A stretch of DNA of 64,000 nt from Pedobacter lusitanus (GTDB taxonomy: Bacteria; Bacteroidota; Bacteroidia; Sphingobacteriales; Sphingobacteriaceae), in assembly GCF_040026395.1 (NCBI RefSeq), contig NZ_CP157278.1, positions 1,178,001 through 1,242,000 on the forward strand, read 5' to 3'. Shown here piece by piece: positions 1-64,000 of the stretch. A program made the translations under genes and the position numbers. The notes beneath the pieces are model-generated. The model ran no database searches. It saw only the letters and a program-made list of their open reading frames with translations, and was not told the DNA's origin. The first letter of the stretch is position 1. Every line of letters starts with the position of its first letter.

Positions 1-1201
1 GAAATACCAGGGTAACCAGAATAACTACAAAAGTGATAAACAGGATTAAATTCCTTAATGGAAAAGGTGTCTGACTGTTTAGCATCAGAGGAATAGATAA
101 GGCCGCTGCCAATGAAACTACACCTCGCATTCCAGCCCATACCACCACGACAGAAGAATGCCAGGTCATCCCCTGGTATCTGATTCTTGTTTTTTTATTC
201 ACCACCCTGGTAATTCTGCTGGTAGAAAACAACCACAAAAATCTTACAACCAAAGCCAGCATACTGATTCCAATACCATAATATATAGCCGTTTTCAACG
301 GATATTCCGAACCTAAACCCGCAACAATATCAGGTAATGCCAGTCCTATTAATATAAATACGACTCCGTTCATCATGAAGGTAATTGCCGACCATACGGA
401 ATTAACCTTAACCCTGGAATTCGGTGTCAGAATTACATGGGACTGACTACATAACAGCAAACCTCCGGAAACTACGGCCATCACCCCCGAAACTTTAAAA
501 TGTTCTGCTACGACATACATAAAATATGGGGTCAGCAGGGTCAGCACTGTATCGATATTATCATTTGTAGGTAGCCATCTGTGCAGTACATAAAACACGC
601 CTCCTATGGCAAGGCCTATCAGAATTCCCAAACCTGCTACCACCACAAAATTCAATGCAGCGTCCTGAAGCACAAAATTTCCGGTAACCACGGCTGCCAG
701 CGCAAATTTAAATACGATTAAACTGGAAGCATCATTGACCAGACTCTCCCCTTCCAGTAAGGAATTAATAGTTTTGGGAACTTTAATTCCTTTCATTACT
801 GAAGAGGCTGCAATGGCATCGGGTGGAGAAATAATCCCGCCCAGCAGAAAGCCAAGCGCCAGGGTAAAACCCGGAATAAAAGCCACAGATGCATAAGCAA
901 CAGCTATAGAAGTAATCAAAACCAAACCTACAGCCATCAACATGATCGCGCCTCTGTATTCCCTGAAATCTTTCCATGAGGTTGTCCAGGCAGCTTCGTA
1001 AAGCAATGGAGGCAGAAAAAGTAAAAAGATAATATCAGGATCGACCGTGAGGTGTGGAATTCCCGGAACAAAACCTATAATCAAGCCGGCCAGCACTAAA
1101 AATATCGGGTATGATATTTTCAACTTCTGCCCCATCATCACTAAAATAGTGACGCCCAGCAGTAAAACGAGAATTAGAATAAGATTATCGTGCAGCATCA
1201 T
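1..1201 (-). CDS. Na+/H+ antiporter, CPA1 family (3' end cut by window edge)
   Basis: Membrane antiporter exchanging cytoplasmic Na+ (or K+) for protons. The minus-strand frame is open from an ATG at 1199-1201 to the window edge, about 400 codons; a second ATG follows directly. The protein is a chain of hydrophobic segments. It carries family hallmarks: a first segment leading into GQKLKISYPIFLVLAG, then FLPPLLYEAAW, then SPPDAIAASSVMKG and LLEGESLVNDASSL, which holds the ND pair used for ion binding. Near the edge is AGMRGVVSLAAALSIP, the conserved CPA1 signature. The C-terminus lies outside the window, so a cytoplasmic tail cannot be judged. The next gene (DUF2461) is on the same strand 28 bp upstream, so the two may be co-transcribed. 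The family call is secure; ion preference is not visible. Confidence 0.9.
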   Translation of the reverse strand, partial: MMLHDNLILILVLLLGVTILVMMGQKLKISYPIFLVLAGLIIGFVPGIPHLTVDPDIIFLLFLPPLLYEAAWTTSWKDFREYRGAIMLMAVGLVLITSIAVAYASVAFIPGFTLALGFLLGGIISPPDAIAASSVMKGIKVPKTINSLLEGESLVNDASSLIVFKFALAAVVTGNFVLQDAALNFVVVAGLGILIGLAIGGVFYVLHRWLPTNDNIDTVLTLLTPYFMYVVAEHFKVSGVMAVVSGGLLLCSQSHVILTPNSRVKVNSVWSAITFMMNGVVFILIGLALPDIVAGLGSEYPLKTAIYYGIGISMLALVVRFLWLFSTSRITRVVNKKTRIRYQGMTWHSSVVVVWAGMRGVVSLAAALSIPLMLNSQTPFPLRNLILFITFVVILVTLVF

Positions 1202-1229
1202 TTCAGTAATTGACAGATTTAAATATAAT

Positions 1230-1931
1230 TTATGCTACCGATCCGTTGATATCAGTAGTCAGCACTTCGCTCATATAGTCAAAAAACGGGCGCATATTTT
1301 TAAATGTCTGTCCCGCCTGTTCTAAAAAATCTTCACTTAAAACCTCCTGATCAGAAAAGCGCCTGGTCAGCAGAAACTGTTTGTAGCGTAAAAGATCAAT
1401 TGCTTCATTAGCTGCATCAAAACCTTTAGGCGTAGTTTTTAACTTTTCGCCCTTCAGCGTTCCAAATGTAGAGATAAATGACTGGCTGCTTAATATTTTC
1501 CTCAATGGTGCAGCATCAAAAGAGATATCTTCCCTGATTCTTTTCAGATCTTCTGCAGAAGGACCAAAAAATCCACCTGCTATATAAGTATTACCTTCTT
1601 CAATATGAAAATGATATCCGCCTCTGCGATATTTGGTAGCTCTGCGGAAGCTGCCGCTCCAATGTGTTTTATAAGGCGTTTTATCTTTAGAAAAACGGGT
1701 ATCCCGGTAAATCCGGTAGAGACTCTTTTTACCCGACGGGGTTTCAATGACATCATGTGTATTGAGCTCCTTTAACAACGCATCTGCAAAGGTTTCTATA
1801 TACTCCTGCTCCTGCTGAAATTCTTCTTTATGGGTATTGAACCATTCCCGGTCATTATTCTTCTTTAACTGATTCAGAAAATCAAAGCCTGAAGACCGGA
1901 TGGTTATATTTTTTGAACTCGTATTTTTCAT
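1230..1931 (-). CDS. DUF2461 (TIGR02453) family protein
   Basis: Conserved protein of unknown biochemical role. The N-terminus shows the family signature: a FDFLNQLKKNNDREWFNTHK segment, then SLYRIYRDTRFSKDKTPYKTH and GGYHFHIEEGNTYIAGGFFGP. About 233 residues matches the usual DUF2461 length. I chose the ATG at 1929-1931, which gives MKNTSSKN; an ATG seven codons upstream (1952) is possible. No signal peptide or membrane segment is seen, so it is probably cytoplasmic. It lies 28 bp upstream of the antiporter on the same strand. A -7-like element in minus orientation (TATTTTTG, 1959-1966) sits about 28 bp ahead of the chosen start, but no convincing -33 element accompanies it. Confidence 0.85.
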   Translation of the reverse strand: MKNTSSKNITIRSSGFDFLNQLKKNNDREWFNTHKEEFQQEQEYIETFADALLKELNTHDVIETPSGKKSLYRIYRDTRFSKDKTPYKTHWSGSFRRATKYRRGGYHFHIEEGNTYIAGGFFGPSAEDLKRIREDISFDAAPLRKILSSQSFISTFGTLKGEKLKTTPKGFDAANEAIDLLRYKQFLLTRRFSDQEVLSEDFLEQAGQTFKNMRPFFDYMSEVLTTDINGSVA

Positions 1932-2098
1932 GGTGAAGGCCAAATTAAGCATTTATCGCAAAAATATCTGGTTAAAATAAACTGCCGGATACCTTTTTGA
2001 GCAATAAATTATTAAATAATATTAAAATTGAATCATAGTGACTTTCAGGTTCTGACAACAGGACAAACTCCGGGAGATTTTTTTTTAGTTTTGTCCTT

Positions 2099-2782
2099 AT
2101 GAACCATATATTAGACAACCCTGCATGGAACGCATTAATCAGTGGAAATAGTCAGTTTTCGAATGGCACTGAACAAGTGAAGTATTTCGACAAAGAGATT
2201 TCACCTTTTATCGGCATGGCGGAATATACAGCGCAAAATTTCCAGGCGCTTTATGAGCTGATTCCACATGATGAACCTGTAGGTTTTGTTGTGCCGGAAG
2301 TCATACAGATTCCCGGAATCTGGAGAGTATTGGCTAAGATCAATGCTTTTCAGATGGTTTATAGTCAACCGGAATTGCCTGCTGGTACACTAACAGATCC
2401 AGTTCCATTAGTTGAAAAACATATTCCGGAAATGATTGGGCTGACTAAGCTCACCAATCCGGGGCCATTTTCGCAAAGAACTATTGAGTTAGGACATTAT
2501 CAGGGATTCTTTGAAAAAGACAAATTGATAGCTATGGCCGGACAGCGCCTCAACCCTTCCCCTTATGCAGAAATCAGTGCGGTTTGTACGCATCCGGACC
2601 ACTTAGGCAAAGGTTATGCAAAACAATTGCTGCTCAGCCAGATTCAACGGATCATCGCTGCATCGGGCACTCCATTTTTGCATGTCCGTAATGACAATGA
2701 ACGTGCAGTTAAAGTTTATGAGCATTCTGGCTTCTCGACAAGGAAAGAAGTGTATTTTTATTTTATCAAAAAAACAAAGTAA
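2099..2782 (+). CDS. GNAT family N-acetyltransferase (FR47-like)
   Basis: Predicted acetyl-CoA-dependent N-acetyltransferase; the substrate is unknown. The C-terminal half carries the GNAT fold: AEISAVCTHPDHLGKGYAKQLL contains the acetyl-CoA pyrophosphate-binding loop (HLGKGYA, the Q/RxxGxG/A position), followed by HVRNDNERAVKVYEHSGFSTRKEV, the usual last strand-helix. The N-terminal 110 residues are more divergent, as in FR47-like members. A TAGTTTTG element at 2086-2093 matches the Bacteroidota -7 consensus but lies only 5 bp before the ATG; if used, the transcript would be almost leaderless. The cupin gene begins 4 bp after the stop, so the two probably form an operon. Confidence 0.85.
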   Translation: MNHILDNPAWNALISGNSQFSNGTEQVKYFDKEISPFIGMAEYTAQNFQALYELIPHDEPVGFVVPEVIQIPGIWRVLAKINAFQMVYSQPELPAGTLTDPVPLVEKHIPEMIGLTKLTNPGPFSQRTIELGHYQGFFEKDKLIAMAGQRLNPSPYAEISAVCTHPDHLGKGYAKQLLLSQIQRIIAASGTPFLHVRNDNERAVKVYEHSGFSTRKEVYFYFIKKTK

Positions 2783-2786
2783 AATT

Positions 2787-3122
2787 ATGGAGAATCCCAT
2801 TTTTAATCATTTTGCCGATATTCAGACCAAAGAACTATCACCAGGCTATTTATCAAAAATCATACATACTGCTCAGAATACGATCAACTTTCTTGAGGTA
2901 AAAGCAGGAAGTGTTTCAGCTATCCACCAGCACATTAATCATCAATGTGTATTTGTCATTGAAGGCCAGTTTGAATTGACCGTAGATGGTGTTTCAAAAG
3001 TACTGGACAAAGGAACATTTGCACTTATTCCACCAAATGTCCCGCATGGAGGAAATGCAATTACTGACTGCAAACTGATAGACATATTTGATCCGGTACG
3101 GGAAGATTTCAAGTTATTATAA
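2787..3122 (+). CDS. Small cupin-domain protein
   Basis: Single-domain cupin of 111 residues with a beta-barrel metal or small-ligand site. Both cupin motifs are visible: motif 1 around SAIHQHINHQCVFVIEGQFE (two His plus downstream Glu) and motif 2 around GTFALIPPNVPHGG (Pro and His). No signal peptide is seen. The open frame extends further upstream inside the acetyltransferase gene, but the ATG at 2787 fits the cupin fold and lies 4 bp after the previous stop, so I take it as the start. The gene is probably translated from the same transcript as the preceding GNAT gene. Small cupins of this kind can be isomerases, dioxygenases or sensors; the sequence does not decide. Confidence 0.85.
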   Translation: MENPIFNHFADIQTKELSPGYLSKIIHTAQNTINFLEVKAGSVSAIHQHINHQCVFVIEGQFELTVDGVSKVLDKGTFALIPPNVPHGGNAITDCKLIDIFDPVREDFKLL

Positions 3123-3176
3123 GCTCTTTTTGGTTACAAAGGCTTAAAATATTAATTTAGGCCCAAAACCTGATAT

Positions 3177-3698
3177 ATGCCAATTACCAAAGCCACCATT
3201 ACAGATGTACCTGAATTAAACCTGCTGGTAAACAGCGCCTATCGCGGCGAAGAGTCCAAAAAAGGATGGACAACCGAAGCAGATCTGTTAGGTGGAATCA
3301 GAATAGATGAAGAAACACTGCGTGCTTATTTCAGTAATGAAGCTGTCAGCATCTTAAAATATACTGATGATCAGGGACAGATTTCAGGTTCTGTTTACCT
3401 GGAAATCAAAGGCCCTAAGTTATATCTTGGAATGTTTAGTGTATCCCCTGTCCTTCAGGGCGGTGGAATTGGCAGAGCATTACTTGAAGAGGCTGAAAAT
3501 CAAGCCAGACAGCACCACTGTGATACGATTACCATGACAGTAATCAGCAGCCGGAAAGAGCTTATCGAATGGTATGAACGCAGAGGTTATAGTTTTACCG
3601 GAGAGATACAGCCATTTGAAGGTGATGGCATTTTTGGAGAGATCAAACAGCCCATAGAATTTATAGTAATGGAGAAAACTTTTAATCCGGAAGCTTAA
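3177..3698 (+). CDS. GNAT family N-acetyltransferase
   Basis: Predicted N-acetyltransferase of 173 residues with a complete GNAT fold. LYLGMFSVSPVLQGGGIGRALLEEA contains the acetyl-CoA-binding loop (QGGGIG), and MTVISSRKELIEWYERRGYSFTG is the typical C-terminal strand and alpha-4 region. The N-terminus (NLLVNSAYRGEESKKGWTTEADLL) resembles GNATs common in Bacteroidota. The substrate is unknown. The last 17 bases overlap the 3' end of a convergent gene (3682-4101). It is preceded by a 54-bp spacer after the cupin gene with no obvious promoter, so it may belong to the same transcript. Confidence 0.85.
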   Translation: MPITKATITDVPELNLLVNSAYRGEESKKGWTTEADLLGGIRIDEETLRAYFSNEAVSILKYTDDQGQISGSVYLEIKGPKLYLGMFSVSPVLQGGGIGRALLEEAENQARQHHCDTITMTVISSRKELIEWYERRGYSFTGEIQPFEGDGIFGEIKQPIEFIVMEKTFNPEA

Positions 3699-4101
3699 CA
3701 AAAGAGGTACTATCCGTAAACTGGTCTGTTTTCAGCAACAGACCTTTACATTTATACAGCAATTTCCTTTTGCTGATGAGCATTTCGCAGTAAACACCAT
3801 GATGTTCCTTTTCTTCGGGTAAAATCAGCTTGTTTCCTTTAATGAAAGCTATATAGGCATCTGCCGTGGATCTGTTTGTTAACTTCCCCCGCCAGTCATT
3901 AATCAGGGCATCATCACCATAATCAAAAGAGATGCTGATATAACGCCTTGTCTTTTGATTATACCACAGTCCTTCAAAACTCTTTTTGATTCCGGCTATT
4001 TTCGCCCGGGTCTGTATCGCCGTCTTCTGATGTTGTGCATCTGCCTCTGCACAAAAAACAGTCACCAGCATCAAAAAAGTTAAAAGTCGGATTGTTTTCA
4101 T
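3682..4101 (-). CDS. Small exported protein of unknown function
   Basis: I do not recognise this gene. From the ATG at 4099-4101 the protein is 139 residues. It has a clear signal peptide (MKTIRLLTFLMLVTVFCAEADAQ) likely cleaved after ADA, so it should be periplasmic or surface-exposed. The mature part contains SFEGLWYNQKTRRYISISFDY and ends in a basic, strand-rich region (CEMLISKRKLLYKCKGLLLK) with two cysteines that could form a disulfide. An upstream in-frame ATG (4119) would add six residues in front of the signal peptide and is less likely. The 3' end overlaps the convergent GNAT gene by 17 bp. Confidence 0.6.
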   Translation of the reverse strand: MKTIRLLTFLMLVTVFCAEADAQHQKTAIQTRAKIAGIKKSFEGLWYNQKTRRYISISFDYGDDALINDWRGKLTNRSTADAYIAFIKGNKLILPEEKEHHGVYCEMLISKRKLLYKCKGLLLKTDQFTDSTSFVKLPD

Positions 4102-4225
4102 TTTATTGCTTTCCTGCAAAGATCAGACCACAGATATGGCTTTTTTCTGTTACAAAAAGTCTGTTTCCAAAGAATATTGATAACTTAACTGTCTTAAAAC
4201 CAATCCGCCTAAACAAGATCATTAA

Positions 4226-6433
4226 ATGAACCAATTATTTAAGTCCGTTTTATCACAGCCTTTTTTCATCTCTTTAATCACTATTGCATCAGCTTATCAC
4301 AGTCAGGCACAAAACATCACTATTCCTATAGAAACGGCCCATAATGCCTTAGTACTTCAGGCAGATGAAAATAAGAACCTGAAGAATATTTTCTTAGGTA
4401 AAAAGCTATCGGATTCAAAGGAGTATGATTTTATTAAAAGTGTTTACAAGCAATCAGATGACTATAGCGGCCTGTTGAATTCGGCTTATACACCTTCAGG
4501 ATCCAGAAACCTTATGGAACCCGCAATTTCTGTTATCCACAGCGACGGTAATCTGTCTCTGGATTTAAGATATGTCAGTCATAAGTTAGACCGCCTGAAT
4601 GACAATGTCTCTCTTTTAAAGGTTCTGCTTAAAGACCCTGTCTATAATTTTGAAGTTACACTGTATTATAAATCCTTTTATAAAGAAGATGTTATTGAGC
4701 AGTGGAATGTAATCAGACATCAGGAAAAAGGTAATGTAACCCTGCAAAAATTTGCTTCTGCCAATTTATATCTTAAAGCTCAAAGCTATTGGCTAAAACA
4801 ATTTCATGGAGACTGGGCTAAAGAAATGCAGCCTGAAGAGTCAAAGCTGACCCATGGGATTAAAACGCTGGATACCAAACTGGGTACAAGAGCCAATCTT
4901 TTTATGCCATCGGTTTTTATGATCTCACTGGATAAACCGGCCAGCGAAGATGAAGGAAATGTATTGTATGGCGGACTGGAATGGAGCGGAAACTTTAAGA
5001 TTGATTTTGAGGTCGATTTTCAGGACAACCTACGCATTATTGCCGGTATGAATAATTATGCTTCTCCTTATGTTTTAAAGCCTGGTCAGGAATTTGAAAC
5101 TCCTGCATTTCTATACACCTTTTCTGATAAAGGTAAAGGTGATGCGAGCCGGAAACTGCATAACTGGGCTAGAAACTATATGCTGCCGGATGGAAAAGGC
5201 AGCAGACTCACTTTGTTAAACAACTGGGAATCCACTTATTTTGACTTTAATGAGCAAAAACTCAGCGAATTGCTAAAGGATACCAAAAAGCTTGGTGTAG
5301 ACCTGTTTCTGCTGGATGACGGCTGGTTTGGCAATAATCATCCGCGCAATGATGATCATGCCGGGTTAGGCGACTGGCAGGAAAATCGTAAAAAACTACC
5401 AAACGGCATCACTTCACTGGTTAAGGAAGCTGGAGCAAACGGTGTAAAATTCGGTATCTGGATTGAACCTGAAATGGTAAACCCCAAAAGCGACTTATAT
5501 CGTAAACATCCTGACTGGGTAGTTAAACAACCTGCCAGGGATGAATATTACTTCAGAAACCAGCTGGTACTGGATCTGAGCAACCCAAAAGTGCAGGATT
5601 TTGTCTTTGACATAGTGGATTCCCTGTTTATTAAAGCACCTGCGCTGGCTTATATCAAATGGGACTGTAATGCCGTTATTTACAACGCGTATGCTGCTCA
5701 TCTGAAAAATAATCAGTCTCAGTTTTATGTAGAATATGTACGGGGATTGTATAAGGTACTGGAAAGAATCCGAGCAAAATATCCTGTAGTACCCCTGATG
5801 TTATGTTCTGGCGGAGGCGGCCGGGTAGATTACGGCGCTCTTAAATATTTTACCGAGTTCTGGCCAAGTGATAATACAGATCCGTTGGAAAGGATATTTA
5901 TCCAGTGGGACTACTCCTATTTTTATCCGGCAATTACCAGTTCAAATCATGTAACGGACTGGGGCAGACAACCTATAAAATTCAGAACTGATGTGGCTAT
6001 GATGGGTAAACTGGGTTTTGATATTGTAGTGAGTAAACTGAAAGCCAGTGACCTGGAATTTTGTCAGGCAGCAATAAAGACCTATGACGGGTTAAAAGCT
6101 GTAATCTGGCAGGGTGACCAGTATCGCCTGGTTAATCCTCATGAACAAAATATGGCATCGCTGATGTATGTAGATCCAACTCAGTCTACTGCGGTTATGT
6201 TTAATTATCTGGTTAATTACCGTTATGGGGAAAGCAGTGAAACACCTATCCGGTTAAAAGGGCTGGACAATAATAAAAAATACAGACTGGAAGAAATTAA
6301 TCTATATCCGGGCACCAAATCTCCTGTTAAAAGTGAGACAGTGTTTTCAGGAGATTTCTTAATGAAAATAGGGTTTAACCCGCAGGTAAATACCAATAGA
6401 ACAAGTGTTATTATAAAAATCACAGCAGTATAA
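4226..6433 (+). CDS. Alpha-galactosidase, glycoside hydrolase family 36
   Basis: Exported enzyme predicted to release terminal alpha-1,6-linked galactose from raffinose-type oligosaccharides or galactomannan side chains by a retaining mechanism. It has 735 residues with an N-terminal signal peptide ending near HSQAQ (about residue 29). The beta-sandwich N-domain is followed by the (beta/alpha)8 barrel: LFLLDDGWFGNNHPRNDD, then FGIWIEPEMVNP, then YIKWDCN with the nucleophile aspartate (D480), and LCSGGGGRVDYG followed by FWPSDNTDP with the acid/base aspartate (D549). All GH36 catalytic motifs are intact. A GNAT gene starts 4 bp downstream. No SusC/SusD or other glycosidase lies next to it, so it appears to be an isolated enzyme rather than part of a polysaccharide utilisation locus. 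Confidence 0.93.
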   Translation: MNQLFKSVLSQPFFISLITIASAYHSQAQNITIPIETAHNALVLQADENKNLKNIFLGKKLSDSKEYDFIKSVYKQSDDYSGLLNSAYTPSGSRNLMEPAISVIHSDGNLSLDLRYVSHKLDRLNDNVSLLKVLLKDPVYNFEVTLYYKSFYKEDVIEQWNVIRHQEKGNVTLQKFASANLYLKAQSYWLKQFHGDWAKEMQPEESKLTHGIKTLDTKLGTRANLFMPSVFMISLDKPASEDEGNVLYGGLEWSGNFKIDFEVDFQDNLRIIAGMNNYASPYVLKPGQEFETPAFLYTFSDKGKGDASRKLHNWARNYMLPDGKGSRLTLLNNWESTYFDFNEQKLSELLKDTKKLGVDLFLLDDGWFGNNHPRNDDHAGLGDWQENRKKLPNGITSLVKEAGANGVKFGIWIEPEMVNPKSDLYRKHPDWVVKQPARDEYYFRNQLVLDLSNPKVQDFVFDIVDSLFIKAPALAYIKWDCNAVIYNAYAAHLKNNQSQFYVEYVRGLYKVLERIRAKYPVVPLMLCSGGGGRVDYGALKYFTEFWPSDNTDPLERIFIQWDYSYFYPAITSSNHVTDWGRQPIKFRTDVAMMGKLGFDIVVSKLKASDLEFCQAAIKTYDGLKAVIWQGDQYRLVNPHEQNMASLMYVDPTQSTAVMFNYLVNYRYGESSETPIRLKGLDNNKKYRLEEINLYPGTKSPVKSETVFSGDFLMKIGFNPQVNTNRTSVIIKITAV

Positions 6434-6437
6434 ATAT

Positions 6438-6896
6438 ATGCTTACCGGGCTAACCTTCAGACTCGCCACTCCAGAGGATCTTCCTGAAATTATCAGCATG
6501 CTTGCTGATGATAAGCTTGGTGCTGCAAGAGAAAAAAAAGGCCTGTCAGTTAAATATCTGCAGGCCTTTGAGAAAATACAGCAGGACCCCAATCAGGAAT
6601 TAACGATTGCAGAACTGAATGGCGATAAGGTGGCCACATTCCAGCTCACATTTATCCAGTATCTCACCTATGAAGGTGGATTGAGAGCTCAGGTTGAAGC
6701 GGTAAGAACGCATTCAGCATATCGTGGTCAGGGTATCGGAACCAGGGTATTTGAGTATGCTATTAACCGGGCAATAGAAAAAGGTTGTCATCTGATTCAG
6801 CTTACTTCAGATAAAAAAAGACCGGATGCAATCAGGTTTTATGAGAAGCTGGGCTTTAGGTGTACACATGAAGGAATGAAACTTAAATTATCCTGA
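6438..6896 (+). CDS. GNAT family N-acetyltransferase
   Basis: Predicted N-acetyltransferase of 152 residues. GLRAQVEAVRTHSAYRGQGIG and the following TRVFEYAINRA supply the central beta strand and acetyl-CoA loop (RGQGIG); LIQLTSDKKRPDAIRFYEKLGF is the classic C-terminal GNAT motif. The start ATG lies 4 bp after the alpha-galactosidase stop, which suggests co-transcription although no functional link is evident. The stop codon abuts the stop of the convergent lipoprotein gene at 6897. The substrate cannot be read from sequence. Confidence 0.88.
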   Translation: MLTGLTFRLATPEDLPEIISMLADDKLGAAREKKGLSVKYLQAFEKIQQDPNQELTIAELNGDKVATFQLTFIQYLTYEGGLRAQVEAVRTHSAYRGQGIGTRVFEYAINRAIEKGCHLIQLTSDKKRPDAIRFYEKLGFRCTHEGMKLKLS

Positions 6897-7343
6897 TCAT
6901 GGAAAAACAGAAGCTCTCTGTTTCAATATAAACCTGGTTCCGGCTATCTGATCAGGCTTTGTTTCACCATAATATTCAATGGTATATACCGGAATTATAC
7001 TTTCTCCATGTCTGATGGTTTTTATAGTCTCCACGTATAATAAAGCTCCGTTAATCTTACTTCCATACCAGAGTTCATGGTCCTGTTGTTTATAGGTCAC
7101 CTGCTTAAAAATTTCGCCGCTTTGGTGAATATCATTTCCTTTGATGCTGTAAGCTAAGGCAGATTCATTCCCATACAACAAAGACATCGTGCCCGATTTT
7201 TCATTTACACTACTGGTAATCACTTTTAAGCCTTCTCCTTTGAATTCAAGTTTCCTGAGATGAACTGTTTTAGTTTGAGCCGGTTTACAACTATTAAAGC
7301 ATAGTATAGATACGGCTAACAGGTATAGCATATGAGTTTTCAT
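6897..7343 (-). CDS. Small predicted lipoprotein
   Basis: I do not recognise the family. The 148-residue product starts MKTHMLYLLAVSILCFNSCKP, a type II signal peptide whose lipobox (CFNSC) predicts lipid attachment to the cysteine at position 19. The mature domain is strand-rich (LRKLEFKGEGLKVITSSVNEK, then YGSKINGALLYVETIKTI) and lacks obvious catalytic motifs. It lies 5 bp downstream of the cytochrome P460-type gene on the same strand, so the two are likely co-transcribed and may act together in the periplasm. Its stop is immediately adjacent to that of the convergent GNAT gene. Confidence 0.6.
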   Translation of the reverse strand: MKTHMLYLLAVSILCFNSCKPAQTKTVHLRKLEFKGEGLKVITSSVNEKSGTMSLLYGNESALAYSIKGNDIHQSGEIFKQVTYKQQDHELWYGSKINGALLYVETIKTIRHGESIIPVYTIEYYGETKPDQIAGTRFILKQRASVFP

Positions 7344-7348
7344 CTATC

Positions 7349-8299
7349 TTATTTTTTTGTGGAAAGATCAAAGACAAATCCGGTTTCCTTTACGGCCTGA
7401 TGACAGGCTATACATTTTTTAAAACTTGACAGTTTTCCATAAGGTCTTAATTCAGGTGTATCAAATCTGGCAAATCCCCATCCTTCTGTATCCCGGTATT
7501 TTTCTTTATCCCTGACCATATACTGAATATTTACAAATTTCCCGGGGCGTACATTTCCATCTTTATCCTCCAGTTTTTCCCAGACCACTTTTGTCAGGAC
7601 GGAACCGTCTGGCCAGGGATTAATCTGATGATCATTTATAGCTCTGGCTGCAATAGGATTAGCATACATCACCCGCATAGTTCCGTTATCAAACCGCGAT
7701 GTTGTACTCATGACCTGCCAGTTGCGGTATTCAGGTCTATGTTTTATTCCATTTACAGAAACGGGCACCTGATTCACTGCGGTCTGTTGCTGTTGCCACT
7801 CTGAATGCTGAACAATTGCTTCATGTTCTTTACTGGTATCATTAATAGATGTTACGCTTAAAGTATTCAGATAATTCCTTAAAACGGATAAGTCCGATGC
7901 TGAAACCTTTGCCTCAGGATGTATCGCTGTATACAAACCGAGGGGCATTTTACCGGCATTGATCATATTGTAAATTTCCCAGAGCGTTACCTTCTGGTCT
8001 GCTGCAGATAAACTATCCCATGCTGAGAAATTAAACCTTTTCCTGGCCTCAGTAACATCTCTGCTTACTATAGCAGAAACAACAGGTAATTTATCATACC
8101 ATTTTAGTTCCGTCTGGCTGGAATGACAACTGAAACAGGAGCGTACAAAGATTTGTTTTACCGCTGCAGGAACCTGAATTTCGCCGGTGACCGGTGGATG
8201 GTCAACTACAGGATAGTGATTTAGCGAAACAGCTATGATGACGCAAAAGCACCCCATCATAATTGCAGCAATTACTTTATTTCTTTCAGAAAATTTCAT
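7349..8299 (-). CDS. Haem-binding protein with cytochrome P460-type domain
   Basis: Membrane-anchored periplasmic c-type haem protein of 316 residues. An N-terminal hydrophobic segment (about residues 8-26) is followed by a haem-binding domain with CFSCHSS (CxxCH at residues 55-59) and the typical ELKWYDKLP context of the Haem_bd family. A second domain resembles cytochrome P460 and ends with KCIACHQ, a second CxxCH. Two covalently bound haems are therefore expected. I chose the ATG at 8297-8299; the frame continues 31 codons upstream but that part has no similarity to a signal peptide. The probable role is electron transfer or small-molecule oxidation in the periplasm; the substrate is unknown. 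It is followed 5 bp later by a small lipoprotein gene. Confidence 0.82.
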   Translation of the reverse strand: MKFSERNKVIAAIMMGCFCVIIAVSLNHYPVVDHPPVTGEIQVPAAVKQIFVRSCFSCHSSQTELKWYDKLPVVSAIVSRDVTEARKRFNFSAWDSLSAADQKVTLWEIYNMINAGKMPLGLYTAIHPEAKVSASDLSVLRNYLNTLSVTSINDTSKEHEAIVQHSEWQQQQTAVNQVPVSVNGIKHRPEYRNWQVMSTTSRFDNGTMRVMYANPIAARAINDHQINPWPDGSVLTKVVWEKLEDKDGNVRPGKFVNIQYMVRDKEKYRDTEGWGFARFDTPELRPYGKLSSFKKCIACHQAVKETGFVFDLSTKK

Positions 8300-8608
8300 A
8301 TTGATGTTTTTTGATGTAAAAGTAGGCCGTACTATAGCTGTCCGAAACGAATTCCTGGTTGAGTAAGGCAAAACCGGATTTGAATCCGGCAACTTAACTG
8401 ATTAGCTGTACCTGTATAAAACCCGGCTCAGCAGGCTGCAAAATGAATCTGATAACTCAAATTCAGGAATGCCGGCTTCAGCCTCTATATTGCCTGATTG
8501 AACTGTTATGTATATATCAAATGTATCTTATCAGCTAATTTTGTACTGTCGCAGAGGGATATAACTTCCATCAGCAGACTGATTTAAATACTATATTTGA
8601 TATCACTT
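8300..8608. other. Divergent intergenic region with a -7-like element
   Basis: About 309 bp between the haem protein gene and the LytS-like kinase. It must hold both promoters. A TAATTTTG match to the Bacteroidota -7 consensus lies at 8536-8543, plus orientation, 65 bp ahead of the kinase start; I find no good -33 TTG at the expected distance. A short hairpin (CCGGATT/AATCCGG) lies around 8374-8390. I looked for a cobalamin riboswitch and a tRNA here and did not find a consistent fold for either. Confidence 0.35.
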
Positions 8609-9628
8609 ATGATTAAAAAGAATTTCAGAATTTCAAATAAGGTAATTTGGTTAAGCTCTTTTTTCCTGGGTATACTGACCTCAGTTCCTAAAATTGCAGA
8701 ACATCATTTTAATCTCTATGAAGCAATTGTCGATTCGACAGTAACCTTTCTGTTTGCAGTTTTAATCTGGTACTATAATATCCTGACACTTCCTGTTTAC
8801 TCTTCGAAAGATGTTGCCAATGGCTTTTCGGTTATACGTTTGCTCAAAGGTTTGTTTTTTGGTATTGTAGTCATGTTTATTCTGGCCTGCATCCAGCAGT
8901 ATTTGTTATCTCATCTTAATTTCGGCCCGGTTATGCTGATGTTTGAGGTCAGAGGTATTCTGGTTAACATTACCTTTTATATGTTTTTACATCTTTTACA
9001 CCAGAGTTATCAGAATCAGCAGGTAGGGATAGAACTGGAACGTACTAAAACAGACAATCTGGGTGCCCAATATGAGTTGCTGAAACAGCAGGTAAATCCG
9101 CATTTTCTGTTTAACAGCCTGAATACGTTAAAATACATGGTAGAGAGTGAAGATGAGCATGCTGTTGATTTTATCTTGAAGCTATCTAATTTTTACCGTT
9201 TTACCCTGGAAAGCCGTAAACTGGATCTGATTAAACTTGCTGAAGAACTGGAGATACTGGAAGCTTATGTATACCTGTTAAAAACCAGGTTTGAAGATGG
9301 GATTGAGCTGACTATCGCCATTGACCAGCAGTATAATCAGTCTCTGATCCCTCCTTTTACACTACAGCTGCTGATAGAGAACTGTATCAAACATAATGTG
9401 GTATCACTGGATCGTCCTTTGCATATCAGACTGTATTCTGTAAAAGATTATCTCGTTATTGAAAACCAGCTTCAGTTAAAAAAAATGCCGGAACATTCTA
9501 CCGGTATGGGGCTTGACACGATCAATCAGCGTTATATCCATCTTTTAAATAAAAAAATAGAAATTCAGGTTAGTGAAACATTATTCACCATCAAACTACC
9601 GGTTATCCATGGACATCATCATCATTGA
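8609..9628 (+). CDS. LytS/YehU-type sensor histidine kinase
   Basis: Membrane sensor kinase of the His_kinase (PF06580) family, 339 residues. The first 130 residues hold about four hydrophobic segments. The catalytic part has the H-box QVNPHFLFNSLNTLKYM, whose His is the expected phosphorylation site, an N-box (LLIENCIKHN) and a G-box (STGMGLDTINQRY), all intact. An upstream TTG would add four codons; I prefer the ATG at 8609. The gene overlaps the following response regulator by 20 bp. Because of that overlap its C-terminus reads HGHHHH, encoded by the same CAT repeat that gives the regulator its MDIIII start. It forms a two-component pair with the next gene. The signal is unknown. Confidence 0.92.
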   Translation: MIKKNFRISNKVIWLSSFFLGILTSVPKIAEHHFNLYEAIVDSTVTFLFAVLIWYYNILTLPVYSSKDVANGFSVIRLLKGLFFGIVVMFILACIQQYLLSHLNFGPVMLMFEVRGILVNITFYMFLHLLHQSYQNQQVGIELERTKTDNLGAQYELLKQQVNPHFLFNSLNTLKYMVESEDEHAVDFILKLSNFYRFTLESRKLDLIKLAEELEILEAYVYLLKTRFEDGIELTIAIDQQYNQSLIPPFTLQLLIENCIKHNVVSLDRPLHIRLYSVKDYLVIENQLQLKKMPEHSTGMGLDTINQRYIHLLNKKIEIQVSETLFTIKLPVIHGHHHH

Positions 9629-10370
9629 AGACGAGCTTAAAGCAGCAAAATCACTGGCAAATCTCATCACTAAAATAAGACCTGCAGCTCAGATCAAAGC
9701 GCAGCTACAGAGTATTGAAAGTGCAGTTCATTATTTCTCAGAGAACGAAGAACCAGATCTGATTTTTATGGATATACAGCTCTCTGACGGGCTGTGTTTC
9801 GAAATATTCAAGTCGGTTAAAATTCATTGTCCTATCATATTCTGTACTGCTTATGGGGAATACTCCATGGATGCAATTAAAGCTAACGGGATAGATTATT
9901 TATTGAAACCTTTTTCCAAAGAGGATTTAACTGAAGCTTTTGAAAAAGTAGAGAGTTTTAAAAACTTCTTTCAGCAGGATACTCAACCCGATCTGGATGA
10001 ACTGTTAAAGAGAATTGGTGTGGATGAAGGAAAGAAAAGCTTCCTGGTTTTTAAGCATAATAAATATACAACCATACAAACAGACGCTATAGCTTTTATT
10101 TATATCAGAAATGATTCTGCTACTATAATGACTTTCCAGGAACAGGAGTATACTATTTCACAATCGCTTGATCAGATCCAGAGTCTGCTGTCATCCAAAC
10201 AGTTTTTCAGACTAAACAGGCAGTACCTGATTAATTTTAGTGCAATTAAAGAGGTTGAGCATTATTTTGACAGAAAACTATTTGTTAAACTGGTGATCTC
10301 CAGTCCTGATAAATTACTAATCGGAAAAGAAAAAACAACTATCTTTTTAAACTGGCTTGAAAACAGGTAA
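9609..10370 (+). CDS. LytTR-family response regulator
   Basis: DNA-binding response regulator of 253 residues, partner of the overlapping LytS-like kinase. The receiver domain (about residues 1-120) has the acidic pair IIEDE, the phosphoacceptor in FMDIQLSDG (D55), the conserved threonine region FCTAYGEYS and the lysine in LLKPFSKED. The C-terminal LytTR domain (about 150-253) includes YIRNDSATIMTFQEQEYTI and FFRLNRQYLINFSAIKEVE. The ATG at 9609 lies inside the kinase gene and is translationally coupled to it. The 3' end faces the NRPS gene, 56 bp away, on the opposite strand. Whether the pair controls the peptide cluster is not shown by the sequence. Confidence 0.93.
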   Translation: MDIIIIEDELKAAKSLANLITKIRPAAQIKAQLQSIESAVHYFSENEEPDLIFMDIQLSDGLCFEIFKSVKIHCPIIFCTAYGEYSMDAIKANGIDYLLKPFSKEDLTEAFEKVESFKNFFQQDTQPDLDELLKRIGVDEGKKSFLVFKHNKYTTIQTDAIAFIYIRNDSATIMTFQEQEYTISQSLDQIQSLLSSKQFFRLNRQYLINFSAIKEVEHYFDRKLFVKLVISSPDKLLIGKEKTTIFLNWLENR

Positions 10371-10391
10371 GGCTCAATCGAACCTTACCTG
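10364..10391 (+). terminator. Weak hairpin at the end of the response regulator gene
   Basis: A 9-bp inverted repeat (CAGGTAAGG ... CCTTACCTG, 10-nt loop) spans the regulator stop codon and lies between convergent genes. No long U-tract follows, so it is only a possible terminator. Confidence 0.35.
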
Positions 10392-10433
10392 TTGATCAGT
10401 TTCCTTTATAAAGTTGATCAGTTCCTTTATAAA
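10391..10433. repeat. Tandem 22/21-bp duplication over the NRPS stop codon
   Basis: Two adjacent near-identical copies (10391-10412 and 10413-10433), each beginning GTTGATCAGT and ending CCTTTATAAA. They differ by one T. The second copy contains the NRPS stop codon (10427-10429, minus strand), so the duplication does not alter the NRPS frame. It may be a replication slippage product. Confidence 0.7.
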
Positions 10434-13400
10434 TCAGTATAACAAACCAGGTGAGCTTTAAGACAGGATGCCAGGGTAAGTGCATGTTTATTTTTCACCA
10501 TAGAAAAATGATCACCGGGCACTGTATAAACTGCAATATTTGATGCATGAGCTGCCCAGCCCAGCCCTTCTTCATAATCCGTCCAGTTTTCTTCTCCGGC
10601 TTTAACCACAACAGTCAGGGCTTTAACCTTATCTCTTACGGGATGATCTATCTGTACGTTGGTCATTTGTAAATCAAGCAATCTTAAAGTGAAAGCAATA
10701 TCTTCTGTTTTAAGATCGGTATGGTTATACATGAAATCAGTTACAAATTCCATTAGCTCCTGATCCGGAACTGCAGCTATTGCTTTAGTCAGTTCATCTA
10801 CCCATACCGGATATGGTGGCTGTACCAGATGATAGTAACCCAAAACTTTCAGCAACAGCTCTTCCCTGTTTCCTGACGATTCTGCTTCCTGCCGTAAACA
10901 TGCCGGTGCATCCAGAATTCCGATCAGGTCAACCTGTTCTCCCTGCTGCTCCAGCTGCAAAGCCATTTCATAAGCGACCCGGCCACCAAAAGAATGTCCG
11001 ATCAACCGGTAAGGTCCTTCGGGTTGTATTGATTTGATCCAGCTGATGTTCATTTCCGCGATAGCATCCATCTTATCCAATGGTTTCTCCTCTTTAAATA
11101 AACCTATCATCTGGATACCATAAACAGCTCCGCTTTCTTCCAGACCTTTGGCCAGCTCATCGTAACTATCACTGATCCCGTCCGAACCAGGTATAATAAA
11201 TATAGGTTCCTCAGTCCGCCCTGAATTCAGCAGAATCAGATGTTCATTACCGGTCTCATATAATTGCCGCTGTAACATTCCCGCCAGCATACTAATTGTT
11301 TTATTGATCAGCAAGTCCTGCATTTGTATTTTGTAGCCTAATTTCCTGATCGGATTCAATACGCGCATAGCTAACAAAGAGTGTCCGCCCAGATCGAAAA
11401 AGCTGTCATGAACTCCTATGGGAGATACATGAAGCAGTTCTTCCCAAATGATAACGAGTTTTGATTCCAGTTCATTTCCTGCGGGAACATAACTGGTACT
11501 CAACTGATCTTTGGCAACTGCCGACGGTAATGCTTTTTTATCCAGTTTACCATGTGAGGTTAACGGAAGTCCTTCGAGTTCTACAAATACACGCGGAACC
11601 ATATATTCAGGCAGCTGGGTTTCCAGATGTGAAACCAGATTCTCCTTAGCAAAAGATTCTACCGGAACCACATAACAAATCAACTGATTATTACCGGAAT
11701 TATCTGCATGTGCCATCACTACAGACTGACTGACCAGACCAGTTTGCTGAACTGCAGATTCGATTTCCCCCAGTTCAATACGATAACCACGAACCTTCAC
11801 CTGATCATCTTTTCTGCCTATAAATTCTATATTGCCATCGGCAAGCCATCTTCCGGTATCTCCTGTTTTATATAAGCGTCCTCCTCTTCCAAAACGATTA
11901 TCGATAAATCGTTCACGGGTCAGCTTCTCCCTGTTAAGGTAACCACGGGCAACACCAGCTCCACCGATACAAATTTCACCCGGCACCCCTGCAGGTAATA
12001 AATTATCTGCAGTATCCAGTATATAAACCTGCACATTTTCAACAGGCTTACCAATTGGCAGATATTCTGTATCACTCAGCTCATGATCGTACTTATAGGT
12101 AGTAGCAAATACGGTACATTCAGTAGGACCATAGGCATTATAAAAATTGAGTTCAGTTTGTGCAGTCCAGCTCTGAGCAAGTGCAGTTCCACAGCGTTCT
12201 CCGCCAGCGGTTATATGTCTTAAACCTGATGGAACTTTGTCTGCAGGTATATTTCTCAGAAAACCGGGTGTGGCCAGCATATAGGTAACCTGTTCTGTAT
12301 TCATGACAGCAATAACAGCATCAACATCCATCTGTACTTCCTGAGCTATCAGAACCAGGCCGGCACCATTCAGCAAAGCCATAAATAACTGCTCTACTGA
12401 AGCATCAAAAGTATAATTTGAGAATAGCAGTACCCGGTCTTCATTAGTCAGAGTCAGCTTTTTTTGCCAGCCAAAGATCATATTGTGTACGTTCTGATGT
12501 TCTATCATCACACCTTTGGGCTGCCCCGTTGAACCCGAAGTGTAGATGACATAACATAAATGGTCTGCCTGAAGATCAGTCACCACTGCTGCGGAAGAAC
12601 CTTTAGAAATTGCTTCCAGATCTCCATCTACCGAGATCAGCCGGATACCTTCATTGTGTTTAAGCAAATCCCTGTTGTCCTCATCAATGACCACTATTTG
12701 TGCCCCGGTATCCGAAAGTATAAAACTAATACGTTCCTGAGGATAGGCAGGGTCAACAGGCACATAAGCCCCGCCTGCTTTCAAAATACCCAATATGCCT
12801 ATAATCATCTCCATTGAACGACCTGTACAAATCGGAACCAGCATGTCTTCCCTGACTCCGGCATTGCGCAGATAATGTCCCAGCTGGTTACTTTTCTGCT
12901 CAAGCTCCCGATAGGTTATCTGCTGGTCTGAATAAATCAATGCGATAGCATCAGGACTCTGATTGACCTGTCTGTTAAATAAATCGACCAGTGTCAGTTC
13001 ACCAGGATATAATGCTATTGTTGCATTAAAAGCATGAAGCAGGCTTAATTCTTCTGCAGGTAATATTGGTGTAGCTGCTATTTTCTCCTGATAATGATCC
13101 AGATAGGCATCCAGCACACGATCAAAATAAACATGTATGTCTGCCAGTGTTTTACCACATTTAAGTTCTTTACCCAACCTGTAGTTTACAAACAACATAT
13201 CTCCTGTTGTACTTACTGAACAGTCCAGATGGGTATTGGTCACTTCAGAACTTTCCATTTCCAGGATATCCTGTTCAGACTGGAGATAATCCAGCTGTTC
13301 AAATAACCCGCTTTCGCCTTCCATCTGATTGTAAACATGAAAGTTTATATAGTTGAAAATCGCATCGAAAAACGGATTACCGTTGGATGCCTGTTCACCA

Positions 13401-16400
13401 GTCAGTCTGGCTATCTCCGATAATGGCATCCGGTCCCGCTCTTTCAGCGATGTCAACTGCTGCTCAACACGTTCAAAATAGTCCTTCCAGCTTAGATCAG
13501 AGTCCTGTCCAATAAAACGGAAAGGTATAGTATTCAGAAAACATCCCAATACCTTATCGCCATCTTCAGTCAGCGGACGACCATTGGTCACTACACCCAG
13601 CGTAACTTCCCGCTCTGCGGTCAGCATACTCAGCATGTACTGATAGGCTGCCAGAAAAACCCCTTTTAAACTTAGCCCATCTGCCTGGGTTCTGAATTTC
13701 AACCGGTTCAGGAAACTCTTATCATAACCTTTGACCAGGTCATCATCAACTACAGTCTCAGTAAATATGTCAAGACGTTTATAATCAGCTAATGACGCTG
13801 TCCAGAACTCACGGTTGGTATCATTACGTTTTTCAGCGATACTTTCTATGACAAAATCACGGTAATTTGCTTTCAGCAATGGTAAACTCCCAGCTTCTCC
13901 CTTCTCCAGCAACGTGCCATAAACATTGTTAAGTTCAGTTGTAAATGAGGCTACACTCCAGCCATCAAGCATGGCATGATGAAACTGGAATACCAGGATA
14001 TGTTCTTTCAAAGTCCGGAACATACTCATCCGCCATAATCTCCCATGATGGACAACAAAAGGAAGACCCCGCTCTGCTGCCAGATAACTGCTGAAATAAG
14101 CACTTAGTTCATCATTTTTTAACCCGCTGATATCGTAATAAGTCAAATCTGCCTCCAGCTCTTTGTAAACCACCTGTAAGCCCTGTGTATCTATATGAAG
14201 GTCAAACTGGGTACGCAAAACTGAATGTTTGGAAATCATCTGTTTTAACGCCAGTTCAAATACAGTCCGGTCTAATGATAAAGGTAGTTTATAAGTAATC
14301 TGATCATGATAAACTGCCAGTTCAGGATTGATCTGAGAAGTATAAACCATACCGCTCTGAATATCACTCATTGGATAGATATCTTCTATTTCAGCACCGG
14401 CTATGAGGTCAGGACTGTTTTTCAGTTCAGGTAATAATCGCGTACGCAGGACTTCCAGCTCGGATACTACCGTATCACGAATCTGTTTCCCCGGATCTTC
14501 GGCTGCTGCCTGTCCGGAATCAATCAGTGCCGACAAGCGACTGATTGTTGAGCATTCATACAGGTCGTATAAGCGGATTGTATCGTTAAATGTCTTGCGC
14601 AAACGGCTGATTACCCCGATTGCCATAATCGAATCGCCTCCCAGTTTAAAGAAGTCATCATGAATACCAACTTCGTCAAGTCCAAGTGATAAAGCCCATA
14701 TTTCACTTACTTTCTGTTCGGTCTCTGTTTGTGCTTCCTGACTGTCTGTTCTGACAATTTCAATATGATTTACATCTGGCAACGCTTTTTTATCAAGCTT
14801 GCCATTTATGGTTAACGGAAATTTTTCCAGCTCCAGAAATACATGAGGCACCATATATTCGGGTAAATGTGCTTCCAGATAGGTTACCAGCAAATCTCTG
14901 TCAAACCGTTGTTTTTCATTGGCTACAACATAACCGATCAGTCTTTTCTGACCGGATTCATCTGCATGAGCTAACACTACACAAGCACTAACTAAACCAC
15001 TTTGCTGAACAGCATTTTCTATTTCCCCCAATTCTATACGATAACCACGGACTTTTACCTGATCATCCCTGCGGCCAATAAACCCGATGTTTCCATCGGC
15101 AAGCCATCTGCCTATATCGCCGGTTTTATATAAGCGTCCACCCGGTATTTTCCCAAAAGGATCAGCTATAAATCTTTCAGCAGTAAGCTTTTCCTGATTC
15201 AGATAACCCCTGGCCACACCTGCACCACCCACATAAATTTCGCCCTGCACACCGACAGGCACTGGTTGTCCGTAATTATCCAATACGTAAGCCTGGCGGT
15301 TGTTCAAAGGCCGCCCAAGCGGAATCTGCTCTTTATACATATCACCTACTATGCGGCAGGTTAATGAAAAAGTTGTGTTCTCAGTAGGTCCGTAGCCATT
15401 GATAATAATCTTATCGGGATAAACACTGCGGAAACGGTTGATATGAGAAACAGACAATTTCTCTCCTCCTACCATAATGGCTGATAAACTCTCAAATATA
15501 GCTATATCCACATCAACCAGCTGATTGAACCATCCTGAAGTAAACCACATCACTGTTACACCATTACTGGTAATCACTTCTTTTAATAAGTCATTATCCG
15601 TTAAACTGGACGAAGGACATAATACCAGACGCCCGCCGTTGAGCAGCATCCCCCAGTATTCAAATGTTGTTGCATCAAAAGACGGAGAACCCGCAGACAG
15701 AATAGCATCCGAAGAACTTAATCTGACATAGTTTGTACCAGCAATCAAACTGGTTACATTTCCATGTTCTACCAGAACACCTTTAGGCTGACCGGTAGAA
15801 CCTGAGGTATACATCACATAACATAAATGGTCAGGACGAAGGTCTGTCATTACAGGTGCTATAGATTCCTGAGCAATTATTTCCCGGTCTTTATCTATTG
15901 CAATGACCCTGATCCCAGTATAATGATCCAGCAAATGCAGATTACTCTCCATACTGACTACTATATCCGCTCCCGTATCAGTAAGCATATAACTGATCCG
16001 CTCCTGAGGATAAGCTAAATCTACCGGTACATAAGCTCCGCCCGCTTTCAGAATACCCAGAATACCGATCATCATATCCGGTGAACGGTCAATACAGATC
16101 GGAACCAGCTTATCTTCCCGGACCCCTGCCTTACGCAGATAATGTCCAAGCTGATTACTACGCTGATCCAGCTCTCTGTAGGTAAGCTGCTGATCCAGGT
16201 AAACCAATGCAATTGCATCAGGACTCTGATTAGCCTGCAACATAAACAGATCAACAAGTGTCTGATCTCGTGGATAAGCTGATACCCTGGCATTAAAGGT
16301 ATACAGCAATTCTTCCCGCTGTAATTTACGCAGCATAGGCAACTTATCTATCCCCTGCTCCGGAGACGACACGATTGACCTGAGTAGCTCCTGATAATTA

Positions 16401-17347
16401 CTGAACATGCGCTCTATGGTTGCCCGGTTAAACAGATCAGTACAATACTCTACACCGATATGCAATGTTCCGGTTCCTTCTACTATAGACACGTTCAGAT
16501 CAAACTGACTTGTGGTATGCCCGGTTTTTTGTTCTGCCAGAACAGCTTTTCCCAACCGGAATTCCGGTACTTCAGGGATATTCTGCACCGTAAATATGAC
16601 CTGATACAAGGGGTTACGGCTTTTATCACGCTCCTGTCCAACGGCCTCAACAACACGTTCAAAAGGTACATCCTGATGTTCATAAGCCCCCATTGTTGTC
16701 TCTTTTACCTGTTGCAGAAAATCCAGGAAAGAAGGATTGCCACTCAGATTACTCCGCAGGGCAAGTGTATTGGCAAAAAAGCCAATCAGCCCCTCCAGTT
16801 CCTGACGGGTACGTCCGGCAATCACACTGCCCACACAGATATCATCCTGACCACTGTAACGATGAAGCAGGATCTTGAAAGCTGATAACATAGTCATATG
16901 CAATGAAGCACCCTGTTCACGTGATAACCGCTGTATACCTGCAGATAATCTGGCATCAACAGGAAACACAGCCATTGCGCCATGTGTGCTTTGAATTGAC
17001 GGACGTGGGTAGTCCGTAGGTAATTCCAGCTGACTTACACCATCCAGACGATCTTTCCAGTAAGTAATACGACGGCCCCAGTGAGATTCTTCCTGGGCAC
17101 GCTGCCATATAGAATAGTCTCCATACTGTAATGGCAGTGCCGGAAGCTCTGCTGATATCCCAGTTATATTCATCTCATAGAGGGCAACCAGCTCTCTGAT
17201 CAGCACAGACAGCGACCAGCCGTCTGCTGCAATATGATGTAGAATAAGTACCAATATGTGCTCCTGATCAGAAATCCTGATCAGATGGGCACGCAGCATA
17301 TGATCTGTACGCAGATCTATGACTTTTGTACAGAGTGATAATAACAA
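10427..17347 (-). CDS. NRPS, modules 4-5 with thioesterase (frameshifted 5' part in the next ORF)
   Basis: C-terminal 2306 residues of the second synthetase. The true protein would be about 2480 residues; its first part lies in 17317-17865 in another frame. In joined numbering, C4 has its HHIAADG active site near 210. A4 spans about 530-1040 and T4 ends in LGGDSI near 1078. C5 (HHAMLDG) is near 1296, A5 spans about 1620-2120 and T5 (LGGHSL) is near 2160. A type I thioesterase follows with nucleophile motif GHSFGG near 2290 and histidine in PGDHFSMV. The A4 pocket read by eye is D-A-F-W-M-G-G-T-F-K, one step from the known valine code. A5 reads about D-A-E-L-T-G-A-V-F-K, acidic at position 239, suggesting a basic or His residue. 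No epimerisation domain is present. The thioesterase would release or cyclise the peptide. Confidence 0.92.
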   Translation of the reverse strand: MLLSLCTKVIDLRTDHMLRAHLIRISDQEHILVLILHHIAADGWSLSVLIRELVALYEMNITGISAELPALPLQYGDYSIWQRAQEESHWGRRITYWKDRLDGVSQLELPTDYPRPSIQSTHGAMAVFPVDARLSAGIQRLSREQGASLHMTMLSAFKILLHRYSGQDDICVGSVIAGRTRQELEGLIGFFANTLALRSNLSGNPSFLDFLQQVKETTMGAYEHQDVPFERVVEAVGQERDKSRNPLYQVIFTVQNIPEVPEFRLGKAVLAEQKTGHTTSQFDLNVSIVEGTGTLHIGVEYCTDLFNRATIERMFSNYQELLRSIVSSPEQGIDKLPMLRKLQREELLYTFNARVSAYPRDQTLVDLFMLQANQSPDAIALVYLDQQLTYRELDQRSNQLGHYLRKAGVREDKLVPICIDRSPDMMIGILGILKAGGAYVPVDLAYPQERISYMLTDTGADIVVSMESNLHLLDHYTGIRVIAIDKDREIIAQESIAPVMTDLRPDHLCYVMYTSGSTGQPKGVLVEHGNVTSLIAGTNYVRLSSSDAILSAGSPSFDATTFEYWGMLLNGGRLVLCPSSSLTDNDLLKEVITSNGVTVMWFTSGWFNQLVDVDIAIFESLSAIMVGGEKLSVSHINRFRSVYPDKIIINGYGPTENTTFSLTCRIVGDMYKEQIPLGRPLNNRQAYVLDNYGQPVPVGVQGEIYVGGAGVARGYLNQEKLTAERFIADPFGKIPGGRLYKTGDIGRWLADGNIGFIGRRDDQVKVRGYRIELGEIENAVQQSGLVSACVVLAHADESGQKRLIGYVVANEKQRFDRDLLVTYLEAHLPEYMVPHVFLELEKFPLTINGKLDKKALPDVNHIEIVRTDSQEAQTETEQKVSEIWALSLGLDEVGIHDDFFKLGGDSIMAIGVISRLRKTFNDTIRLYDLYECSTISRLSALIDSGQAAAEDPGKQIRDTVVSELEVLRTRLLPELKNSPDLIAGAEIEDIYPMSDIQSGMVYTSQINPELAVYHDQITYKLPLSLDRTVFELALKQMISKHSVLRTQFDLHIDTQGLQVVYKELEADLTYYDISGLKNDELSAYFSSYLAAERGLPFVVHHGRLWRMSMFRTLKEHILVFQFHHAMLDGWSVASFTTELNNVYGTLLEKGEAGSLPLLKANYRDFVIESIAEKRNDTNREFWTASLADYKRLDIFTETVVDDDLVKGYDKSFLNRLKFRTQADGLSLKGVFLAAYQYMLSMLTAEREVTLGVVTNGRPLTEDGDKVLGCFLNTIPFRFIGQDSDLSWKDYFERVEQQLTSLKERDRMPLSEIARLTGEQASNGNPFFDAIFNYINFHVYNQMEGESGLFEQLDYLQSEQDILEMESSEVTNTHLDCSVSTTGDMLFVNYRLGKELKCGKTLADIHVYFDRVLDAYLDHYQEKIAATPILPAEELSLLHAFNATIALYPGELTLVDLFNRQVNQSPDAIALIYSDQQITYRELEQKSNQLGHYLRNAGVREDMLVPICTGRSMEMIIGILGILKAGGAYVPVDPAYPQERISFILSDTGAQIVVIDEDNRDLLKHNEGIRLISVDGDLEAISKGSSAAVVTDLQADHLCYVIYTSGSTGQPKGVMIEHQNVHNMIFGWQKKLTLTNEDRVLLFSNYTFDASVEQLFMALLNGAGLVLIAQEVQMDVDAVIAVMNTEQVTYMLATPGFLRNIPADKVPSGLRHITAGGERCGTALAQSWTAQTELNFYNAYGPTECTVFATTYKYDHELSDTEYLPIGKPVENVQVYILDTADNLLPAGVPGEICIGGAGVARGYLNREKLTRERFIDNRFGRGGRLYKTGDTGRWLADGNIEFIGRKDDQVKVRGYRIELGEIESAVQQTGLVSQSVVMAHADNSGNNQLICYVVPVESFAKENLVSHLETQLPEYMVPRVFVELEGLPLTSHGKLDKKALPSAVAKDQLSTSYVPAGNELESKLVIIWEELLHVSPIGVHDSFFDLGGHSLLAMRVLNPIRKLGYKIQMQDLLINKTISMLAGMLQRQLYETGNEHLILLNSGRTEEPIFIIPGSDGISDSYDELAKGLEESGAVYGIQMIGLFKEEKPLDKMDAIAEMNISWIKSIQPEGPYRLIGHSFGGRVAYEMALQLEQQGEQVDLIGILDAPACLRQEAESSGNREELLLKVLGYYHLVQPPYPVWVDELTKAIAAVPDQELMEFVTDFMYNHTDLKTEDIAFTLRLLDLQMTNVQIDHPVRDKVKALTVVVKAGEENWTDYEEGLGWAAHASNIAVYTVPGDHFSMVKNKHALTLASCLKAHLVCYTDL
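15624..15694. repeat. 71-bp exact repeat, copy in A4
   Basis: Identical, base for base, to 22293-22363 in A2 of the other synthetase. It encodes the core A3-A4 region of the valine-type adenylation domain, including the FDATTFEYW pocket segment. Flanking sequence is also very similar, which indicates recent module duplication or gene conversion. Confidence 0.85.
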
Positions 17348-17865
17348 TGGCGCCAGCCCGATTCCCCACCCTTATAATCATTTATTTTATCCAGTTTCCA
17401 GCCATCCTTCTCCAGAACAAATTGAAAAGGCTGCCCCCCGGCATCCTGACGGATTACTGTTCTTAATATTTCATGACGATTAATTACATCATTTATTGAT
17501 TTTTCCAGTGCATCCACACTAAATGTGCCTGATAAACGGAAATGCATTGGCATATGGTAATGTGTGCTTCCGTTAAGCTGATCTATCAGCCAAAGGCCCT
17601 TCTGCCCATAAGACAATGGAATATGGTCTTTAGCTGTACTAACCGGAATCGGAGAAAGATCAAAATCTTCACCGGATGAAACACTATTACGTAAAAAATC
17701 AATTATTTCATTTTTATATTTCCTGATCTCTTCGAGTAGCTCAGGGTCTATATCCTTATGTTCACCCAAATCAAGTTTGAGACTATCATTCTCCAGAAAG
17801 ATAGCAACGCCATGATTACGGGCCTTTTTCAACACACTGACAACCTGGTTAAAGTCGGTATTCAT
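17317..17865 (-). CDS. NRPS N-terminal fragment: TubC-type docking domain and half of C4
   Basis: A 182-residue frame that is the 5' part of the second synthetase. Residues 1-60 match a TubC_N-type docking domain (LKKARNHGVAIFLENDSLKL, then DPELLEEIRKYKNEIIDFL), which should receive the C-terminus of the first synthetase. From about residue 75 the condensation domain begins (HIPLSYGQKGLWLIDQLNG, then NRHEILRTVIRQ). After GGES the frame drifts into unrelated residues and stops. The paralogous C2 continues GGEAGLDNLLAAL, and the other frame here reads GLAPLLLSL, so one base is missing. As it stands, C4 lacks a continuous reading frame. The start ATG lies 31 bp after the first synthetase stop. 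Confidence 0.85.
   Translation of the reverse strand: MNTDFNQVVSVLKKARNHGVAIFLENDSLKLDLGEHKDIDPELLEEIRKYKNEIIDFLRNSVSSGEDFDLSPIPVSTAKDHIPLSYGQKGLWLIDQLNGSTHYHMPMHFRLSGTFSVDALEKSINDVINRHEILRTVIRQDAGGQPFQFVLEKDGWKLDKINDYKGGESGWRHCYYHSVQKS
17357..17367 (-). other. Single-base frameshift site within C4
   Basis: The frame of the N-terminal fragment must move by -1 (equivalent to one missing base) to join the downstream NRPS frame. The best restoration adds one G to the GGG run at 17357-17359 and gives GGESGLAPLLL, matching the paralogous domain. The nearby GGGG run (17364-17367) is the other candidate. No canonical X-XXY-YYZ slippery heptamer is present. Confidence 0.8.
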
Positions 17866-17896
17866 AAATAGGTTATTTATTAGGTTAGTTTTTTAT

Positions 17897-20800
17897 TTAA
17901 ATACTGATCACATTCACTCCCAGACGGACATTTTTTGTCATGAGTTCTTCTATATACGCGGCTAGTTTATCTATACTTTTACATTGGAATATATTTTTCA
18001 CCGGCACATTTATACCCAGCTCTTTCTGTATACAGCTGCTCATACGCATAGCCAGTAAAGAATGTCCGCCGAGTTCGAAGAAACTATCCTGAATACCTAC
18101 AGGAGACACCTGAAGCAGTTCTTCCCAAATCTTCACCAGACCGGATTCCAGCTCAGTTGATGCCGGAAGATAGGCCCTGCTCATCTGGTATTTGGCAACT
18201 GCCGATGGTAAAGCTTTTTTATCCACCTTACCATGAGAAGTCAGCGGCAGAGCTTCCAGTTCCACAAATATGTGCGGAACCATGTACTCCGGTAAATTCG
18301 ATTCCAGATAAGCCACCAGATTTTCCTGATTAAAAACCCCGGCAGGCACTACATAGCAGATTAACTGATTATTACCTGATTCATCCGCACGAACCAGTAT
18401 GACCGACCGGCTAACCAGTCCGCTTTGCTGTACAACACTTTCGATTTCTCCGGGTTCTATTCTGTAACCACGTACCTTGACCTGATCATCTATACGACCA
18501 ATAAACTCTATATTTCCATCGGGCAGCCACCTGCCTACATCACCTGTCTTATACAAACGTCTGCCAGCCACTTCCCCAAAATGATCATCGACAAATCGCT
18601 CTCTGGTCAGTTCATCCCTGTTCAGGTAACCCCGTGCTACACCCGCACCGCCTATACAAATCTCTCCCGGTACACCTACAGGCAATACACTACCCCTGTT
18701 ATCCAGAATATAGATCTGTACATTTCCAACGGGTTTACCAATTGGCAGATACTCCCCTTCTTTTTTATGCTGTTTATACTGGTAAACGGTAGTCGTTATC
18801 GTACATTCTGTTGGTCCATACGCATTGTAAAAACTCAGCTCCGGATTATCCTCTGACCAGCGCTGTGCTATTGAAGTTCCGCAACGTTCTCCACCTGCAA
18901 TCATATATCTTAAGTGTTTTAATTCACTATTCTGCATCAGACCGGTCAGGAAGCTCGGTGTGGCATCCAGAATAGTAATTTTCTCTTTTTCCACCACCTC
19001 CATCAGGCTGTACCCGTCAAGCTGTATCTCTTTTGGTATCAGTACCAGTCCTGCACCACTAAGCAGGGCCATAAATAACTGCTCTACAAAAGGATCAAAG
19101 GTATAGTTAGAGAATAACAGTACTCTATCATTGGTAGTCATCTTTAAAACCTGCTTACGGTCACAGATTAAGTTCACAACACCTCTGTGTTCAACAAGAA
19201 CTCCTTTAGGCTGCCCGGTAGAACCCGAAGTATAAATCACATAACATAAATGACCAGGACCAAGATCTGTCCTTACAGATTCCGGAGATTCCTGACTAAA
19301 TATTTCCCGGTCACCATCTACAGAAATGATACGGATACCCGTAAAATGTTCCAGCAGAGATCTGTTTCGTTCACTGATCACTACCAGAACCGCTCCTGTA
19401 TCTGAAAGCATATAATTAATTCTTTCCTGAGGATATTCCGGATCAACCGGTACATAAGCTCCGCCCGCTTTCAGAATACCCAGTATACCAATGATCATAT
19501 CAGGAGAACGATCCATAAAAACCGGAATCAATGTATCCTCCCGGACTCCTGCATTGCGCAGATAGTGTCCAAGCTGATTACTCTTTTGATCAAGTTCCCT
19601 GTAAGTCAGCTGCTGATCCAGATAAATCAGGGCAGTTGCATCAGGATTTTCTCTCACCTGGGCATAGAATAAATCAACCAGACTATCATTATAAGGATAC
19701 ACTGATTCTGTGGAATTAAAAGTCTGCAGTAATTCCAGTTCATGTACCGGAAGTACAGGTACAGCTATAATATTTTCTTCATAATGATCCAGATAAGCCT
19801 CCAGCACCCGGTCAAAATAAGCATGTATATCTGCCAGTGTCTTACCACTTTTAAGTTCCCTTGTCAAATGATAACTGATAACCAGGATATCTCCCGTAAC
19901 ACTCACCGAGCAATCCAGAAAAGTATTTGTTGATTCATAACCACCTGCAGTCGCAGACTCTTCTTCTTCAAGCTGAACATGTCCCTGCTGTGCAAATAAT
20001 CCGCCTTCGCCTTCCAGCTGATCATATACGTGGAAATTAATATAATTGAAAATCACATCAAAGAATGGATTACCGCTGGATGACTGTTCACCGGTCAGCT
20101 GGGCAATTTCCATTAAAGGCATTCTGTCACGCTCTTTTAAAGACATCAGCTGCTGCTCAACATGTTCAAAGTAGTCCTTCCAGATCACATCAGACTCTTT
20201 TTCAATGAAACGGAATGGTATGGTATTGAGAAAGCAGCCCAATACCTTATCACCATCTTCAGTCAGCGGACGACCATTGGTCACAACCCCCAGCGTAACT
20301 TCCTGATCAGCGGTCAGCATGCTCAACATATACTGATAGGCACCAAGAAACATACCTTTCAGGCTAAGCCCATCTGCCTGAGTTCTGTTTTTTAATCTTT
20401 TCAGGTAACTCAGCTCATAGGCCTTTCCCCAGTTATCATCAACAACAGTTTCCGTAAATATATCCAGACGCTTGTAGTCTATCAGCGAAGTAGTCCAGAA
20501 TACACGGTTATCTTCATTCCGTTTTTCAGAAATACTTTCCATGACAAAATCACGATAACTTGCCTTTAAAGGCAGCAGCTCCTTAATTTCTCCATTGGCC
20601 AGCAGTTCTCTGTACAGATTATTCAACTCTGTGGTAAAGGAAGCTACACTCCAACCATCAAATAACGCATGATGGAACTGGAAAACCAGGATATGCTCCT
20701 TTGAAGTCTGAAACAAACTCATCCGCCATAATTTCCCCAGATGTACCTCGAAAGGAATAGTACGCTCCCGGGAAAGATAACTTTGCAGATAAGAACCTAG

Positions 20801-23800
20801 TTCATCATTGCTCTTTGCGCTGATATCTGTAAACGGTATAGCTGCATCCACCTGTTTATAAACTAGTTGTATCCCCTGAGTATGTATATGAAGGTCAAAC
20901 CTGGTTCGCAAAATAGAGTGTTTGGAAACCAATAGCTTTAGTGCCTGCTCCAAAACAGCCTTATTCAATATCAAAGGCAGTTTAAAAGTGAGCTGATCAT
21001 GATAAACAGCCTGTTCGGGATTTAGCTGGGAGGCATAAACCATACCACTCTGAATATCACTCATCAGATACAGATCTTCTATTTCCTTCTCGTCATCAAG
21101 TTCAGGCAGCACGCGTAAACGCAGGGATTCGAATTCCGCAGCTATAGTGTCCCGGACTGGTTGTCCCGGCTCTTCTTTCTTTGCTTCATGCCCTGAGTCA
21201 ATCAGTGCTGACAGGCGGCTGATCGTTGAGCATTCATAGAGATCATATAAACGAATACTATCATTAAATACCTTTCGTAAGCGGCTGATTACTCCAATAG
21301 CTATAATTGAATCACCGCCAAGTTTAAAGAAGTCCTCATGAATACCGGGTTCATCAATACCCAGAGATAAAGCCCATATTTCTTTTACTTTTTGTTCCGT
21401 CTCTGTTTGTTCTTCCTGATGGTCTGTTCTGACAATTTCTACACGATTAATATCCGGCAATGCCTTCTTATCCAGCTTGCCATTTGCAGTTAATGGAAAT
21501 ACATCCAGCTCCAGAAATACATGAGGCACCATATAATCCGGTAAACGTGATTCCAGATATTCAATCAACAGATCTTTATCAAACTGCTTCTCCTTAGCCA
21601 CAACATAACCTGTCAGTCTTTTCTGGCCGGATTCATCAGCAGTAGCCAATACAACACATTGACTAACCAGACCACTTTGATCAATAGCATTTTCAATTTC
21701 TCCCAGTTCTATACGATAACCACGAATTTTTACCTGATCATCCCTCCGGCCTGTAAATTCGATATTTCCATCAGCAAGCCACCTGCCTATATCGCCGGTT
21801 TTATATAAACGCCCGCCATTCACAAACGGATCTGCTATAAATCGTTCCGGGGTTAAATCTTCATGATTCAGATAACCTCTGGCCACACCTGCACCACCCA
21901 CATAAATTTCGCCCTGTACCCCAACAGGAACCAGCTGCCTGTAACTATCCAGCACATAAGCCTGCCGGTTGTTCAAAGGCCTTCCCAGTGGGATATTGGC
22001 TTTTGACTCCCTCTCCTTAATCAGGTAACTCAATGAAAAAGTCGTGTTTTCAGTAGGTCCGTACCCATTGATCACGGCCTTTTCCGGATAAGCCTGACGG
22101 AAACGATTGATATGAGGTGCTGATAATTTCTCCCCTCCCACCATTACTGACGACAGGCTTTCAAACAGATCTATCTCTACATCAACCAGCTGGTTAAACC
22201 AGCCTGAAGTAAACCACATGACTGTTACACCATTACTGGTAATTACCTCCTTTAATAATTTATTATCGGTTAAACTGGATGAAGGACATAAGACCAGACG
22301 CCCGCCGTTGAGCAGCATCCCCCAGTATTCAAATGTTGTTGCATCAAAAGACGGAGAACCCGCTGATAAGATGGCATCTGAAGAGCTTAGCTTAATATAA
22401 TTTGCACCTAAAATCAGACTGCTCACATTTCCATGTTCTACCAGAACACCTTTAGGCTGACCGGTAGAACCAGAGGTATACATCACATAACATAAATGAT
22501 CAGGACGAAGATTAGCCCGCACAGGTGCTTTAGATTCCTGAGCAATTATTTCCCGGTCTTTATCTACTGCAATGACCCGGATTCCTGCATATTGATCCAG
22601 CAAATGCAGATTACTCTCCATACTGACCACTATATCCGCTCCCGTATCGGCAAGCATATAGCTGATCCGCTCCTGAGGATAAGCAGAATCTACCGGTACA
22701 TAAGCTCCACCCGCTTTCAGAATGCCCAGAATACCGATCATCATATCGGGTGAACGGTCAATACAGATCGGAACCAGCTTATCTTCCCGGACCCCCGCCT
22801 TACGCAGATAATGTCCGAGCTGGTTACTGCGCTGATCCAGTTCTCTGTAGGTAAGCTGCTGATCCAGGTAAACCAATGCAATTGCATCAGGACTCTGATC
22901 AGACTGCAACATAAACAAATCAACAAGTGTCTGATGATGAGGATATGCTACAGCAGTTGAATTAAAATCATATAACAATTCCTGCTGTTGTGATTTACCT
23001 AACATAGGTAACAGATCTATCTCTCTGGCTGGTGATAATACGATCGACCTGAGCAATTCACGATAATTACCAAACATCCGGTCTATAGTATCAGCCCTAA
23101 ACAGATCTGTACAATATTCTACACTGATTTCTATCCCGTTACTACTTTCCACTACAGACACATTCAAATCAAACTGACTGGTTGTGCGTCCGGTTTGTTT
23201 TGCAGACAAAACAGCCTCCCCTAGCCGGAACTCAGGTACTTCAGGAATATTTTGTACTGTAAAAATGACCTGGTATAAGGGGTTACGACTCTTGTCACGC
23301 TCCTGTCCAACTGCTTCGACAACACGTTCAAAAGGTACATCCTGATGTTCATATGCACCAAGAGCAGTCTCTTTCACCTGCTGCAGAAAATCCACAAAAG
23401 CAGGATTAGCGCCAAGATTACTCCGCAGCGCAAGCGTATTGGCAAAATAACCGATCAGTCCTTCCAGTTCCTGACGGGTACGTCCGGCAATCACACTACC
23501 CACACAGATATCATCCTGACCACTGTAACGATGAAGCAGGATCTTGAAAGCTGATAACATGGTCATATGTAATGTAGCTCCGTGCTGACGCGATAAGGAC
23601 TGCAATCCGGCAGCTAATCCCGTATCAATCGTGAAAACCGACATCGCTCCGTTAGTACTCTGTATAGATGGACGTGGATAGTCCGTAGGTAATTCCAGCT
23701 GATCAACACCAGCCAGACGATTTTTCCAGTAATCTATGCGAAGTCCCCACTGGGAATCTTCCTGATTACGCTGCCATACTGAATAGTCTCCATATTGCAG

Positions 23801-26800
23801 TGGCAATGCAGGTAATACAGGTGATACTCCTGTTGTATTCATCTCATAGAGCGCAACCAGTTCCCTGATCAGCACAGAAAGAGACCAGCCATCTGCAGCA
23901 ATATGATGAAGAATCAGAACCAGTATATGCTCCTGGTCTGATATACGGATCAGATGCCCCCGCAGCATATGATCACTATGTAACGCTATAACCGCCGAAG
24001 ATAGTGCTGCCAGTAAATTATCCAGGCCAGCCTCTCCGCCACTGTAATCTGTTATCCTGTCCAGAGACCAGCTGTCTTTCTGCAAAACAAACTGAAATGG
24101 ATTACCATTGATATCCTGGTGAATAACCGTCCTTAGTATCTCATGCCGGTTGACTACTTCATTTATAGATTGTTCCAGTGCGTCTATGCTGAATGTACCC
24201 GATAAACGGAAATACATTGGCATATGATAATGCGTACTTCCATTGAGCTGATCAATTCGCCAAAGTCCTTCCTGACCATAAGATAACGGAACATGTTCTT
24301 TTCTGAGATTTACGGGGATCGGTACATTGTCAGCATCAGCCGATACATTTTGTGTAATATACAATGCCAGCTTCTCTATATTTTTGCATTGAAATATTGT
24401 TTTGACAGGGACATTAATACCCATTTCTTTCTGGATATAACCACTAACCCGCATAGCCAGTAAAGAGTGTCCGCCAAGCTCAAAAAAACTATCCCGGATT
24501 CCTACCCTGGATACCTGAAGCAAGCTCTCCCAGATAGCGATAAGTTTTGTTTGCAACTCATTCTCTGCCGGAACATAATTTATATTTAACCGCGCTTTAG
24601 TATCAACTAATGGCAAAGCTTTTTTATCCAGTTTCCCATGAGGAGTCAGTGGAAATTCAGTCAGTTCCATAAATACATGAGGTACCATATATTCCGGTAA
24701 TCTGTTCTCCAGATAAGAGATCAGCTCTTGCTGATCAAAGTTCTGTGCTGAAATGACATAACAAATCAACTGATTGCTGCCAGACTGATCCTCACACGCA
24801 ATAACAACCGTCTGATCCACCAGACCACTCTGCTGCACAGCATTTTCAATTTCTCCCAATTCTATACGATAACCCCGCACTTTAACCTGGTCATCTATAC
24901 GGCCAATAAATTCAATGTTTCCGTCAGGAAACCACCTGCCTATATCACCTGTTTTATACAAACGACCACCTTTTACAAAAGGATCAGCAATAAATTTCTC
25001 TCTGGTCAGCTCATCGCGGTTCAGATAACCACGGGCTACACCTGCACCACCAATCCAGATTTCACCCGGCATTCCCACAGGTAATAAATTACCAGCAGCA
25101 TCTACGATATAAATTTGTGTATTCTTGACAGGCTTCCCGATTGGCAGGTATTTTCCTTCGGCCCTGTTTGTATCGAAATGGTATATAGTTGAGGTTACGG
25201 TACATTCAGTTGGCCCGTAAGCCACATAAAAGTTCAGTCCCGGATTTCCAGTCCACTGCTGCGCCAGTAATGTTGTACAGCGTTCTCCGCCTACCATGAC
25301 ATCTTTTAAACTACCCGGAGCTTTATCGCATGGCACATTTCTTAAAAAACCAGGAGTATTCAATATATAAGTAACCTGTTCCTGAGCAAGTACCGAGACC
25401 AATGCTTCAGTATCCAGTTGTACTTCTTTTGCTATCAGTACCAGACCGGCACCATGTAATAATGCCAGAAACAGCTGTTCAACAAAAGGATCAAAAGTAT
25501 AGTTTGTAAATGCTGCTATACGATCACCAGGAACAACCTTTAAGAGTTCCTGACGATCAGTAATCATATTCACCACATTTCTGTGTTCTACCATAACCCC
25601 TTTAGGCTGTCCCGTAGAACCCGAGGTATAAATTACATAACCTAAATGATCAGAACGAAGATCTGTCAGTACCGGTTCTGCAGATTCCTGATTAATTCTT
25701 TCCAGATCCCCATCCATCGAAATCATCCGGATATTTACCTGATGAGCCAGCAATGATCTGCTATTTTCATTACCTATTACAATACGGGCATCCGTATCAG
25801 CAAGCATGAAATTAACACGCTCCCGGGGATAATCAGGGTCTATAGGTGCATAAGCCCCCCCAGATTTCAGAATCCCCAATATGCCTATGATCATCTCCGG
25901 CGAACGTTCAATACAAATTGGGACGACCGTATCCTCCCGGACACCTGCAGCACGCAGATAATGTCCCAGCTGGTTACTCCGCTCGTCAAGCTCTCCGTAA
26001 GTTAAACGCTGATCCGCATAAATCAACGCAATTTCTTCCGGATACTGAGCAGCAGCGGAAGCAAACAGATTCACCAGAGTTTTATCCGCAGGGTAAACTC
26101 CGGCAGTTGAATTAAAAGATTGTAAGATGACCAGATCTTCAGCAGTCAATACCGGTACCACATCTTTTTCTTTACTTATAAACGCAGATACCGCTTGCTC
26201 TGGGTTAACCCGGATCTCACCAATATTTTGCTCCAGAGCTGTTGCAAATTGCTTAAAAATATCCAGCAGCTGCTGAACAAGTAAAACGATCTCAGTCTGC
26301 TGAAAGTACTCATGGCGGAATCCAATAACTAATTTTAATGGCTCTTTTTCCGCATAGTCAAACCACATAATTTCTAATGGGGTTTGCTGATGCTTACTAA
26401 ACATCAGGAAATGATCCGTTTGTATATCCGGGCCAAGATCCAGTGATAAATCAAATACGATATGATTAATAATGAAGTCAAAGAAAGGACCATCTAAAGG
26501 GTCATGTTTAAAATGTCTGCTCAGATCGCCACCCAGATAATCGAGATGATCATAATCTTCTTTTTGAGAACGTACTACATCTTTTATAAAGTCAATTAAC
26601 CTGATATCAGACTGATAGTTAGCTAAAAAAGGGACTACACCTGAAAACATCCCGACAATCTCTCTCTGATATCTTTGTTTTCTCTTATGTGCTGTCGTAC
26701 CAAAAAAGGAATTATCCTGCCCGTACATTTTAGCCAGGTAAACTGCCATGGCAGCAATAGTTAAATGCTGTAATCTGGCCTGAGAATCAATTCCTAATTG

Positions 26801-27523
26801 TGCTAACAGAAGCTGTTCATCTTTTTCCAGCGTATAAGTATAAAAACTACTTTCTCTGCCTGATTCACTAAACTGATCATGCTTTCGCTGAACAATAGTA
26901 TCTGGTTTAATTGTTATTTTTTTCTTCCAGTAGTCGCCACTTACGTTATAAGTTTCCGAGCCATAATGAGCCACAGCTTTTTCTACTTCCGCTAAATAAG
27001 AAGGCGCTGTAAAAATCTGCTGTTCGTTATTCAGCAGACTTTTATATTTATCGGAAATATAATTTGTCCATACTCTTACACTATACCCATCAAAAAGTAA
27101 GTGATGGAATTTAAAATAATAATAATGCTCATCATCAGCTGCTTTAAGCAAATAATGTTCAACAAGTAATTTCGTTTTTTCTATCAGAAAAGGCTCATCC
27201 GTCTTATTTTGTATCCAAATACGAATTGCCCCAGAAGGATCAGTATGATCACTAAAATCAAGCTCCTGTACAGCAAAAGGATTGTCCTGATCAACGATAT
27301 GATAATTCGGAGTGAAATCTTCCATTCCGATAGCCATTTTAAAAACATCAAAGACCTGATGGGCTGAGATGACGGCTTCAATTAACTTACCTGTATCAAG
27401 AGGACCTTTAATCTTAAAATAATTATTGATGTTGTAGTGAGGACTATTGACATTAAGCAATTGGTCAATATAGATATCCTGTTGCGCAGGATGCAGTGGA
27501 AAGGCATGAGATGAAAGTGTCAT
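17897..27523 (-). CDS. Three-module NRPS (C-A-T-C-A-T-C-A-T)
   Basis: Intact 3208-residue synthetase that starts the assembly line. C1 (about 5-440, HHLLFDG near 142) has no upstream carrier domain, so it is a starter C domain that may acylate the first residue. A1 is 480-980 and T1 (LGGHSL) near 1018. C2 (HHIAADG) is near 1206, A2 1530-2035 and T2 (LGGDSI) near 2071. C3 (HHALFDG) is near 2286, A3 2610-3110 and T3 (LGGHSL) near 3153. All C active sites and T serines are present. Pockets read by eye: A1 about D-P-E-L-M-G-A-V-T-K, A2 D-A-F-W-M-G-G-T-F-K (valine-like), A3 about D-P-E-D-I-G-A-I-T-K. Glu at position 239 in A1 and A3 suggests basic substrates. There is no TE; the chain passes to the next synthetase, whose N-terminus has a docking domain. 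T2 carries GGDSI, a form usual before epimerising domains, so C3 may be dual-function. Confidence 0.95.
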   Translation of the reverse strand: MTLSSHAFPLHPAQQDIYIDQLLNVNSPHYNINNYFKIKGPLDTGKLIEAVISAHQVFDVFKMAIGMEDFTPNYHIVDQDNPFAVQELDFSDHTDPSGAIRIWIQNKTDEPFLIEKTKLLVEHYLLKAADDEHYYYFKFHHLLFDGYSVRVWTNYISDKYKSLLNNEQQIFTAPSYLAEVEKAVAHYGSETYNVSGDYWKKKITIKPDTIVQRKHDQFSESGRESSFYTYTLEKDEQLLLAQLGIDSQARLQHLTIAAMAVYLAKMYGQDNSFFGTTAHKRKQRYQREIVGMFSGVVPFLANYQSDIRLIDFIKDVVRSQKEDYDHLDYLGGDLSRHFKHDPLDGPFFDFIINHIVFDLSLDLGPDIQTDHFLMFSKHQQTPLEIMWFDYAEKEPLKLVIGFRHEYFQQTEIVLLVQQLLDIFKQFATALEQNIGEIRVNPEQAVSAFISKEKDVVPVLTAEDLVILQSFNSTAGVYPADKTLVNLFASAAAQYPEEIALIYADQRLTYGELDERSNQLGHYLRAAGVREDTVVPICIERSPEMIIGILGILKSGGAYAPIDPDYPRERVNFMLADTDARIVIGNENSRSLLAHQVNIRMISMDGDLERINQESAEPVLTDLRSDHLGYVIYTSGSTGQPKGVMVEHRNVVNMITDRQELLKVVPGDRIAAFTNYTFDPFVEQLFLALLHGAGLVLIAKEVQLDTEALVSVLAQEQVTYILNTPGFLRNVPCDKAPGSLKDVMVGGERCTTLLAQQWTGNPGLNFYVAYGPTECTVTSTIYHFDTNRAEGKYLPIGKPVKNTQIYIVDAAGNLLPVGMPGEIWIGGAGVARGYLNRDELTREKFIADPFVKGGRLYKTGDIGRWFPDGNIEFIGRIDDQVKVRGYRIELGEIENAVQQSGLVDQTVVIACEDQSGSNQLICYVISAQNFDQQELISYLENRLPEYMVPHVFMELTEFPLTPHGKLDKKALPLVDTKARLNINYVPAENELQTKLIAIWESLLQVSRVGIRDSFFELGGHSLLAMRVSGYIQKEMGINVPVKTIFQCKNIEKLALYITQNVSADADNVPIPVNLRKEHVPLSYGQEGLWRIDQLNGSTHYHMPMYFRLSGTFSIDALEQSINEVVNRHEILRTVIHQDINGNPFQFVLQKDSWSLDRITDYSGGEAGLDNLLAALSSAVIALHSDHMLRGHLIRISDQEHILVLILHHIAADGWSLSVLIRELVALYEMNTTGVSPVLPALPLQYGDYSVWQRNQEDSQWGLRIDYWKNRLAGVDQLELPTDYPRPSIQSTNGAMSVFTIDTGLAAGLQSLSRQHGATLHMTMLSAFKILLHRYSGQDDICVGSVIAGRTRQELEGLIGYFANTLALRSNLGANPAFVDFLQQVKETALGAYEHQDVPFERVVEAVGQERDKSRNPLYQVIFTVQNIPEVPEFRLGEAVLSAKQTGRTTSQFDLNVSVVESSNGIEISVEYCTDLFRADTIDRMFGNYRELLRSIVLSPAREIDLLPMLGKSQQQELLYDFNSTAVAYPHHQTLVDLFMLQSDQSPDAIALVYLDQQLTYRELDQRSNQLGHYLRKAGVREDKLVPICIDRSPDMMIGILGILKAGGAYVPVDSAYPQERISYMLADTGADIVVSMESNLHLLDQYAGIRVIAVDKDREIIAQESKAPVRANLRPDHLCYVMYTSGSTGQPKGVLVEHGNVSSLILGANYIKLSSSDAILSAGSPSFDATTFEYWGMLLNGGRLVLCPSSSLTDNKLLKEVITSNGVTVMWFTSGWFNQLVDVEIDLFESLSSVMVGGEKLSAPHINRFRQAYPEKAVINGYGPTENTTFSLSYLIKERESKANIPLGRPLNNRQAYVLDSYRQLVPVGVQGEIYVGGAGVARGYLNHEDLTPERFIADPFVNGGRLYKTGDIGRWLADGNIEFTGRRDDQVKIRGYRIELGEIENAIDQSGLVSQCVVLATADESGQKRLTGYVVAKEKQFDKDLLIEYLESRLPDYMVPHVFLELDVFPLTANGKLDKKALPDINRVEIVRTDHQEEQTETEQKVKEIWALSLGIDEPGIHEDFFKLGGDSIIAIGVISRLRKVFNDSIRLYDLYECSTISRLSALIDSGHEAKKEEPGQPVRDTIAAEFESLRLRVLPELDDEKEIEDLYLMSDIQSGMVYASQLNPEQAVYHDQLTFKLPLILNKAVLEQALKLLVSKHSILRTRFDLHIHTQGIQLVYKQVDAAIPFTDISAKSNDELGSYLQSYLSRERTIPFEVHLGKLWRMSLFQTSKEHILVFQFHHALFDGWSVASFTTELNNLYRELLANGEIKELLPLKASYRDFVMESISEKRNEDNRVFWTTSLIDYKRLDIFTETVVDDNWGKAYELSYLKRLKNRTQADGLSLKGMFLGAYQYMLSMLTADQEVTLGVVTNGRPLTEDGDKVLGCFLNTIPFRFIEKESDVIWKDYFEHVEQQLMSLKERDRMPLMEIAQLTGEQSSSGNPFFDVIFNYINFHVYDQLEGEGGLFAQQGHVQLEEEESATAGGYESTNTFLDCSVSVTGDILVISYHLTRELKSGKTLADIHAYFDRVLEAYLDHYEENIIAVPVLPVHELELLQTFNSTESVYPYNDSLVDLFYAQVRENPDATALIYLDQQLTYRELDQKSNQLGHYLRNAGVREDTLIPVFMDRSPDMIIGILGILKAGGAYVPVDPEYPQERINYMLSDTGAVLVVISERNRSLLEHFTGIRIISVDGDREIFSQESPESVRTDLGPGHLCYVIYTSGSTGQPKGVLVEHRGVVNLICDRKQVLKMTTNDRVLLFSNYTFDPFVEQLFMALLSGAGLVLIPKEIQLDGYSLMEVVEKEKITILDATPSFLTGLMQNSELKHLRYMIAGGERCGTSIAQRWSEDNPELSFYNAYGPTECTITTTVYQYKQHKKEGEYLPIGKPVGNVQIYILDNRGSVLPVGVPGEICIGGAGVARGYLNRDELTRERFVDDHFGEVAGRRLYKTGDVGRWLPDGNIEFIGRIDDQVKVRGYRIEPGEIESVVQQSGLVSRSVILVRADESGNNQLICYVVPAGVFNQENLVAYLESNLPEYMVPHIFVELEALPLTSHGKVDKKALPSAVAKYQMSRAYLPASTELESGLVKIWEELLQVSPVGIQDSFFELGGHSLLAMRMSSCIQKELGINVPVKNIFQCKSIDKLAAYIEELMTKNVRLGVNVISI
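22293..22363. repeat. 71-bp exact repeat, copy in A2
   Basis: Partner of 15624-15694. A second long identity links the C domains: 62 bp ending in AAAGCTGATAACAT is shared around 16831-16892 and 23499-23560. Modules 2 and 4 are therefore close paralogues at DNA level. Confidence 0.8.
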
Positions 27524-27608
27524 GGAAGATGAGTTTTTATCCCCATATATTTCAATGGGGATATAGGTGAGAATTTTAAAAGATGATTTGTTTAGATTAG
27601 TTAATCAA

Positions 27609-29207
27609 TTATTTGTTGTACAGAATTTCTCTTTCTCCAAATAATCGTTCAGCCACTATTCCTCTTCCCCTGCACTCTTCAATTAACTTATTTGACTGAA
27701 CAATAGGATTAGACTCGTCAGTATATTTAATACTGCTGATAAATTCGACCCAGGGCTCCTGTCCCATTGCATACACATAAACCTCTTTCGGATTGAAGAT
27801 ATTAACCAGGGACATCCCTTTTTTACAATCTGACCCTGATAATCTTCTGCTGTTATCCTGATCTCTTGGTAACTTTTGAGGGAGTAATTGTCCGTATAAC
27901 CAGGATAAGGGTGCTCCATCACATTCCATTCCCAGAAAAATAACATCTATATCTCCCAGTCTTCTTTGAATATGCGCATATATTTCAGGCTCCATTATTC
28001 TTGAATCCGCAAAAAATGCCAGTTTAAAATCACCTATCTGAACAAAATAACACGACTTTGTTAAGATATTCAGATCGCTGTGCTCACCAGTAAAAGGTAC
28101 TCCTGTAATAATTGCATCAGCAAATCTGACTGATTCCATTTCACTGATCGAAATTACATTATCAAAACCAATATGATTGAACATCAACTTCAGGTCAGGG
28201 TCCTGAAGTTTTCCGCTGCAGGTACTTGGAACAATAATATTTTTGATCTTATGACGTAACGGCAATAAGGTCTCAAACAGAATATGATCCTGATGATTAT
28301 GTGTAATCAGCACATAGTCAATTGTATCAGGAAGATCCACATCCGAGAAATGATCGACTTTCGAATCATAACCATAATAGCTGATCAGCGGGTCGACCAA
28401 TATGCTGATATCTTTGGTTTCAATTAATATACAGGCATGTCCGAAGTATCGCATACGAATTTTATCACCTGCATATTTTTCATATACCGGAGGAACATCT
28501 GTGGTGAAAAAGGTCTCAAAGAGCGCCGACTGGTCTTCGGTAATCCCCATAATTTTACTGATATATTCAATGGTCTGGGGATTTCTTTTCATTTTAGCCA
28601 GTTCGTCGATACCCGGATGATCAAAAGGTATATCCAAATGCAAAGTATGTTCATCATTTAGTTTTGGCGTACTCAGACAAAATGGTCTGTGATCATTATT
28701 GGTTATCCATAAGGCTAAACTCTGGGAGCCTTTATTGTAATAAGTGCTGTCGTATAAAAGAGGTTCAAAAAATCTGAATCCACCATTATTATTCCGGTCG
28801 TAATATAACTCTACATACCCCTTAAGTTCCTCTGGTACGCTTGCATACATCTCCTCCATTGCAAATCCTTTAGCATCAGATTTCAAGAGCTTATCCAGTT
28901 TATTCACTGCCTTTGAAAATTCCAGAACAGGTTGTTGTTTTGACAATGTATTATCATAAATAGCTTTTACTTCTCCTGCCCGTTCAACCGGTATGTCCAT
29001 AAAAGGGCCACCTCTTAAGTTCGGATTCAGTACAGCTTCTGCATGGAGCTCTGGCGCCATTAAATAGGACTCCATAATAGTCATGTGTCTGCCAACTATG
29101 TTCATAGCAGCTGTTGCGGGAGAGATCAGATGACTCCAGGCGTACCATTTATCGACTAATGGTTCCATTACGACATTGGGCTTCAGGTATACTTCAGTGT
29201 TTTTCAT
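27609..29207 (-). CDS. CmlA-type diiron beta-hydroxylase for carrier-bound amino acids
   Basis: First gene of the peptide operon. It encodes a 532-residue protein with an all-helical/mixed N-terminal half and a C-terminal metallo-beta-lactamase fold. This architecture and length match CmlA, the diiron oxygenase that beta-hydroxylates a T-domain-bound amino acid in chloramphenicol synthesis; FrsH of FR900359 synthesis is another member. The metal motif THNHQDH gives H303, H305, D307 and H308. E375 (GEHSDL) and D401 (FFADSR) complete the set. These six lie two positions before the CmlA ligands as I remember them (H305, H307, D309, H310, E377, D403). The enzyme probably hydroxylates one residue while it is tethered to an NRPS T domain. 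Which residue is unknown. It lies 85 bp ahead of the first NRPS, same strand. It is not a hydrolase of the beta-lactamase type. Confidence 0.85.
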   Translation of the reverse strand: MKNTEVYLKPNVVMEPLVDKWYAWSHLISPATAAMNIVGRHMTIMESYLMAPELHAEAVLNPNLRGGPFMDIPVERAGEVKAIYDNTLSKQQPVLEFSKAVNKLDKLLKSDAKGFAMEEMYASVPEELKGYVELYYDRNNNGGFRFFEPLLYDSTYYNKGSQSLALWITNNDHRPFCLSTPKLNDEHTLHLDIPFDHPGIDELAKMKRNPQTIEYISKIMGITEDQSALFETFFTTDVPPVYEKYAGDKIRMRYFGHACILIETKDISILVDPLISYYGYDSKVDHFSDVDLPDTIDYVLITHNHQDHILFETLLPLRHKIKNIIVPSTCSGKLQDPDLKLMFNHIGFDNVISISEMESVRFADAIITGVPFTGEHSDLNILTKSCYFVQIGDFKLAFFADSRIMEPEIYAHIQRRLGDIDVIFLGMECDGAPLSWLYGQLLPQKLPRDQDNSRRLSGSDCKKGMSLVNIFNPKEVYVYAMGQEPWVEFISSIKYTDESNPIVQSNKLIEECRGRGIVAERLFGEREILYNK

Positions 29208-29538
29208 TGATAGATTAATTGTAGGTTAATTTTACTTTAAGATAAATAATAAGGGCGAAAACTCTGTTTAAAGCGAAAAATAAGGTACAAAGCCTATTAA
29301 AACACCATAAAACAGAGATATATTTACATTATTGGTATTTATAATAAATAATTAATAAATACAATTTCAGAACGAAAAACCACAAAAACAAATTATAATA
29401 GATATAATTAAAGTTTATTTACAAAAAACCCGGTACACACCCTCCTATATGAAAACAGAGGCCATATTAATTTCGGTCTCAATAAATAGAAAAAACCATC
29501 TTGCATTAATGATTAATTCATATTAAAAAATAGGCTAT
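29208..29538 (-). promoter_or_regulatory. AT-rich leader and probable promoter of the peptide operon
   Basis: About 330 bp of very AT-rich DNA without a gene precedes the CmlA-type gene. It must carry the promoter for the 19-kb operon. The best minus-strand -7 candidate is TAGGCTTTG (about 29308-29316), one base longer than consensus spacing, with no clear -33 partner. No regulator-binding inverted repeat stands out. Confidence 0.4.
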
Positions 29539-29577
29539 AAAAAAGCCGCCTTAAAATCCATAAGATTTTAAGGCGGC
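29539..29577 (-). terminator. Intrinsic terminator after the DoxX gene
   Basis: Perfect 14-bp stem (29545-29558 with 29564-29577; arms begin GCCGCC), 5-nt loop, followed on the minus strand by six U. It sits 58 bp after the DoxX stop and insulates the peptide operon from upstream transcription. Confidence 0.9.
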
Positions 29578-29634
29578 GGAAAATCAAAAAAGACTATAAA
29601 AAACCTAATGAATTCAATAGGCCTGGCAGATAAA

Positions 29635-30030
29635 TTATATCCGTATTTTTTTTGGAGGTAATAATACTGCGATCAGAGAAACCAGCAGCACAAAACTAAA
29701 TTCCATCCCATTTCTTCCCGGGCCAACAACAAACCAGCCATCAGGATAATGGACCAGTACTATACCAGTGATCAGAATCAGACAAAAACAAGGTACAATC
29801 AAACGAAGAAATTTGCCCAGGATCAGTAAAACCGATCCGGCGATCTCAAATAAGATCATTGCCCAGGCTATGATTATACCAAAAGGTGCAAATCCAACAG
29901 CATTTAAATAAGATTCGCCAAAGGCATTAACCGTCTGGTTAAATACACCATGCAAACTATGAGTCAGAAAAATAGTTCCGACAGCTAAACGTATCAAAAA
30001 GAGAGGGTCTATTGCGTTAATTTTATTCAT
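29635..30030 (-). CDS. DoxX family membrane protein
   Basis: Integral membrane protein of 131 residues with four hydrophobic segments. It starts with DPLFLIRLAVGTIFLTHSLHG, the typical first DoxX helix, followed by FGIIIAWAMILFEIAGSVLLI and a C-terminal hydrophobic segment. DoxX proteins are variously linked to quinone or thiosulfate redox chemistry, but the family is broad and the role here is open. The gene is monocistronic: a strong terminator follows and the McrC gene upstream ends 129 bp away. Confidence 0.87.
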   Translation of the reverse strand: MNKINAIDPLFLIRLAVGTIFLTHSLHGVFNQTVNAFGESYLNAVGFAPFGIIIAWAMILFEIAGSVLLILGKFLRLIVPCFCLILITGIVLVHYPDGWFVVGPGRNGMEFSFVLLVSLIAVLLPPKKIRI

Positions 30031-30159
30031 TCTTAAATATATTATTTTTTCCTGTACGCAAAAACAATCCTGGTTAAGTGATGATAATTTAAGATCAGGC
30101 CCCGGAACTTTTCTCTTTCAGCATCCTCTCCAGTTTTTCAATATTCTATTTTCTGATAT

Positions 30160-31416
30160 TTAAAGTGTCGTCAGCATAGTCAGGATCTTAGCCTCGAAGT
30201 TTGTATTTAATTTCCCGTTCTCAATCACGTTGACAAAACCCAGGCTGCAGTGATGCTGATCCTCTCCAAACTTATAAGCATAACCCCCTATAATATGCGC
30301 TTTATCATCAGAACTAGTCGGATATAACAATAAACTATGCTTACTTTTCCAATGCGCATTGTAGGCGAACATTTGTTTCAGATCCTCATCAGAGGGCTGA
30401 TTGTCTTCTATAATTTTCCACTTGGTATCTATGATGAATCTCTCTGGAATATCCTGTGTATTGGAATGCTCCTTTTCAAAATAAATATCAGGACGGATAG
30501 TCTTGTTATTCCAGAAGACCTGCTTGTTTTGACGTTTCACCAGATAACGCCCCGTAAGACACTTATCTAAACAAACCGTAACAAACTCTTCCCAAAGTTT
30601 GTTCATATCAAAAAGAATCGCAATCAGATTTTCATTCCCTCCATGAATATCAGGAGAATAATTCAGGATAATCAGCTTTGCAATGCTGATAGCTTCTTTG
30701 TATGGATTAGTTTTTCTGTCCCACTTTATTCTATTAAAATGTTCCGCCCCGATTTTGATCTCCCTGATTTCCGGGAGTGCAAACAGGATACGGTTTATCC
30801 GGTCTGTCAGTGTAGCTCTTACATTGATATTTTTAAGTATCAGTAAAGCCTTCAAAAGTATCTGATGGACTAAATGATCATAAGTATACTGCTGATGCCG
30901 GGTATAAAAACGTTCTTTATGGACTAAATTATGCTGAATATTTTTTGTGAATACCAGCCCTCCCTTCAAGGCCGAAACATTACCTTCTGTTTGTCCGTAT
31001 TTTTTGAATAATCCGCTGTGCAGCAGAAAATCCAGCTGATCCAGATACGACTCAAAATATAAATCCAGTAATGAATGCTGTTTGCGGTTTAAATCAGCAG
31101 TTGTCAGGCTATCAATCTTCAGTCTTTTACAAATCTTAAGCATCTGCAACAGTACTCCCTGCCACTGACCAAAATCAGCTGATTTATCTTTATCTGCTTT
31201 AGGTAATATCTCAATAACCGTATTGGATAGCTGAATAACTCCAACATAGTTTTTAAATTTCACGCCATTCCTGACTCCGACAAAATACTTTTGCTGATGG
31301 TTATCATTATACTTCCATAAACCATCAATAATTTCTGGTCCAAGCCTTGTGCCGTCATTGCAAAGAGCATACTTATCCAGCATATCATGCTCAAAAACCT
31401 GAATCTTTCTAATCAT
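30160..31416 (-). CDS. mcrC: McrC-type 5-methylcytosine restriction endonuclease subunit
   Basis: Nuclease subunit of a modification-dependent restriction system, 418 residues. The N-terminal domain (YFVGVRNGVKFKNYVGVIQL, then IEILPKAD) matches the McrC domain that contacts the McrB ring. The C-terminal half carries a PD-(D/E)xK nuclease core: the RPDIYF aspartate, then FIIDTKWK with the D-x-K pair. The start codon overlaps the McrB stop by 4 bp (ATGA), so translation is coupled. It should cleave DNA carrying modified cytosines when driven by the McrB motor, and so restrict foreign methylated DNA. No methyltransferase is adjacent, as expected for a type IV system. Confidence 0.93.
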   Translation of the reverse strand: MIRKIQVFEHDMLDKYALCNDGTRLGPEIIDGLWKYNDNHQQKYFVGVRNGVKFKNYVGVIQLSNTVIEILPKADKDKSADFGQWQGVLLQMLKICKRLKIDSLTTADLNRKQHSLLDLYFESYLDQLDFLLHSGLFKKYGQTEGNVSALKGGLVFTKNIQHNLVHKERFYTRHQQYTYDHLVHQILLKALLILKNINVRATLTDRINRILFALPEIREIKIGAEHFNRIKWDRKTNPYKEAISIAKLIILNYSPDIHGGNENLIAILFDMNKLWEEFVTVCLDKCLTGRYLVKRQNKQVFWNNKTIRPDIYFEKEHSNTQDIPERFIIDTKWKIIEDNQPSDEDLKQMFAYNAHWKSKHSLLLYPTSSDDKAHIIGGYAYKFGEDQHHCSLGFVNVIENGKLNTNFEAKILTMLTTL

Positions 31417-32717
31417 ACTATTGATTTAAAGTCCCACCGCTCTTTTGGTCTGATCACATAAGTATAACGGTCAATAAAGGAGTCAATTTCAGAAGGGTCA
31501 TATTCTTTAAAACTTGCAAAGCCTGTATGATTATGATTAAATCTTTCTACAAAAGAATTGCCTAATACCAATCCGATCTTACCGAAATCTCCATAAAAAT
31601 ATTCCTGCAGCAATGGAATAATTGAATTTTCAAATGTCTGAACGAGCTCTCCGAAGGTTTTGATCTCCATAAAGTAGGTATGTCCTATCTGATGATCTTT
31701 ATCCAGCAACATAATTAAACGCCTGTTAATTATATCAAGCAGTTCTTTTAAATTTATACTGCCATTATTCAGTTTAACAACCCTGCCGGCCAGCAGATCC
31801 GAATCCGGCATCATTTCTGAAAAGATAAAACGGCGGCGAAGTGCTGTATCCAGTGCTTCAACAGATCTGTCTGCAGTATTCATCGTACCGATGATATATA
31901 CATTATCAGGAACGAAAAATGTCTTTTTAGAATAGGGCAATACAACTTCCAGAGCTTCTGCATTACCATTACGTTTACTTTTTTCAATCAGGGTAATCAA
32001 TTCACCGAAAATTGACGAGACATTACCCCTGTTTATTTCATCAATGATCAGGACAAACTTCTTTTTCGAATTATCAATAACTTTCTCTCCGACATCATAA
32101 TTCATCTTGATATATTCTCCAATTGGAATGGTATAAGATTTCCAGTCTATGATTTCATTATCAATGATATATTTTTTGACCATCTCTTTGGTAACTCCCA
32201 TATCATTGGCATTTTCTATCTGAGGAGTAGCAACAGATGTCTCATTCGTATTGATTCTAACATTAAATTTCTTCTTGTAAACTGGAGTCACCAGTTCAAT
32301 TGAGCCCTTACTTTCCACTTCTTCCACAAATTTGGTATAAGATTCATCAAATTTGGTCAGTGCCCTTCTTTCTCCGGCTTTGGCACAAAGTCTTTTAAAA
32401 ATACCATCTTCAACTTTATAAATAACCTGCTGATCAATTGTTTCCGGCTTTATTCCCTCTACAAAATCCTCATAAGACATGCTCTGATGAAAAGTTGTAA
32501 AAACAATCTGTCCATCAATATCAGTATCCCAGTTTTTGATCAGTAATTTTCTAAATTCCACTGTCAGTTCCCTTCTCTTTTCCTTTTCAGTTTTTCCACT
32601 GCTGATCAGCTGATGATAAAAATCAGGATTTATAATTTCTATAGCCCTGTTAATTGTCTCATATGTTTTCCCGGTTCCCGGTGGCCCATAAAGGATTTGG
32701 TTTAAATTACTGTCCAT
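31413..32717 (-). CDS. mcrB: McrB-type AAA+ GTPase
   Basis: NTP-driven motor of the McrBC system, 434 residues from the ATG at 32717. Walker A is GPPGTGKT close to the N-terminus, Walker B is VLIIDEINRG, the McrB-specific MNTADRS motif follows, and ALRRRF is the arginine-finger region. There is no long N-terminal DNA-recognition domain, unlike E. coli McrB. Instead about 120 extra residues sit between Walker A and B (from TKFDESYTKF to GEKVIDNS), where a recognition module could be inserted. Alternative in-frame ATGs at 32837 and 32936 would lengthen the N-terminus, but the added part is AT-rich and not domain-like. It is coupled to mcrC by a 4-bp overlap. Confidence 0.9.
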   Translation of the reverse strand: MDSNLNQILYGPPGTGKTYETINRAIEIINPDFYHQLISSGKTEKEKRRELTVEFRKLLIKNWDTDIDGQIVFTTFHQSMSYEDFVEGIKPETIDQQVIYKVEDGIFKRLCAKAGERRALTKFDESYTKFVEEVESKGSIELVTPVYKKKFNVRINTNETSVATPQIENANDMGVTKEMVKKYIIDNEIIDWKSYTIPIGEYIKMNYDVGEKVIDNSKKKFVLIIDEINRGNVSSIFGELITLIEKSKRNGNAEALEVVLPYSKKTFFVPDNVYIIGTMNTADRSVEALDTALRRRFIFSEMMPDSDLLAGRVVKLNNGSINLKELLDIINRRLIMLLDKDHQIGHTYFMEIKTFGELVQTFENSIIPLLQEYFYGDFGKIGLVLGNSFVERFNHNHTGFASFKEYDPSEIDSFIDRYTYVIRPKERWDFKSIV

Positions 32718-33187
32718 ATGATATACTGGCTGTATTTCTTGATTGATTTTTTTTACAAGAGACAGTCTCCTGGTAGAATTACACGTAATAAAGATTTCCC
32801 GGAGAAGATGGTCACTTGTATCATTATTTGGAATCATTACACATTTACATTGATAAGAGCAGAATTTAAATATTAAATAATAATTACAATTTACAAAATT
32901 TTTACAAATAGAGCAAATAATAATTATAATTTTCAATCGAATAAGTTAACACAAAAAGGTTTTACTAAAATATAGGCTAATCATCCGGATTCCAGCATTT
33001 CTTTCAAAGCTCAAATCAGCACAACTATTGTTTCATAATAAATTAAAAATTAAACCAAATAAAACAAATATTAAACTCATTAATAAATTAGTTATATTGT
33101 ATTTAATCTTCTGAAGTTATAATCTCCCATTCTTTCATAGTCAGACTACTGAATCATGGTAAACCTCATTGTGCAAAAAGAAAAATA

Positions 33188-33772
33188 ATGGCTATTAATC
33201 ATCAAATATTTCAACAACTGATATTGGTCTTGGAAAAACTCATGCCGCTCTCTCTTCTTTTCAAAAAGACGCTGATGGATATGGTATTTGAAGAGCACCT
33301 TAAAAAAGGCACCAGGATTTTATACCAGAGAGAAATCCAAAAAAGACTTTGGTTTATCGTTGAAGGATCAGCAAGAGAATATAAAGAAGATCAGCACCCC
33401 GGTCTTCAGGAGCAAACTGTATGGTTCTGGTTTAATGGAGATTTGCTGTATACCATACCTGGTTTTTTCAGCCAGAATCCTTCAACTTCTACTATTGAAC
33501 TTTTAGAAGATACGCATCTGATTTATCTGGAAATTGAAGATTATCTGCGTTTGGAAAAGGAAACGGCATTCCTGTTTGGAAAAATCAGAGATCACTATGA
33601 ATCATTGAGACAGGAGTACAATACCAATAAATTACATTTAAGCGGTAAAGACAAGTATCTGGAATTGTTTAATGCACACCCGGCGTTGTTTAACAATGCC
33701 AAACAAAAGGATATTGCTTACTTTTTAGGAATAAATCCTAACTCCCTATCCAGGCTCAGAAGGGAAAACTGA
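33188..33772 (+). CDS. Crp/Fnr-type cyclic-nucleotide-binding-domain regulator
   Basis: Transcription regulator of 194 residues of the short Bacteroidota Crp/Fnr type. The effector domain (about 20-125) shows GTRILYQREIQKRLWFIVEGSA and WFWFNGDLLYTIPGFFSQNPS. The C-terminal part contains a recognisable helix-turn-helix (KQKDIAYFLGINPNSLSRLRREN). No Fe-S cysteines are seen, so it is not an Fnr-type oxygen sensor; the effector is unknown. It is divergent from mcrBC across about 470 bp of AT-rich DNA, measured from the preferred McrB start. A MauE-like gene follows 128 bp downstream. Confidence 0.88.
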   Translation: MAINHQIFQQLILVLEKLMPLSLLFKKTLMDMVFEEHLKKGTRILYQREIQKRLWFIVEGSAREYKEDQHPGLQEQTVWFWFNGDLLYTIPGFFSQNPSTSTIELLEDTHLIYLEIEDYLRLEKETAFLFGKIRDHYESLRQEYNTNKLHLSGKDKYLELFNAHPALFNNAKQKDIAYFLGINPNSLSRLRREN

Positions 33773-33900
33773 CCCGAAGGGTCTATTAAATAATCAGTTC
33801 GAATCTAACAATTGACAGGTACGAACTTAACCAAAAACGACTGTAATATCTTCTGATCTTCCTGACATTTAATCCTGGTTACATTAACTAAAAGATTAAA

Positions 33901-34362
33901 ATGAGAAGAGAAAATGTATTAAGGATCATATCAGCTGTAATAGCTCTTTTATTTTTTTACACTGCGATAAGTAAACTTATTGAATTGACACAAAGCAAAT
34001 CAGAAATGATAAACCAGGTATTTCCTGTAGCCATTGCACTGGTTTTGGTCTGGGCGGTTCCATTGACAGAACTGTTTGTAGTGGGCTTACTCCTTTATCA
34101 ACCGCTAAGATTAAAGGGTTTTTATGCCAGTCTGATTTTGCTTTCCGCATTTACTATTTATATCGCGATCACGATGACTGGTACATTTGGAAGAATTCCC
34201 TGTAGTTGCGGTGGGATACTTAAACATATGAGTTACCAAACTCACCTCATTTTCAATCTCTTTTTTCTTATAGTAACCGGGGCAGGTATTTTCATAGAAA
34301 GATATTGCCCGGATCAATTATTATTTAAACGAAATAAAGAAAGGGGTCCGATCAAAAATTGA
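33901..34362 (+). CDS. MauE/DoxX-like membrane protein
   Basis: Four-helix membrane protein of 153 residues. It resembles the MauE family, whose founding member is needed for methylamine dehydrogenase maturation through disulfide chemistry. Visible signs are the first helix ISAVIALLFFYTAISKL, a central helix ending TGTFGRIPCSCGGI, and two further helices. The CSCGG dithiol is typical of Bacteroidota MauE-like proteins and could carry out thiol-disulfide exchange. A small exported two-cysteine protein follows 134 bp downstream, which may be a partner. No methylamine dehydrogenase genes are nearby, so the classical role does not apply. Confidence 0.8.
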   Translation: MRRENVLRIISAVIALLFFYTAISKLIELTQSKSEMINQVFPVAIALVLVWAVPLTELFVVGLLLYQPLRLKGFYASLILLSAFTIYIAITMTGTFGRIPCSCGGILKHMSYQTHLIFNLFFLIVTGAGIFIERYCPDQLLFKRNKERGPIKN

Positions 34363-34496
34363 AGAAATATCAGATACAGCCATAAGCTCAGCTGGGATAA
34401 ATACAGTCCACAATTAGCCGGATGGAAAGGGCTTCAAGGTTTCCGGATGGTAATCAGTCGGTGCATTACAAATGCACTGTTCTAATATCTATAGTC

Positions 34497-34829
34497 ATGA
34501 AAAAATTCTTGAAAAATGTAAATACAGTTGGATTAATTGCCATATTACTGGCAGGAGGATTGATTTTCACTCAAAGTGCTTTTAAAAATGTCCATCCTGA
34601 TCGCTTTGCTACTTCCTATTTCTTCAATGGGGATGATAACAGTATGATCAAAACGCCAGGAGCCTGGGATACGCAATTAGATCTGGATAGATTTAGGTGC
34701 GAGCTCGTAACAAACACCCCTTGTGAGCTCGTAATCCCTGCAGGTGAAACTCTTGAAGACTATCTGGATCATCATACTCCACAGCAGATCATTAAGGATT
34801 CTAAATCAAGGAGAGTCTTTGCTCCTTAA
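34497..34829 (+). CDS. Small exported protein next to MauE-like gene
   Basis: A 110-residue product with a signal peptide or membrane anchor (VNTVGLIAILLAGGLIFTQSAF). The mature part carries two cysteines in a short internal duplication, CELVTNTPCELV, mirrored in DNA by two GAGCTCGTAA units. It ends in a polar tail (TPQQIIKDSKSRRVFAP). The general pattern resembles the small DUF6520-type proteins that accompany MauE-like genes in Bacteroidota, but I cannot confirm family membership. The ATG at 34497 is preferred over one 75 bp upstream because it places the hydrophobic segment at the N-terminus. A strong hairpin terminator follows directly. Confidence 0.6.
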   Translation: MKKFLKNVNTVGLIAILLAGGLIFTQSAFKNVHPDRFATSYFFNGDDNSMIKTPGAWDTQLDLDRFRCELVTNTPCELVIPAGETLEDYLDHHTPQQIIKDSKSRRVFAP

Positions 34830-34831
34830 AT

Positions 34832-34871
34832 ATAATTTCATGGATAGCTTTTGGGCTATCCATGAAATTAT
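34832..34871. terminator. Bidirectional hairpin terminator
   Basis: Perfect 17-bp stem (34832-34848 with 34855-34871) with a 6-nt loop, between the convergent small exported protein gene and SusD gene. A/T-rich arm ends can supply U-rich tails on both strands. Confidence 0.85.
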
Positions 34872-34876
34872 CAGAC

Positions 34877-36247
34877 CTATCTTCTATTCTGTATCATTCC
34901 TGATAAAGCAATGACATCTTCTGGAATGGGTAATGCAAATCTCAGATCATTGGCCGCAAGCTCATACACTTTACCATTCAGATTTCTGGTTAGTTTAATA
35001 CTTGCTCCTTCTTTATTCAGCCGCTTGATATCCATCCACCGAAGGCTATTCATCACTAATTCCTTTCTGCGTTCTGCAAGTACAACTTTCAGTGCATCAT
35101 CAGTACCTGAAGCCGTATAGGGCATATAAGTTGCCTTATTACTCCAGCGTTTGACCAATAGTTTGTTGAGTATATTCATACTTTCAGTTACCTTGCCCAT
35201 CCTAGCCAGACACTCCGATTTGATTAAAAAAATCTCATTGGTCGCTATTCCACAAAACAGGCCATAATTACCACCATAACTCCCCCTGAACCAAAAAGTA
35301 TTATCCGTGTTCTTTTTAAAAAAAGCCTGTTTTCTTAAATCATCCGGAGCATAAGAATTGTAAATTTCAGGAGTTACAATTGGCAGATTATTATAAATAA
35401 TATTCGAGAAACTCATAAATCTGAAATATAAGGCCTCTGTATTATTTGCAGCTACAATCGGATAATTCCCTGTAAACTTTAAAGTGTTATAATCGAGTAA
35501 ATTTTCATTTAAAGCCAAACAGGAATCTGCATACTGACCCGCATTTTCATAATCCCGCATGGACAGATAGGTTCTGGCTAATAATCCATAAGCAGCGGCT
35601 CTTGAAGGCCTGAATTTAGACAAAGGAACCAGGGGCAGTAAATGAATGGAACCTTTGATATCCTGAATAATCTGTTCGTAAGTCTGCCGGACACTTGACC
35701 TGACCGAAACTTCATTGAAATCTGTGTTCAGGCGTAAGGGTAAACCTAAATCAATGGACGCCGTTGTCTGATCATAAGCCAAGCTCCAGACAATTACAGC
35801 ATCCAGATAGTTATTTCCCCTGCAGTAAAGTGCCTGCCCTTTTACATTGTCCCATTCTGCAGCATTTACCGCTGTCCTTTTAACCTGTGGTATTCCGGAC
35901 AAAACCGTATTACAGGTATAAATTGCTTTATAGGTATCATTCCAGTCATTATAACCGGTATTAAACAGATTTTCCTTTTCCCAGATATACATTCTGCGCT
36001 GATTTTCACTTTCCAGTCCTGCCCATTTTTTATCGGTCAGATAATAAGCATCCGAACTGATTTCACCAGCACTGGGAGCACTGACATTCATATCAGTATG
36101 ATCAAGCAGAGCCTGAAAATCCTGTAGAGTTGCCGGTACTGCCAGTTTCCGGTTTGTCTTTTCATCAAGAAATTTTTCACAACCCAGGAATCCTGCGCAG
36201 CAGCCAACCATCAGTATGACTGCTACATTTTTATATAATCTCATCAT
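34877..36247 (-). CDS. SusD/RagB-family outer membrane lipoprotein
   Basis: Surface lipoprotein that forms the lid of a SusC-type transporter and binds its substrate. The 456-residue product has a lipoprotein signal ending AGFLGC (Cys near 23), followed by EKFLDEKTNRKLAVPATLQDFQALLD, typical of SusD proteins. TPR-like helices and the C-terminal region ERRKELVMNSLRWMDIKRLNKEG complete the fold. Two ATG codons are adjacent (36247 and 36244). It follows the SusC gene by 6 bp and ends the operon at a strong terminator. The substrate cannot be deduced; no glycosidase is in this operon. Confidence 0.92.
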   Translation of the reverse strand: MMRLYKNVAVILMVGCCAGFLGCEKFLDEKTNRKLAVPATLQDFQALLDHTDMNVSAPSAGEISSDAYYLTDKKWAGLESENQRRMYIWEKENLFNTGYNDWNDTYKAIYTCNTVLSGIPQVKRTAVNAAEWDNVKGQALYCRGNNYLDAVIVWSLAYDQTTASIDLGLPLRLNTDFNEVSVRSSVRQTYEQIIQDIKGSIHLLPLVPLSKFRPSRAAAYGLLARTYLSMRDYENAGQYADSCLALNENLLDYNTLKFTGNYPIVAANNTEALYFRFMSFSNIIYNNLPIVTPEIYNSYAPDDLRKQAFFKKNTDNTFWFRGSYGGNYGLFCGIATNEIFLIKSECLARMGKVTESMNILNKLLVKRWSNKATYMPYTASGTDDALKVVLAERRKELVMNSLRWMDIKRLNKEGASIKLTRNLNGKVYELAANDLRFALPIPEDVIALSGMIQNRR

Positions 36248-36253
36248 TTTCAG

Positions 36254-39200
36254 TTAATTTAAATTGGCCCGTATACCAAGAGAAAAAGTTTTTGAAGGCT
36301 TTAACAGATTTGGCCATTGATAATCAGGATCAAGACCATCTTTATTAGCTGCCCAGATCAACCCCAGGTTAGCTGCATTGACATAAACAGACATATTTTT
36401 AAAAGGCAGAAATCTCATCTTCTCCCGGTTCAGGTCGTAAGAGAGGTTAATGTACTGTAAACGAATATGATCTGCCTTCTCCACCAGCACTTCAGAACCC
36501 GCATAGAAATTATCTCTGAGGCTATTATTCGGATAAACCAGAGAAGGCACATGAGTACGCAGCTCATCCCCTGGATGCTGCCATCTCAGGCCATAATCGC
36601 TATGTCCGCTCCGTCCATTAATCAAGTCTCCGTAACTAACCGAGGATTTCCTGAAATAATGCCCCAGTTTATAGGTAAAATTCACCTCCAGACTAATTCC
36701 CTTATAAGAGAAAGTATTACCTAATGAACCATAAAAAACGGGGATTGCAGAACCATGATAATTCAGCTCCTCAATTTTAGTATTCGCTCCGGTCAATTCG
36801 TTGTAATCACTACTGACAACACCTTTCACATAACCTCTCGGGTTTCCATTGGCCGGATCAAGACCAGCCCACCGGTAAGAAAATATGGAATTGACCGGTT
36901 TGCCTGCCACACCTGATATCGCAGGAATCTGATTGACATATTCACGGGCCTGCTGATCTGGTAAATAATAATTAATGACCTGATCCCTGTAAAAACTTGC
37001 ATTTAGTCTGCTGTTCCAGCTAAAACCACCGGTCATTATATTTAAACTGTTCAATTCCATATCCATACCATACCCTTTAGTATCTGCTGCATTTTTCAAA
37101 ATCACAGACCCTACGCCACCGGTATAATCAATCAGCTTATTACCAAAAAGATTGGTCCCCCGTTTACTGAAGTATTCGATACTACCAAAGACTCTGTTTC
37201 CCTTAAACCTGAAATCAAGCCCCAGGTTAAACATCGCAGAACGTTCCCAGGTCAGTTCAGGATTATAATAATTACGAAACTGTGCCATTGGCGATGGCGT
37301 ATAGGCCGAATTTCCCAGGTAAGCCATAGTGGTTACAGCTGTCATTGACGGGTCTACATTTCCACTGGTCCCATAAGTTGTCCTCAGCCTTAAATAAGGC
37401 AACGCGGTTAGCGGATAAAATCCCTCCTTACTTAACAGCCAGGATAATCCGGCAGACCATAATGGATTCCATTTATCATTTGTTTTCAGCCCAAAAAGAT
37501 TGGAAGCGTCACTTCTGGCACTTGCTGATAAGGTATATTTCCCATTATAAGTATAAGAACCATTTGCATAGGCCGAAACAAACCGGTTTACATTTTCATC
37601 CAGACTTCCGATATCCTGGATATAATTTAATTCACCTGTTGTGAAATCAGGAAAAGCTGTCAGGTAATCTACATTTCCATAATTCATTAACTGATCATCA
37701 TAACCGTAAAACCGGCTTTGATTGGCGCGTGTTCTTGAATCCCTGCGTTCACCACCCAGTATCATAGTCAATTCATGTTTACCCCAGTCCCTGCTGTAAT
37801 TCAGTTGTCCTCTCAGGTTATGCGATTCCAGGATAGCGCCGGATAAATCCAGTACCCCTCCTTTGGGAACCTTATAAATTATTTCTTTACCGGCAGGCAG
37901 CTGTGTAAAGGAATTGATGAGATTTCTTGCAAAGTAACTATCCTTATCACTTAGATTTCTGGTTCCCGTCTGCTGTCTTTCAAACTGATACCTGATCTCA
38001 GCAGATAGTCCTTTCATCAACCTGTAACTAGCCCCTGTACTGATCAGCAGATCACTTACAGATAACTCGTCGGTTACATGCTTATAATCCTCCAGCGGAT
38101 AATATTTCCAGTCCAGTAATCTCCCCCTGCCGGCAGTATCCAGATATCCAAAACGACGATCCTTCACGATAGCTACCGGATTACCCTGCTCATCAGCAAA
38201 ACGCGCATAAGGGTACAGGCCCGCACCAGACCTGATCCCCCCATACACCGGTCTACCAGAACTGTTTTTACTCTGCGTATATAATACTGCAGCTGTTAAT
38301 TCTAAATTCTTAACAGGACGAAGCGTTTGCTGCAGCCGCATATTAAACCTGTTATATTTTTCATCCCTGGTGGATGAATTACGATCATAAGCAGCTGATA
38401 AAATCCAGGCATGATCAGCTGACCCACCTTTTAAACTCAGCGCATATTGCTGATTCAAGCCCTGCTGATAAATATATTTACTATACTGATCCCGGATATC
38501 AATTTTGCTCAACTCAGCTTTTGCGAGATTATAGGCCTCTGCAGACAGTTCTCCTTTGTCTTTACTGATCAGCATTTCGACAATTGGCGTAAGCCCTCTT
38601 TTAGTTACAGAATTGATATCAGCCGTATATTTTCCTTTGGCGTACAGGAACTCTTCCAGTTCTATAAAATCAGCAGAAGAGGTTTGTCTGAGATAATTCA
38701 GATCAGGTTTGGTTATTATTGTAGTATTGACATTAAAGTCCATAGTAACGGGCTGCTGAAACTTACCTTTTTTTGTCGTGATTACAATTACTCCATTCCC
38801 CGCTCTGGCCCCCCAGATAGAAGTAGCCGCCGCATCCTTTAATACCGTAATATTTTCTACATCATTGGGATTAAGATTGTCCAGACTTCCTTCATATGGA
38901 AAATTATCCAGGATAATCAGGGCTCCTCCCGGTCCTCTGATCGTACCCGGACCCCGCACTACCAATTTGCCCTGGCCTGTCATTGTACCTCGGTTTGCAA
39001 ACACCCCACCTGCCACAGCCTCCAACCGGCTTAACACAGTTGTACCTACCTGCTTATCCAGGGTTTTCTGACCGATGAAACTAAAAGAACCTGTGGCTCT
39101 TTCTTTTGACAGTTTCTGATAGCCGGAAGAAACGATACTGACTTCATCCAGAACCTGTTCCTCCGGTTTCAGTTCTATCAGCATAGACAACCCTGGCTGT

Positions 39201-39448
39201 ATCCTTACTTTTTTCTTTTGATAACCTACAGATGAACATTCAATTGTATCCACACCAGGATTTAACCGGAGTACAAACAAACCATGATCATTGGTATGAT
39301 CCACGATTTTTGTCCCTGTTACCCGGATGGTTGCTCCTTTTATGGGTTTTGAACTCAATACAGAGACAACCCTGCCTGTTATTTTTTGCTGTCCTTTAGC
39401 TTTAAGCGTATAAACCAGCAGCAATAATATGATGATCAGATTCCTCAT
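36254..39448 (-). CDS. SusC/RagA-family TonB-dependent transporter
   Basis: Outer membrane importer of 1064 residues. A signal peptide (about 1-19) is followed by a carboxypeptidase-regulatory-like domain (ITGRVVSVLSSKPIKGATI). The plug domain contains the SusC hallmark LKDAAATSIWGARAGNGVI, then the beta-barrel, ending in FSLGIRANLN with the typical terminal strand. It works with the SusD protein encoded 6 bp downstream. The upstream gene, 7 bp away, encodes an exported thioredoxin-like protein, so the three are one operon. No FecR/sigma pair is nearby; a divergent XRE regulator at 41070 is the nearest candidate controller. Confidence 0.95.
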   Translation of the reverse strand: MRNLIIILLLLVYTLKAKGQQKITGRVVSVLSSKPIKGATIRVTGTKIVDHTNDHGLFVLRLNPGVDTIECSSVGYQKKKVRIQPGLSMLIELKPEEQVLDEVSIVSSGYQKLSKERATGSFSFIGQKTLDKQVGTTVLSRLEAVAGGVFANRGTMTGQGKLVVRGPGTIRGPGGALIILDNFPYEGSLDNLNPNDVENITVLKDAAATSIWGARAGNGVIVITTKKGKFQQPVTMDFNVNTTIITKPDLNYLRQTSSADFIELEEFLYAKGKYTADINSVTKRGLTPIVEMLISKDKGELSAEAYNLAKAELSKIDIRDQYSKYIYQQGLNQQYALSLKGGSADHAWILSAAYDRNSSTRDEKYNRFNMRLQQTLRPVKNLELTAAVLYTQSKNSSGRPVYGGIRSGAGLYPYARFADEQGNPVAIVKDRRFGYLDTAGRGRLLDWKYYPLEDYKHVTDELSVSDLLISTGASYRLMKGLSAEIRYQFERQQTGTRNLSDKDSYFARNLINSFTQLPAGKEIIYKVPKGGVLDLSGAILESHNLRGQLNYSRDWGKHELTMILGGERRDSRTRANQSRFYGYDDQLMNYGNVDYLTAFPDFTTGELNYIQDIGSLDENVNRFVSAYANGSYTYNGKYTLSASARSDASNLFGLKTNDKWNPLWSAGLSWLLSKEGFYPLTALPYLRLRTTYGTSGNVDPSMTAVTTMAYLGNSAYTPSPMAQFRNYYNPELTWERSAMFNLGLDFRFKGNRVFGSIEYFSKRGTNLFGNKLIDYTGGVGSVILKNAADTKGYGMDMELNSLNIMTGGFSWNSRLNASFYRDQVINYYLPDQQAREYVNQIPAISGVAGKPVNSIFSYRWAGLDPANGNPRGYVKGVVSSDYNELTGANTKIEELNYHGSAIPVFYGSLGNTFSYKGISLEVNFTYKLGHYFRKSSVSYGDLINGRSGHSDYGLRWQHPGDELRTHVPSLVYPNNSLRDNFYAGSEVLVEKADHIRLQYINLSYDLNREKMRFLPFKNMSVYVNAANLGLIWAANKDGLDPDYQWPNLLKPSKTFSLGIRANLN

Positions 39449-39455
39449 AAACGCT

Positions 39456-40742
39456 TTAATTTTTATCCCTTAAAATGAACATGTCCAGTTCTCTTTCCTT
39501 TTCCTGCAACTCCAGACCATAAGCCTTAAGCTCTTTCTGCAAAACCGGCAGATCGGTCCAGGCTTTCAATGAAATATCTATCTTCGAAGTATAACCTGTC
39601 TCATCTACCAAAGGCATTTTGATGAAAGGCAGTTCCATCATACTAACCATCATAACTTTAACAGAAGCATTAATCAATTTTGAATCCGTTCCCCGAAAAA
39701 GTGTACGCTGAGTAGGTCCACCTTTGGTTTTTATCAGATCTGCCACACCATTACGTTTCAGCACCAAACACTTAACTTTTGTTTTCTCTATACTCCCGAT
39801 ATAATCTGTGTAGCGGTTTAAATCTTCAAGGACATATTCATACAGAGAGGTATTTTTAAGCTCAGGAGAATTACAGGCATAAGTGTAAAGATTTCTGTTT
39901 TCCAATCGCAATCCAATAATCCTGGAAGGATCTTTTAACCGGATAATCCTTCTGCTATCGGCGTTAATGATTCCTCTTTGAGCGAACAACCTACTAACGA
40001 CAATACCATATAAATCTTCCAGTGTCAGATTCGTCATCGACAAACCTGTTTTTATCCCTGCATCATTCATTATTTCCTCAATACCACAACCCAATCCGTA
40101 ATATCTATACTTAAAAAATACTGAATAATGCTGCAGCGGGTTATTTTTTAACAGCTCATTGGTCACAAATAAAGGTTTCGACGTATCCATATCAAATTTT
40201 ACGGGCATGTTCCCAATATTGGCCGTACTTAAAAACCGGTCTATATTTTCTGCAGTGAGCTGCTCACCGGAAGTAACTGCAACCACTTTACCGCTTTGAT
40301 CCAGCCATACATAATGAGGAATATAGATATGCGGAAATAAATCATTAAACACCTTGTCATCGGTAATTACCGGAATAACAGAAGATTTGCCTTTGTTGAA
40401 TTTCTCAAGAAAAGGAAGGACGAGAGTTTTTGGCTGATGGGTAATTTTAAGCAGCTGTATTTTTTTTCCATACTGTTTTTGCAATGCTTCTGCTTTTGGA
40501 AAATCAGCAAGACAGGATGTACACCAGGTAGTCCAGAAATCAAGAATAATCAGCGGGGCTTTGAAATCTGAAAAACTGGCTTTAGTGGTTTTATAGTTAT
40601 AAATATTGGTTACCGCGACATCAGGAATGGTTTCCCCGATGCTGACCGGTTTAACCGGGTTACCTGGTGGTTGAGACTGAGCAATCGCATTAAAAAAAAG
40701 GCAAAGCGAAGCCATAGCGATTATTGAGATCGTTTTTTTCAT
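39456..40742 (-). CDS. Exported TlpA/ResA-like thioredoxin-domain protein
   Basis: Periplasmic thiol-disulfide protein of 428 residues, first gene of the SusC/SusD operon. A signal peptide (about 1-22) precedes a TlpA-like domain (about 30-165) with LIILDFWTTWCTSCLADFPKAE, where WCTSC is the active CxxC. The C-terminal 250 residues have no domain I recognise; they end in a block with repeated short strands (DISLKAWTDLPVLQKELKAYG). Such three-gene sets are frequent in Pedobacter-like genomes, but the substrate is unknown. A redox step on an imported or surface-bound substrate is possible. Confidence 0.85.
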   Translation of the reverse strand: MKKTISIIAMASLCLFFNAIAQSQPPGNPVKPVSIGETIPDVAVTNIYNYKTTKASFSDFKAPLIILDFWTTWCTSCLADFPKAEALQKQYGKKIQLLKITHQPKTLVLPFLEKFNKGKSSVIPVITDDKVFNDLFPHIYIPHYVWLDQSGKVVAVTSGEQLTAENIDRFLSTANIGNMPVKFDMDTSKPLFVTNELLKNNPLQHYSVFFKYRYYGLGCGIEEIMNDAGIKTGLSMTNLTLEDLYGIVVSRLFAQRGIINADSRRIIRLKDPSRIIGLRLENRNLYTYACNSPELKNTSLYEYVLEDLNRYTDYIGSIEKTKVKCLVLKRNGVADLIKTKGGPTQRTLFRGTDSKLINASVKVMMVSMMELPFIKMPLVDETGYTSKIDISLKAWTDLPVLQKELKAYGLELQEKERELDMFILRDKN

Positions 40743-41069
40743 GTTTATCGGTTAGTTATTATTAAAAATTTAGTCAATGCAGATGCTTACAAAATGATTG
40801 ACCCTTACTCCAAAAATGTGTCAGGTAAACGGATTTAGGATTTTTGTATTGAGCAATACATGACGGCTACAGCCGTCCGGGAAGAATAAGAAAATAAGCC
40901 TGATGTCTTCTGTTCAAAATTCAACATTATAGGAAACATGCTCGTTTCCACATACATAGAATAAAGAAAACAACGTATGAGATAAATAAAGTATAAAGAT
41001 ACTAATCTGAATTCAAAATAACAACTATTTCATTAATCATGAGGACAGATTTATCTCTCTTTTTGAATT
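40743..41069. other. Divergent intergenic region with two short inverted repeats
   Basis: 327 bp between the thioredoxin-SusC-SusD operon and the XRE regulator gene. It holds a 7-bp perfect inverted repeat with a 2-nt centre (GACGGCT at 40862-40868, AGCCGTC at 40871-40877) and a 6-bp one (GGAAAC at 40932-40937, GTTTCC at 40944-40949). These could be operator sites for the regulator. No clear TAnnTTTG promoter is visible on either strand. Confidence 0.4.
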
Positions 41070-41645
41070 ATGATGGAAGAGAATGAACAACTCAGAGCAG
41101 AACTGGTTGGCAGACAGATTACATCACTGCTTAGCCAGACAGGCATCAGTATTGCCGGATTAGCCAGTGCAACAGATCTTTCTGTAAATCACCTCCGCAC
41201 AATTAAAAACGGCAAAGCCTCTATTTCCAGTAAAACTGCCGGTAAAATTGCCGATTTCTTTGAACTGGAACTCAGTGTGATTTTTTCACCCAAACTCATT
41301 AAACTAAAAAAATGGGAGCATATAGAAACGATCAGAAAGTTTTACAGTGATAATGTCAACAACACCCAGTTTTTCATTGCCCGTCAGGCAGAAAAAAGTG
41401 TAGCGTATTTCCTGAAAACCGAACTGATCCCATCCTCCTTTTTTGAAGAGAAAAGAGAAGTCAATGATGTTCAGGATTATATCAAAAAAGAATATAAACG
41501 GGGTTTTACCAGTAAAGAGCTTTCCAGACAACTCAACCGTCTGGCAGACTCCGGTGTACTGTCCAAAGAGGACAAGACTGGAAACAAAAGCATCTATCTG
41601 TACCACCGCAAGTCCAAAAAAGACCAACTCCAATCTGATTGCTAA
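41070..41645 (+). CDS. XRE-family helix-turn-helix regulator
   Basis: Predicted DNA-binding regulator of 191 residues. The N-terminal XRE domain (about 12-68) shows IAGLASATDLSVNHLRTIKNG and an ELELSVIFSPK tail. The C-terminal part (about 145-185) resembles a winged helix (GFTSKELSRQLNRLADSGVL, then NKSIYLYHRK), so the protein may have two DNA-binding modules. An ATG directly follows the first. It is divergent from the thioredoxin-SusC-SusD operon and may control it. The 3' end overlaps the convergent MocR gene by 4 bp. Confidence 0.8.
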   Translation: MMEENEQLRAELVGRQITSLLSQTGISIAGLASATDLSVNHLRTIKNGKASISSKTAGKIADFFELELSVIFSPKLIKLKKWEHIETIRKFYSDNVNNTQFFIARQAEKSVAYFLKTELIPSSFFEEKREVNDVQDYIKKEYKRGFTSKELSRQLNRLADSGVLSKEDKTGNKSIYLYHRKSKKDQLQSDC

Positions 41646-43111
41646 GCAGTTATCTTTTTTAAAACCGCTACAGCAAATTCAATATCTGTTTCACTGAGAG
41701 AAGCAAACCCAAATCTCAGCCCGTTATGTTTTAAACTATTCCCCTTATGCCAGGCGCTGCCTGTAAGCCTTAACCCCATCTCAGAAGCCTTACTGATTAT
41801 TTTAGCCACAGGAAAATCTTCTTTAAATCTCAGCCAGAGTGCCATTCCTCCCTGCGGTTTAGTTAAATCAATACAGTTACTTAACTCACTGCTGATTAAA
41901 CCGACACCGTAATCACAACGGGCTCCATATAACTTATTCGCTTTTTTGATATGTCTGGAAAATTCGCCGCTGCTGATCATCGCACCTATTGCTCCTTCCA
42001 TTAACACATCAGTTCTTAAATCAATCAATGATTTCAATTTGACGGCACTGTATAAAAAATCAGCAGTTGAAATCATATACCCCAGTCTGAAAGGAGCGCC
42101 AAGAACTTTAGTTAATGAACCTATGTAAATTACATTTCCATCATGTTCACCACTTGCCAGAGGCAAATATGGGCTATACTGGTATTGAAAGTCATAATCA
42201 TAGTCATCTTCTATTACTGCCAGCTGATAAGTTCTGATCAGTTCCAGTAATTTTGTCCTTCTTGCTGAACTTAAAGTCACTGTAGTCGGGTGATGATGAT
42301 GAGGAATAATATATAAAAGTTTTATCTTTTTAGTCTTCAGTACAGTTTCTACTGCAGCTATATCCATACCATCATTATCTACCGGAACACGAATCAATTC
42401 TGCACCCAGCTGCCTGAAAGCAGCATCAGCTATCGCATAACCCGGATCACTGACCAACACCTGATCACCAGGTTTAAGGATCAGTGCGGCAGCAATATAA
42501 ATAGCCATCTGTGCCCCCCTGGTGATCATTAAATTCTCCGGTCTGATATTCAGTCCCCTGGTTTCGTTCAGAAAAGAATGCAGGGCTTCTTTAAAAGAAG
42601 CACTCCCTCCTACATCCCAGCTCGCTGCAGATTTTTTAAGCACATTGTGCCCAAGTAATTTTCGGTATTCCTTTAAAACTTTTTCAATCGGAAAGATAGC
42701 TGTTTCCGGAAAACCATCATTCACGATCAGTTTAAAACCAGGAGAAATCACAGGCAATGACGGGATGTGATCAAGCCTGTCAAATAAAAAATCAGCACTG
42801 CCCTGATAACCTGTCAGAGAATTATTATTCGTGTAAGATCTTGGTTTAATAATCGGCAGAAGTGCAGAAATCCGGTACCCCTTTCTTTGCTCACTTTCTA
42901 CCCAGTCTTCTGCAATCAGATCATTATAAGCTGCCATTACCGTTTTGCGGTGAAGCCCCAGATCAGCTGCAAGAGAACGGGTACTGGGCAACTCCATTTC
43001 GGGTAGTAAAATTCCCTTTTGTATCAATAATACTAATTGTGAGGCGATCTGTCTGAATACTGCAGTTGAACTGTTCTTATCAATCAGTAATAAATTTTTG
43101 AATGGAAGCAT
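41642..43111 (-). CDS. MocR-type (GntR + aminotransferase-like) regulator
   Basis: PLP-dependent transcription regulator of 489 residues. The N-terminal GntR winged helix (about 15-85) shows LPSTRSLAADLGLHRKTVMAAYND. The C-terminal class I aminotransferase-like domain has the PLP aspartate region (QVLVSDPGYA), IIPHHHHPT, and the Schiff-base lysine in YIGSLTKVLGAPFRLGYM. MocR proteins usually sense PLP or an amino-compound and regulate the adjacent divergent gene. Here that is the SnoaL-azoreductase-NDH2 operon, 164 bp away. Two direct repeats of CTGG(T/C)CC lie in the spacer (about 43155-43186). Confidence 0.9.
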   Translation of the reverse strand: MLPFKNLLLIDKNSSTAVFRQIASQLVLLIQKGILLPEMELPSTRSLAADLGLHRKTVMAAYNDLIAEDWVESEQRKGYRISALLPIIKPRSYTNNNSLTGYQGSADFLFDRLDHIPSLPVISPGFKLIVNDGFPETAIFPIEKVLKEYRKLLGHNVLKKSAASWDVGGSASFKEALHSFLNETRGLNIRPENLMITRGAQMAIYIAAALILKPGDQVLVSDPGYAIADAAFRQLGAELIRVPVDNDGMDIAAVETVLKTKKIKLLYIIPHHHHPTTVTLSSARRTKLLELIRTYQLAVIEDDYDYDFQYQYSPYLPLASGEHDGNVIYIGSLTKVLGAPFRLGYMISTADFLYSAVKLKSLIDLRTDVLMEGAIGAMISSGEFSRHIKKANKLYGARCDYGVGLISSELSNCIDLTKPQGGMALWLRFKEDFPVAKIISKASEMGLRLTGSAWHKGNSLKHNGLRFGFASLSETDIEFAVAVLKKITA

Positions 43112-43275
43112 AGGTCGCTAAATTAAGATTTTATCATCTAAACATCACATTTATCTGGTCCATTCAATTAGACAAAACTGGCCCCCCTGAGAATAACCAC
43201 CCTGCAGTAATTTTGCACTCAATAAAGACAAAAACAGCAAACAAACAATTGAATATCAGCAAAATATAACCATGG

Positions 43276-43944
43276 ATGATCAAAAAACAACAGGTATACG
43301 ACTTATTAATGAGCATGGAGACAAAAGATTACACTGCCTTAAATGTGATTCATCCCACGCGTTTCATACAACACAATCTGCAGATAGAAGATGGACTGGA
43401 AGGAATGACCAGGCAATTACAGAATTCACCGGATGGAATAAAGGTCTGTGTTCAACGGATTTTCAGAGATGGGGATTATGTATTTGCCCATGTGGAAACC
43501 ATACTGGAAAAGGCTCAGATAAGTTTTAACGTTTTCAGATTTGATCAGGATAAAATTGTAGAGCACTGGGATAATATTCAGGAAAAACAACCGCTCAATC
43601 TGGCCGGACGTTCTATGATTGACGGAGAAACAGTGAGCAGAGACCTGCATAAAACTGAACAAAATAAAGCTCTGGCCAGTCAGCTGCAGACCGATATTTT
43701 TTTACATGGCCGGGCAGATCAATTGGCCTCCTATTTTGATGGAGATGCTTATATCCAGCATAACCCCTGGTTATCAGATGAAATAGGTTCCATAAAAAAA
43801 GTGATCAGTGAATGGGTCAGTGCAGAAAAAATTATGGAGTATCAAACTGTACATCAGGTATTAGGCGAAGGAAACTTTGTCTTACTCATGAGTGAAGGAT
43901 ATTTCCACGGAGCACATACCTCCTTTTATGATGTTCAGAATTGA
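43276..43944 (+). CDS. Tandem SnoaL/NTF2-like protein, C-terminus frameshifted
   Basis: First gene of the operon divergent from MocR. It encodes two SnoaL-like (NTF2 fold) domains. Domain 1 (about 1-110) ends FNVFRFDQDKIVEHWDNIQEK; domain 2 (about 125-222) begins HKTEQNKALASQLQTDIFL. The frame stops after SFYDVQN, where the next frame continues MFRIERDKIAEHWDNFETI and runs to a stop at 44027-44029. That continuation is the expected end of the second domain. The second domain is therefore cut short by a +1 change (one extra or two missing bases) near 43930. SnoaL-like proteins include small cyclases and isomerases; this one is uncharacterised. A -7-like TAATTTTG lies at 43208-43215. Confidence 0.75.
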   Translation: MIKKQQVYDLLMSMETKDYTALNVIHPTRFIQHNLQIEDGLEGMTRQLQNSPDGIKVCVQRIFRDGDYVFAHVETILEKAQISFNVFRFDQDKIVEHWDNIQEKQPLNLAGRSMIDGETVSRDLHKTEQNKALASQLQTDIFLHGRADQLASYFDGDAYIQHNPWLSDEIGSIKKVISEWVSAEKIMEYQTVHQVLGEGNFVLLMSEGYFHGAHTSFYDVQN

Positions 43945-44043
43945 GCGGGACAAGATTGCTGAGCATTGGGATAATTTCGAAACTATCATTCCAAAAGCGG
44001 CAAGAAAAAACAACCACAACAAATTTTAACACACCATTATAAA

Positions 44044-44679
44044 ATGAAGAAATTATTAATTATCAATGCGAGTCCCAGAGGCAGCAGATCAAATAGCAGA
44101 AGCCTGACAGAGCTGTTTTTGAAACAGTGGAAACAAAACAGACCATTTGCCGGGGTTCAATATCGTGAAGTTGGTCAGCAGGCGATTCCTCATGTATCTG
44201 AATTATGGATAGCCGGAGCGTTTAAACCTGCTGATTTACGCACCAGCGAAGAAATTGATGCACTTAAACTCAGTGATCAGCTGATTGCAGAACTAAAAAA
44301 TGCAGATGTGATAGTTTTAGGAACTCCAATGTACAACTGGTCTATCCCAAGTGCGCTTAAAGCTTATCTCGATCAGGTGATCCGCGTTAACGAAACGATT
44401 ACGATCAATGGTAAAAATCCTGAAAATCCTTATACCGGGTTATTAAAGAATAAATCGCTGTACCTGTTACTGAGCAGAGGTAACGGAGGTTATGGCAAAG
44501 GAGAATATTATGAACATATGAATTTTCAGAGCGGCTATCTTAAAACAGTATTTAATATTATGGGGATCAGTGATATTCATGAAATAGCTTTAAACGGAGA
44601 AGCTTTTGGCGGATTGCAGTTTGAACAATCAATCAGAGAAGTACATGCAGCAATTGATCAGGTAACCAGCAATCCATAG
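44044..44679 (+). CDS. FMN-dependent NADH-azoreductase-like flavoprotein
   Basis: Flavodoxin-fold quinone/azo reductase of 211 residues. The FMN phosphate loop is NASPRGSRSNSRSL near the N-terminus; PMYNWSIPSALKAYLDQV is the AzoR isoalloxazine-binding region, and LLSRGNGGYG follows in the position of the third FMN contact. It probably reduces quinones with NAD(P)H by two electrons in the cytoplasm. It lies between the SnoaL-like gene and an NDH-2-like gene (4 bp gap), so the operon looks like a quinone or electrophile response unit. The MocR regulator upstream is the likely controller. Confidence 0.9.
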   Translation: MKKLLIINASPRGSRSNSRSLTELFLKQWKQNRPFAGVQYREVGQQAIPHVSELWIAGAFKPADLRTSEEIDALKLSDQLIAELKNADVIVLGTPMYNWSIPSALKAYLDQVIRVNETITINGKNPENPYTGLLKNKSLYLLLSRGNGGYGKGEYYEHMNFQSGYLKTVFNIMGISDIHEIALNGEAFGGLQFEQSIREVHAAIDQVTSNP

Positions 44680-44683
44680 CATC

Positions 44684-45895
44684 ATGAAAAAGAAATTAGT
44701 AATCATAGGCGGAGGCTTTGCCGGATTCTGGAGTGCCATGAGCGCAGTTCGCCAGAGTCGTGAAATCAATAGGGAAAATGAGCTCGAAATCATATTAATC
44801 AATCCGGATAACTATATGACCATACGTCCGAGGTTATATGAGGTTTCGTTAGAAGGTTTAAGGGTTCCCTTAGACAAATATTTTATCCCTCTGGGAATCA
44901 AACAGGTATCAGGCAAAGCCGAAATCATAGATCCTGAAGTCAGAATAGTTACGGTCTCTACAGATCAGGGCGTGCACAGGTATGGTTATGATTATTTAAT
45001 TCTCGCCTCGGGCAGTCAGCTCAAAGGAATGAATATTCCTGGTTTTCAATACACCTTTAATCTGGATACTTACCAGAATGCCCAAAGACTGGAAGACCAT
45101 CTCATCCGTCTGGCAAAAGCCGATTTTTCAGGCGATGGTGCCAGAACTTTTGTGATCGCGGGCGCCGGTTTAACCGGACTTGAAGCAGCAACATCCATTG
45201 AAGAAAAAGCAAATCTGCTCCGGAAAAAATATGCCGGCTCTGGTGCGGATTTCAAAGTGATACTCCTGGAGAAGGAAAAAGAAATTGCCGGGATGTATGC
45301 TAAAGATGCACAGACTTATATCGTCAGCACGCTGCAGCATAAAAACATAACCACCATGACGGGAACTTACGTCAAAGAAATAAACCAGGATCAGATTATT
45401 TTGAAAGATGGTACTGCAATCCAGACACAAACCGTAATCTGGTGCGCAGGTATGGTAGCCAGTTCACTAACCAGTTTTCTCAATGGAAAAAGAGATGCCT
45501 CGGGCAGATTAATGGTTGATCAGTTTTTAAAATTAGCCGGACATCCTGAAGTCATTGTTGCCGGAGATGTCGCCAGTGTTCCTGTAGATACAGACGGTCA
45601 TATTTCTTTAATGGCCTGTCAGTTCTCTATAGATTTAGGAAAATGGGCCGGCCATAACGCCGTTAATGATTTGTTTTCGCTACCGCTTAAAGCTTATATG
45701 AATGAAAGTTATGTGACCTGTCTTGATCTTGGACAAAACGACGGCCTGTTTACCACAGGCTGGGAACGGAAGCTGTTATATCAGGGAGCAGAAGGCAAAA
45801 GTATCAAAACCAGAATCACCCGGGAACTTATCTATCCGGGCGAAGTAGAAGAAACCGTTAAGGCATCTTCGCCAGAAAGACCAGTAAAAGTTTAA
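44684..45895 (+). CDS. NDH-2-like FAD-dependent pyridine nucleotide oxidoreductase
   Basis: Flavoprotein of 403 residues with two Rossmann folds. IIGGGFAGFWSA at the N-terminus binds FAD, VIAGAGLTGLEAA (about 165) binds NAD(P)H, and VIVAGDVASVPVD (about 300) closes the FAD site. The length and motif order match type II NADH dehydrogenase-like enzymes. A C-terminal membrane helix is not evident, so it may be peripheral or soluble. It starts 4 bp after the azoreductase gene and ends the operon just before a 67-bp palindrome. Confidence 0.88.
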   Translation: MKKKLVIIGGGFAGFWSAMSAVRQSREINRENELEIILINPDNYMTIRPRLYEVSLEGLRVPLDKYFIPLGIKQVSGKAEIIDPEVRIVTVSTDQGVHRYGYDYLILASGSQLKGMNIPGFQYTFNLDTYQNAQRLEDHLIRLAKADFSGDGARTFVIAGAGLTGLEAATSIEEKANLLRKKYAGSGADFKVILLEKEKEIAGMYAKDAQTYIVSTLQHKNITTMTGTYVKEINQDQIILKDGTAIQTQTVIWCAGMVASSLTSFLNGKRDASGRLMVDQFLKLAGHPEVIVAGDVASVPVDTDGHISLMACQFSIDLGKWAGHNAVNDLFSLPLKAYMNESYVTCLDLGQNDGLFTTGWERKLLYQGAEGKSIKTRITRELIYPGEVEETVKASSPERPVKV

Positions 45896-45904
45896 GGAGT
45901 GTAA

Positions 45905-45971
45905 GTGGTCGGTGTTGGTATAGGGTTGGTATACCCCTGGGGTATACCAACCCTATACCAACACCGACCAC
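45905..45971. repeat. 67-bp near-perfect palindrome between convergent genes
   Basis: Two perfectly complementary 33-nt arms (45905-45937 and 45939-45971) around a single central T. Each arm contains two copies of an 8-nt unit TTGGTATA (or its complement), so the hairpin has internal periodicity. It begins 9 bp after the NDH-2-like stop and faces the DUF1223 gene. It could be a bidirectional terminator, but no U-tract adjoins it and the stem is much longer than usual. It could also be a dispersed palindromic element. Confidence 0.9.
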
Positions 45972-46034
45972 AATACATCCCGTCACAGCGCTCCGTCGCA
46001 TCTCCATATAATTTGTTCTACTCCTGAAATTTAT

Positions 46035-46808
46035 TTACAATTTTCTCCATTCTGCTTTTGCAGCACCCAGTATTTCACCCTTATTTTTATCCTGGAGCAG
46101 CCCCAGTATTTCAAAATCAGCCGTGTGCAGATCTTTTGGTACTGCAACAGTGACAACCCCATCCCCTTTTTCGCTTAGCGGATAAGTTTGCAGTTTACGC
46201 ACAATCTGTACATGCGAGAGGGTATGCCCTGCATTTTCACCACCTTCTACTTTACTTACCGCACTTTTCTGTACAACTGCAACAGCTAAAACACTTCCTT
46301 TTAATCTCCCCGTTGCCTGATAATGTACATTAAGCCCGTCTTTGCCCTGATATGCCTCCAGTTTCAATGCCGAAGCCGGGCCTTCGGCCAGTCCGGCCGA
46401 TATGGCATTGCGGATCGCAAATTCTTCAGATCCCACAAATTCAGCTTTACCGTTTATAACAACCTGCGGCGTATAAATCTGTGGTTTATCAAGCCAGTGA
46501 CCATATTGCACCTGTCTTTTGGAATAATCCGCCTGACTAAAAACATCTTTCCAGCCCTGTCTGTCCCAGTAATCAACATGGTAAGCCAGTAAATAGACTT
46601 CTTTACCCTGCTGGTCTTTTTGTAACTCAGCCAATAATTCATCTGCAGGCGGACAGCTTGAACAACCTTCTGAAGTGAACAACTCCAATACGGCAAACCC
46701 TTTTCCTTCATTTTTTTGAATTGCATTATCACGCTGTCCGCATGCAGTGAGAGATAGTATACTAAGCATAAGACAGATGGTAAATCCTGAAATTTTGATC
46801 GTTTTCAT
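46035..46808 (-). CDS. DUF1223 exported thioredoxin-like protein
   Basis: Predicted periplasmic protein of 257 residues with a signal peptide, possibly a lipoprotein (SLTACGQ, Cys 23). The DUF1223 core starts AVLELFTSEGCSSCPPADELL, with a CxxC-like pair in a thioredoxin-type fold, followed by YHVDYWDRQGWKDVFS and TPQVVINGKAEFVGS, both family hallmarks. The function is unknown; the fold suggests thiol chemistry. The gene stands alone, convergent with the NDH-2-like gene. A minus-orientation TAGTTTTG -7 match lies at 46828-46835, about 20 bp ahead of the start, without a good -33. Confidence 0.88.
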   Translation of the reverse strand: MKTIKISGFTICLMLSILSLTACGQRDNAIQKNEGKGFAVLELFTSEGCSSCPPADELLAELQKDQQGKEVYLLAYHVDYWDRQGWKDVFSQADYSKRQVQYGHWLDKPQIYTPQVVINGKAEFVGSEEFAIRNAISAGLAEGPASALKLEAYQGKDGLNVHYQATGRLKGSVLAVAVVQKSAVSKVEGGENAGHTLSHVQIVRKLQTYPLSEKGDGVVTVAVPKDLHTADFEILGLLQDKNKGEILGAAKAEWRKL

Positions 46809-47011
46809 ATTTTTTTTATTTGTTTCCCAAAACTATTTCAAAAAAGCCCCTTCAGACAGATCAAACCAGTTCTAATGGGCATAATTGATCTCGAATCAGG
46901 CTTTTCCTGAGTTAAAGATCCCCCTATATAAAAGCAATTTAACTGAAAAATATTTCAAGACTGAAAATGCCTGATTCAGCTACAATCCAGCCTGTTTAAC
47001 CCGTTTATTAA

Positions 47012-47042
47012 TTGAGCAGCGCCCGGTACACACTTATTTTTG
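47012..47042 (+). promoter_or_regulatory. Bacteroidota-type promoter of the exported hydrolase gene
   Basis: TTG at 47012-47014 and TATTTTTG at 47035-47042 match the -33 and -7 (TAnnTTTG) elements with 20 bp between them. The start codon is 15 bp downstream, giving a very short leader. Confidence 0.6.
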
Positions 47043-47057
47043 ATTAAAAAACACAAT

Positions 47058-48104
47058 ATGTCAGAACAACTAAAATATGACCGCCGCCGGTTCCTGAGTA
47101 CTGCGGCCATCACGCTTGCCGCAGGCCCGCTCATTATGATCAGCAGTCCGGCCGAGGCGCAATCAGCAACCGAAAATGTAACTGCCCATAAGATCAGTGA
47201 TTCATTTGATGATTTAAAACAAATTGATGCCGGCGTGCTGAATGTCAGCTACGCTGAAGCTGGTTCGGCCAACAGCACTGTCGTGATTCTTCTGCATGGC
47301 TGGCCCTATGATATTCATAGCTTTGCAGAGGTCACTCCTCTGCTCGTTGCCCAGGGTTACAGAGTAATTGTTCCTTATCTGCGGGGTCACGGCACAACCC
47401 GTTTTCTTGAAGCCGGGACATTTAGAAACGGCCAGCAGGCAGCAGTTGCCCGCGATATCATAGATTTTATGGATGCACTTCAGATTGACAAAGCTATTCT
47501 TGGCGGTTTTGACTGGGGAGCCCGAACCGCCTGTATTATTGCAGCACTCTGGCCTGAACGCTGCAAAGCAATGGTTGCTGTAAATGGGTATCTGATTAAT
47601 AATCTTGAGCGTAACAAACTACCTTTATCTCCAAAAGCAGAATGGGGCTGGTGGTACCAGTACTACTTTGCTACCGAGCGCGGCCGCACTGGTTATGAGG
47701 CTAACCGAAATGATTTTGCAAAGCTGATCTGGAAAAATGTTTCTCCAAAATGGGATTTCAGTGATGCCGTTTTCCTTCGTACTGCCGCTGCATTCAATAA
47801 TCCGGATTATATCAGTATTGTGATCCATAATTACCGCTGGCGACTGAGCCTGGCCGAAGGTGATCCGCAATACGACAATATAGAAAAACTCCTGGCTCAG
47901 GGACCGGTAATTTCCGTACCCATAGTCACTCTTGATGGTGACGCTGATGGCGTTGCGCCTGCAACAGATGGCACAGCATATGCCAGCAAATTTTCAGGTA
48001 AACGTATACACCGGATTATCAGAGGTGCCGGACATAATTTACCACAGGAAGCTCCTCAGGCATTTGCTGAGGCTATTATCGAAGCCGATAAGCTTAGCAG
48101 ATAA
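47058..48104 (+). CDS. Tat-exported alpha/beta hydrolase, epoxide hydrolase-like
   Basis: Exported hydrolase of 348 residues. The N-terminus has a twin-arginine signal (DRRRFLSTAAITLAAGP), with cleavage expected near AEAQS. The fold motifs are LLHGWPYD (oxyanion-hole HGxP), LGGFDWGARTA with an aspartate nucleophile as in epoxide hydrolases and haloalkane dehalogenases, the acid region DGDADG, and GAGHNLPQEAP with the catalytic histidine. The aspartate rather than serine at the nucleophile elbow argues against an esterase. I chose the ATG at 47058; an upstream TTG (47040) adds six residues ahead of the Tat motif. The substrate is unknown. Confidence 0.87.
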   Translation: MSEQLKYDRRRFLSTAAITLAAGPLIMISSPAEAQSATENVTAHKISDSFDDLKQIDAGVLNVSYAEAGSANSTVVILLHGWPYDIHSFAEVTPLLVAQGYRVIVPYLRGHGTTRFLEAGTFRNGQQAAVARDIIDFMDALQIDKAILGGFDWGARTACIIAALWPERCKAMVAVNGYLINNLERNKLPLSPKAEWGWWYQYYFATERGRTGYEANRNDFAKLIWKNVSPKWDFSDAVFLRTAAAFNNPDYISIVIHNYRWRLSLAEGDPQYDNIEKLLAQGPVISVPIVTLDGDADGVAPATDGTAYASKFSGKRIHRIIRGAGHNLPQEAPQAFAEAIIEADKLSR

Positions 48105-48130
48105 ATTTGCTGTGCAATTTTTTCCTTAGC

Positions 48131-48158
48131 GCATCCGGTGATCAAAACAACCGGATGC
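48131..48158. terminator. Hairpin between convergent genes
   Basis: 9-bp inverted repeat (GCATCCGGT at 48131-48139, ACCGGATGC at 48150-48158) with a 10-nt loop, between the hydrolase and DUF3095 genes. No clear U-tract on either strand, so termination is only likely from position. Confidence 0.45.
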
Positions 48159-49315
48159 TAAAGATGGATTAATTTACGCTTAAGTATTTTTGAGGCCTGT
48201 GTATAACCACCTTCCGCACCATCTACAAAATGTATATGGCCATCATCCATATTTCTTACATAACAGGACATGACAGAAGCATTACTACTATGCAATCCAA
48301 AAAATATTTCACCGGAGGATTCCATTTGTGACAGGAGATTTTCCAGTTTCTGCCTTTGTAAAACCGTACCCGAAATTACTGTATTAATCTTTCCGTCCAA
48401 TACAAGCGTATCTGACATTTCAATCAGTTTTTCCAGATAACGTTTTCCTTTCAGAGTACGGAAATAAATGAAACCATAAATGCTTACCAATTGGGCTTTT
48501 ATAATTTCAAGCCAGTCAAATTTCCCGAGTTTAGCCAGCAATTCTGTCTTTAGACTATTGAAGGTCGTTTGCAAACGTAGCTTTGGGATCGATATAGGTT
48601 GTCTTTGTAGGGGATCACCATAAATCTCTTCTATTTTAAGCATCACTTTCCGCAGCACTGCAGACTGACTTACTCCTTTGGCTGCAACAACAAGTAAGGA
48701 CACGACTTCCTGTTGATTTTCCGGTGGGGCAATCCTATCCCACCGGCATTGCATACCGGAAAGATCCAGTTCATTTTCTTCCGAAAGAAACTCACCAGAT
48801 TCGTAATCTTCTGCTTTAATCAGTTTTTCAGCATAATCCAGCCCGGTTCCAAGCACCACAGGAATTGAGAAAAAAGATGACCGGTTATATTTAGAAATCC
48901 GTAGCTCATAACCCTCCTGATAAACCCTGCTCACGGTTATGGTTCCGGTACGGATTTCCAGATCAAAATTAGTCAGTGAATTTACCCGGTATAAAGACAA
49001 AGCTCCCATAACGGGAGCAAAGATCAATGGAGGAACAATAAACGTTGCACCATCGCCTCCAAAAAAGAATGGTACATCTACCTTCATTTTTTCAGCAATA
49101 TTCAGTACGGCAACGATACTGCCTGTAGCAAGAAAATTCACCTCTTTATGTTGTCCGTTCTGCACAGCCCGGGTAGAATTCTTAATATCTGTGATCACGA
49201 TATGCCAGTCGGGCGGAACTTTAAAAAAGAGATCTTCCTGAGCTAAAAGATCATTTATACCTACACCAACAGATGGCATTTCAGTGTAAAACAAGTCGGT
49301 TTTTACATTTCCCAT
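48158..49315 (-). CDS. DUF3095 family protein with cyclase-like core
   Basis: Protein of 385 residues of the uncharacterised DUF3095 family. The N-terminal 150 residues resemble a class III nucleotidyl cyclase fold: WHIVITDIKNSTRAVQNGQH looks like the first metal-aspartate segment, and VPFFFGGDGATFIVPP like the beta-hairpin GDG turn. The C-terminal part (about 290-385) is helical and contains GKINTVISGTVLQRQKLENL. No signal peptide is present, so it is cytoplasmic. The cyclase resemblance is my reading of motifs; activity is not established for the family as far as I know. It stands alone on its strand, 121 bp from the rhodanese gene. Confidence 0.82.
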   Translation of the reverse strand: MGNVKTDLFYTEMPSVGVGINDLLAQEDLFFKVPPDWHIVITDIKNSTRAVQNGQHKEVNFLATGSIVAVLNIAEKMKVDVPFFFGGDGATFIVPPLIFAPVMGALSLYRVNSLTNFDLEIRTGTITVSRVYQEGYELRISKYNRSSFFSIPVVLGTGLDYAEKLIKAEDYESGEFLSEENELDLSGMQCRWDRIAPPENQQEVVSLLVVAAKGVSQSAVLRKVMLKIEEIYGDPLQRQPISIPKLRLQTTFNSLKTELLAKLGKFDWLEIIKAQLVSIYGFIYFRTLKGKRYLEKLIEMSDTLVLDGKINTVISGTVLQRQKLENLLSQMESSGEIFFGLHSSNASVMSCYVRNMDDGHIHFVDGAEGGYTQASKILKRKLIHL

Positions 49316-49436
49316 TTTGTTCTGTTAAAAAAAACCTTTGATTCGGGGACCGGTTTTCCGGAACATAATATAAGCAATAATCAGCGCGATTAATCTTAAC
49401 TGTTAAAATCCGGCCGCAGTCTTAAAGACGATAACC

Positions 49437-49892
49437 TTATTCTACGGGATATCCCTTATCAACCCAGTCAATTTTGATATTATCCGGAAGATCCAGCAGA
49501 CGGACATTAGTAAATTTCTGCTCCAAAAACAATTTAAATGCTGGTCTTATATTAGGGCATTTACCCATCGGACAACAACCGCAGTAAATCACGATGGATT
49601 TATTTTTAGGCACCGTTTTCAGGAGCTGTTTTAGTTTTTCCAGATTCACAGCATCACTTGCAGCACCAACATTGATTGCTCCCCTGATGTTCTGAACCAC
49701 TCCAATATTATAGATTTTAACCTCTTCCTTTTTACTGATCATAGCAGCCAGTGCAGCCGGTTCAATTAACTGATCCTCTTTCCAGGGATTACTTTGTAAA
49801 AAAGGTTTTGAAGTCTGTGCATATGCAGCAGTTACTCCGGCTGTAAATAACAACAGCATAATAGCTGTCCTGAATAAAATGTTTTTAAGCAT
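49437..49892 (-). CDS. Exported rhodanese-like protein
   Basis: Periplasmic protein of 151 residues with a signal peptide (about 1-25, ending AAYAQ). The rhodanese-like core ends with SIVIYCGCCPMGKCPNIRPA, where the first cysteine after IVIY is the expected persulfide site; four cysteines are clustered there. LDLPDNIKIDWVDKGYPV is the usual C-terminal strand. It lies 37 bp downstream of selD on the same strand, so it may be co-transcribed with the selenouridine genes, although its export suggests a separate role in sulfur or selenium handling. Confidence 0.82.
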   Translation of the reverse strand: MLKNILFRTAIMLLLFTAGVTAAYAQTSKPFLQSNPWKEDQLIEPAALAAMISKKEEVKIYNIGVVQNIRGAINVGAASDAVNLEKLKQLLKTVPKNKSIVIYCGCCPMGKCPNIRPAFKLFLEQKFTNVRLLDLPDNIKIDWVDKGYPVE

Positions 49893-49929
49893 AAGCTGTA
49901 ATTTATTGTTTTTTCTATTTACTGAGATT

Positions 49930-50979
49930 TTAGACTACCTGAATCAGCTGCGCTGTGTCTCTGTCTTTCAGCCAGCCAAAAGATACCAGATGTTCTTCAG
50001 TCAGGCCTTGTGCTTTCAGCAAAGCTTCAAATGTTTCCACACCATCTGCTTCAACTGCAACCAGCAAACCTCCGCTGGTCTGAGGATCAGCAAGGATGAA
50101 TTTCTGATTTGCCGTCAGTTCACTTACTTTATGGCCATAACTATTCCAGTTTCTTTGTGTACCACCCGGATAACAATTGAGCTCCAGATAATAGGGCAAT
50201 GAAGAAATTACCGGCACCTTGTCAAATTCAATAACTGCTGATAAATCACTTCCCTCACACATTTCTGCTAAATGACCAAGCAATCCAAAACCAGTAACAT
50301 CAGTCATAGCCTTTACACTTTCCAGCTGACCGAACAACTCACCCGGCTTATTCAGGGTAACCATACTTTTCAGCGCAATTGCCGCATCTTCGGCAAGCAA
50401 TACACCTTTTTTCTGAGCAGTAGATAAAATACCTACACCCAGGGATTTGGTTAAATACAAACGGCAGCCAGCTGTTGCTGTAGAGTTTTGTTTAAGCTGT
50501 GAAGTGTTGACCAGTCCATTAACTGATAATCCGAAAACCGGCTCCGGACAATCTATACTATGCCCGCCGGCAAGTGTAATACCCGCTTCAGCACAAATAG
50601 CTCTTGCACCTTCCAGCACTTTCTGTGCAATTTCGGGTGCAAGCTTTTCAATCGGCCAGCCTAAAATTGCGATCGCCATAACTGGCTTTCCTCCCATTGC
50701 ATAGACATCACTGATTGCATTGGCAGAAGCAATTCTGCCAAAATCGTAAGGATCATCCACTATAGGCATAAAAAAGTCTGTAGTAGAAATCAGCGCTGAT
50801 CCGTTCCCCAGATCAAATACTGCTGCATCATCTCTTTTGTCATTCCCTACTAAAAGCCGGGGATCAGTAATTGCAGGAACTGCACTGTGCAGGATTTTAT
50901 CAAGTATGGCAGGGCTGATTTTACAACCGCATCCTGCACCATGTGAATATTGAGTAAGTTTTATATTATTCGCGTCCAT
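49930..50979 (-). CDS. selD: Selenide, water dikinase
   Basis: Makes selenophosphate from selenide and ATP, the selenium donor for tRNA selenouridine and selenocysteine. The 349-residue protein starts with [17 protein letters not shown], which holds the catalytic Cys17 and Lys20 in the same places as the E. coli enzyme; the catalytic position is Cys, not selenocysteine. The ATP-binding AIRS-like fold follows ([21 protein letters not shown], then [14 protein letters not shown]). It lies 15 bp downstream of mnmH on the same strand, so the pair forms an operon dedicated to selenouridine in tRNA. No selA, selB or selC is in the window. Confidence 0.97.
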
Positions 50980-50994
50980 TTCTCTGATTTATAA

Positions 50995-52032
50995 TTATTT
51001 TCTGGTAGCTGCTTCTTTTAAGGAATTCAAAATCCGGGCGGCATTGGCCATGATATCTTTACTTTCCAGCTCAACTGTAATAACTTTCTCTTTATTCCGC
51101 TTGCTCAGACCTGTCCTGTAAGTTTTATCATAATAAACCAGTACGATCCGGATAAAATCCGGCATCCGGCCTTCTTCAATTGCCAGGATAGCATTTTTAG
51201 TCTGCTCCGGGCCTAATCTTTTCCAGATCCGCTCTGTACATTCAATTAAAAATGCCGCATCTAAAGCGCCATATTCTGCAGCCAGTAATTCAACACGGTA
51301 TTCATGAGGAACCTGGATATTGACCAGTACAGCATCTCTCATCTGGTGCCAGAAAGGATTGGGTATACATCTTTTACCAATGGTCAGACTCTCATCCTCT
51401 ACCCATACAGTACGATCCTGATCCAGCAGATTCAGCTGAAAAGCAAGATTATTTTCAAATTGTTCCTGTGTAGGCTGTACCATTTTGTTCATGGTACCAT
51501 AGGATGAGCCCTGATGCTGAGCCAGGTCTTCGAGGTCTATGATCTGTTCTCCGGAAGACCGAAACTGATGTAACAGCCTGGTTTTCCCCGAACCGGTCAT
51601 CCCGCCCAGAATATTCAGCTGATAGTTTTTTTCAAATTGTCCGGCAGACCATCTGCGATAGCTTTTATAACCACCCTCAATAAGGTAAACTTCAAAACCA
51701 TATAGATCCAGTGCCCAGGCCATTGCGCCGCTTCGCATTCCGCCACGCCAGCAGTGTACCGCTATCTTTTTTGCAGGTGAAATCTCCAGTGCTTCTTTGA
51801 TGAATGAAGACCATTTATTCCCGGTCAGATCAAAGCCCAGTAAAATAGCCTGTTCTCTTCCAACCTGCTTATAGGTGGTACCTACAAGAACACGTTCTTC
51901 GTTCGTGAAAATCGGGAGATTAAATGCGCCGGGTATTTTCCCCTGCGCAAACTCTGCAGGGGTCCGGACATCAACTAAGGGAATAACTTCAGACAGGCTG
52001 ATAAAGTCACTGATAGTAATCGTTCTGATCAT
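50995..52032 (-). CDS. mnmH: tRNA 2-selenouridine synthase
   Basis: Converts 2-thiouridine at the tRNA wobble position to 2-selenouridine via geranylation, using selenophosphate from SelD. From the ATG at 52032 it has 345 residues; an upstream TTG would add six. The rhodanese domain (about 1-130) has VDVRTPAEFAQGKIPGAFN and the catalytic cysteine in AVHCWRGGMRS. The second domain has a P-loop GGMTGSGKT. It forms a two-gene unit with selD, 15 bp downstream. Neither gene shows a defect, so the pathway should be functional provided selenide is available. Confidence 0.95.
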   Translation of the reverse strand: MIRTITISDFISLSEVIPLVDVRTPAEFAQGKIPGAFNLPIFTNEERVLVGTTYKQVGREQAILLGFDLTGNKWSSFIKEALEISPAKKIAVHCWRGGMRSGAMAWALDLYGFEVYLIEGGYKSYRRWSAGQFEKNYQLNILGGMTGSGKTRLLHQFRSSGEQIIDLEDLAQHQGSSYGTMNKMVQPTQEQFENNLAFQLNLLDQDRTVWVEDESLTIGKRCIPNPFWHQMRDAVLVNIQVPHEYRVELLAAEYGALDAAFLIECTERIWKRLGPEQTKNAILAIEEGRMPDFIRIVLVYYDKTYRTGLSKRNKEKVITVELESKDIMANAARILNSLKEAATRK

Positions 52033-52083
52033 TTTCTGGATTTGAGCCAAAGATGCATAAATCTGGTCAGAATCCAGAGAGAA

Positions 52084-52659
52084 CTAGTTATACTTTACAG
52101 TACTGTCATAGGTATCATCGATAACCTTATCTTTCCATTCTTCTTTTCTTTCGGCCAGTAATTTTGCAATGCTTTCTGTACTTAAACCCGCCCCTCTGTT
52201 ATAAGCCGCAATATAAACTGACAACTTTTCTTCTACCGCTCTGATACTATTGGCAAAGTCTACAAAATCCTTAATCATACGTTTACGTCCGCCATGCGAA
52301 GCGAACAGCACATCGTTGAACCTGAAGTATCTGTGAGCTAAGTTATTTCTCCAGGCCAGGACTTCTCTGAGTTCTTCCATATCCACATCACTGATATGAT
52401 AAGCTTCCTGCAATAAAGCAGTCATAATTCCGACCATTTTTTTACTATGATCATATTTGGCCCAGATCGCTTCGTAGGTATCCTGCGACTCAGGTTTATT
52501 TTTCACAATGTCATCTATAGCCAGCATATTGATCGTCTGCTGCTCTAAAGCCTGCCCCATATAAATTGCTCTGCCATAATGTGCATAAAGCAATAGTGAC
52601 TGTTCGCTTTCTTTAAGTTCGTATTCCGCTATTGCGTCCTGGTAAGTTTGATGTTCCAT
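52084..52659 (-). CDS. Conserved hypothetical helical protein, HEPN-like motif
   Basis: I do not recognise this 191-residue protein. It is almost entirely helical, without signal peptide or membrane segments. A central WRNNLAHRYF segment (Rx4H spacing) resembles the core of HEPN-like domains, whose catalytic members are RNases, but a single short motif is weak evidence. Helices around it (EELREVLAW and KRMIKDFVDFANSIRAVEEKL) would fit such a bundle. It lies 51 bp ahead of mnmH on the same strand, with no evident functional tie. Confidence 0.55.
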   Translation of the reverse strand: MEHQTYQDAIAEYELKESEQSLLLYAHYGRAIYMGQALEQQTINMLAIDDIVKNKPESQDTYEAIWAKYDHSKKMVGIMTALLQEAYHISDVDMEELREVLAWRNNLAHRYFRFNDVLFASHGGRKRMIKDFVDFANSIRAVEEKLSVYIAAYNRGAGLSTESIAKLLAERKEEWKDKVIDDTYDSTVKYN

Positions 52660-52739
52660 TAATCTGTTTTATAGGATATTTATTCTTATAACCTGTAAAA
52701 CCCGTATTATGTTCTGTATTTAATTTATATTTTACTGAA

Positions 52740-54344
52740 TTAATTTTTCCATTGAAAAATTGACATGACAGCTGCGTGATCAGACGGAAACATCACCGGA
52801 TGATAATCAATCACCCTTGATTCAATCGGATTCAGCTTATTTCCTTTAAAATAGATAAAGTCAATCCTATCTCTGACACCATATTTAGCTGTTGTTGTTG
52901 CTGCCCTTACTCCCCATGTTAATCCGGGATCTGATAAAGGATTGACATGGAGCGCACGATAACTATCTGTAAACCCTGCATTGAGCATTTCTTTACTTTC
53001 CGGCCATTCTACGATACGGTTAAAATGAATAGCCTTTGTTTCTTCCGTCCAATCCAGATGCGACCCCATATTGAAATCGCCCCCCATAATTACAGGTATA
53101 TGAGCTGCATTTTTAAGATAAGGATCTATCCTTCTCAGTATTTCTTTGATTTCCATGTGTCGGGTATCAGCCTCATCCTTGATTAATTCCTGAGCATTTT
53201 TTTGCTGCTGTCTGATACTGGCATCTACATCAGGCAGATAATTCAGCCAGGTATTCAGATAAACCAGGTTTTTACCGGAACCCAGATTTAATTTCACCCC
53301 TCCAAAATTGGAAGGATGAAATTCTTTAATCGTCTCTGTGACAGGGTAACGGCTCATGATGGATAAATTGGCACTGATCAGATAGAAATAATATCCCAGA
53401 GAATCAGCAATGATTTCACCGGATCCGTAAGTTTCAACCAGACCTATAATATCTGCATGTGTCGGTTTCATGGTTTCTATTAACCTTTGTAAACCTACAG
53501 CCTGTCCGTAACGATGTCCGCCATGCCAGACATTCCATGTCAGGACTTTGAGATCTGAAGGAACACAGGTTGCTTCATTTATATTTACCCCTGTGTTGAA
53601 TTGTGCGAATAATTGCTGTACTTCTGTATCTTTTACGATCGTATTCCAAATCTTTATCTCATCGAGAAATCCATTAAATGCATTCCACTGTCCATTTGAT
53701 CCATACTCCCACTTTTCATCTGTCCCTCCCACAACTGTTGCCAGCTCTGTATTAAATCCGCCGAGTTCTGGTGTATTGTATATCGCTACGTTCTTTCCAT
53801 CCAGATAAATCCACACTTCCTGCTTTTTTCTGTCAACAGTAAAAACAATCTGGTGCCATTTTCCATCATTTATTTTTTGTCTTTCTGCTGTAGGTTTATA
53901 ATCATATCGTCTTTTGCCATCATTTAAAATCAGCGCCCACGCACCATTCTCCCGGGTATAAATCTGCCAGCCTGCAGTCGATAAATCATCTGCTTTTTTA
54001 TTCCCCATTACGGGAGTACCCATCTTTGCACCCGGCAAAGTTTTAACCCATACCTGGATTGAAAAAGAGCTCTTTTCGTTAAACTCAGGTAATGTACCCT
54101 TACCGAGTTTAACCGGTCTTCTTAAGATTGCATTGGCAGAAAGATCCAGTGCCCTGCCACTCAATCCTTTTACATACTGGGATTGCTGAAGATCAACAAC
54201 ATAATATGCGCTGTCTTTAGGTGTAATGGTCTCTTTAAAATTGAAGTTGTCAAAATTGAGATAATATACCGGTTCCTGAGCGTGAAGATCCATTGCAAAA
54301 AACAGCAGTAAAACTGCGGGAATAGTTATGCTTTTAAGTTTCAT
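52740..54344 (-). CDS. Exported LamG-endonuclease/exonuclease/phosphatase-family protein
   Basis: Exported two-domain protein of 534 residues. A signal peptide (about 1-22) is followed by a LamG/concanavalin-like domain (about 30-255; DGKWHQIVFTVDRKKQEVWIYLDG), a carbohydrate- or surface-binding fold. The C-terminal EEP phosphatase domain (about 265-534) shows VLTWNVWHGG, DIIGLVETYG, VIMGGDFNMGSH, and the closing DHAAVMS. The aspartate/asparagine/histidine set of the DNase I-like fold is complete. It probably removes phosphate from an extracellular substrate. It lies 10 bp downstream of the alkaline-phosphatase-like gene, so both are in one transcript, divergent from SusC/SusD. Confidence 0.88.
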   Translation of the reverse strand: MKLKSITIPAVLLLFFAMDLHAQEPVYYLNFDNFNFKETITPKDSAYYVVDLQQSQYVKGLSGRALDLSANAILRRPVKLGKGTLPEFNEKSSFSIQVWVKTLPGAKMGTPVMGNKKADDLSTAGWQIYTRENGAWALILNDGKRRYDYKPTAERQKINDGKWHQIVFTVDRKKQEVWIYLDGKNVAIYNTPELGGFNTELATVVGGTDEKWEYGSNGQWNAFNGFLDEIKIWNTIVKDTEVQQLFAQFNTGVNINEATCVPSDLKVLTWNVWHGGHRYGQAVGLQRLIETMKPTHADIIGLVETYGSGEIIADSLGYYFYLISANLSIMSRYPVTETIKEFHPSNFGGVKLNLGSGKNLVYLNTWLNYLPDVDASIRQQQKNAQELIKDEADTRHMEIKEILRRIDPYLKNAAHIPVIMGGDFNMGSHLDWTEETKAIHFNRIVEWPESKEMLNAGFTDSYRALHVNPLSDPGLTWGVRAATTTAKYGVRDRIDFIYFKGNKLNPIESRVIDYHPVMFPSDHAAVMSIFQWKN

Positions 54345-54354
54345 GCCCTGAAGA

Positions 54355-55446
54355 TTATTTCAAAACGCTTTCTATGGCTTCACCAATTGGATTTGCCGAA
54401 GTAAACTCAAAACCCAGTAAGCGGACTATGGTTTGGGCATATTGATCCTGGTATAACTGCCCATTATTTTTAACCTCACCCAAAGGTTTTATCTGAGGTC
54501 CGATGGCCATCAGCCAGGTTTCATTGGAATGTGGAGTACCGGAACCATGACTGGTCCATTGTTTACCTTCGCCTCTGCCATGATCCGGCATAACTATAAT
54601 AGCTGTCTTATTTTTATAAAAAGGATCATGCTGAATATTTTCCCATAGGCTGCCAAGCATCGCATCAATACTATGGGTTGCATCCAGATAAAGTTCATAA
54701 TGCCCCTCATGTCCGTGTTCATCGGTATCAGCCAGGTCAAGGTAAACAATTTTTGGATGTCTGGCCATGATATAAGATTTTGCTATTGCATAGGTAGTTG
54801 CATCCATACGCTCTCCATCACCCCATATTTTAGGCTCATAATGCTGAATTTCATTAGCTAATTTTTCAGCCTCGGTAAGATTAGTATCTTTTATGTTTTC
54901 AAATGGGTTATTCACCATCAGGCCATTTCGATTCCGGTTAATTATTCTGACTACGGCATCCCAGGAGGCAAATGAGGCAACTTTACCTTTATATCCCTTT
55001 TGCTGATCGATAAATTCCAGAATATTCTTATTCGGATTATCAGGATAATCATTAGAATTCACTTTCGGATCTGCAAAACCAGTCAGATTCTCATTACGTC
55101 CGGGGTATGAAAACCAGTAAGGATTTTTAACATTCACCAGACTTCCCAAATCGCGGTTGCCATATAACTGCCCCTCTTTTGCAATTACACTCCAGACAAA
55201 AGGCATTAATTTTTTTCTACGTTCCTGCTGATCATCAGCCCAGTATTTTTTTATTCTCTGAACTGAATCCTGTGAATTATACTTTTTGTTCTTGATCAAT
55301 GCTTTCTCGGCTCCCTGAAAAACTTCATGCCAGCGCAAACCATCAATAGATACAATAATCACATTTTCTACCTTATTACTTTTCTGAGCATAGGCAGCAG
55401 CCGACGTTAATAAGGCCAGCAGTACCGGAAAAATTCTTTTATTCAT
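54355..55446 (-). CDS. Exported alkaline-phosphatase-superfamily enzyme
   Basis: Exported metal-dependent phosphatase/phosphodiesterase-fold enzyme of 363 residues from the ATG at 55444-55446; the longer frame upstream lacks a good start. The signal peptide ends near AAYAQ. Motifs include VIIVSIDGLRWHEVFQGAE (first metal aspartate; the usual nucleophile region), LDLADTDEHGHEGHYELY (second metal site), VMPDHGRGEG and WTSHGSGTPHSNETW. The nucleophile is not certain: the residue expected as Thr/Ser after the first motif is not obvious, so sulfatase, phosphodiesterase or phosphatase activity cannot be separated. It leads an operon with the LamG-EEP gene. Confidence 0.85.
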   Translation of the reverse strand: MNKRIFPVLLALLTSAAAYAQKSNKVENVIIVSIDGLRWHEVFQGAEKALIKNKKYNSQDSVQRIKKYWADDQQERRKKLMPFVWSVIAKEGQLYGNRDLGSLVNVKNPYWFSYPGRNENLTGFADPKVNSNDYPDNPNKNILEFIDQQKGYKGKVASFASWDAVVRIINRNRNGLMVNNPFENIKDTNLTEAEKLANEIQHYEPKIWGDGERMDATTYAIAKSYIMARHPKIVYLDLADTDEHGHEGHYELYLDATHSIDAMLGSLWENIQHDPFYKNKTAIIVMPDHGRGEGKQWTSHGSGTPHSNETWLMAIGPQIKPLGEVKNNGQLYQDQYAQTIVRLLGFEFTSANPIGEAIESVLK

Positions 55447-55663
55447 TTCAATTGGCTTGTATAGGTTTATAAAATTGGTATGGGAGTAAAAATAACACAA
55501 TAAGTTAACAAATACTAAATAAAACAAGTAACATAAACGTCACTAAAATCAGCTGATAAAATTTTAGAACTAAGTTTAAAAGCAAATTAATAATGATTTA
55601 AGAGCAAAATACAATGATATCATAGATTGTGTATTTTTTTCAAAAGTTAAGCATTACTTAACA

Positions 55664-55692
55664 TTGCATTCTAAATAAGTATTATATATTTG
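55664..55692 (+). promoter_or_regulatory. Bacteroidota-type promoter of the second SusC/SusD operon
   Basis: TTG at 55664-55666 and TATATTTG at 55685-55692, 18 bp apart, match the -33/-7 consensus. The SusC start lies 45 bp downstream. Surrounding DNA is AT-rich and shared with the divergent phosphatase operon. Confidence 0.7.
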
Positions 55693-55736
55693 TACAAATA
55701 CTAAACATAGTATAGCCAAATTAAACTTCTGAATGT

Positions 55737-58700
55737 ATGGAAATTATCTACTCATTAAAAAAGGTGGGCCAAATAACCATTTTGGTCTGGCTGCTGGGCC
55801 TGAGTGCCACTTATGCTCAAAGCACTGTCACGGGAACAGTCACAGATGAAAAAAACCAGGGTATGCCTGGTGTATCTGTCAAAGTAAAAGGCAGTAATAT
55901 TGGTGGCACCACCAATACGACAGGAAAATTCAGTCTGACTATCTCACCTAACTCTACCCTGATTTTCAGTTACATTGGCTACCAGCCGCAAGAGATTAAT
56001 GCTGGTACACAATCACAGGTCAATGTAAAACTCACCCCCGAACAGAATGCCCTTAACGAGGTTGTAGTAACTGCATTAGGTGTAAAAAAAGAGAAACGAA
56101 GTCTTGGTTATGCTGTGCAGGAAGTACAGGGTGAGTCTTTGCAAAAGGCTATTTCCCCGAATGTGGTAGAATCTTTAACGGGTAAAGTAGCAGGACTGAC
56201 CATCCAGAACAGCAGCGACTTCTTCTCTGATCCCAAAATATTTCTAAGGGGTAAAAAGCCCTTAATTGTTATAAATGGTGTTCCTAATACCGATACTGAC
56301 CTATGGAATATCAGTTCTGATGATATAGAAAATGTATCGGTTCTTAAAGGTGCAGCTGCATCTGCATTATATGGTTCTCTGGGACTTAACGGGGCAGTGC
56401 AGATTACTTTAAAAAATGGCAGCAAAGCTGCTATGGGAACCACCGTAGCTGTAAATTCTTCGACTACTTTCCAGGGAGGGTTTATCAGAATTCCGAGAGC
56501 TCAGACTCTGTATGGCCCGGGTGATGCCGGACAATATGCATTTGGTTCGGGAGGCCCCGGAGGCGGAGGTGTAAATGACTTTGATTATTCGGTATGGGGT
56601 CCCAAATTTGACGGACGACTGATTCCTCAATATGACTCTCCTATTGACCCGGTTACTGGTAAAAGAATTCCTACCCCATGGATTGCCAGAGGCAAAGACA
56701 ATCTGGGCAATTTTATGCAAACCGGCTTGTTGACCTCTACAAATTTCTCTGTACAAAGCAAAGGAGAAAATGGAAGTATTACACTCTCTGACACTTACAA
56801 ATATTCAAAAGCATCAGTACCAGGCGCCAAATTAAACATCAATACTTTCCGTCTGAGCGGCTATACGAATCTTTCAAAAAAGCTGACCGTTGAAGGATCA
56901 TTGCAACATACTTATGAGTTTGCAAGTAACCTGCCCCGCAATGACTATGGTCCGCACTCTCCTATCTACAATTTAACGATTTGGGGAGGTGCCCATTTTG
57001 ATATCAGGGATTTTAAAGATTACTGGGTTCCGGGTAAAGAAGGAATCAAGCAACGCTTTGTAGAAAACTGGCGATACAATAACCCGTACATGCTTGCTTA
57101 TGAGTGGAGAAGACCTTATACTAAAAACGATATTCTGGGGTCACTGAAATTCAACTATAAAATCAATAATCAGCTGGATGTAGATATCAGAACTAATCTG
57201 AATACCTATACCTTAACCAAAGATGAAGAGATTGCGATGGACATTTATGACTATAGCATTGCCGATCGCGGTGGCAGATACAGACATAATGAATATACAT
57301 TTCTCGAATCAAATACCGATTTCCTGCTAAAATACCGCAATACTTTCTTCAATAATGTATTCAGTGTAAATGCTACTTTAGGCGGAAACCAGCGCTATAC
57401 AGCAAATACAGAGGCGCATGCAGCTACTACAAAACTAATCGTTCCGAACATCTTTAAACTGGAAAATTCGACTGATAAGATCACTCCTACCAGTTATAAG
57501 GACAGAAAAGGCATATATAGTGCTTATTCTTCCGTTGACATTGGTTATAAAAACAAGCTATTTCTTGGTCTGACAGGCAGAACAGACAAATCTTCCACTT
57601 TACCGGTAAATAATTCTGCTTTCTTTTATCCTTCTGCGTCATTGAGTGCTATAGTAAGCGATATATTTAAGTTGCCTACAGTTATCAGCTATCTGAAATT
57701 AAGAACGGCTTATGCAAAAGTTGGCGGTGATATGGATATCTATACTGCTGTAAACTCCTATTCAACTGGTGACCGATACAGAAACTCACCTACAGCTGCT
57801 TATCCCAATATTATTGACAATCCGAATCTGAAGCCGGAGTTTAACACTACTTATGAGGCAGGTATGGAAGCCAGATTCTTAAATGACAGACTGGGTTTCG
57901 ATTTTACCTATTATACCAACAACTACGGTCCTCAGATATTTACCCAGCCTTTTTCTCAAACATCGGGTTATACAGGTATCAGACTGAATGGAAGAACAAC
58001 GCAAAGAAGAGGTTATGACTTTTCTGTAAATGTTACCCCGGTAAAAACTGATAATTTCTCCTGGACTTCAATTATCAATATGGATTCCGGTAAAGATTAC
58101 TTAAAGTCATTACCTCCGCTGGCTGACGGAACTCCACAACTGATGGAAGGAAAAATCCCGGTAGGCGGACGTCTGGATGAGTACTGGTATAACGATTGGG
58201 AAAAATCACCTGATGGCAAACTGATTATTGATGCAAACGGATTACCCAGAGTTACAGATTACACCGTAGATATGGGTAACCAAAAAACAAGTTTTACACT
58301 GAGCATGAACAATACTTTCAATTATAAAAATCTATCTCTTTCCTTTTTGGTCGACGGCAGATTTGGTGGTATTACTTATGATGGTTATGAGCGAAATCTT
58401 TGGCAATCAGGCTCTCACCCTGATGCAGTTGGCCCTGAAAGAGAATTATCAAATATCGCTTATGCTACCGGAGGTGACCCAAAGACGATGCTGATACCAG
58501 GACTTAAAATTGTAAGCGGGGCGGCAAAATATGACCCGAATGGCAATCTGCTTTCTGATACAAGAGTATTTGCTCCAAACGATTATAAAGTTGATTATCA
58601 GACCTGGGCAAAAGGATATAAAGCAGCATGGCAAAATCTCATTATTGACAAGACTTTTATCAAATTGAGAGAAGTTGTCCTCACTTATAATTTTCCGGCC

Positions 58701-58883
58701 TCTTTCCTGAAAAAAACTTTTATTAAAGGAGCTTCTATTTCTTTAGTAGGTCGAAATCTATATTACTGGACCAAAGACAAAACCTTTGGTGATCTGGATA
58801 CATACAGTATGGAGACTGGAGATACTGGTCTTCAGCAGCCTTCACAAAGGACTTACGGTTTTAATATCAATCTTAAATTATAA
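55737..58883 (+). CDS. SusC/RagA-family TonB-dependent transporter
   Basis: Outer membrane importer of 1048 residues. A signal peptide ends near TYAQS; the carboxypeptidase-regulatory-like domain follows (VTGTVTDEKNQGMPGVSVKV), then the TonB-plug with VSVLKGAAASALYGSLGLNGAVQ. The barrel ends with RTYGFNINLKL. It pairs with the SusD gene 11 bp downstream. The two phosphoesterase-type genes divergent from it and the MFS gene downstream suggest the imported molecule is a phosphorylated compound. This context link is inference; the substrate-binding loops themselves cannot be interpreted by eye. Confidence 0.95.
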   Translation: MEIIYSLKKVGQITILVWLLGLSATYAQSTVTGTVTDEKNQGMPGVSVKVKGSNIGGTTNTTGKFSLTISPNSTLIFSYIGYQPQEINAGTQSQVNVKLTPEQNALNEVVVTALGVKKEKRSLGYAVQEVQGESLQKAISPNVVESLTGKVAGLTIQNSSDFFSDPKIFLRGKKPLIVINGVPNTDTDLWNISSDDIENVSVLKGAAASALYGSLGLNGAVQITLKNGSKAAMGTTVAVNSSTTFQGGFIRIPRAQTLYGPGDAGQYAFGSGGPGGGGVNDFDYSVWGPKFDGRLIPQYDSPIDPVTGKRIPTPWIARGKDNLGNFMQTGLLTSTNFSVQSKGENGSITLSDTYKYSKASVPGAKLNINTFRLSGYTNLSKKLTVEGSLQHTYEFASNLPRNDYGPHSPIYNLTIWGGAHFDIRDFKDYWVPGKEGIKQRFVENWRYNNPYMLAYEWRRPYTKNDILGSLKFNYKINNQLDVDIRTNLNTYTLTKDEEIAMDIYDYSIADRGGRYRHNEYTFLESNTDFLLKYRNTFFNNVFSVNATLGGNQRYTANTEAHAATTKLIVPNIFKLENSTDKITPTSYKDRKGIYSAYSSVDIGYKNKLFLGLTGRTDKSSTLPVNNSAFFYPSASLSAIVSDIFKLPTVISYLKLRTAYAKVGGDMDIYTAVNSYSTGDRYRNSPTAAYPNIIDNPNLKPEFNTTYEAGMEARFLNDRLGFDFTYYTNNYGPQIFTQPFSQTSGYTGIRLNGRTTQRRGYDFSVNVTPVKTDNFSWTSIINMDSGKDYLKSLPPLADGTPQLMEGKIPVGGRLDEYWYNDWEKSPDGKLIIDANGLPRVTDYTVDMGNQKTSFTLSMNNTFNYKNLSLSFLVDGRFGGITYDGYERNLWQSGSHPDAVGPERELSNIAYATGGDPKTMLIPGLKIVSGAAKYDPNGNLLSDTRVFAPNDYKVDYQTWAKGYKAAWQNLIIDKTFIKLREVVLTYNFPASFLKKTFIKGASISLVGRNLYYWTKDKTFGDLDTYSMETGDTGLQQPSQRTYGFNINLKL

Positions 58884-58894
58884 AAGCTCAGACC

Positions 58895-60421
58895 ATGAAA
58901 GCTATTAAAATAATACTTTGCTTACTTCTGGTAATTGTTACCACCAGTGGCTGTTTAAAATATGATGTACTGAGAGACAATCCCAATAACCCGATTTCAG
59001 TACCACCTGCTTTACTTTTTACCGCAGTCATTCCAAGACCCGTAAGTTCATTCACAGACTCTTATCAGGATCCTCAGTATCATACTTTTGCCAGTGCCGA
59101 TTCCGGCCCGGTAAATTACAAATACGGAACCGGCTCTTTTTACTATGGCGACAAAATCAAAGACAATGATAAATCTACCACTTACAGTGCAATAAGTAGT
59201 GCGTTGCGCAATATTGACAAAATGGTTAAAGAGGCCGAATCTGCAAAAACACCCGTTTACCCCATACTCGCTAAATTTTTAAAAGCCTATTACTATATCA
59301 CCATGACCAGACAGATGGGGGATATTCCACTCACAGAAGCATTAAAAGGAGCGGAAATCCCTAAACCCAGATATGATAGCCAAAAATCTGTATTTATCCA
59401 GTGTTTAAACTGGCTGGATGAAGCTAATACTGAACTTGGTGCATTCATTACCGCTAACCCGGGCGCATCTGTAGACGGAGATATTTACTATACAGGAGAT
59501 CTGAGAAAATGGCAAAAAGCAATCAACGCCTATACCGTCAGAGTACTGATATTATTAAGTAAAAAAGAGAACGATGCAGATGTAAACGTAAAAAGCAGAT
59601 TTCAGGCTATTATACAAAATCCTTCAAAATACCCATTATTCATCAGCCTGTCTGATAATATGCAGATTACACACAGAGACGAAGATGGTTTCAGAGGCAC
59701 TTATAATCCGACAGCAGGAATTTTAAAAGAAGGAGTCATTTATGCCGACACTTATATTGATCTGCTTAAAAGTTATCAGGATCCCAGATTACCAATCATA
59801 GCTGATCCTACCCCTAAAGCACTGGCAGCCAACCCAACCAATGAGGCAGCAGTAAGAGCAGATTTCGCTTCATATGCAGGAGCAAGTGCTGCAGCTACAG
59901 CCATAGATAACAATCTGAAAAAGAATAATGGAGAATTTTCCAGACCTAATGAAAAAAGATTCTGGAATTTCACTGGCCAGCCATCTATATTACTGGGTTA
60001 TTCAGAACAGGAATTAAATATTGCTGAAGCAGCCAACAGAGGCTGGATTGCTACCGATGCAAAAACGCATTATGACAATGGCGTTAAGGCTTCCATGGAT
60101 TTTTATAATGCACCTGTCGGAGATTACCTGACCAGTAAAGCACCATATATCAGTGGCCCTGCTGGTTTAAAAAGAATCCTGGAACAGCAATATCTTTCAT
60201 TTGCCGAAAACTCGGGATGGGAAGCCTGGTTTCTGAACCGCCGTACAGGAGTTCCGGAGTACAAATTTTCAAACGTCAACAACATCACTAAATTTCCGGT
60301 AAGATGGGCGTATCCAACAGCCGAAAACACTGACAATACAGCCAATTACAGAGCTGCTTTAACTGCTCAGTTTGGAAGTGAGATTGACGACAGAGACCAG
60401 CTCATGTGGCTGCTGAAATAA
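58895..60421 (+). CDS. SusD/RagB-family outer membrane lipoprotein
   Basis: Substrate-binding lid for the SusC protein encoded 11 bp upstream, 508 residues. The lipoprotein signal ends TTSGC (Cys20), followed by DNPNNPISVPPALLFTAVIP, characteristic of the SusD-like_2 group. Alpha-helical TPR-like repeats (KFLKAYYYITMTRQMGDIP) and a C-terminal region (EQQYLSFAENSGWEAWFLNRRTG) complete the family pattern. A rho-independent terminator follows at 60463, before the MFS gene, so the latter may have its own promoter or depend on read-through. Confidence 0.92.
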   Translation: MKAIKIILCLLLVIVTTSGCLKYDVLRDNPNNPISVPPALLFTAVIPRPVSSFTDSYQDPQYHTFASADSGPVNYKYGTGSFYYGDKIKDNDKSTTYSAISSALRNIDKMVKEAESAKTPVYPILAKFLKAYYYITMTRQMGDIPLTEALKGAEIPKPRYDSQKSVFIQCLNWLDEANTELGAFITANPGASVDGDIYYTGDLRKWQKAINAYTVRVLILLSKKENDADVNVKSRFQAIIQNPSKYPLFISLSDNMQITHRDEDGFRGTYNPTAGILKEGVIYADTYIDLLKSYQDPRLPIIADPTPKALAANPTNEAAVRADFASYAGASAAATAIDNNLKKNNGEFSRPNEKRFWNFTGQPSILLGYSEQELNIAEAANRGWIATDAKTHYDNGVKASMDFYNAPVGDYLTSKAPYISGPAGLKRILEQQYLSFAENSGWEAWFLNRRTGVPEYKFSNVNNITKFPVRWAYPTAENTDNTANYRAALTAQFGSEIDDRDQLMWLLK

Positions 60422-60462
60422 TTCTTCTGAAGACTACTGTTTTGTTTAGTTTAGTTGTGGTT

Positions 60463-60488
60463 AGGGGCCGTGTGGTTACGGCCCCTTT
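60463..60488 (+). terminator. Intrinsic terminator after SusD
   Basis: 9-bp GC-rich stem (AGGGGCCGT at 60463-60471, ACGGCCCCT at 60478-60486), 6-nt loop, followed by a short U run. It lies 42 bp after the SusD stop. Confidence 0.75.
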
Positions 60489-60539
60489 CATCAAACACCT
60501 GTGGGTATAGATGCTGGCAGACACCTTTAATCGTATAAA

Positions 60540-61826
60540 ATGAACCGACTAAGATATTTACTGACCCACTCCAAAGTGTTTTTTATCATTTGGTGTATGC
60601 TGGCTGCTTTTGGCACCTATTTTTGTATGTATGCGTTTAGAAAGCCCTTTACAAGCGGCACCTATACCGGCATGTCTCTCTGGGACCTGGATTACAAAGC
60701 AGTGCTGATTATTGCACAGGTATTTGGCTATATGCTTTCCAAATTCATGGGCATTAAAGTCATTTCGGAACTTAAGGCTTCGGGCAGGAAAAAGCTCATT
60801 ATCTGCTTAATTCTTTTTGCTGAAATTTCCTTATTATTTTTTGGGATGGTACCCTACCCCTATAATTTTGTCTTTCTGTTTCTGAATGGTTTACCGCTGG
60901 GGATGATCTGGGGAATTATTTTCAGCTATCTTGAAGGAAGACGATTTACCGAAATGCTGGCTATGGGCATGAGCATCAGCCTGATCGTATCATCAGGAAT
61001 CATCAAAACCATTTACTTTATCATCCATGAATGGCTACCTTTTATTCCTGAATTCTGGATGCCATTCGCAATGGGCTTACTGTTTTTGCCGCCCTTTCTG
61101 ATGTTTGTATGGATGCTTTCTATGATCCCGGAACCTGATGAGACTGACAAACTGCTTAGAGTTGAACGTCTGCCTATGACCTCAGCTGATAAAAAATATG
61201 CATTAAAAGAATATGGATTAGCGATTATCAGCATCGGGCTGATTTACACCATGCTGACTACCATGCGCGATTTCAGAGATAACTTTTCTGTAGAAATCTG
61301 GAATGAAATAGCACCTAACTGGGATAAAACTGTATTTTCCCTGACAGAAGCAATTACAGGAATTATTGTTCTGATTACGATAGGCTGCCTGTCACTGATC
61401 AGAAATAATATCAAAGGTTTCTGGATGACACAATACCTGGTTGCTTTGGGCCTGCTGATCAGCGGAGGCAGTACATTACTATTCCACTTTCAGTTAGTCA
61501 GTCCCTTTTTGTGGATGCTTTTAGTAGGAATGGGTTTATTTCTGGCCTATACGCCAATTCAGGTCGTGCTGTTTGAAAGAATGATTGCACTGTTTAAGAT
61601 CAGGGCTAATGCCGGCTTCTTTGTCTATATGTGTGACTCAGCCGGGTATCTTGGCAGTGTAGGATTATTGCTCTATAAAGAATTCTTCATGAAGGATAAG
61701 AGCTGGGCAAAAGTGCTGATGCAATTCAGCTATTTTCTGACTGTAATCTGCCTGCTGCTCCTCTTATTTTCTGTGCTCTTTTTTAACCGGAAAATTGGCT
61801 TTAAAAGATCAGAACTCAAGAGGTAA
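60540..61826 (+). CDS. DUF5690 MFS-like transporter, organophosphate-antiporter-like
   Basis: Integral membrane protein of 428 residues with about twelve hydrophobic segments, matching the DUF5690 family. TM1 carries TYFCMYAFRKPFTSGTY, and TM2 FGYMLSKFMGIKVISEL. These resemble the TM1 and TM2 motifs of the organophosphate:phosphate antiporter family (GlpT, UhpT, SLC37), where a TM1 arginine binds phosphate and TM2 holds YGxSKF. The family's substrate is not known to me; the resemblance is my own reading. Its place after SusC/SusD and near two phosphoesterase genes fits import of a phosphorylated compound across the inner membrane. Confidence 0.85.
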   Translation: MNRLRYLLTHSKVFFIIWCMLAAFGTYFCMYAFRKPFTSGTYTGMSLWDLDYKAVLIIAQVFGYMLSKFMGIKVISELKASGRKKLIICLILFAEISLLFFGMVPYPYNFVFLFLNGLPLGMIWGIIFSYLEGRRFTEMLAMGMSISLIVSSGIIKTIYFIIHEWLPFIPEFWMPFAMGLLFLPPFLMFVWMLSMIPEPDETDKLLRVERLPMTSADKKYALKEYGLAIISIGLIYTMLTTMRDFRDNFSVEIWNEIAPNWDKTVFSLTEAITGIIVLITIGCLSLIRNNIKGFWMTQYLVALGLLISGGSTLLFHFQLVSPFLWMLLVGMGLFLAYTPIQVVLFERMIALFKIRANAGFFVYMCDSAGYLGSVGLLLYKEFFMKDKSWAKVLMQFSYFLTVICLLLLLFSVLFFNRKIGFKRSELKR

Positions 61827-61856
61827 ATTACTTTCACCTCAATCAGTGGTTTGTAG

Positions 61857-61884
61857 AGAGGATAATATCCTCTTCTATTTTTTT
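61857..61884 (+). terminator. Intrinsic terminator after DUF5690 gene
   Basis: 7-bp stem (AGAGGAT at 61857-61863, ATCCTCT at 61867-61873) with a 3-nt loop, followed by a seven-T tract at 61878-61884. It overlaps the end of the convergent permease gene. Confidence 0.75.
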
Positions 61885-63038
61885 ATTTCTCCACGCACCT
61901 TTATTTTTAGAAGCACATAAGACAGCAAAGCATAAAAACAAAGCTGAATACATAGTATTGTAGTATAGTCACCGATATCACCCAATGTACCGTTTTGCAG
62001 TAACAATATTCTATACCCGTTAACAAAGGGCATCATCGGGAAAACATAGGCAAATAATCTTGCTGCCCATCCGGTCTGATCAAATGGCCAGCTATAACCC
62101 GATACGATATAAACTGTCATCGACAAAACCATTAAGAATTGTACTGCTCTTAACTGGGTTTTAAAAATGATACTCGCTACCATTCCCATAAAGGTGGCTG
62201 CAGCTATAAAAAGACAGAAAATAACGGCTGCATCTCCAATATGCTGAGGAAAGGGCTCTTTGAAAATCACATAAAAACAAGCCAGAATACCTGCCAGAAC
62301 AAGAGAGATCATCCAGTAAGGAACAACTTTGATGGCCATCATCATAGCTACAGATTTACTTTGATTGCATAACTGACCAAAAGTACCTGCCTCAAATTCT
62401 GAAGTAAAACTCAAAGCCATAACCACAATGGTCACTGTCTGCAAAATAATAGCCAGATAAGATGGCCAGGAATATATCATGTAGTTTGAGGCCGGATTAT
62501 ACAAGCGAAAAATATTGGAATGAAATGCTTCATACTGATCTGCTGCTACTGTTCCGGGTAGTCCCTGTTTCTGCATTGCCCCTATTTTAATTCCTGCATT
62601 TAACGTCCCTGCTGCAGTCAGTAATGCCCGGGATACATAACTCGAGGTCATCAGGTTTGCATTGTTCACATATGCGTTGATTTCAGGATGTCTGTTTTGT
62701 AAAATGTCTGCTTCAAATCCATCGGGTATAATCACTGCGCCCATCGCTTTATCATTCATGAGTACTGTACGCATCTCTACATTTTCATGCTTAACTGCAA
62801 CAACCTTCAAGACATCCATATCATTCAGCATATCAATAAATCTGGTACTTAAGGCAGAATTATCCTTGTCTACAACCTTAACCGGTAAATCTGTGAACTT
62901 ACCTTTCTGATACATTGCCCCGAATATAATGCCATACAGAATCGGGCCGCCAATAAACAGCATCACCATAACCGGATTGTTCTTAAACAACCTGAATTCC
63001 CGGCCGGTCAATGATAAAAATGTCTTCAGTCTGCTCAT
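61875..63038 (-). CDS. ABC-2 type transporter permease
   Basis: Inner membrane permease of 387 residues of the ABC-2 type used in multidrug or small-molecule efflux. One N-terminal membrane helix (VMVMLFIGGPILYGIIFGAMY) is followed by a large periplasmic domain of about 150 residues (LPVKVVDKDNSALSTRFIDM and onward). Five C-terminal helices follow. It is a paralogue of the next gene, 16 bp upstream on the same strand; such pairs usually work with an ATPase and an HlyD-like adaptor encoded just outside. No ATP-binding motif is present here. Confidence 0.9.
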   Translation of the reverse strand: MSRLKTFLSLTGREFRLFKNNPVMVMLFIGGPILYGIIFGAMYQKGKFTDLPVKVVDKDNSALSTRFIDMLNDMDVLKVVAVKHENVEMRTVLMNDKAMGAVIIPDGFEADILQNRHPEINAYVNNANLMTSSYVSRALLTAAGTLNAGIKIGAMQKQGLPGTVAADQYEAFHSNIFRLYNPASNYMIYSWPSYLAIILQTVTIVVMALSFTSEFEAGTFGQLCNQSKSVAMMMAIKVVPYWMISLVLAGILACFYVIFKEPFPQHIGDAAVIFCLFIAAATFMGMVASIIFKTQLRAVQFLMVLSMTVYIVSGYSWPFDQTGWAARLFAYVFPMMPFVNGYRILLLQNGTLGDIGDYTTILCIQLCFYALLSYVLLKIKVRGEIKK

Positions 63039-63054
63039 AATTATTCTCCGGAAT

Positions 63055-64000
63055 TTAATCTTTTGGAACCCGAAGGCTTTTCCTGATTTTCAACTTCAAT
63101 AGTACAAAACTTAACAAAAAATATACAGCGATCAGTATAAGCTGATGCTGAATAAAAGGTATCACATCACTAAAATTTGCGCCTTCCAGTAACAGGGCTC
63201 TTAAGCTTTTTAAGTACGGTGTTAAAGGAATAATTTTACCAAATCCTTCCAGGATAGCTGGTGCCTGATCGGCCGGCCAGGTAAAACCAGAAACCGTAAA
63301 TGCCGGTGAGGCAATACATAAAAGCAGTTCAGTAGCTTTCAGCTGAGATGGAAAAATAATGCTGTACAGTCCACCCAGCAGACAAGTACTGATGACCATT
63401 AAAAGCTGTGATAAAAATAAAACCTCAGGATGAACCGAATGTGGTAATTTAAAATGTAAACTAAACAAATAGAAAACTGCCAGTGTAATCATCGACAAGA
63501 GCAGATACGGAAATATTTTAACCATGATGAGCTGAAAGGCCGAAGTTGTCCGCCCCAAAAGACCTGCCTGGTTAAATGTGTTATTTTCTATTTCCTGCGA
63601 AAAACTAACCGCCATTGCCAGTAAAAGCAATTGATGCAAAATAGAAAAAATAAGAGCCGGCCATAAAAACACGAGATAACTTTGCCCGGGATTATACAGC
63701 TGGAAAAGATTGAGCTGAAAGGGCTGAATCCGCTGCGTGGCAACAGCTGCAGGTAACCCTGCTTTTTTCATCGCTTCTATCCCTATCCCCGCATTCAGCG
63801 TACCATTGCATTGTGTTATTGCAGTTCCGACTGCGCCCGCAGCAACTGTATTACTCATGTTCAGATAAGTATTTACTTCTGGTCTGCGTTTGTTAAAAAT
63901 ATCAGATTCAAAACGTTCGGGTATGACTACTATTGCAATTGCCCGGGTATCCAGCATAGTCTGATCCAGATTTACGGTTTCATGTTTTACAGCGATTACA
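63055..64000 (-). CDS. ABC-2 type transporter permease (5' end cut by window edge)
   Basis: Partial permease paralogous to the neighbouring one. The frame is open to the window edge; the first visible residues (VIAVKHETVNLDQTM) align with VVAVKHENVEMRTVL of the neighbour, so the true start is outside. The visible part contains the end of the periplasmic domain and five C-terminal helices (ALIFSILHQLLLLAMAVSFS and others). Together with the adjacent gene it probably forms a heterodimeric export channel. An apparent ATG at 63957 is internal and should not be used as the start. Confidence 0.88.
   Translation of the reverse strand, partial: VIAVKHETVNLDQTMLDTRAIAIVVIPERFESDIFNKRRPEVNTYLNMSNTVAAGAVGTAITQCNGTLNAGIGIEAMKKAGLPAAVATQRIQPFQLNLFQLYNPGQSYLVFLWPALIFSILHQLLLLAMAVSFSQEIENNTFNQAGLLGRTTSAFQLIMVKIFPYLLLSMITLAVFYLFSLHFKLPHSVHPEVLFLSQLLMVISTCLLGGLYSIIFPSQLKATELLLCIASPAFTVSGFTWPADQAPAILEGFGKIIPLTPYLKSLRALLLEGANFSDVIPFIQHQLILIAVYFLLSFVLLKLKIRKSLRVPKD

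What the first reader, a model, noticed from the sequence alone, without database searches (positions are those of the whole stretch)
10427..29207. Five-module NRPS cluster headed by a CmlA-type diiron beta-hydroxylase
Seen: a 532-residue metallo-beta-lactamase-fold protein with the HxHxDH motif plus E375 and D401, matching the CmlA ligand set with a constant offset of two. Two NRPS genes follow on the same strand: C-A-T-C-A-T-C-A-T and docking-C-A-T-C-A-T-TE. Known: CmlA and FrsH hydroxylate T-domain-bound amino acids. Inference: the product is a pentapeptide with a beta-hydroxylated residue, possibly N-acylated by the starter C domain. I do not recognise a described Bacteroidota product with this exact architecture.
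Basis: partly seen in the sequence, partly recalled or inferred. Interest (0 to 1): 0.78.

Follow-up and report, generated by a model that had tools for sequence, protein, structure and literature searches.

The report
Cryopeptin gene cluster, one gene broken
This is a Pedobacter copy of the recently described cryopeptin genes, which make small fatty peptides containing the rare residue dehydrovaline; in this genome one of the three genes is interrupted.

Summary
Window 29207-10427 (minus strand) carries a CmlA-type gene and two NRPS genes making five modules, but the second NRPS is not one open frame: it breaks inside its first C domain (about 17320-17371). The gene is one open frame in 4 of 4 relatives whose locus could be read whole.

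The cluster is crpABC, published in 2025 for the cryopeptins (PMC12181424). Products are linear acyl-Phe-Dhv-Arg-Dhv-Leu (Dhv = dehydrovaline). So it is a lipopentapeptide, but the predicted hydroxyl does not survive. The authors proposed, without an assay, that CrpA hydroxylates valine and that C3 and C5 dehydrate it.

I add sequence support. C3 and C5 group (100/100) with the one C domain of the genome's pedopeptin-type line that follows threonine, the residue seen as 2-amino-2-butenoyl in pedopeptin. Their best solved-structure matches are McyA and AmbE. The T domains before them are GGDSI. A Chitinophaga relative shows six such steps in ten modules.

Verdict: already known, with a better-supported mechanism and two new predictions.

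The parts
27609..29207 (-). crpA: CmlA-type diiron enzyme, 532 aa, proposed Val beta-hydroxylase
   Evidence: Pfam CmlA_N 295.8 bits; PDB 8a90 and CmlA 4jo0; ligand residues
17897..27523 (-). crpB: NRPS, 3208 aa, starter C1-A1-T1-C2-A2-T2-C3-A3-T3
   Evidence: codes
17317..17865 (-). crpC, first piece: TubC_N docking domain and start of C4 (182 aa)
10427..17347 (-). crpC, second piece in another frame: rest of C4-A4-T4-C5-A5-T5-TE (2306 aa)
17320..17371 (-). stretch in which the two crpC frames overlap, i.e. where the frame breaks
   Evidence: stop-to-stop frames; unbroken in 4 of 4 relatives read whole
26183..27511 (-). C1, starter type
   Evidence: groups with C1 of the pedopeptin-type line, 100/100
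22970..24301 (-). C2, ordinary LCL type
   Evidence: tree; best PDB matches Txo2, Txo1
19739..21082 (-). C3, dehydrating type
   Evidence: tree; best PDB matches McyA, AmbE
13043..14386 (-). C5, dehydrating type
   Evidence: tree (row named WIN_C4_13049 there); best PDB matches McyA, AmbE
21194..21412 (-). T2 with GGDSI, carrier of the first Val
14516..14734 (-). T4 with GGDSI, carrier of the second Val
10448..11242 (-). thioesterase domain
   Evidence: Pfam PF00975 109.5 bits

Best explanation
This is the cryopeptin (crpABC) cluster of a Pedobacter cryoconitis-group strain. Proposed working: the starter C domain of CrpB joins a short fatty acid to residue 1 (Phe); modules 2-5 load Val, Arg, Val and Leu. 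CrpA, a CmlA-type diiron enzyme, puts a beta-hydroxyl on valine bound to T2 and T4. The next C domains, C3 and C5, remove water from the hydroxyvaline to give dehydrovaline and condense it with Arg or Leu. The TE frees a linear acyl-Phe-Dhv-Arg-Dhv-Leu. Shown by others: the product structures and loss of product when crpA is replaced. Shown here: cluster identity, A-domain codes, dehydrating-type C3 and C5, carrier type, frame break. Inferred: CrpA's substrate, the order of steps, and that this strain makes no full-length cryopeptin if the crpC break is real.
For: Same genes, order and five modules as crpABC. C3 and C5 group 100/100 with the pedopeptin-type C5 that follows a Thr module, and pedopeptin has 2-amino-2-butenoyl there. 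Best PDB matches of C3, C5 and that C5 are McyA and AmbE, those of C2 are Txo2 and Txo1. T2 and T4 are GGDSI, the type reported before dehydrating C domains. In Chitinophaga rhizophila six of six GGDSI Val-type carriers are followed by this C type and three of three GGHSL carriers by another.
Against: No enzyme was assayed here or in the cryopeptin paper; replacement of crpA by ermR could also silence crpB and crpC (my remark). crpC is broken in this assembly. The tree warns of long branches and a midpoint root. Residues shown to matter in AmbE-C2 are said not to be conserved in other such domains, so no active-site test was possible. SolG, a dehydroalanine NRPS model, does not match the isolated C3 or C5 at E 1e-10.
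Confidence: 0.88

Rival explanations
1. The product keeps one or two beta-hydroxyvalines: CrpA hydroxylates and the C domains only condense.
For: CrpA has the full CmlA ligand set, and the studied CmlA and FrsH products keep the hydroxyl (as the finding says; recalled).
Against: Both positions are dehydrovaline in the isolated cryopeptins; C3 and C5 are of the dehydrating type.
Confidence: 0.04
2. In this strain the cluster is dead: the crpC frame break is real, and at most CrpB intermediates are made.
For: Two frames; other NRPS frames of this genome are long and open, up to 7839 and 6772 aa, which speaks against many assembly errors.
Against: All other parts are open and the codes are unchanged from relatives; a single error in an otherwise sound assembly looks the same. 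No reads could be examined.
Confidence: 0.45
3. CrpA makes dehydrovaline by direct desaturation of Val; C3 and C5 merely accept a dehydro-residue.
For: Iron oxygenases can desaturate (recalled, no call). A tree cannot tell a domain that makes a dehydro-residue from one that accepts it.
Against: In the pedopeptin-type line the related C domain follows Thr, which already has a hydroxyl, and no CmlA gene lies beside that line; AmbE-C2 dehydrates a hydroxylated residue.
Confidence: 0.08

Closest known systems
Cryopeptin cluster crpABC of P. cryoconitis PAMC 27485 and DSM 14825 (PMC12181424)
   Same: crpA-crpB-crpC, five modules, Val at 2 and 4, starter C, no E domain, C3 and C5 of the modified-residue type
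   Different: crpC is in two frames in this window; C4 DNA is only 72-73% identical to the relatives' matches that span crpC
CmlA (chloramphenicol) and FrsH (FR900359) hydroxylases
   Same: CmlA_N domain, HxHxDH plus E and D ligands against CmlA
   Different: here paired with dehydrating C domains, so the hydroxyl is taken to be transient; FrsH was not aligned (38% identity is reported in PMC12181424)
Dehydrating C domains (AmbE-C2, AlbB-C2/C3, LgnD-C2; review PMC10880069)
   Same: sequence match to AmbE, upstream GGDSI carrier
   Different: valine needs a prior hydroxylation; Ser and Thr do not
Pedopeptin-type nine-module line in the same genome (L085, L086)
   Same: one C domain of the same clade, related starter C, a Val module
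   Different: nine modules with an E domain, no CmlA gene beside it

Membership tests
Cryopeptin BGC | crpA, crpB, crpC in this order on one strand | tested here: met
Cryopeptin BGC | five modules with Val codes at positions 2 and 4 | tested here: met
   same codes in G013, G014, G016, and G127 but for one letter of A1
Cryopeptin BGC | intact crpC | tested here: not met
   two frames in the assembly; real mutation or sequencing error not decided
Cryopeptin BGC | makes acyl-Phe-Dhv-Arg-Dhv-Leu | not testable with these tools
   needs culture and LC-MS/MS
CmlA-type diiron beta-hydroxylase | CmlA_N domain and HxHxDH + E + D ligands | tested here: met
CmlA-type diiron beta-hydroxylase | hydroxylates a T-bound amino acid | not testable with these tools
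   needs assay
Dehydrating C domain (C3, C5) | groups with C domains that follow a dehydrated residue | tested here: met
   100/100 with the pedopeptin-type C5; best PDB matches McyA, AmbE
Dehydrating C domain (C3, C5) | upstream T domain of GGDS[I/V] type | tested here: met
   T2, T4 GGDSI in 5 of 5 crp clusters
Dehydrating C domain (C3, C5) | catalyses dehydration | not testable with these tools
   needs assay

The most novel reading that the evidence does not exclude
CrpA serves two assembly lines. On its own line it hydroxylates valine, which C3 and C5 turn into dehydrovaline; in trans it hydroxylates valine 8 of the pedopeptin line, where an ordinary C domain leaves it as 3-hydroxyvaline. 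Support: no CmlA, P450 or TauD match lies beside the pedopeptin-type line in this genome, nor in 18 of the 52 frames listed around it that I scanned. The line was found at 74% identity or more in 4 of 145 Pedobacter genomes (at most 7 candidates scored per genome); all 4 have crpA, and in 2 of them, one being DSM 14825, crpA is the only CmlA_N gene found. In PMC7947920 the pedopeptin strains that make OHVal forms (UP1437, NL19) also make the dehydrovaline peptides, and UP1427, UP1428, UP1429 and UP1431 do neither; its authors suggest a mutated monooxygenase in the pedopeptin cluster. Against: the pedopeptin Val carrier is GGHSL, not GGDSI; this genome has a second CmlA gene; the four UP14xx isolates come from one soil sample and may be one clone; the co-occurring genomes are close relatives.
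Probability: 0.2. Interest if true: 0.62.

Novelty: already known. Interest (0 to 1): 0.33.

Why it matters
The cluster and its product are in print, so this is not a new natural product. What stays open is how dehydrovaline forms. The sequence evidence gives a readable rule: a CmlA-type gene, a Val A domain, a GGDSI carrier, and a dehydrating C domain next. It would explain why valine ends as dehydrovaline in cryopeptins but as hydroxyvaline in pedopeptins of related strains, and it predicts a far more unsaturated peptide in Chitinophaga rhizophila (up to six dehydrovalines).

Tried and rejected
NCBIfam SolG (a dehydroalanine NRPS) had its best stretch on the C3 and C5 modules; the isolated C domains do not match it at E 1e-10, so I dropped it as support. 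Assigning the window to strain PAMC 27485 from the gyrB-rplM distance was inconclusive. The paper reports no pedopeptin-like cluster in PAMC 27485 and this genome has one; another held genome, G014 (one contig of 5.95 Mb, crp present, best match to the pedopeptin probe 47%, 7 of 80 candidates scored), fits better. No strain name is claimed. Whether CmlA genes of Bacteroidota generally travel with dehydrating C domains: not within view. Of the 78 loci L003-L080, 7 (L003, L004, L023, L039, L047, L052, L077) show a C domain of that clade in the stretch held, and in three of these the residue before it is not in view. Literature searches of the held library: CmlA + beta-hydroxylase + Chitinophaga + nonribosomal, 0 papers; cryopeptin, 1 paper; Chitinophaga + dehydrovaline, 0; 8A90 + monooxygenase + diiron, 0; pedopeptin + hydroxyvaline + hydroxylase, only PMC12181424. 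Structure prediction was not used. MIBiG and the papers' supplementary files were not open to me.
Full report
WHAT IS THERE. The window lies in a 6.05 Mb one-contig genome. Among named records the nearest relatives of its CmlA gene are Pedobacter cryoconitis DSM 14825 (92% protein identity) and M2T3 (88%). On the minus strand, 29207-27609 encodes a 532-aa CmlA-type protein (CmlA_N 295.8 bits; PDB 8a90 438.6 and CmlA 4jo0 364.7 bits). 27523-17897 is an NRPS of three modules. The second NRPS is split: 17865-17317 carries a TubC_N docking domain and the start of a C domain, 17347-10427 the rest plus A-T-C-A-T-TE. The two open frames overlap at 17320-17371. A fifth carrier, G017 (M2T3 by the same kind of match), has the locus spread over two contigs and was not counted.

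IT IS A PUBLISHED CLUSTER. Liu et al. 2025 (PMC12181424; abstract, passages, part 1 of section 5, and sections 6-8 seen) describe 'NRPS-4' of the P. cryoconitis branch: crpA (metallo-beta-lactamase), crpB and crpC, five modules, X-Val-X-Val-X. [quoted passage not shown] Two such peptides had been characterised by NMR in 2021 among the 'cluster 5' compounds (PMC7947920; sections 16 and 17 and passages seen). Cryopeptins D and E showed no growth inhibition (MIC over 128 ug/ml) and no inhibition of three cysteine proteases at 20 uM. The authors propose, without an assay, that CrpA hydroxylates Val and that C3 and C5, 'modified AA' by NaPDoS, dehydrate it. The window cluster has the same genes in the same order. 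Its A codes DPELMGAVT, DAFWMGGTF, DPEDIGAIT, DAFWMGGTF, DAELTGAVF equal those of G013, G014 and G016; G127 differs in one letter of A1. Six of 145 Pedobacter genomes, this one included, have CrpA at 88% identity or more; 15 of 145 have a CmlA-like protein at E below 1e-180.

AN INTERNAL CONTROL FOR THE MECHANISM. The same genome has a nine-module line at about 5.935-5.966 Mb (L085, L086). Its codes DIWEMTADD, DAYTVAAVC, DIWQLTADD, DFWNIGMVH, DAWFLGNVV, DIWELTADD, DAWFLGNVV (then E), DAFWLGGTF, DLTKIGHIG fit the order DAPA-Phe-DABA-Thr-Leu-DAPA-Leu-Val-Asp; the residue names are my reading, partly from recall. That is the order of pedopeptin, whose fourth residue is 2-amino-2-butenoyl and eighth Val or OHVal (PMC7979671, passages). 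In a tree of 56 C and E domains (IQ-TREE) the domain of that line that follows the Thr module groups with C3 and C5 of all five crp clusters read (11 rows, 100/100). The other domains of that line fall with crp C1 (first one, 100/100), with crp C2 and C4 (six, 100/99), with another domain that follows an E-like one (ninth), or are E-like (eighth). The tool warned of long branches and a midpoint root; the split between the dehydrating group and the ninth-domain group is weak (96/53). The window's C4, being broken, was left out. PDB matches agree: McyA then AmbE for C3 (171.4, 111.4 bits), C5 (166, 116.4) and the pedopeptin-type C5 (158.8, 121.6); Txo2 and Txo1 for C2 (304.1, 298.3), with McyA and AmbE far lower (82.7, 54.6). 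AmbE-C2 dehydrates its substrate, and the modified-residue clade was first named for C domains of microcystin and bleomycin; such domains follow T domains with GGDS[I/V] rather than GGHSL (PMC10880069, passages and part 2 of section 18). I did not check which McyA C domain is in entry 8jbr. T2 and T4 are GGDSI and T1, T3, T5 GGHSL in 5 of 5 crp clusters. Over the loci in view, 16 of 16 scorable T domains before the 18-member dehydrating clade are GGDSI, against 19 of 119 GGDS before other C or E domains. The T-to-C linker is 27-46 residues in 16 scorable members of that clade, against a median of 16 in 118 domains outside it and outside its 22-member sister group, 11 of which are 30 or longer. 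Upstream A codes of the 18: Val type 11, Thr 1, others 3, not in view 3.

BEYOND PEDOBACTER. In Chitinophaga rhizophila B61 a hydroxylase of 77% identity heads a ten-module line with codes DAIWIGGTF, DPEEIGIIS, DAIWIGGTF, DAIWMGGTF, DAIWMGGTF, DAIWIGGTF, DAIWMGGTF, DALWIGAVI, DAIWLGGTF, DAEDVGEVT, then TE. I read DAIWxGGTF as Val type. Six C domains join the crp and pedopeptin-type dehydrating clade (support 0.982, FastTree); they follow the six GGDSI carriers, all with Val-type codes. The three GGHSL carriers (modules 2, 5, 8) are followed by domains that fall with the LCL group, whose support in that tree is low (0.698). Prediction: an acyl decapeptide with up to six dehydrovalines. No held paper has both 'Chitinophaga' and 'dehydrovaline'. 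The pairing is not general for CmlA genes: 7 of 78 other CmlA loci show such a C domain in the stretch held.

POSSIBLE SHARED USE OF CrpA. The pedopeptin-type line was found at 74% identity or more in G000, G013, G016 and G127, 4 of 145 (at most 7 candidates scored per genome). All four have crpA; their CmlA_N genes number 2, 1, 1 and 3. Around that line in this genome I scanned 18 of the 52 frames listed: a class III aminotransferase, transporters, regulators and others, no P450, TauD or CmlA; one 179-aa frame has a weak glyoxalase/dioxygenase-superfamily match (26.4 bits). No P450 match was found in this genome and its TauD matches lie elsewhere. Chemistry in PMC7947920 fits but does not prove it: UP1437 and NL19 make OHVal pedopeptins and dehydrovaline peptides, UP1427, UP1428, UP1429 and UP1431 neither. 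Against it: the Val carrier there is GGHSL, a second CmlA gene exists here, and the four UP14xx isolates may be one clone. I give it 0.2.

VERDICT. A real feature, correctly read in outline, already published. Added value: the frame break, the internal control for dehydration, the Chitinophaga prediction, and the testable idea of a shared hydroxylase.

Noticed in passing
G000:C1:5935344-5966241 (L085, L086): Nine-module NRPS line whose A codes are colinear with pedopeptin; its fifth C domain is of the dehydrating type.
   Followed up: yes
G000:C1:2042956-2109445 (L081-L084): Second CmlA-family gene (66% to crpA) beside a very large NRPS region; a TauD-type match lies inside the 6772-aa NRPS frame.
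   Followed up: no
window 30160-32936: McrB/McrC-like pair next to crpA on the same strand; no match in the flanks held of G014 and G127, where the SusC/SusD, MauE and cNMP-binding genes of the window (33188-39448) lie near crpA.
   Followed up: partly
window 4226-6433; L001:5296-7500: The GH36 gene lies downstream of crpC in the window but upstream of crpA in DSM 14825 (88.8% identity), so the surroundings of the cluster are rearranged.
   Followed up: no
G127:C1:364080-400453; G016:C1:1128232-1217852: Pedopeptin-type line and crpA lie about 33 kb apart in G127 and about 86 kb apart in G016, but far apart in the window's genome.
   Followed up: no
L136, L137 (Chitinophaga rhizophila B61): CmlA-headed ten-module NRPS with six dehydrating-type C domains; predicted dehydrovaline-rich acyl decapeptide.
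   Followed up: partly
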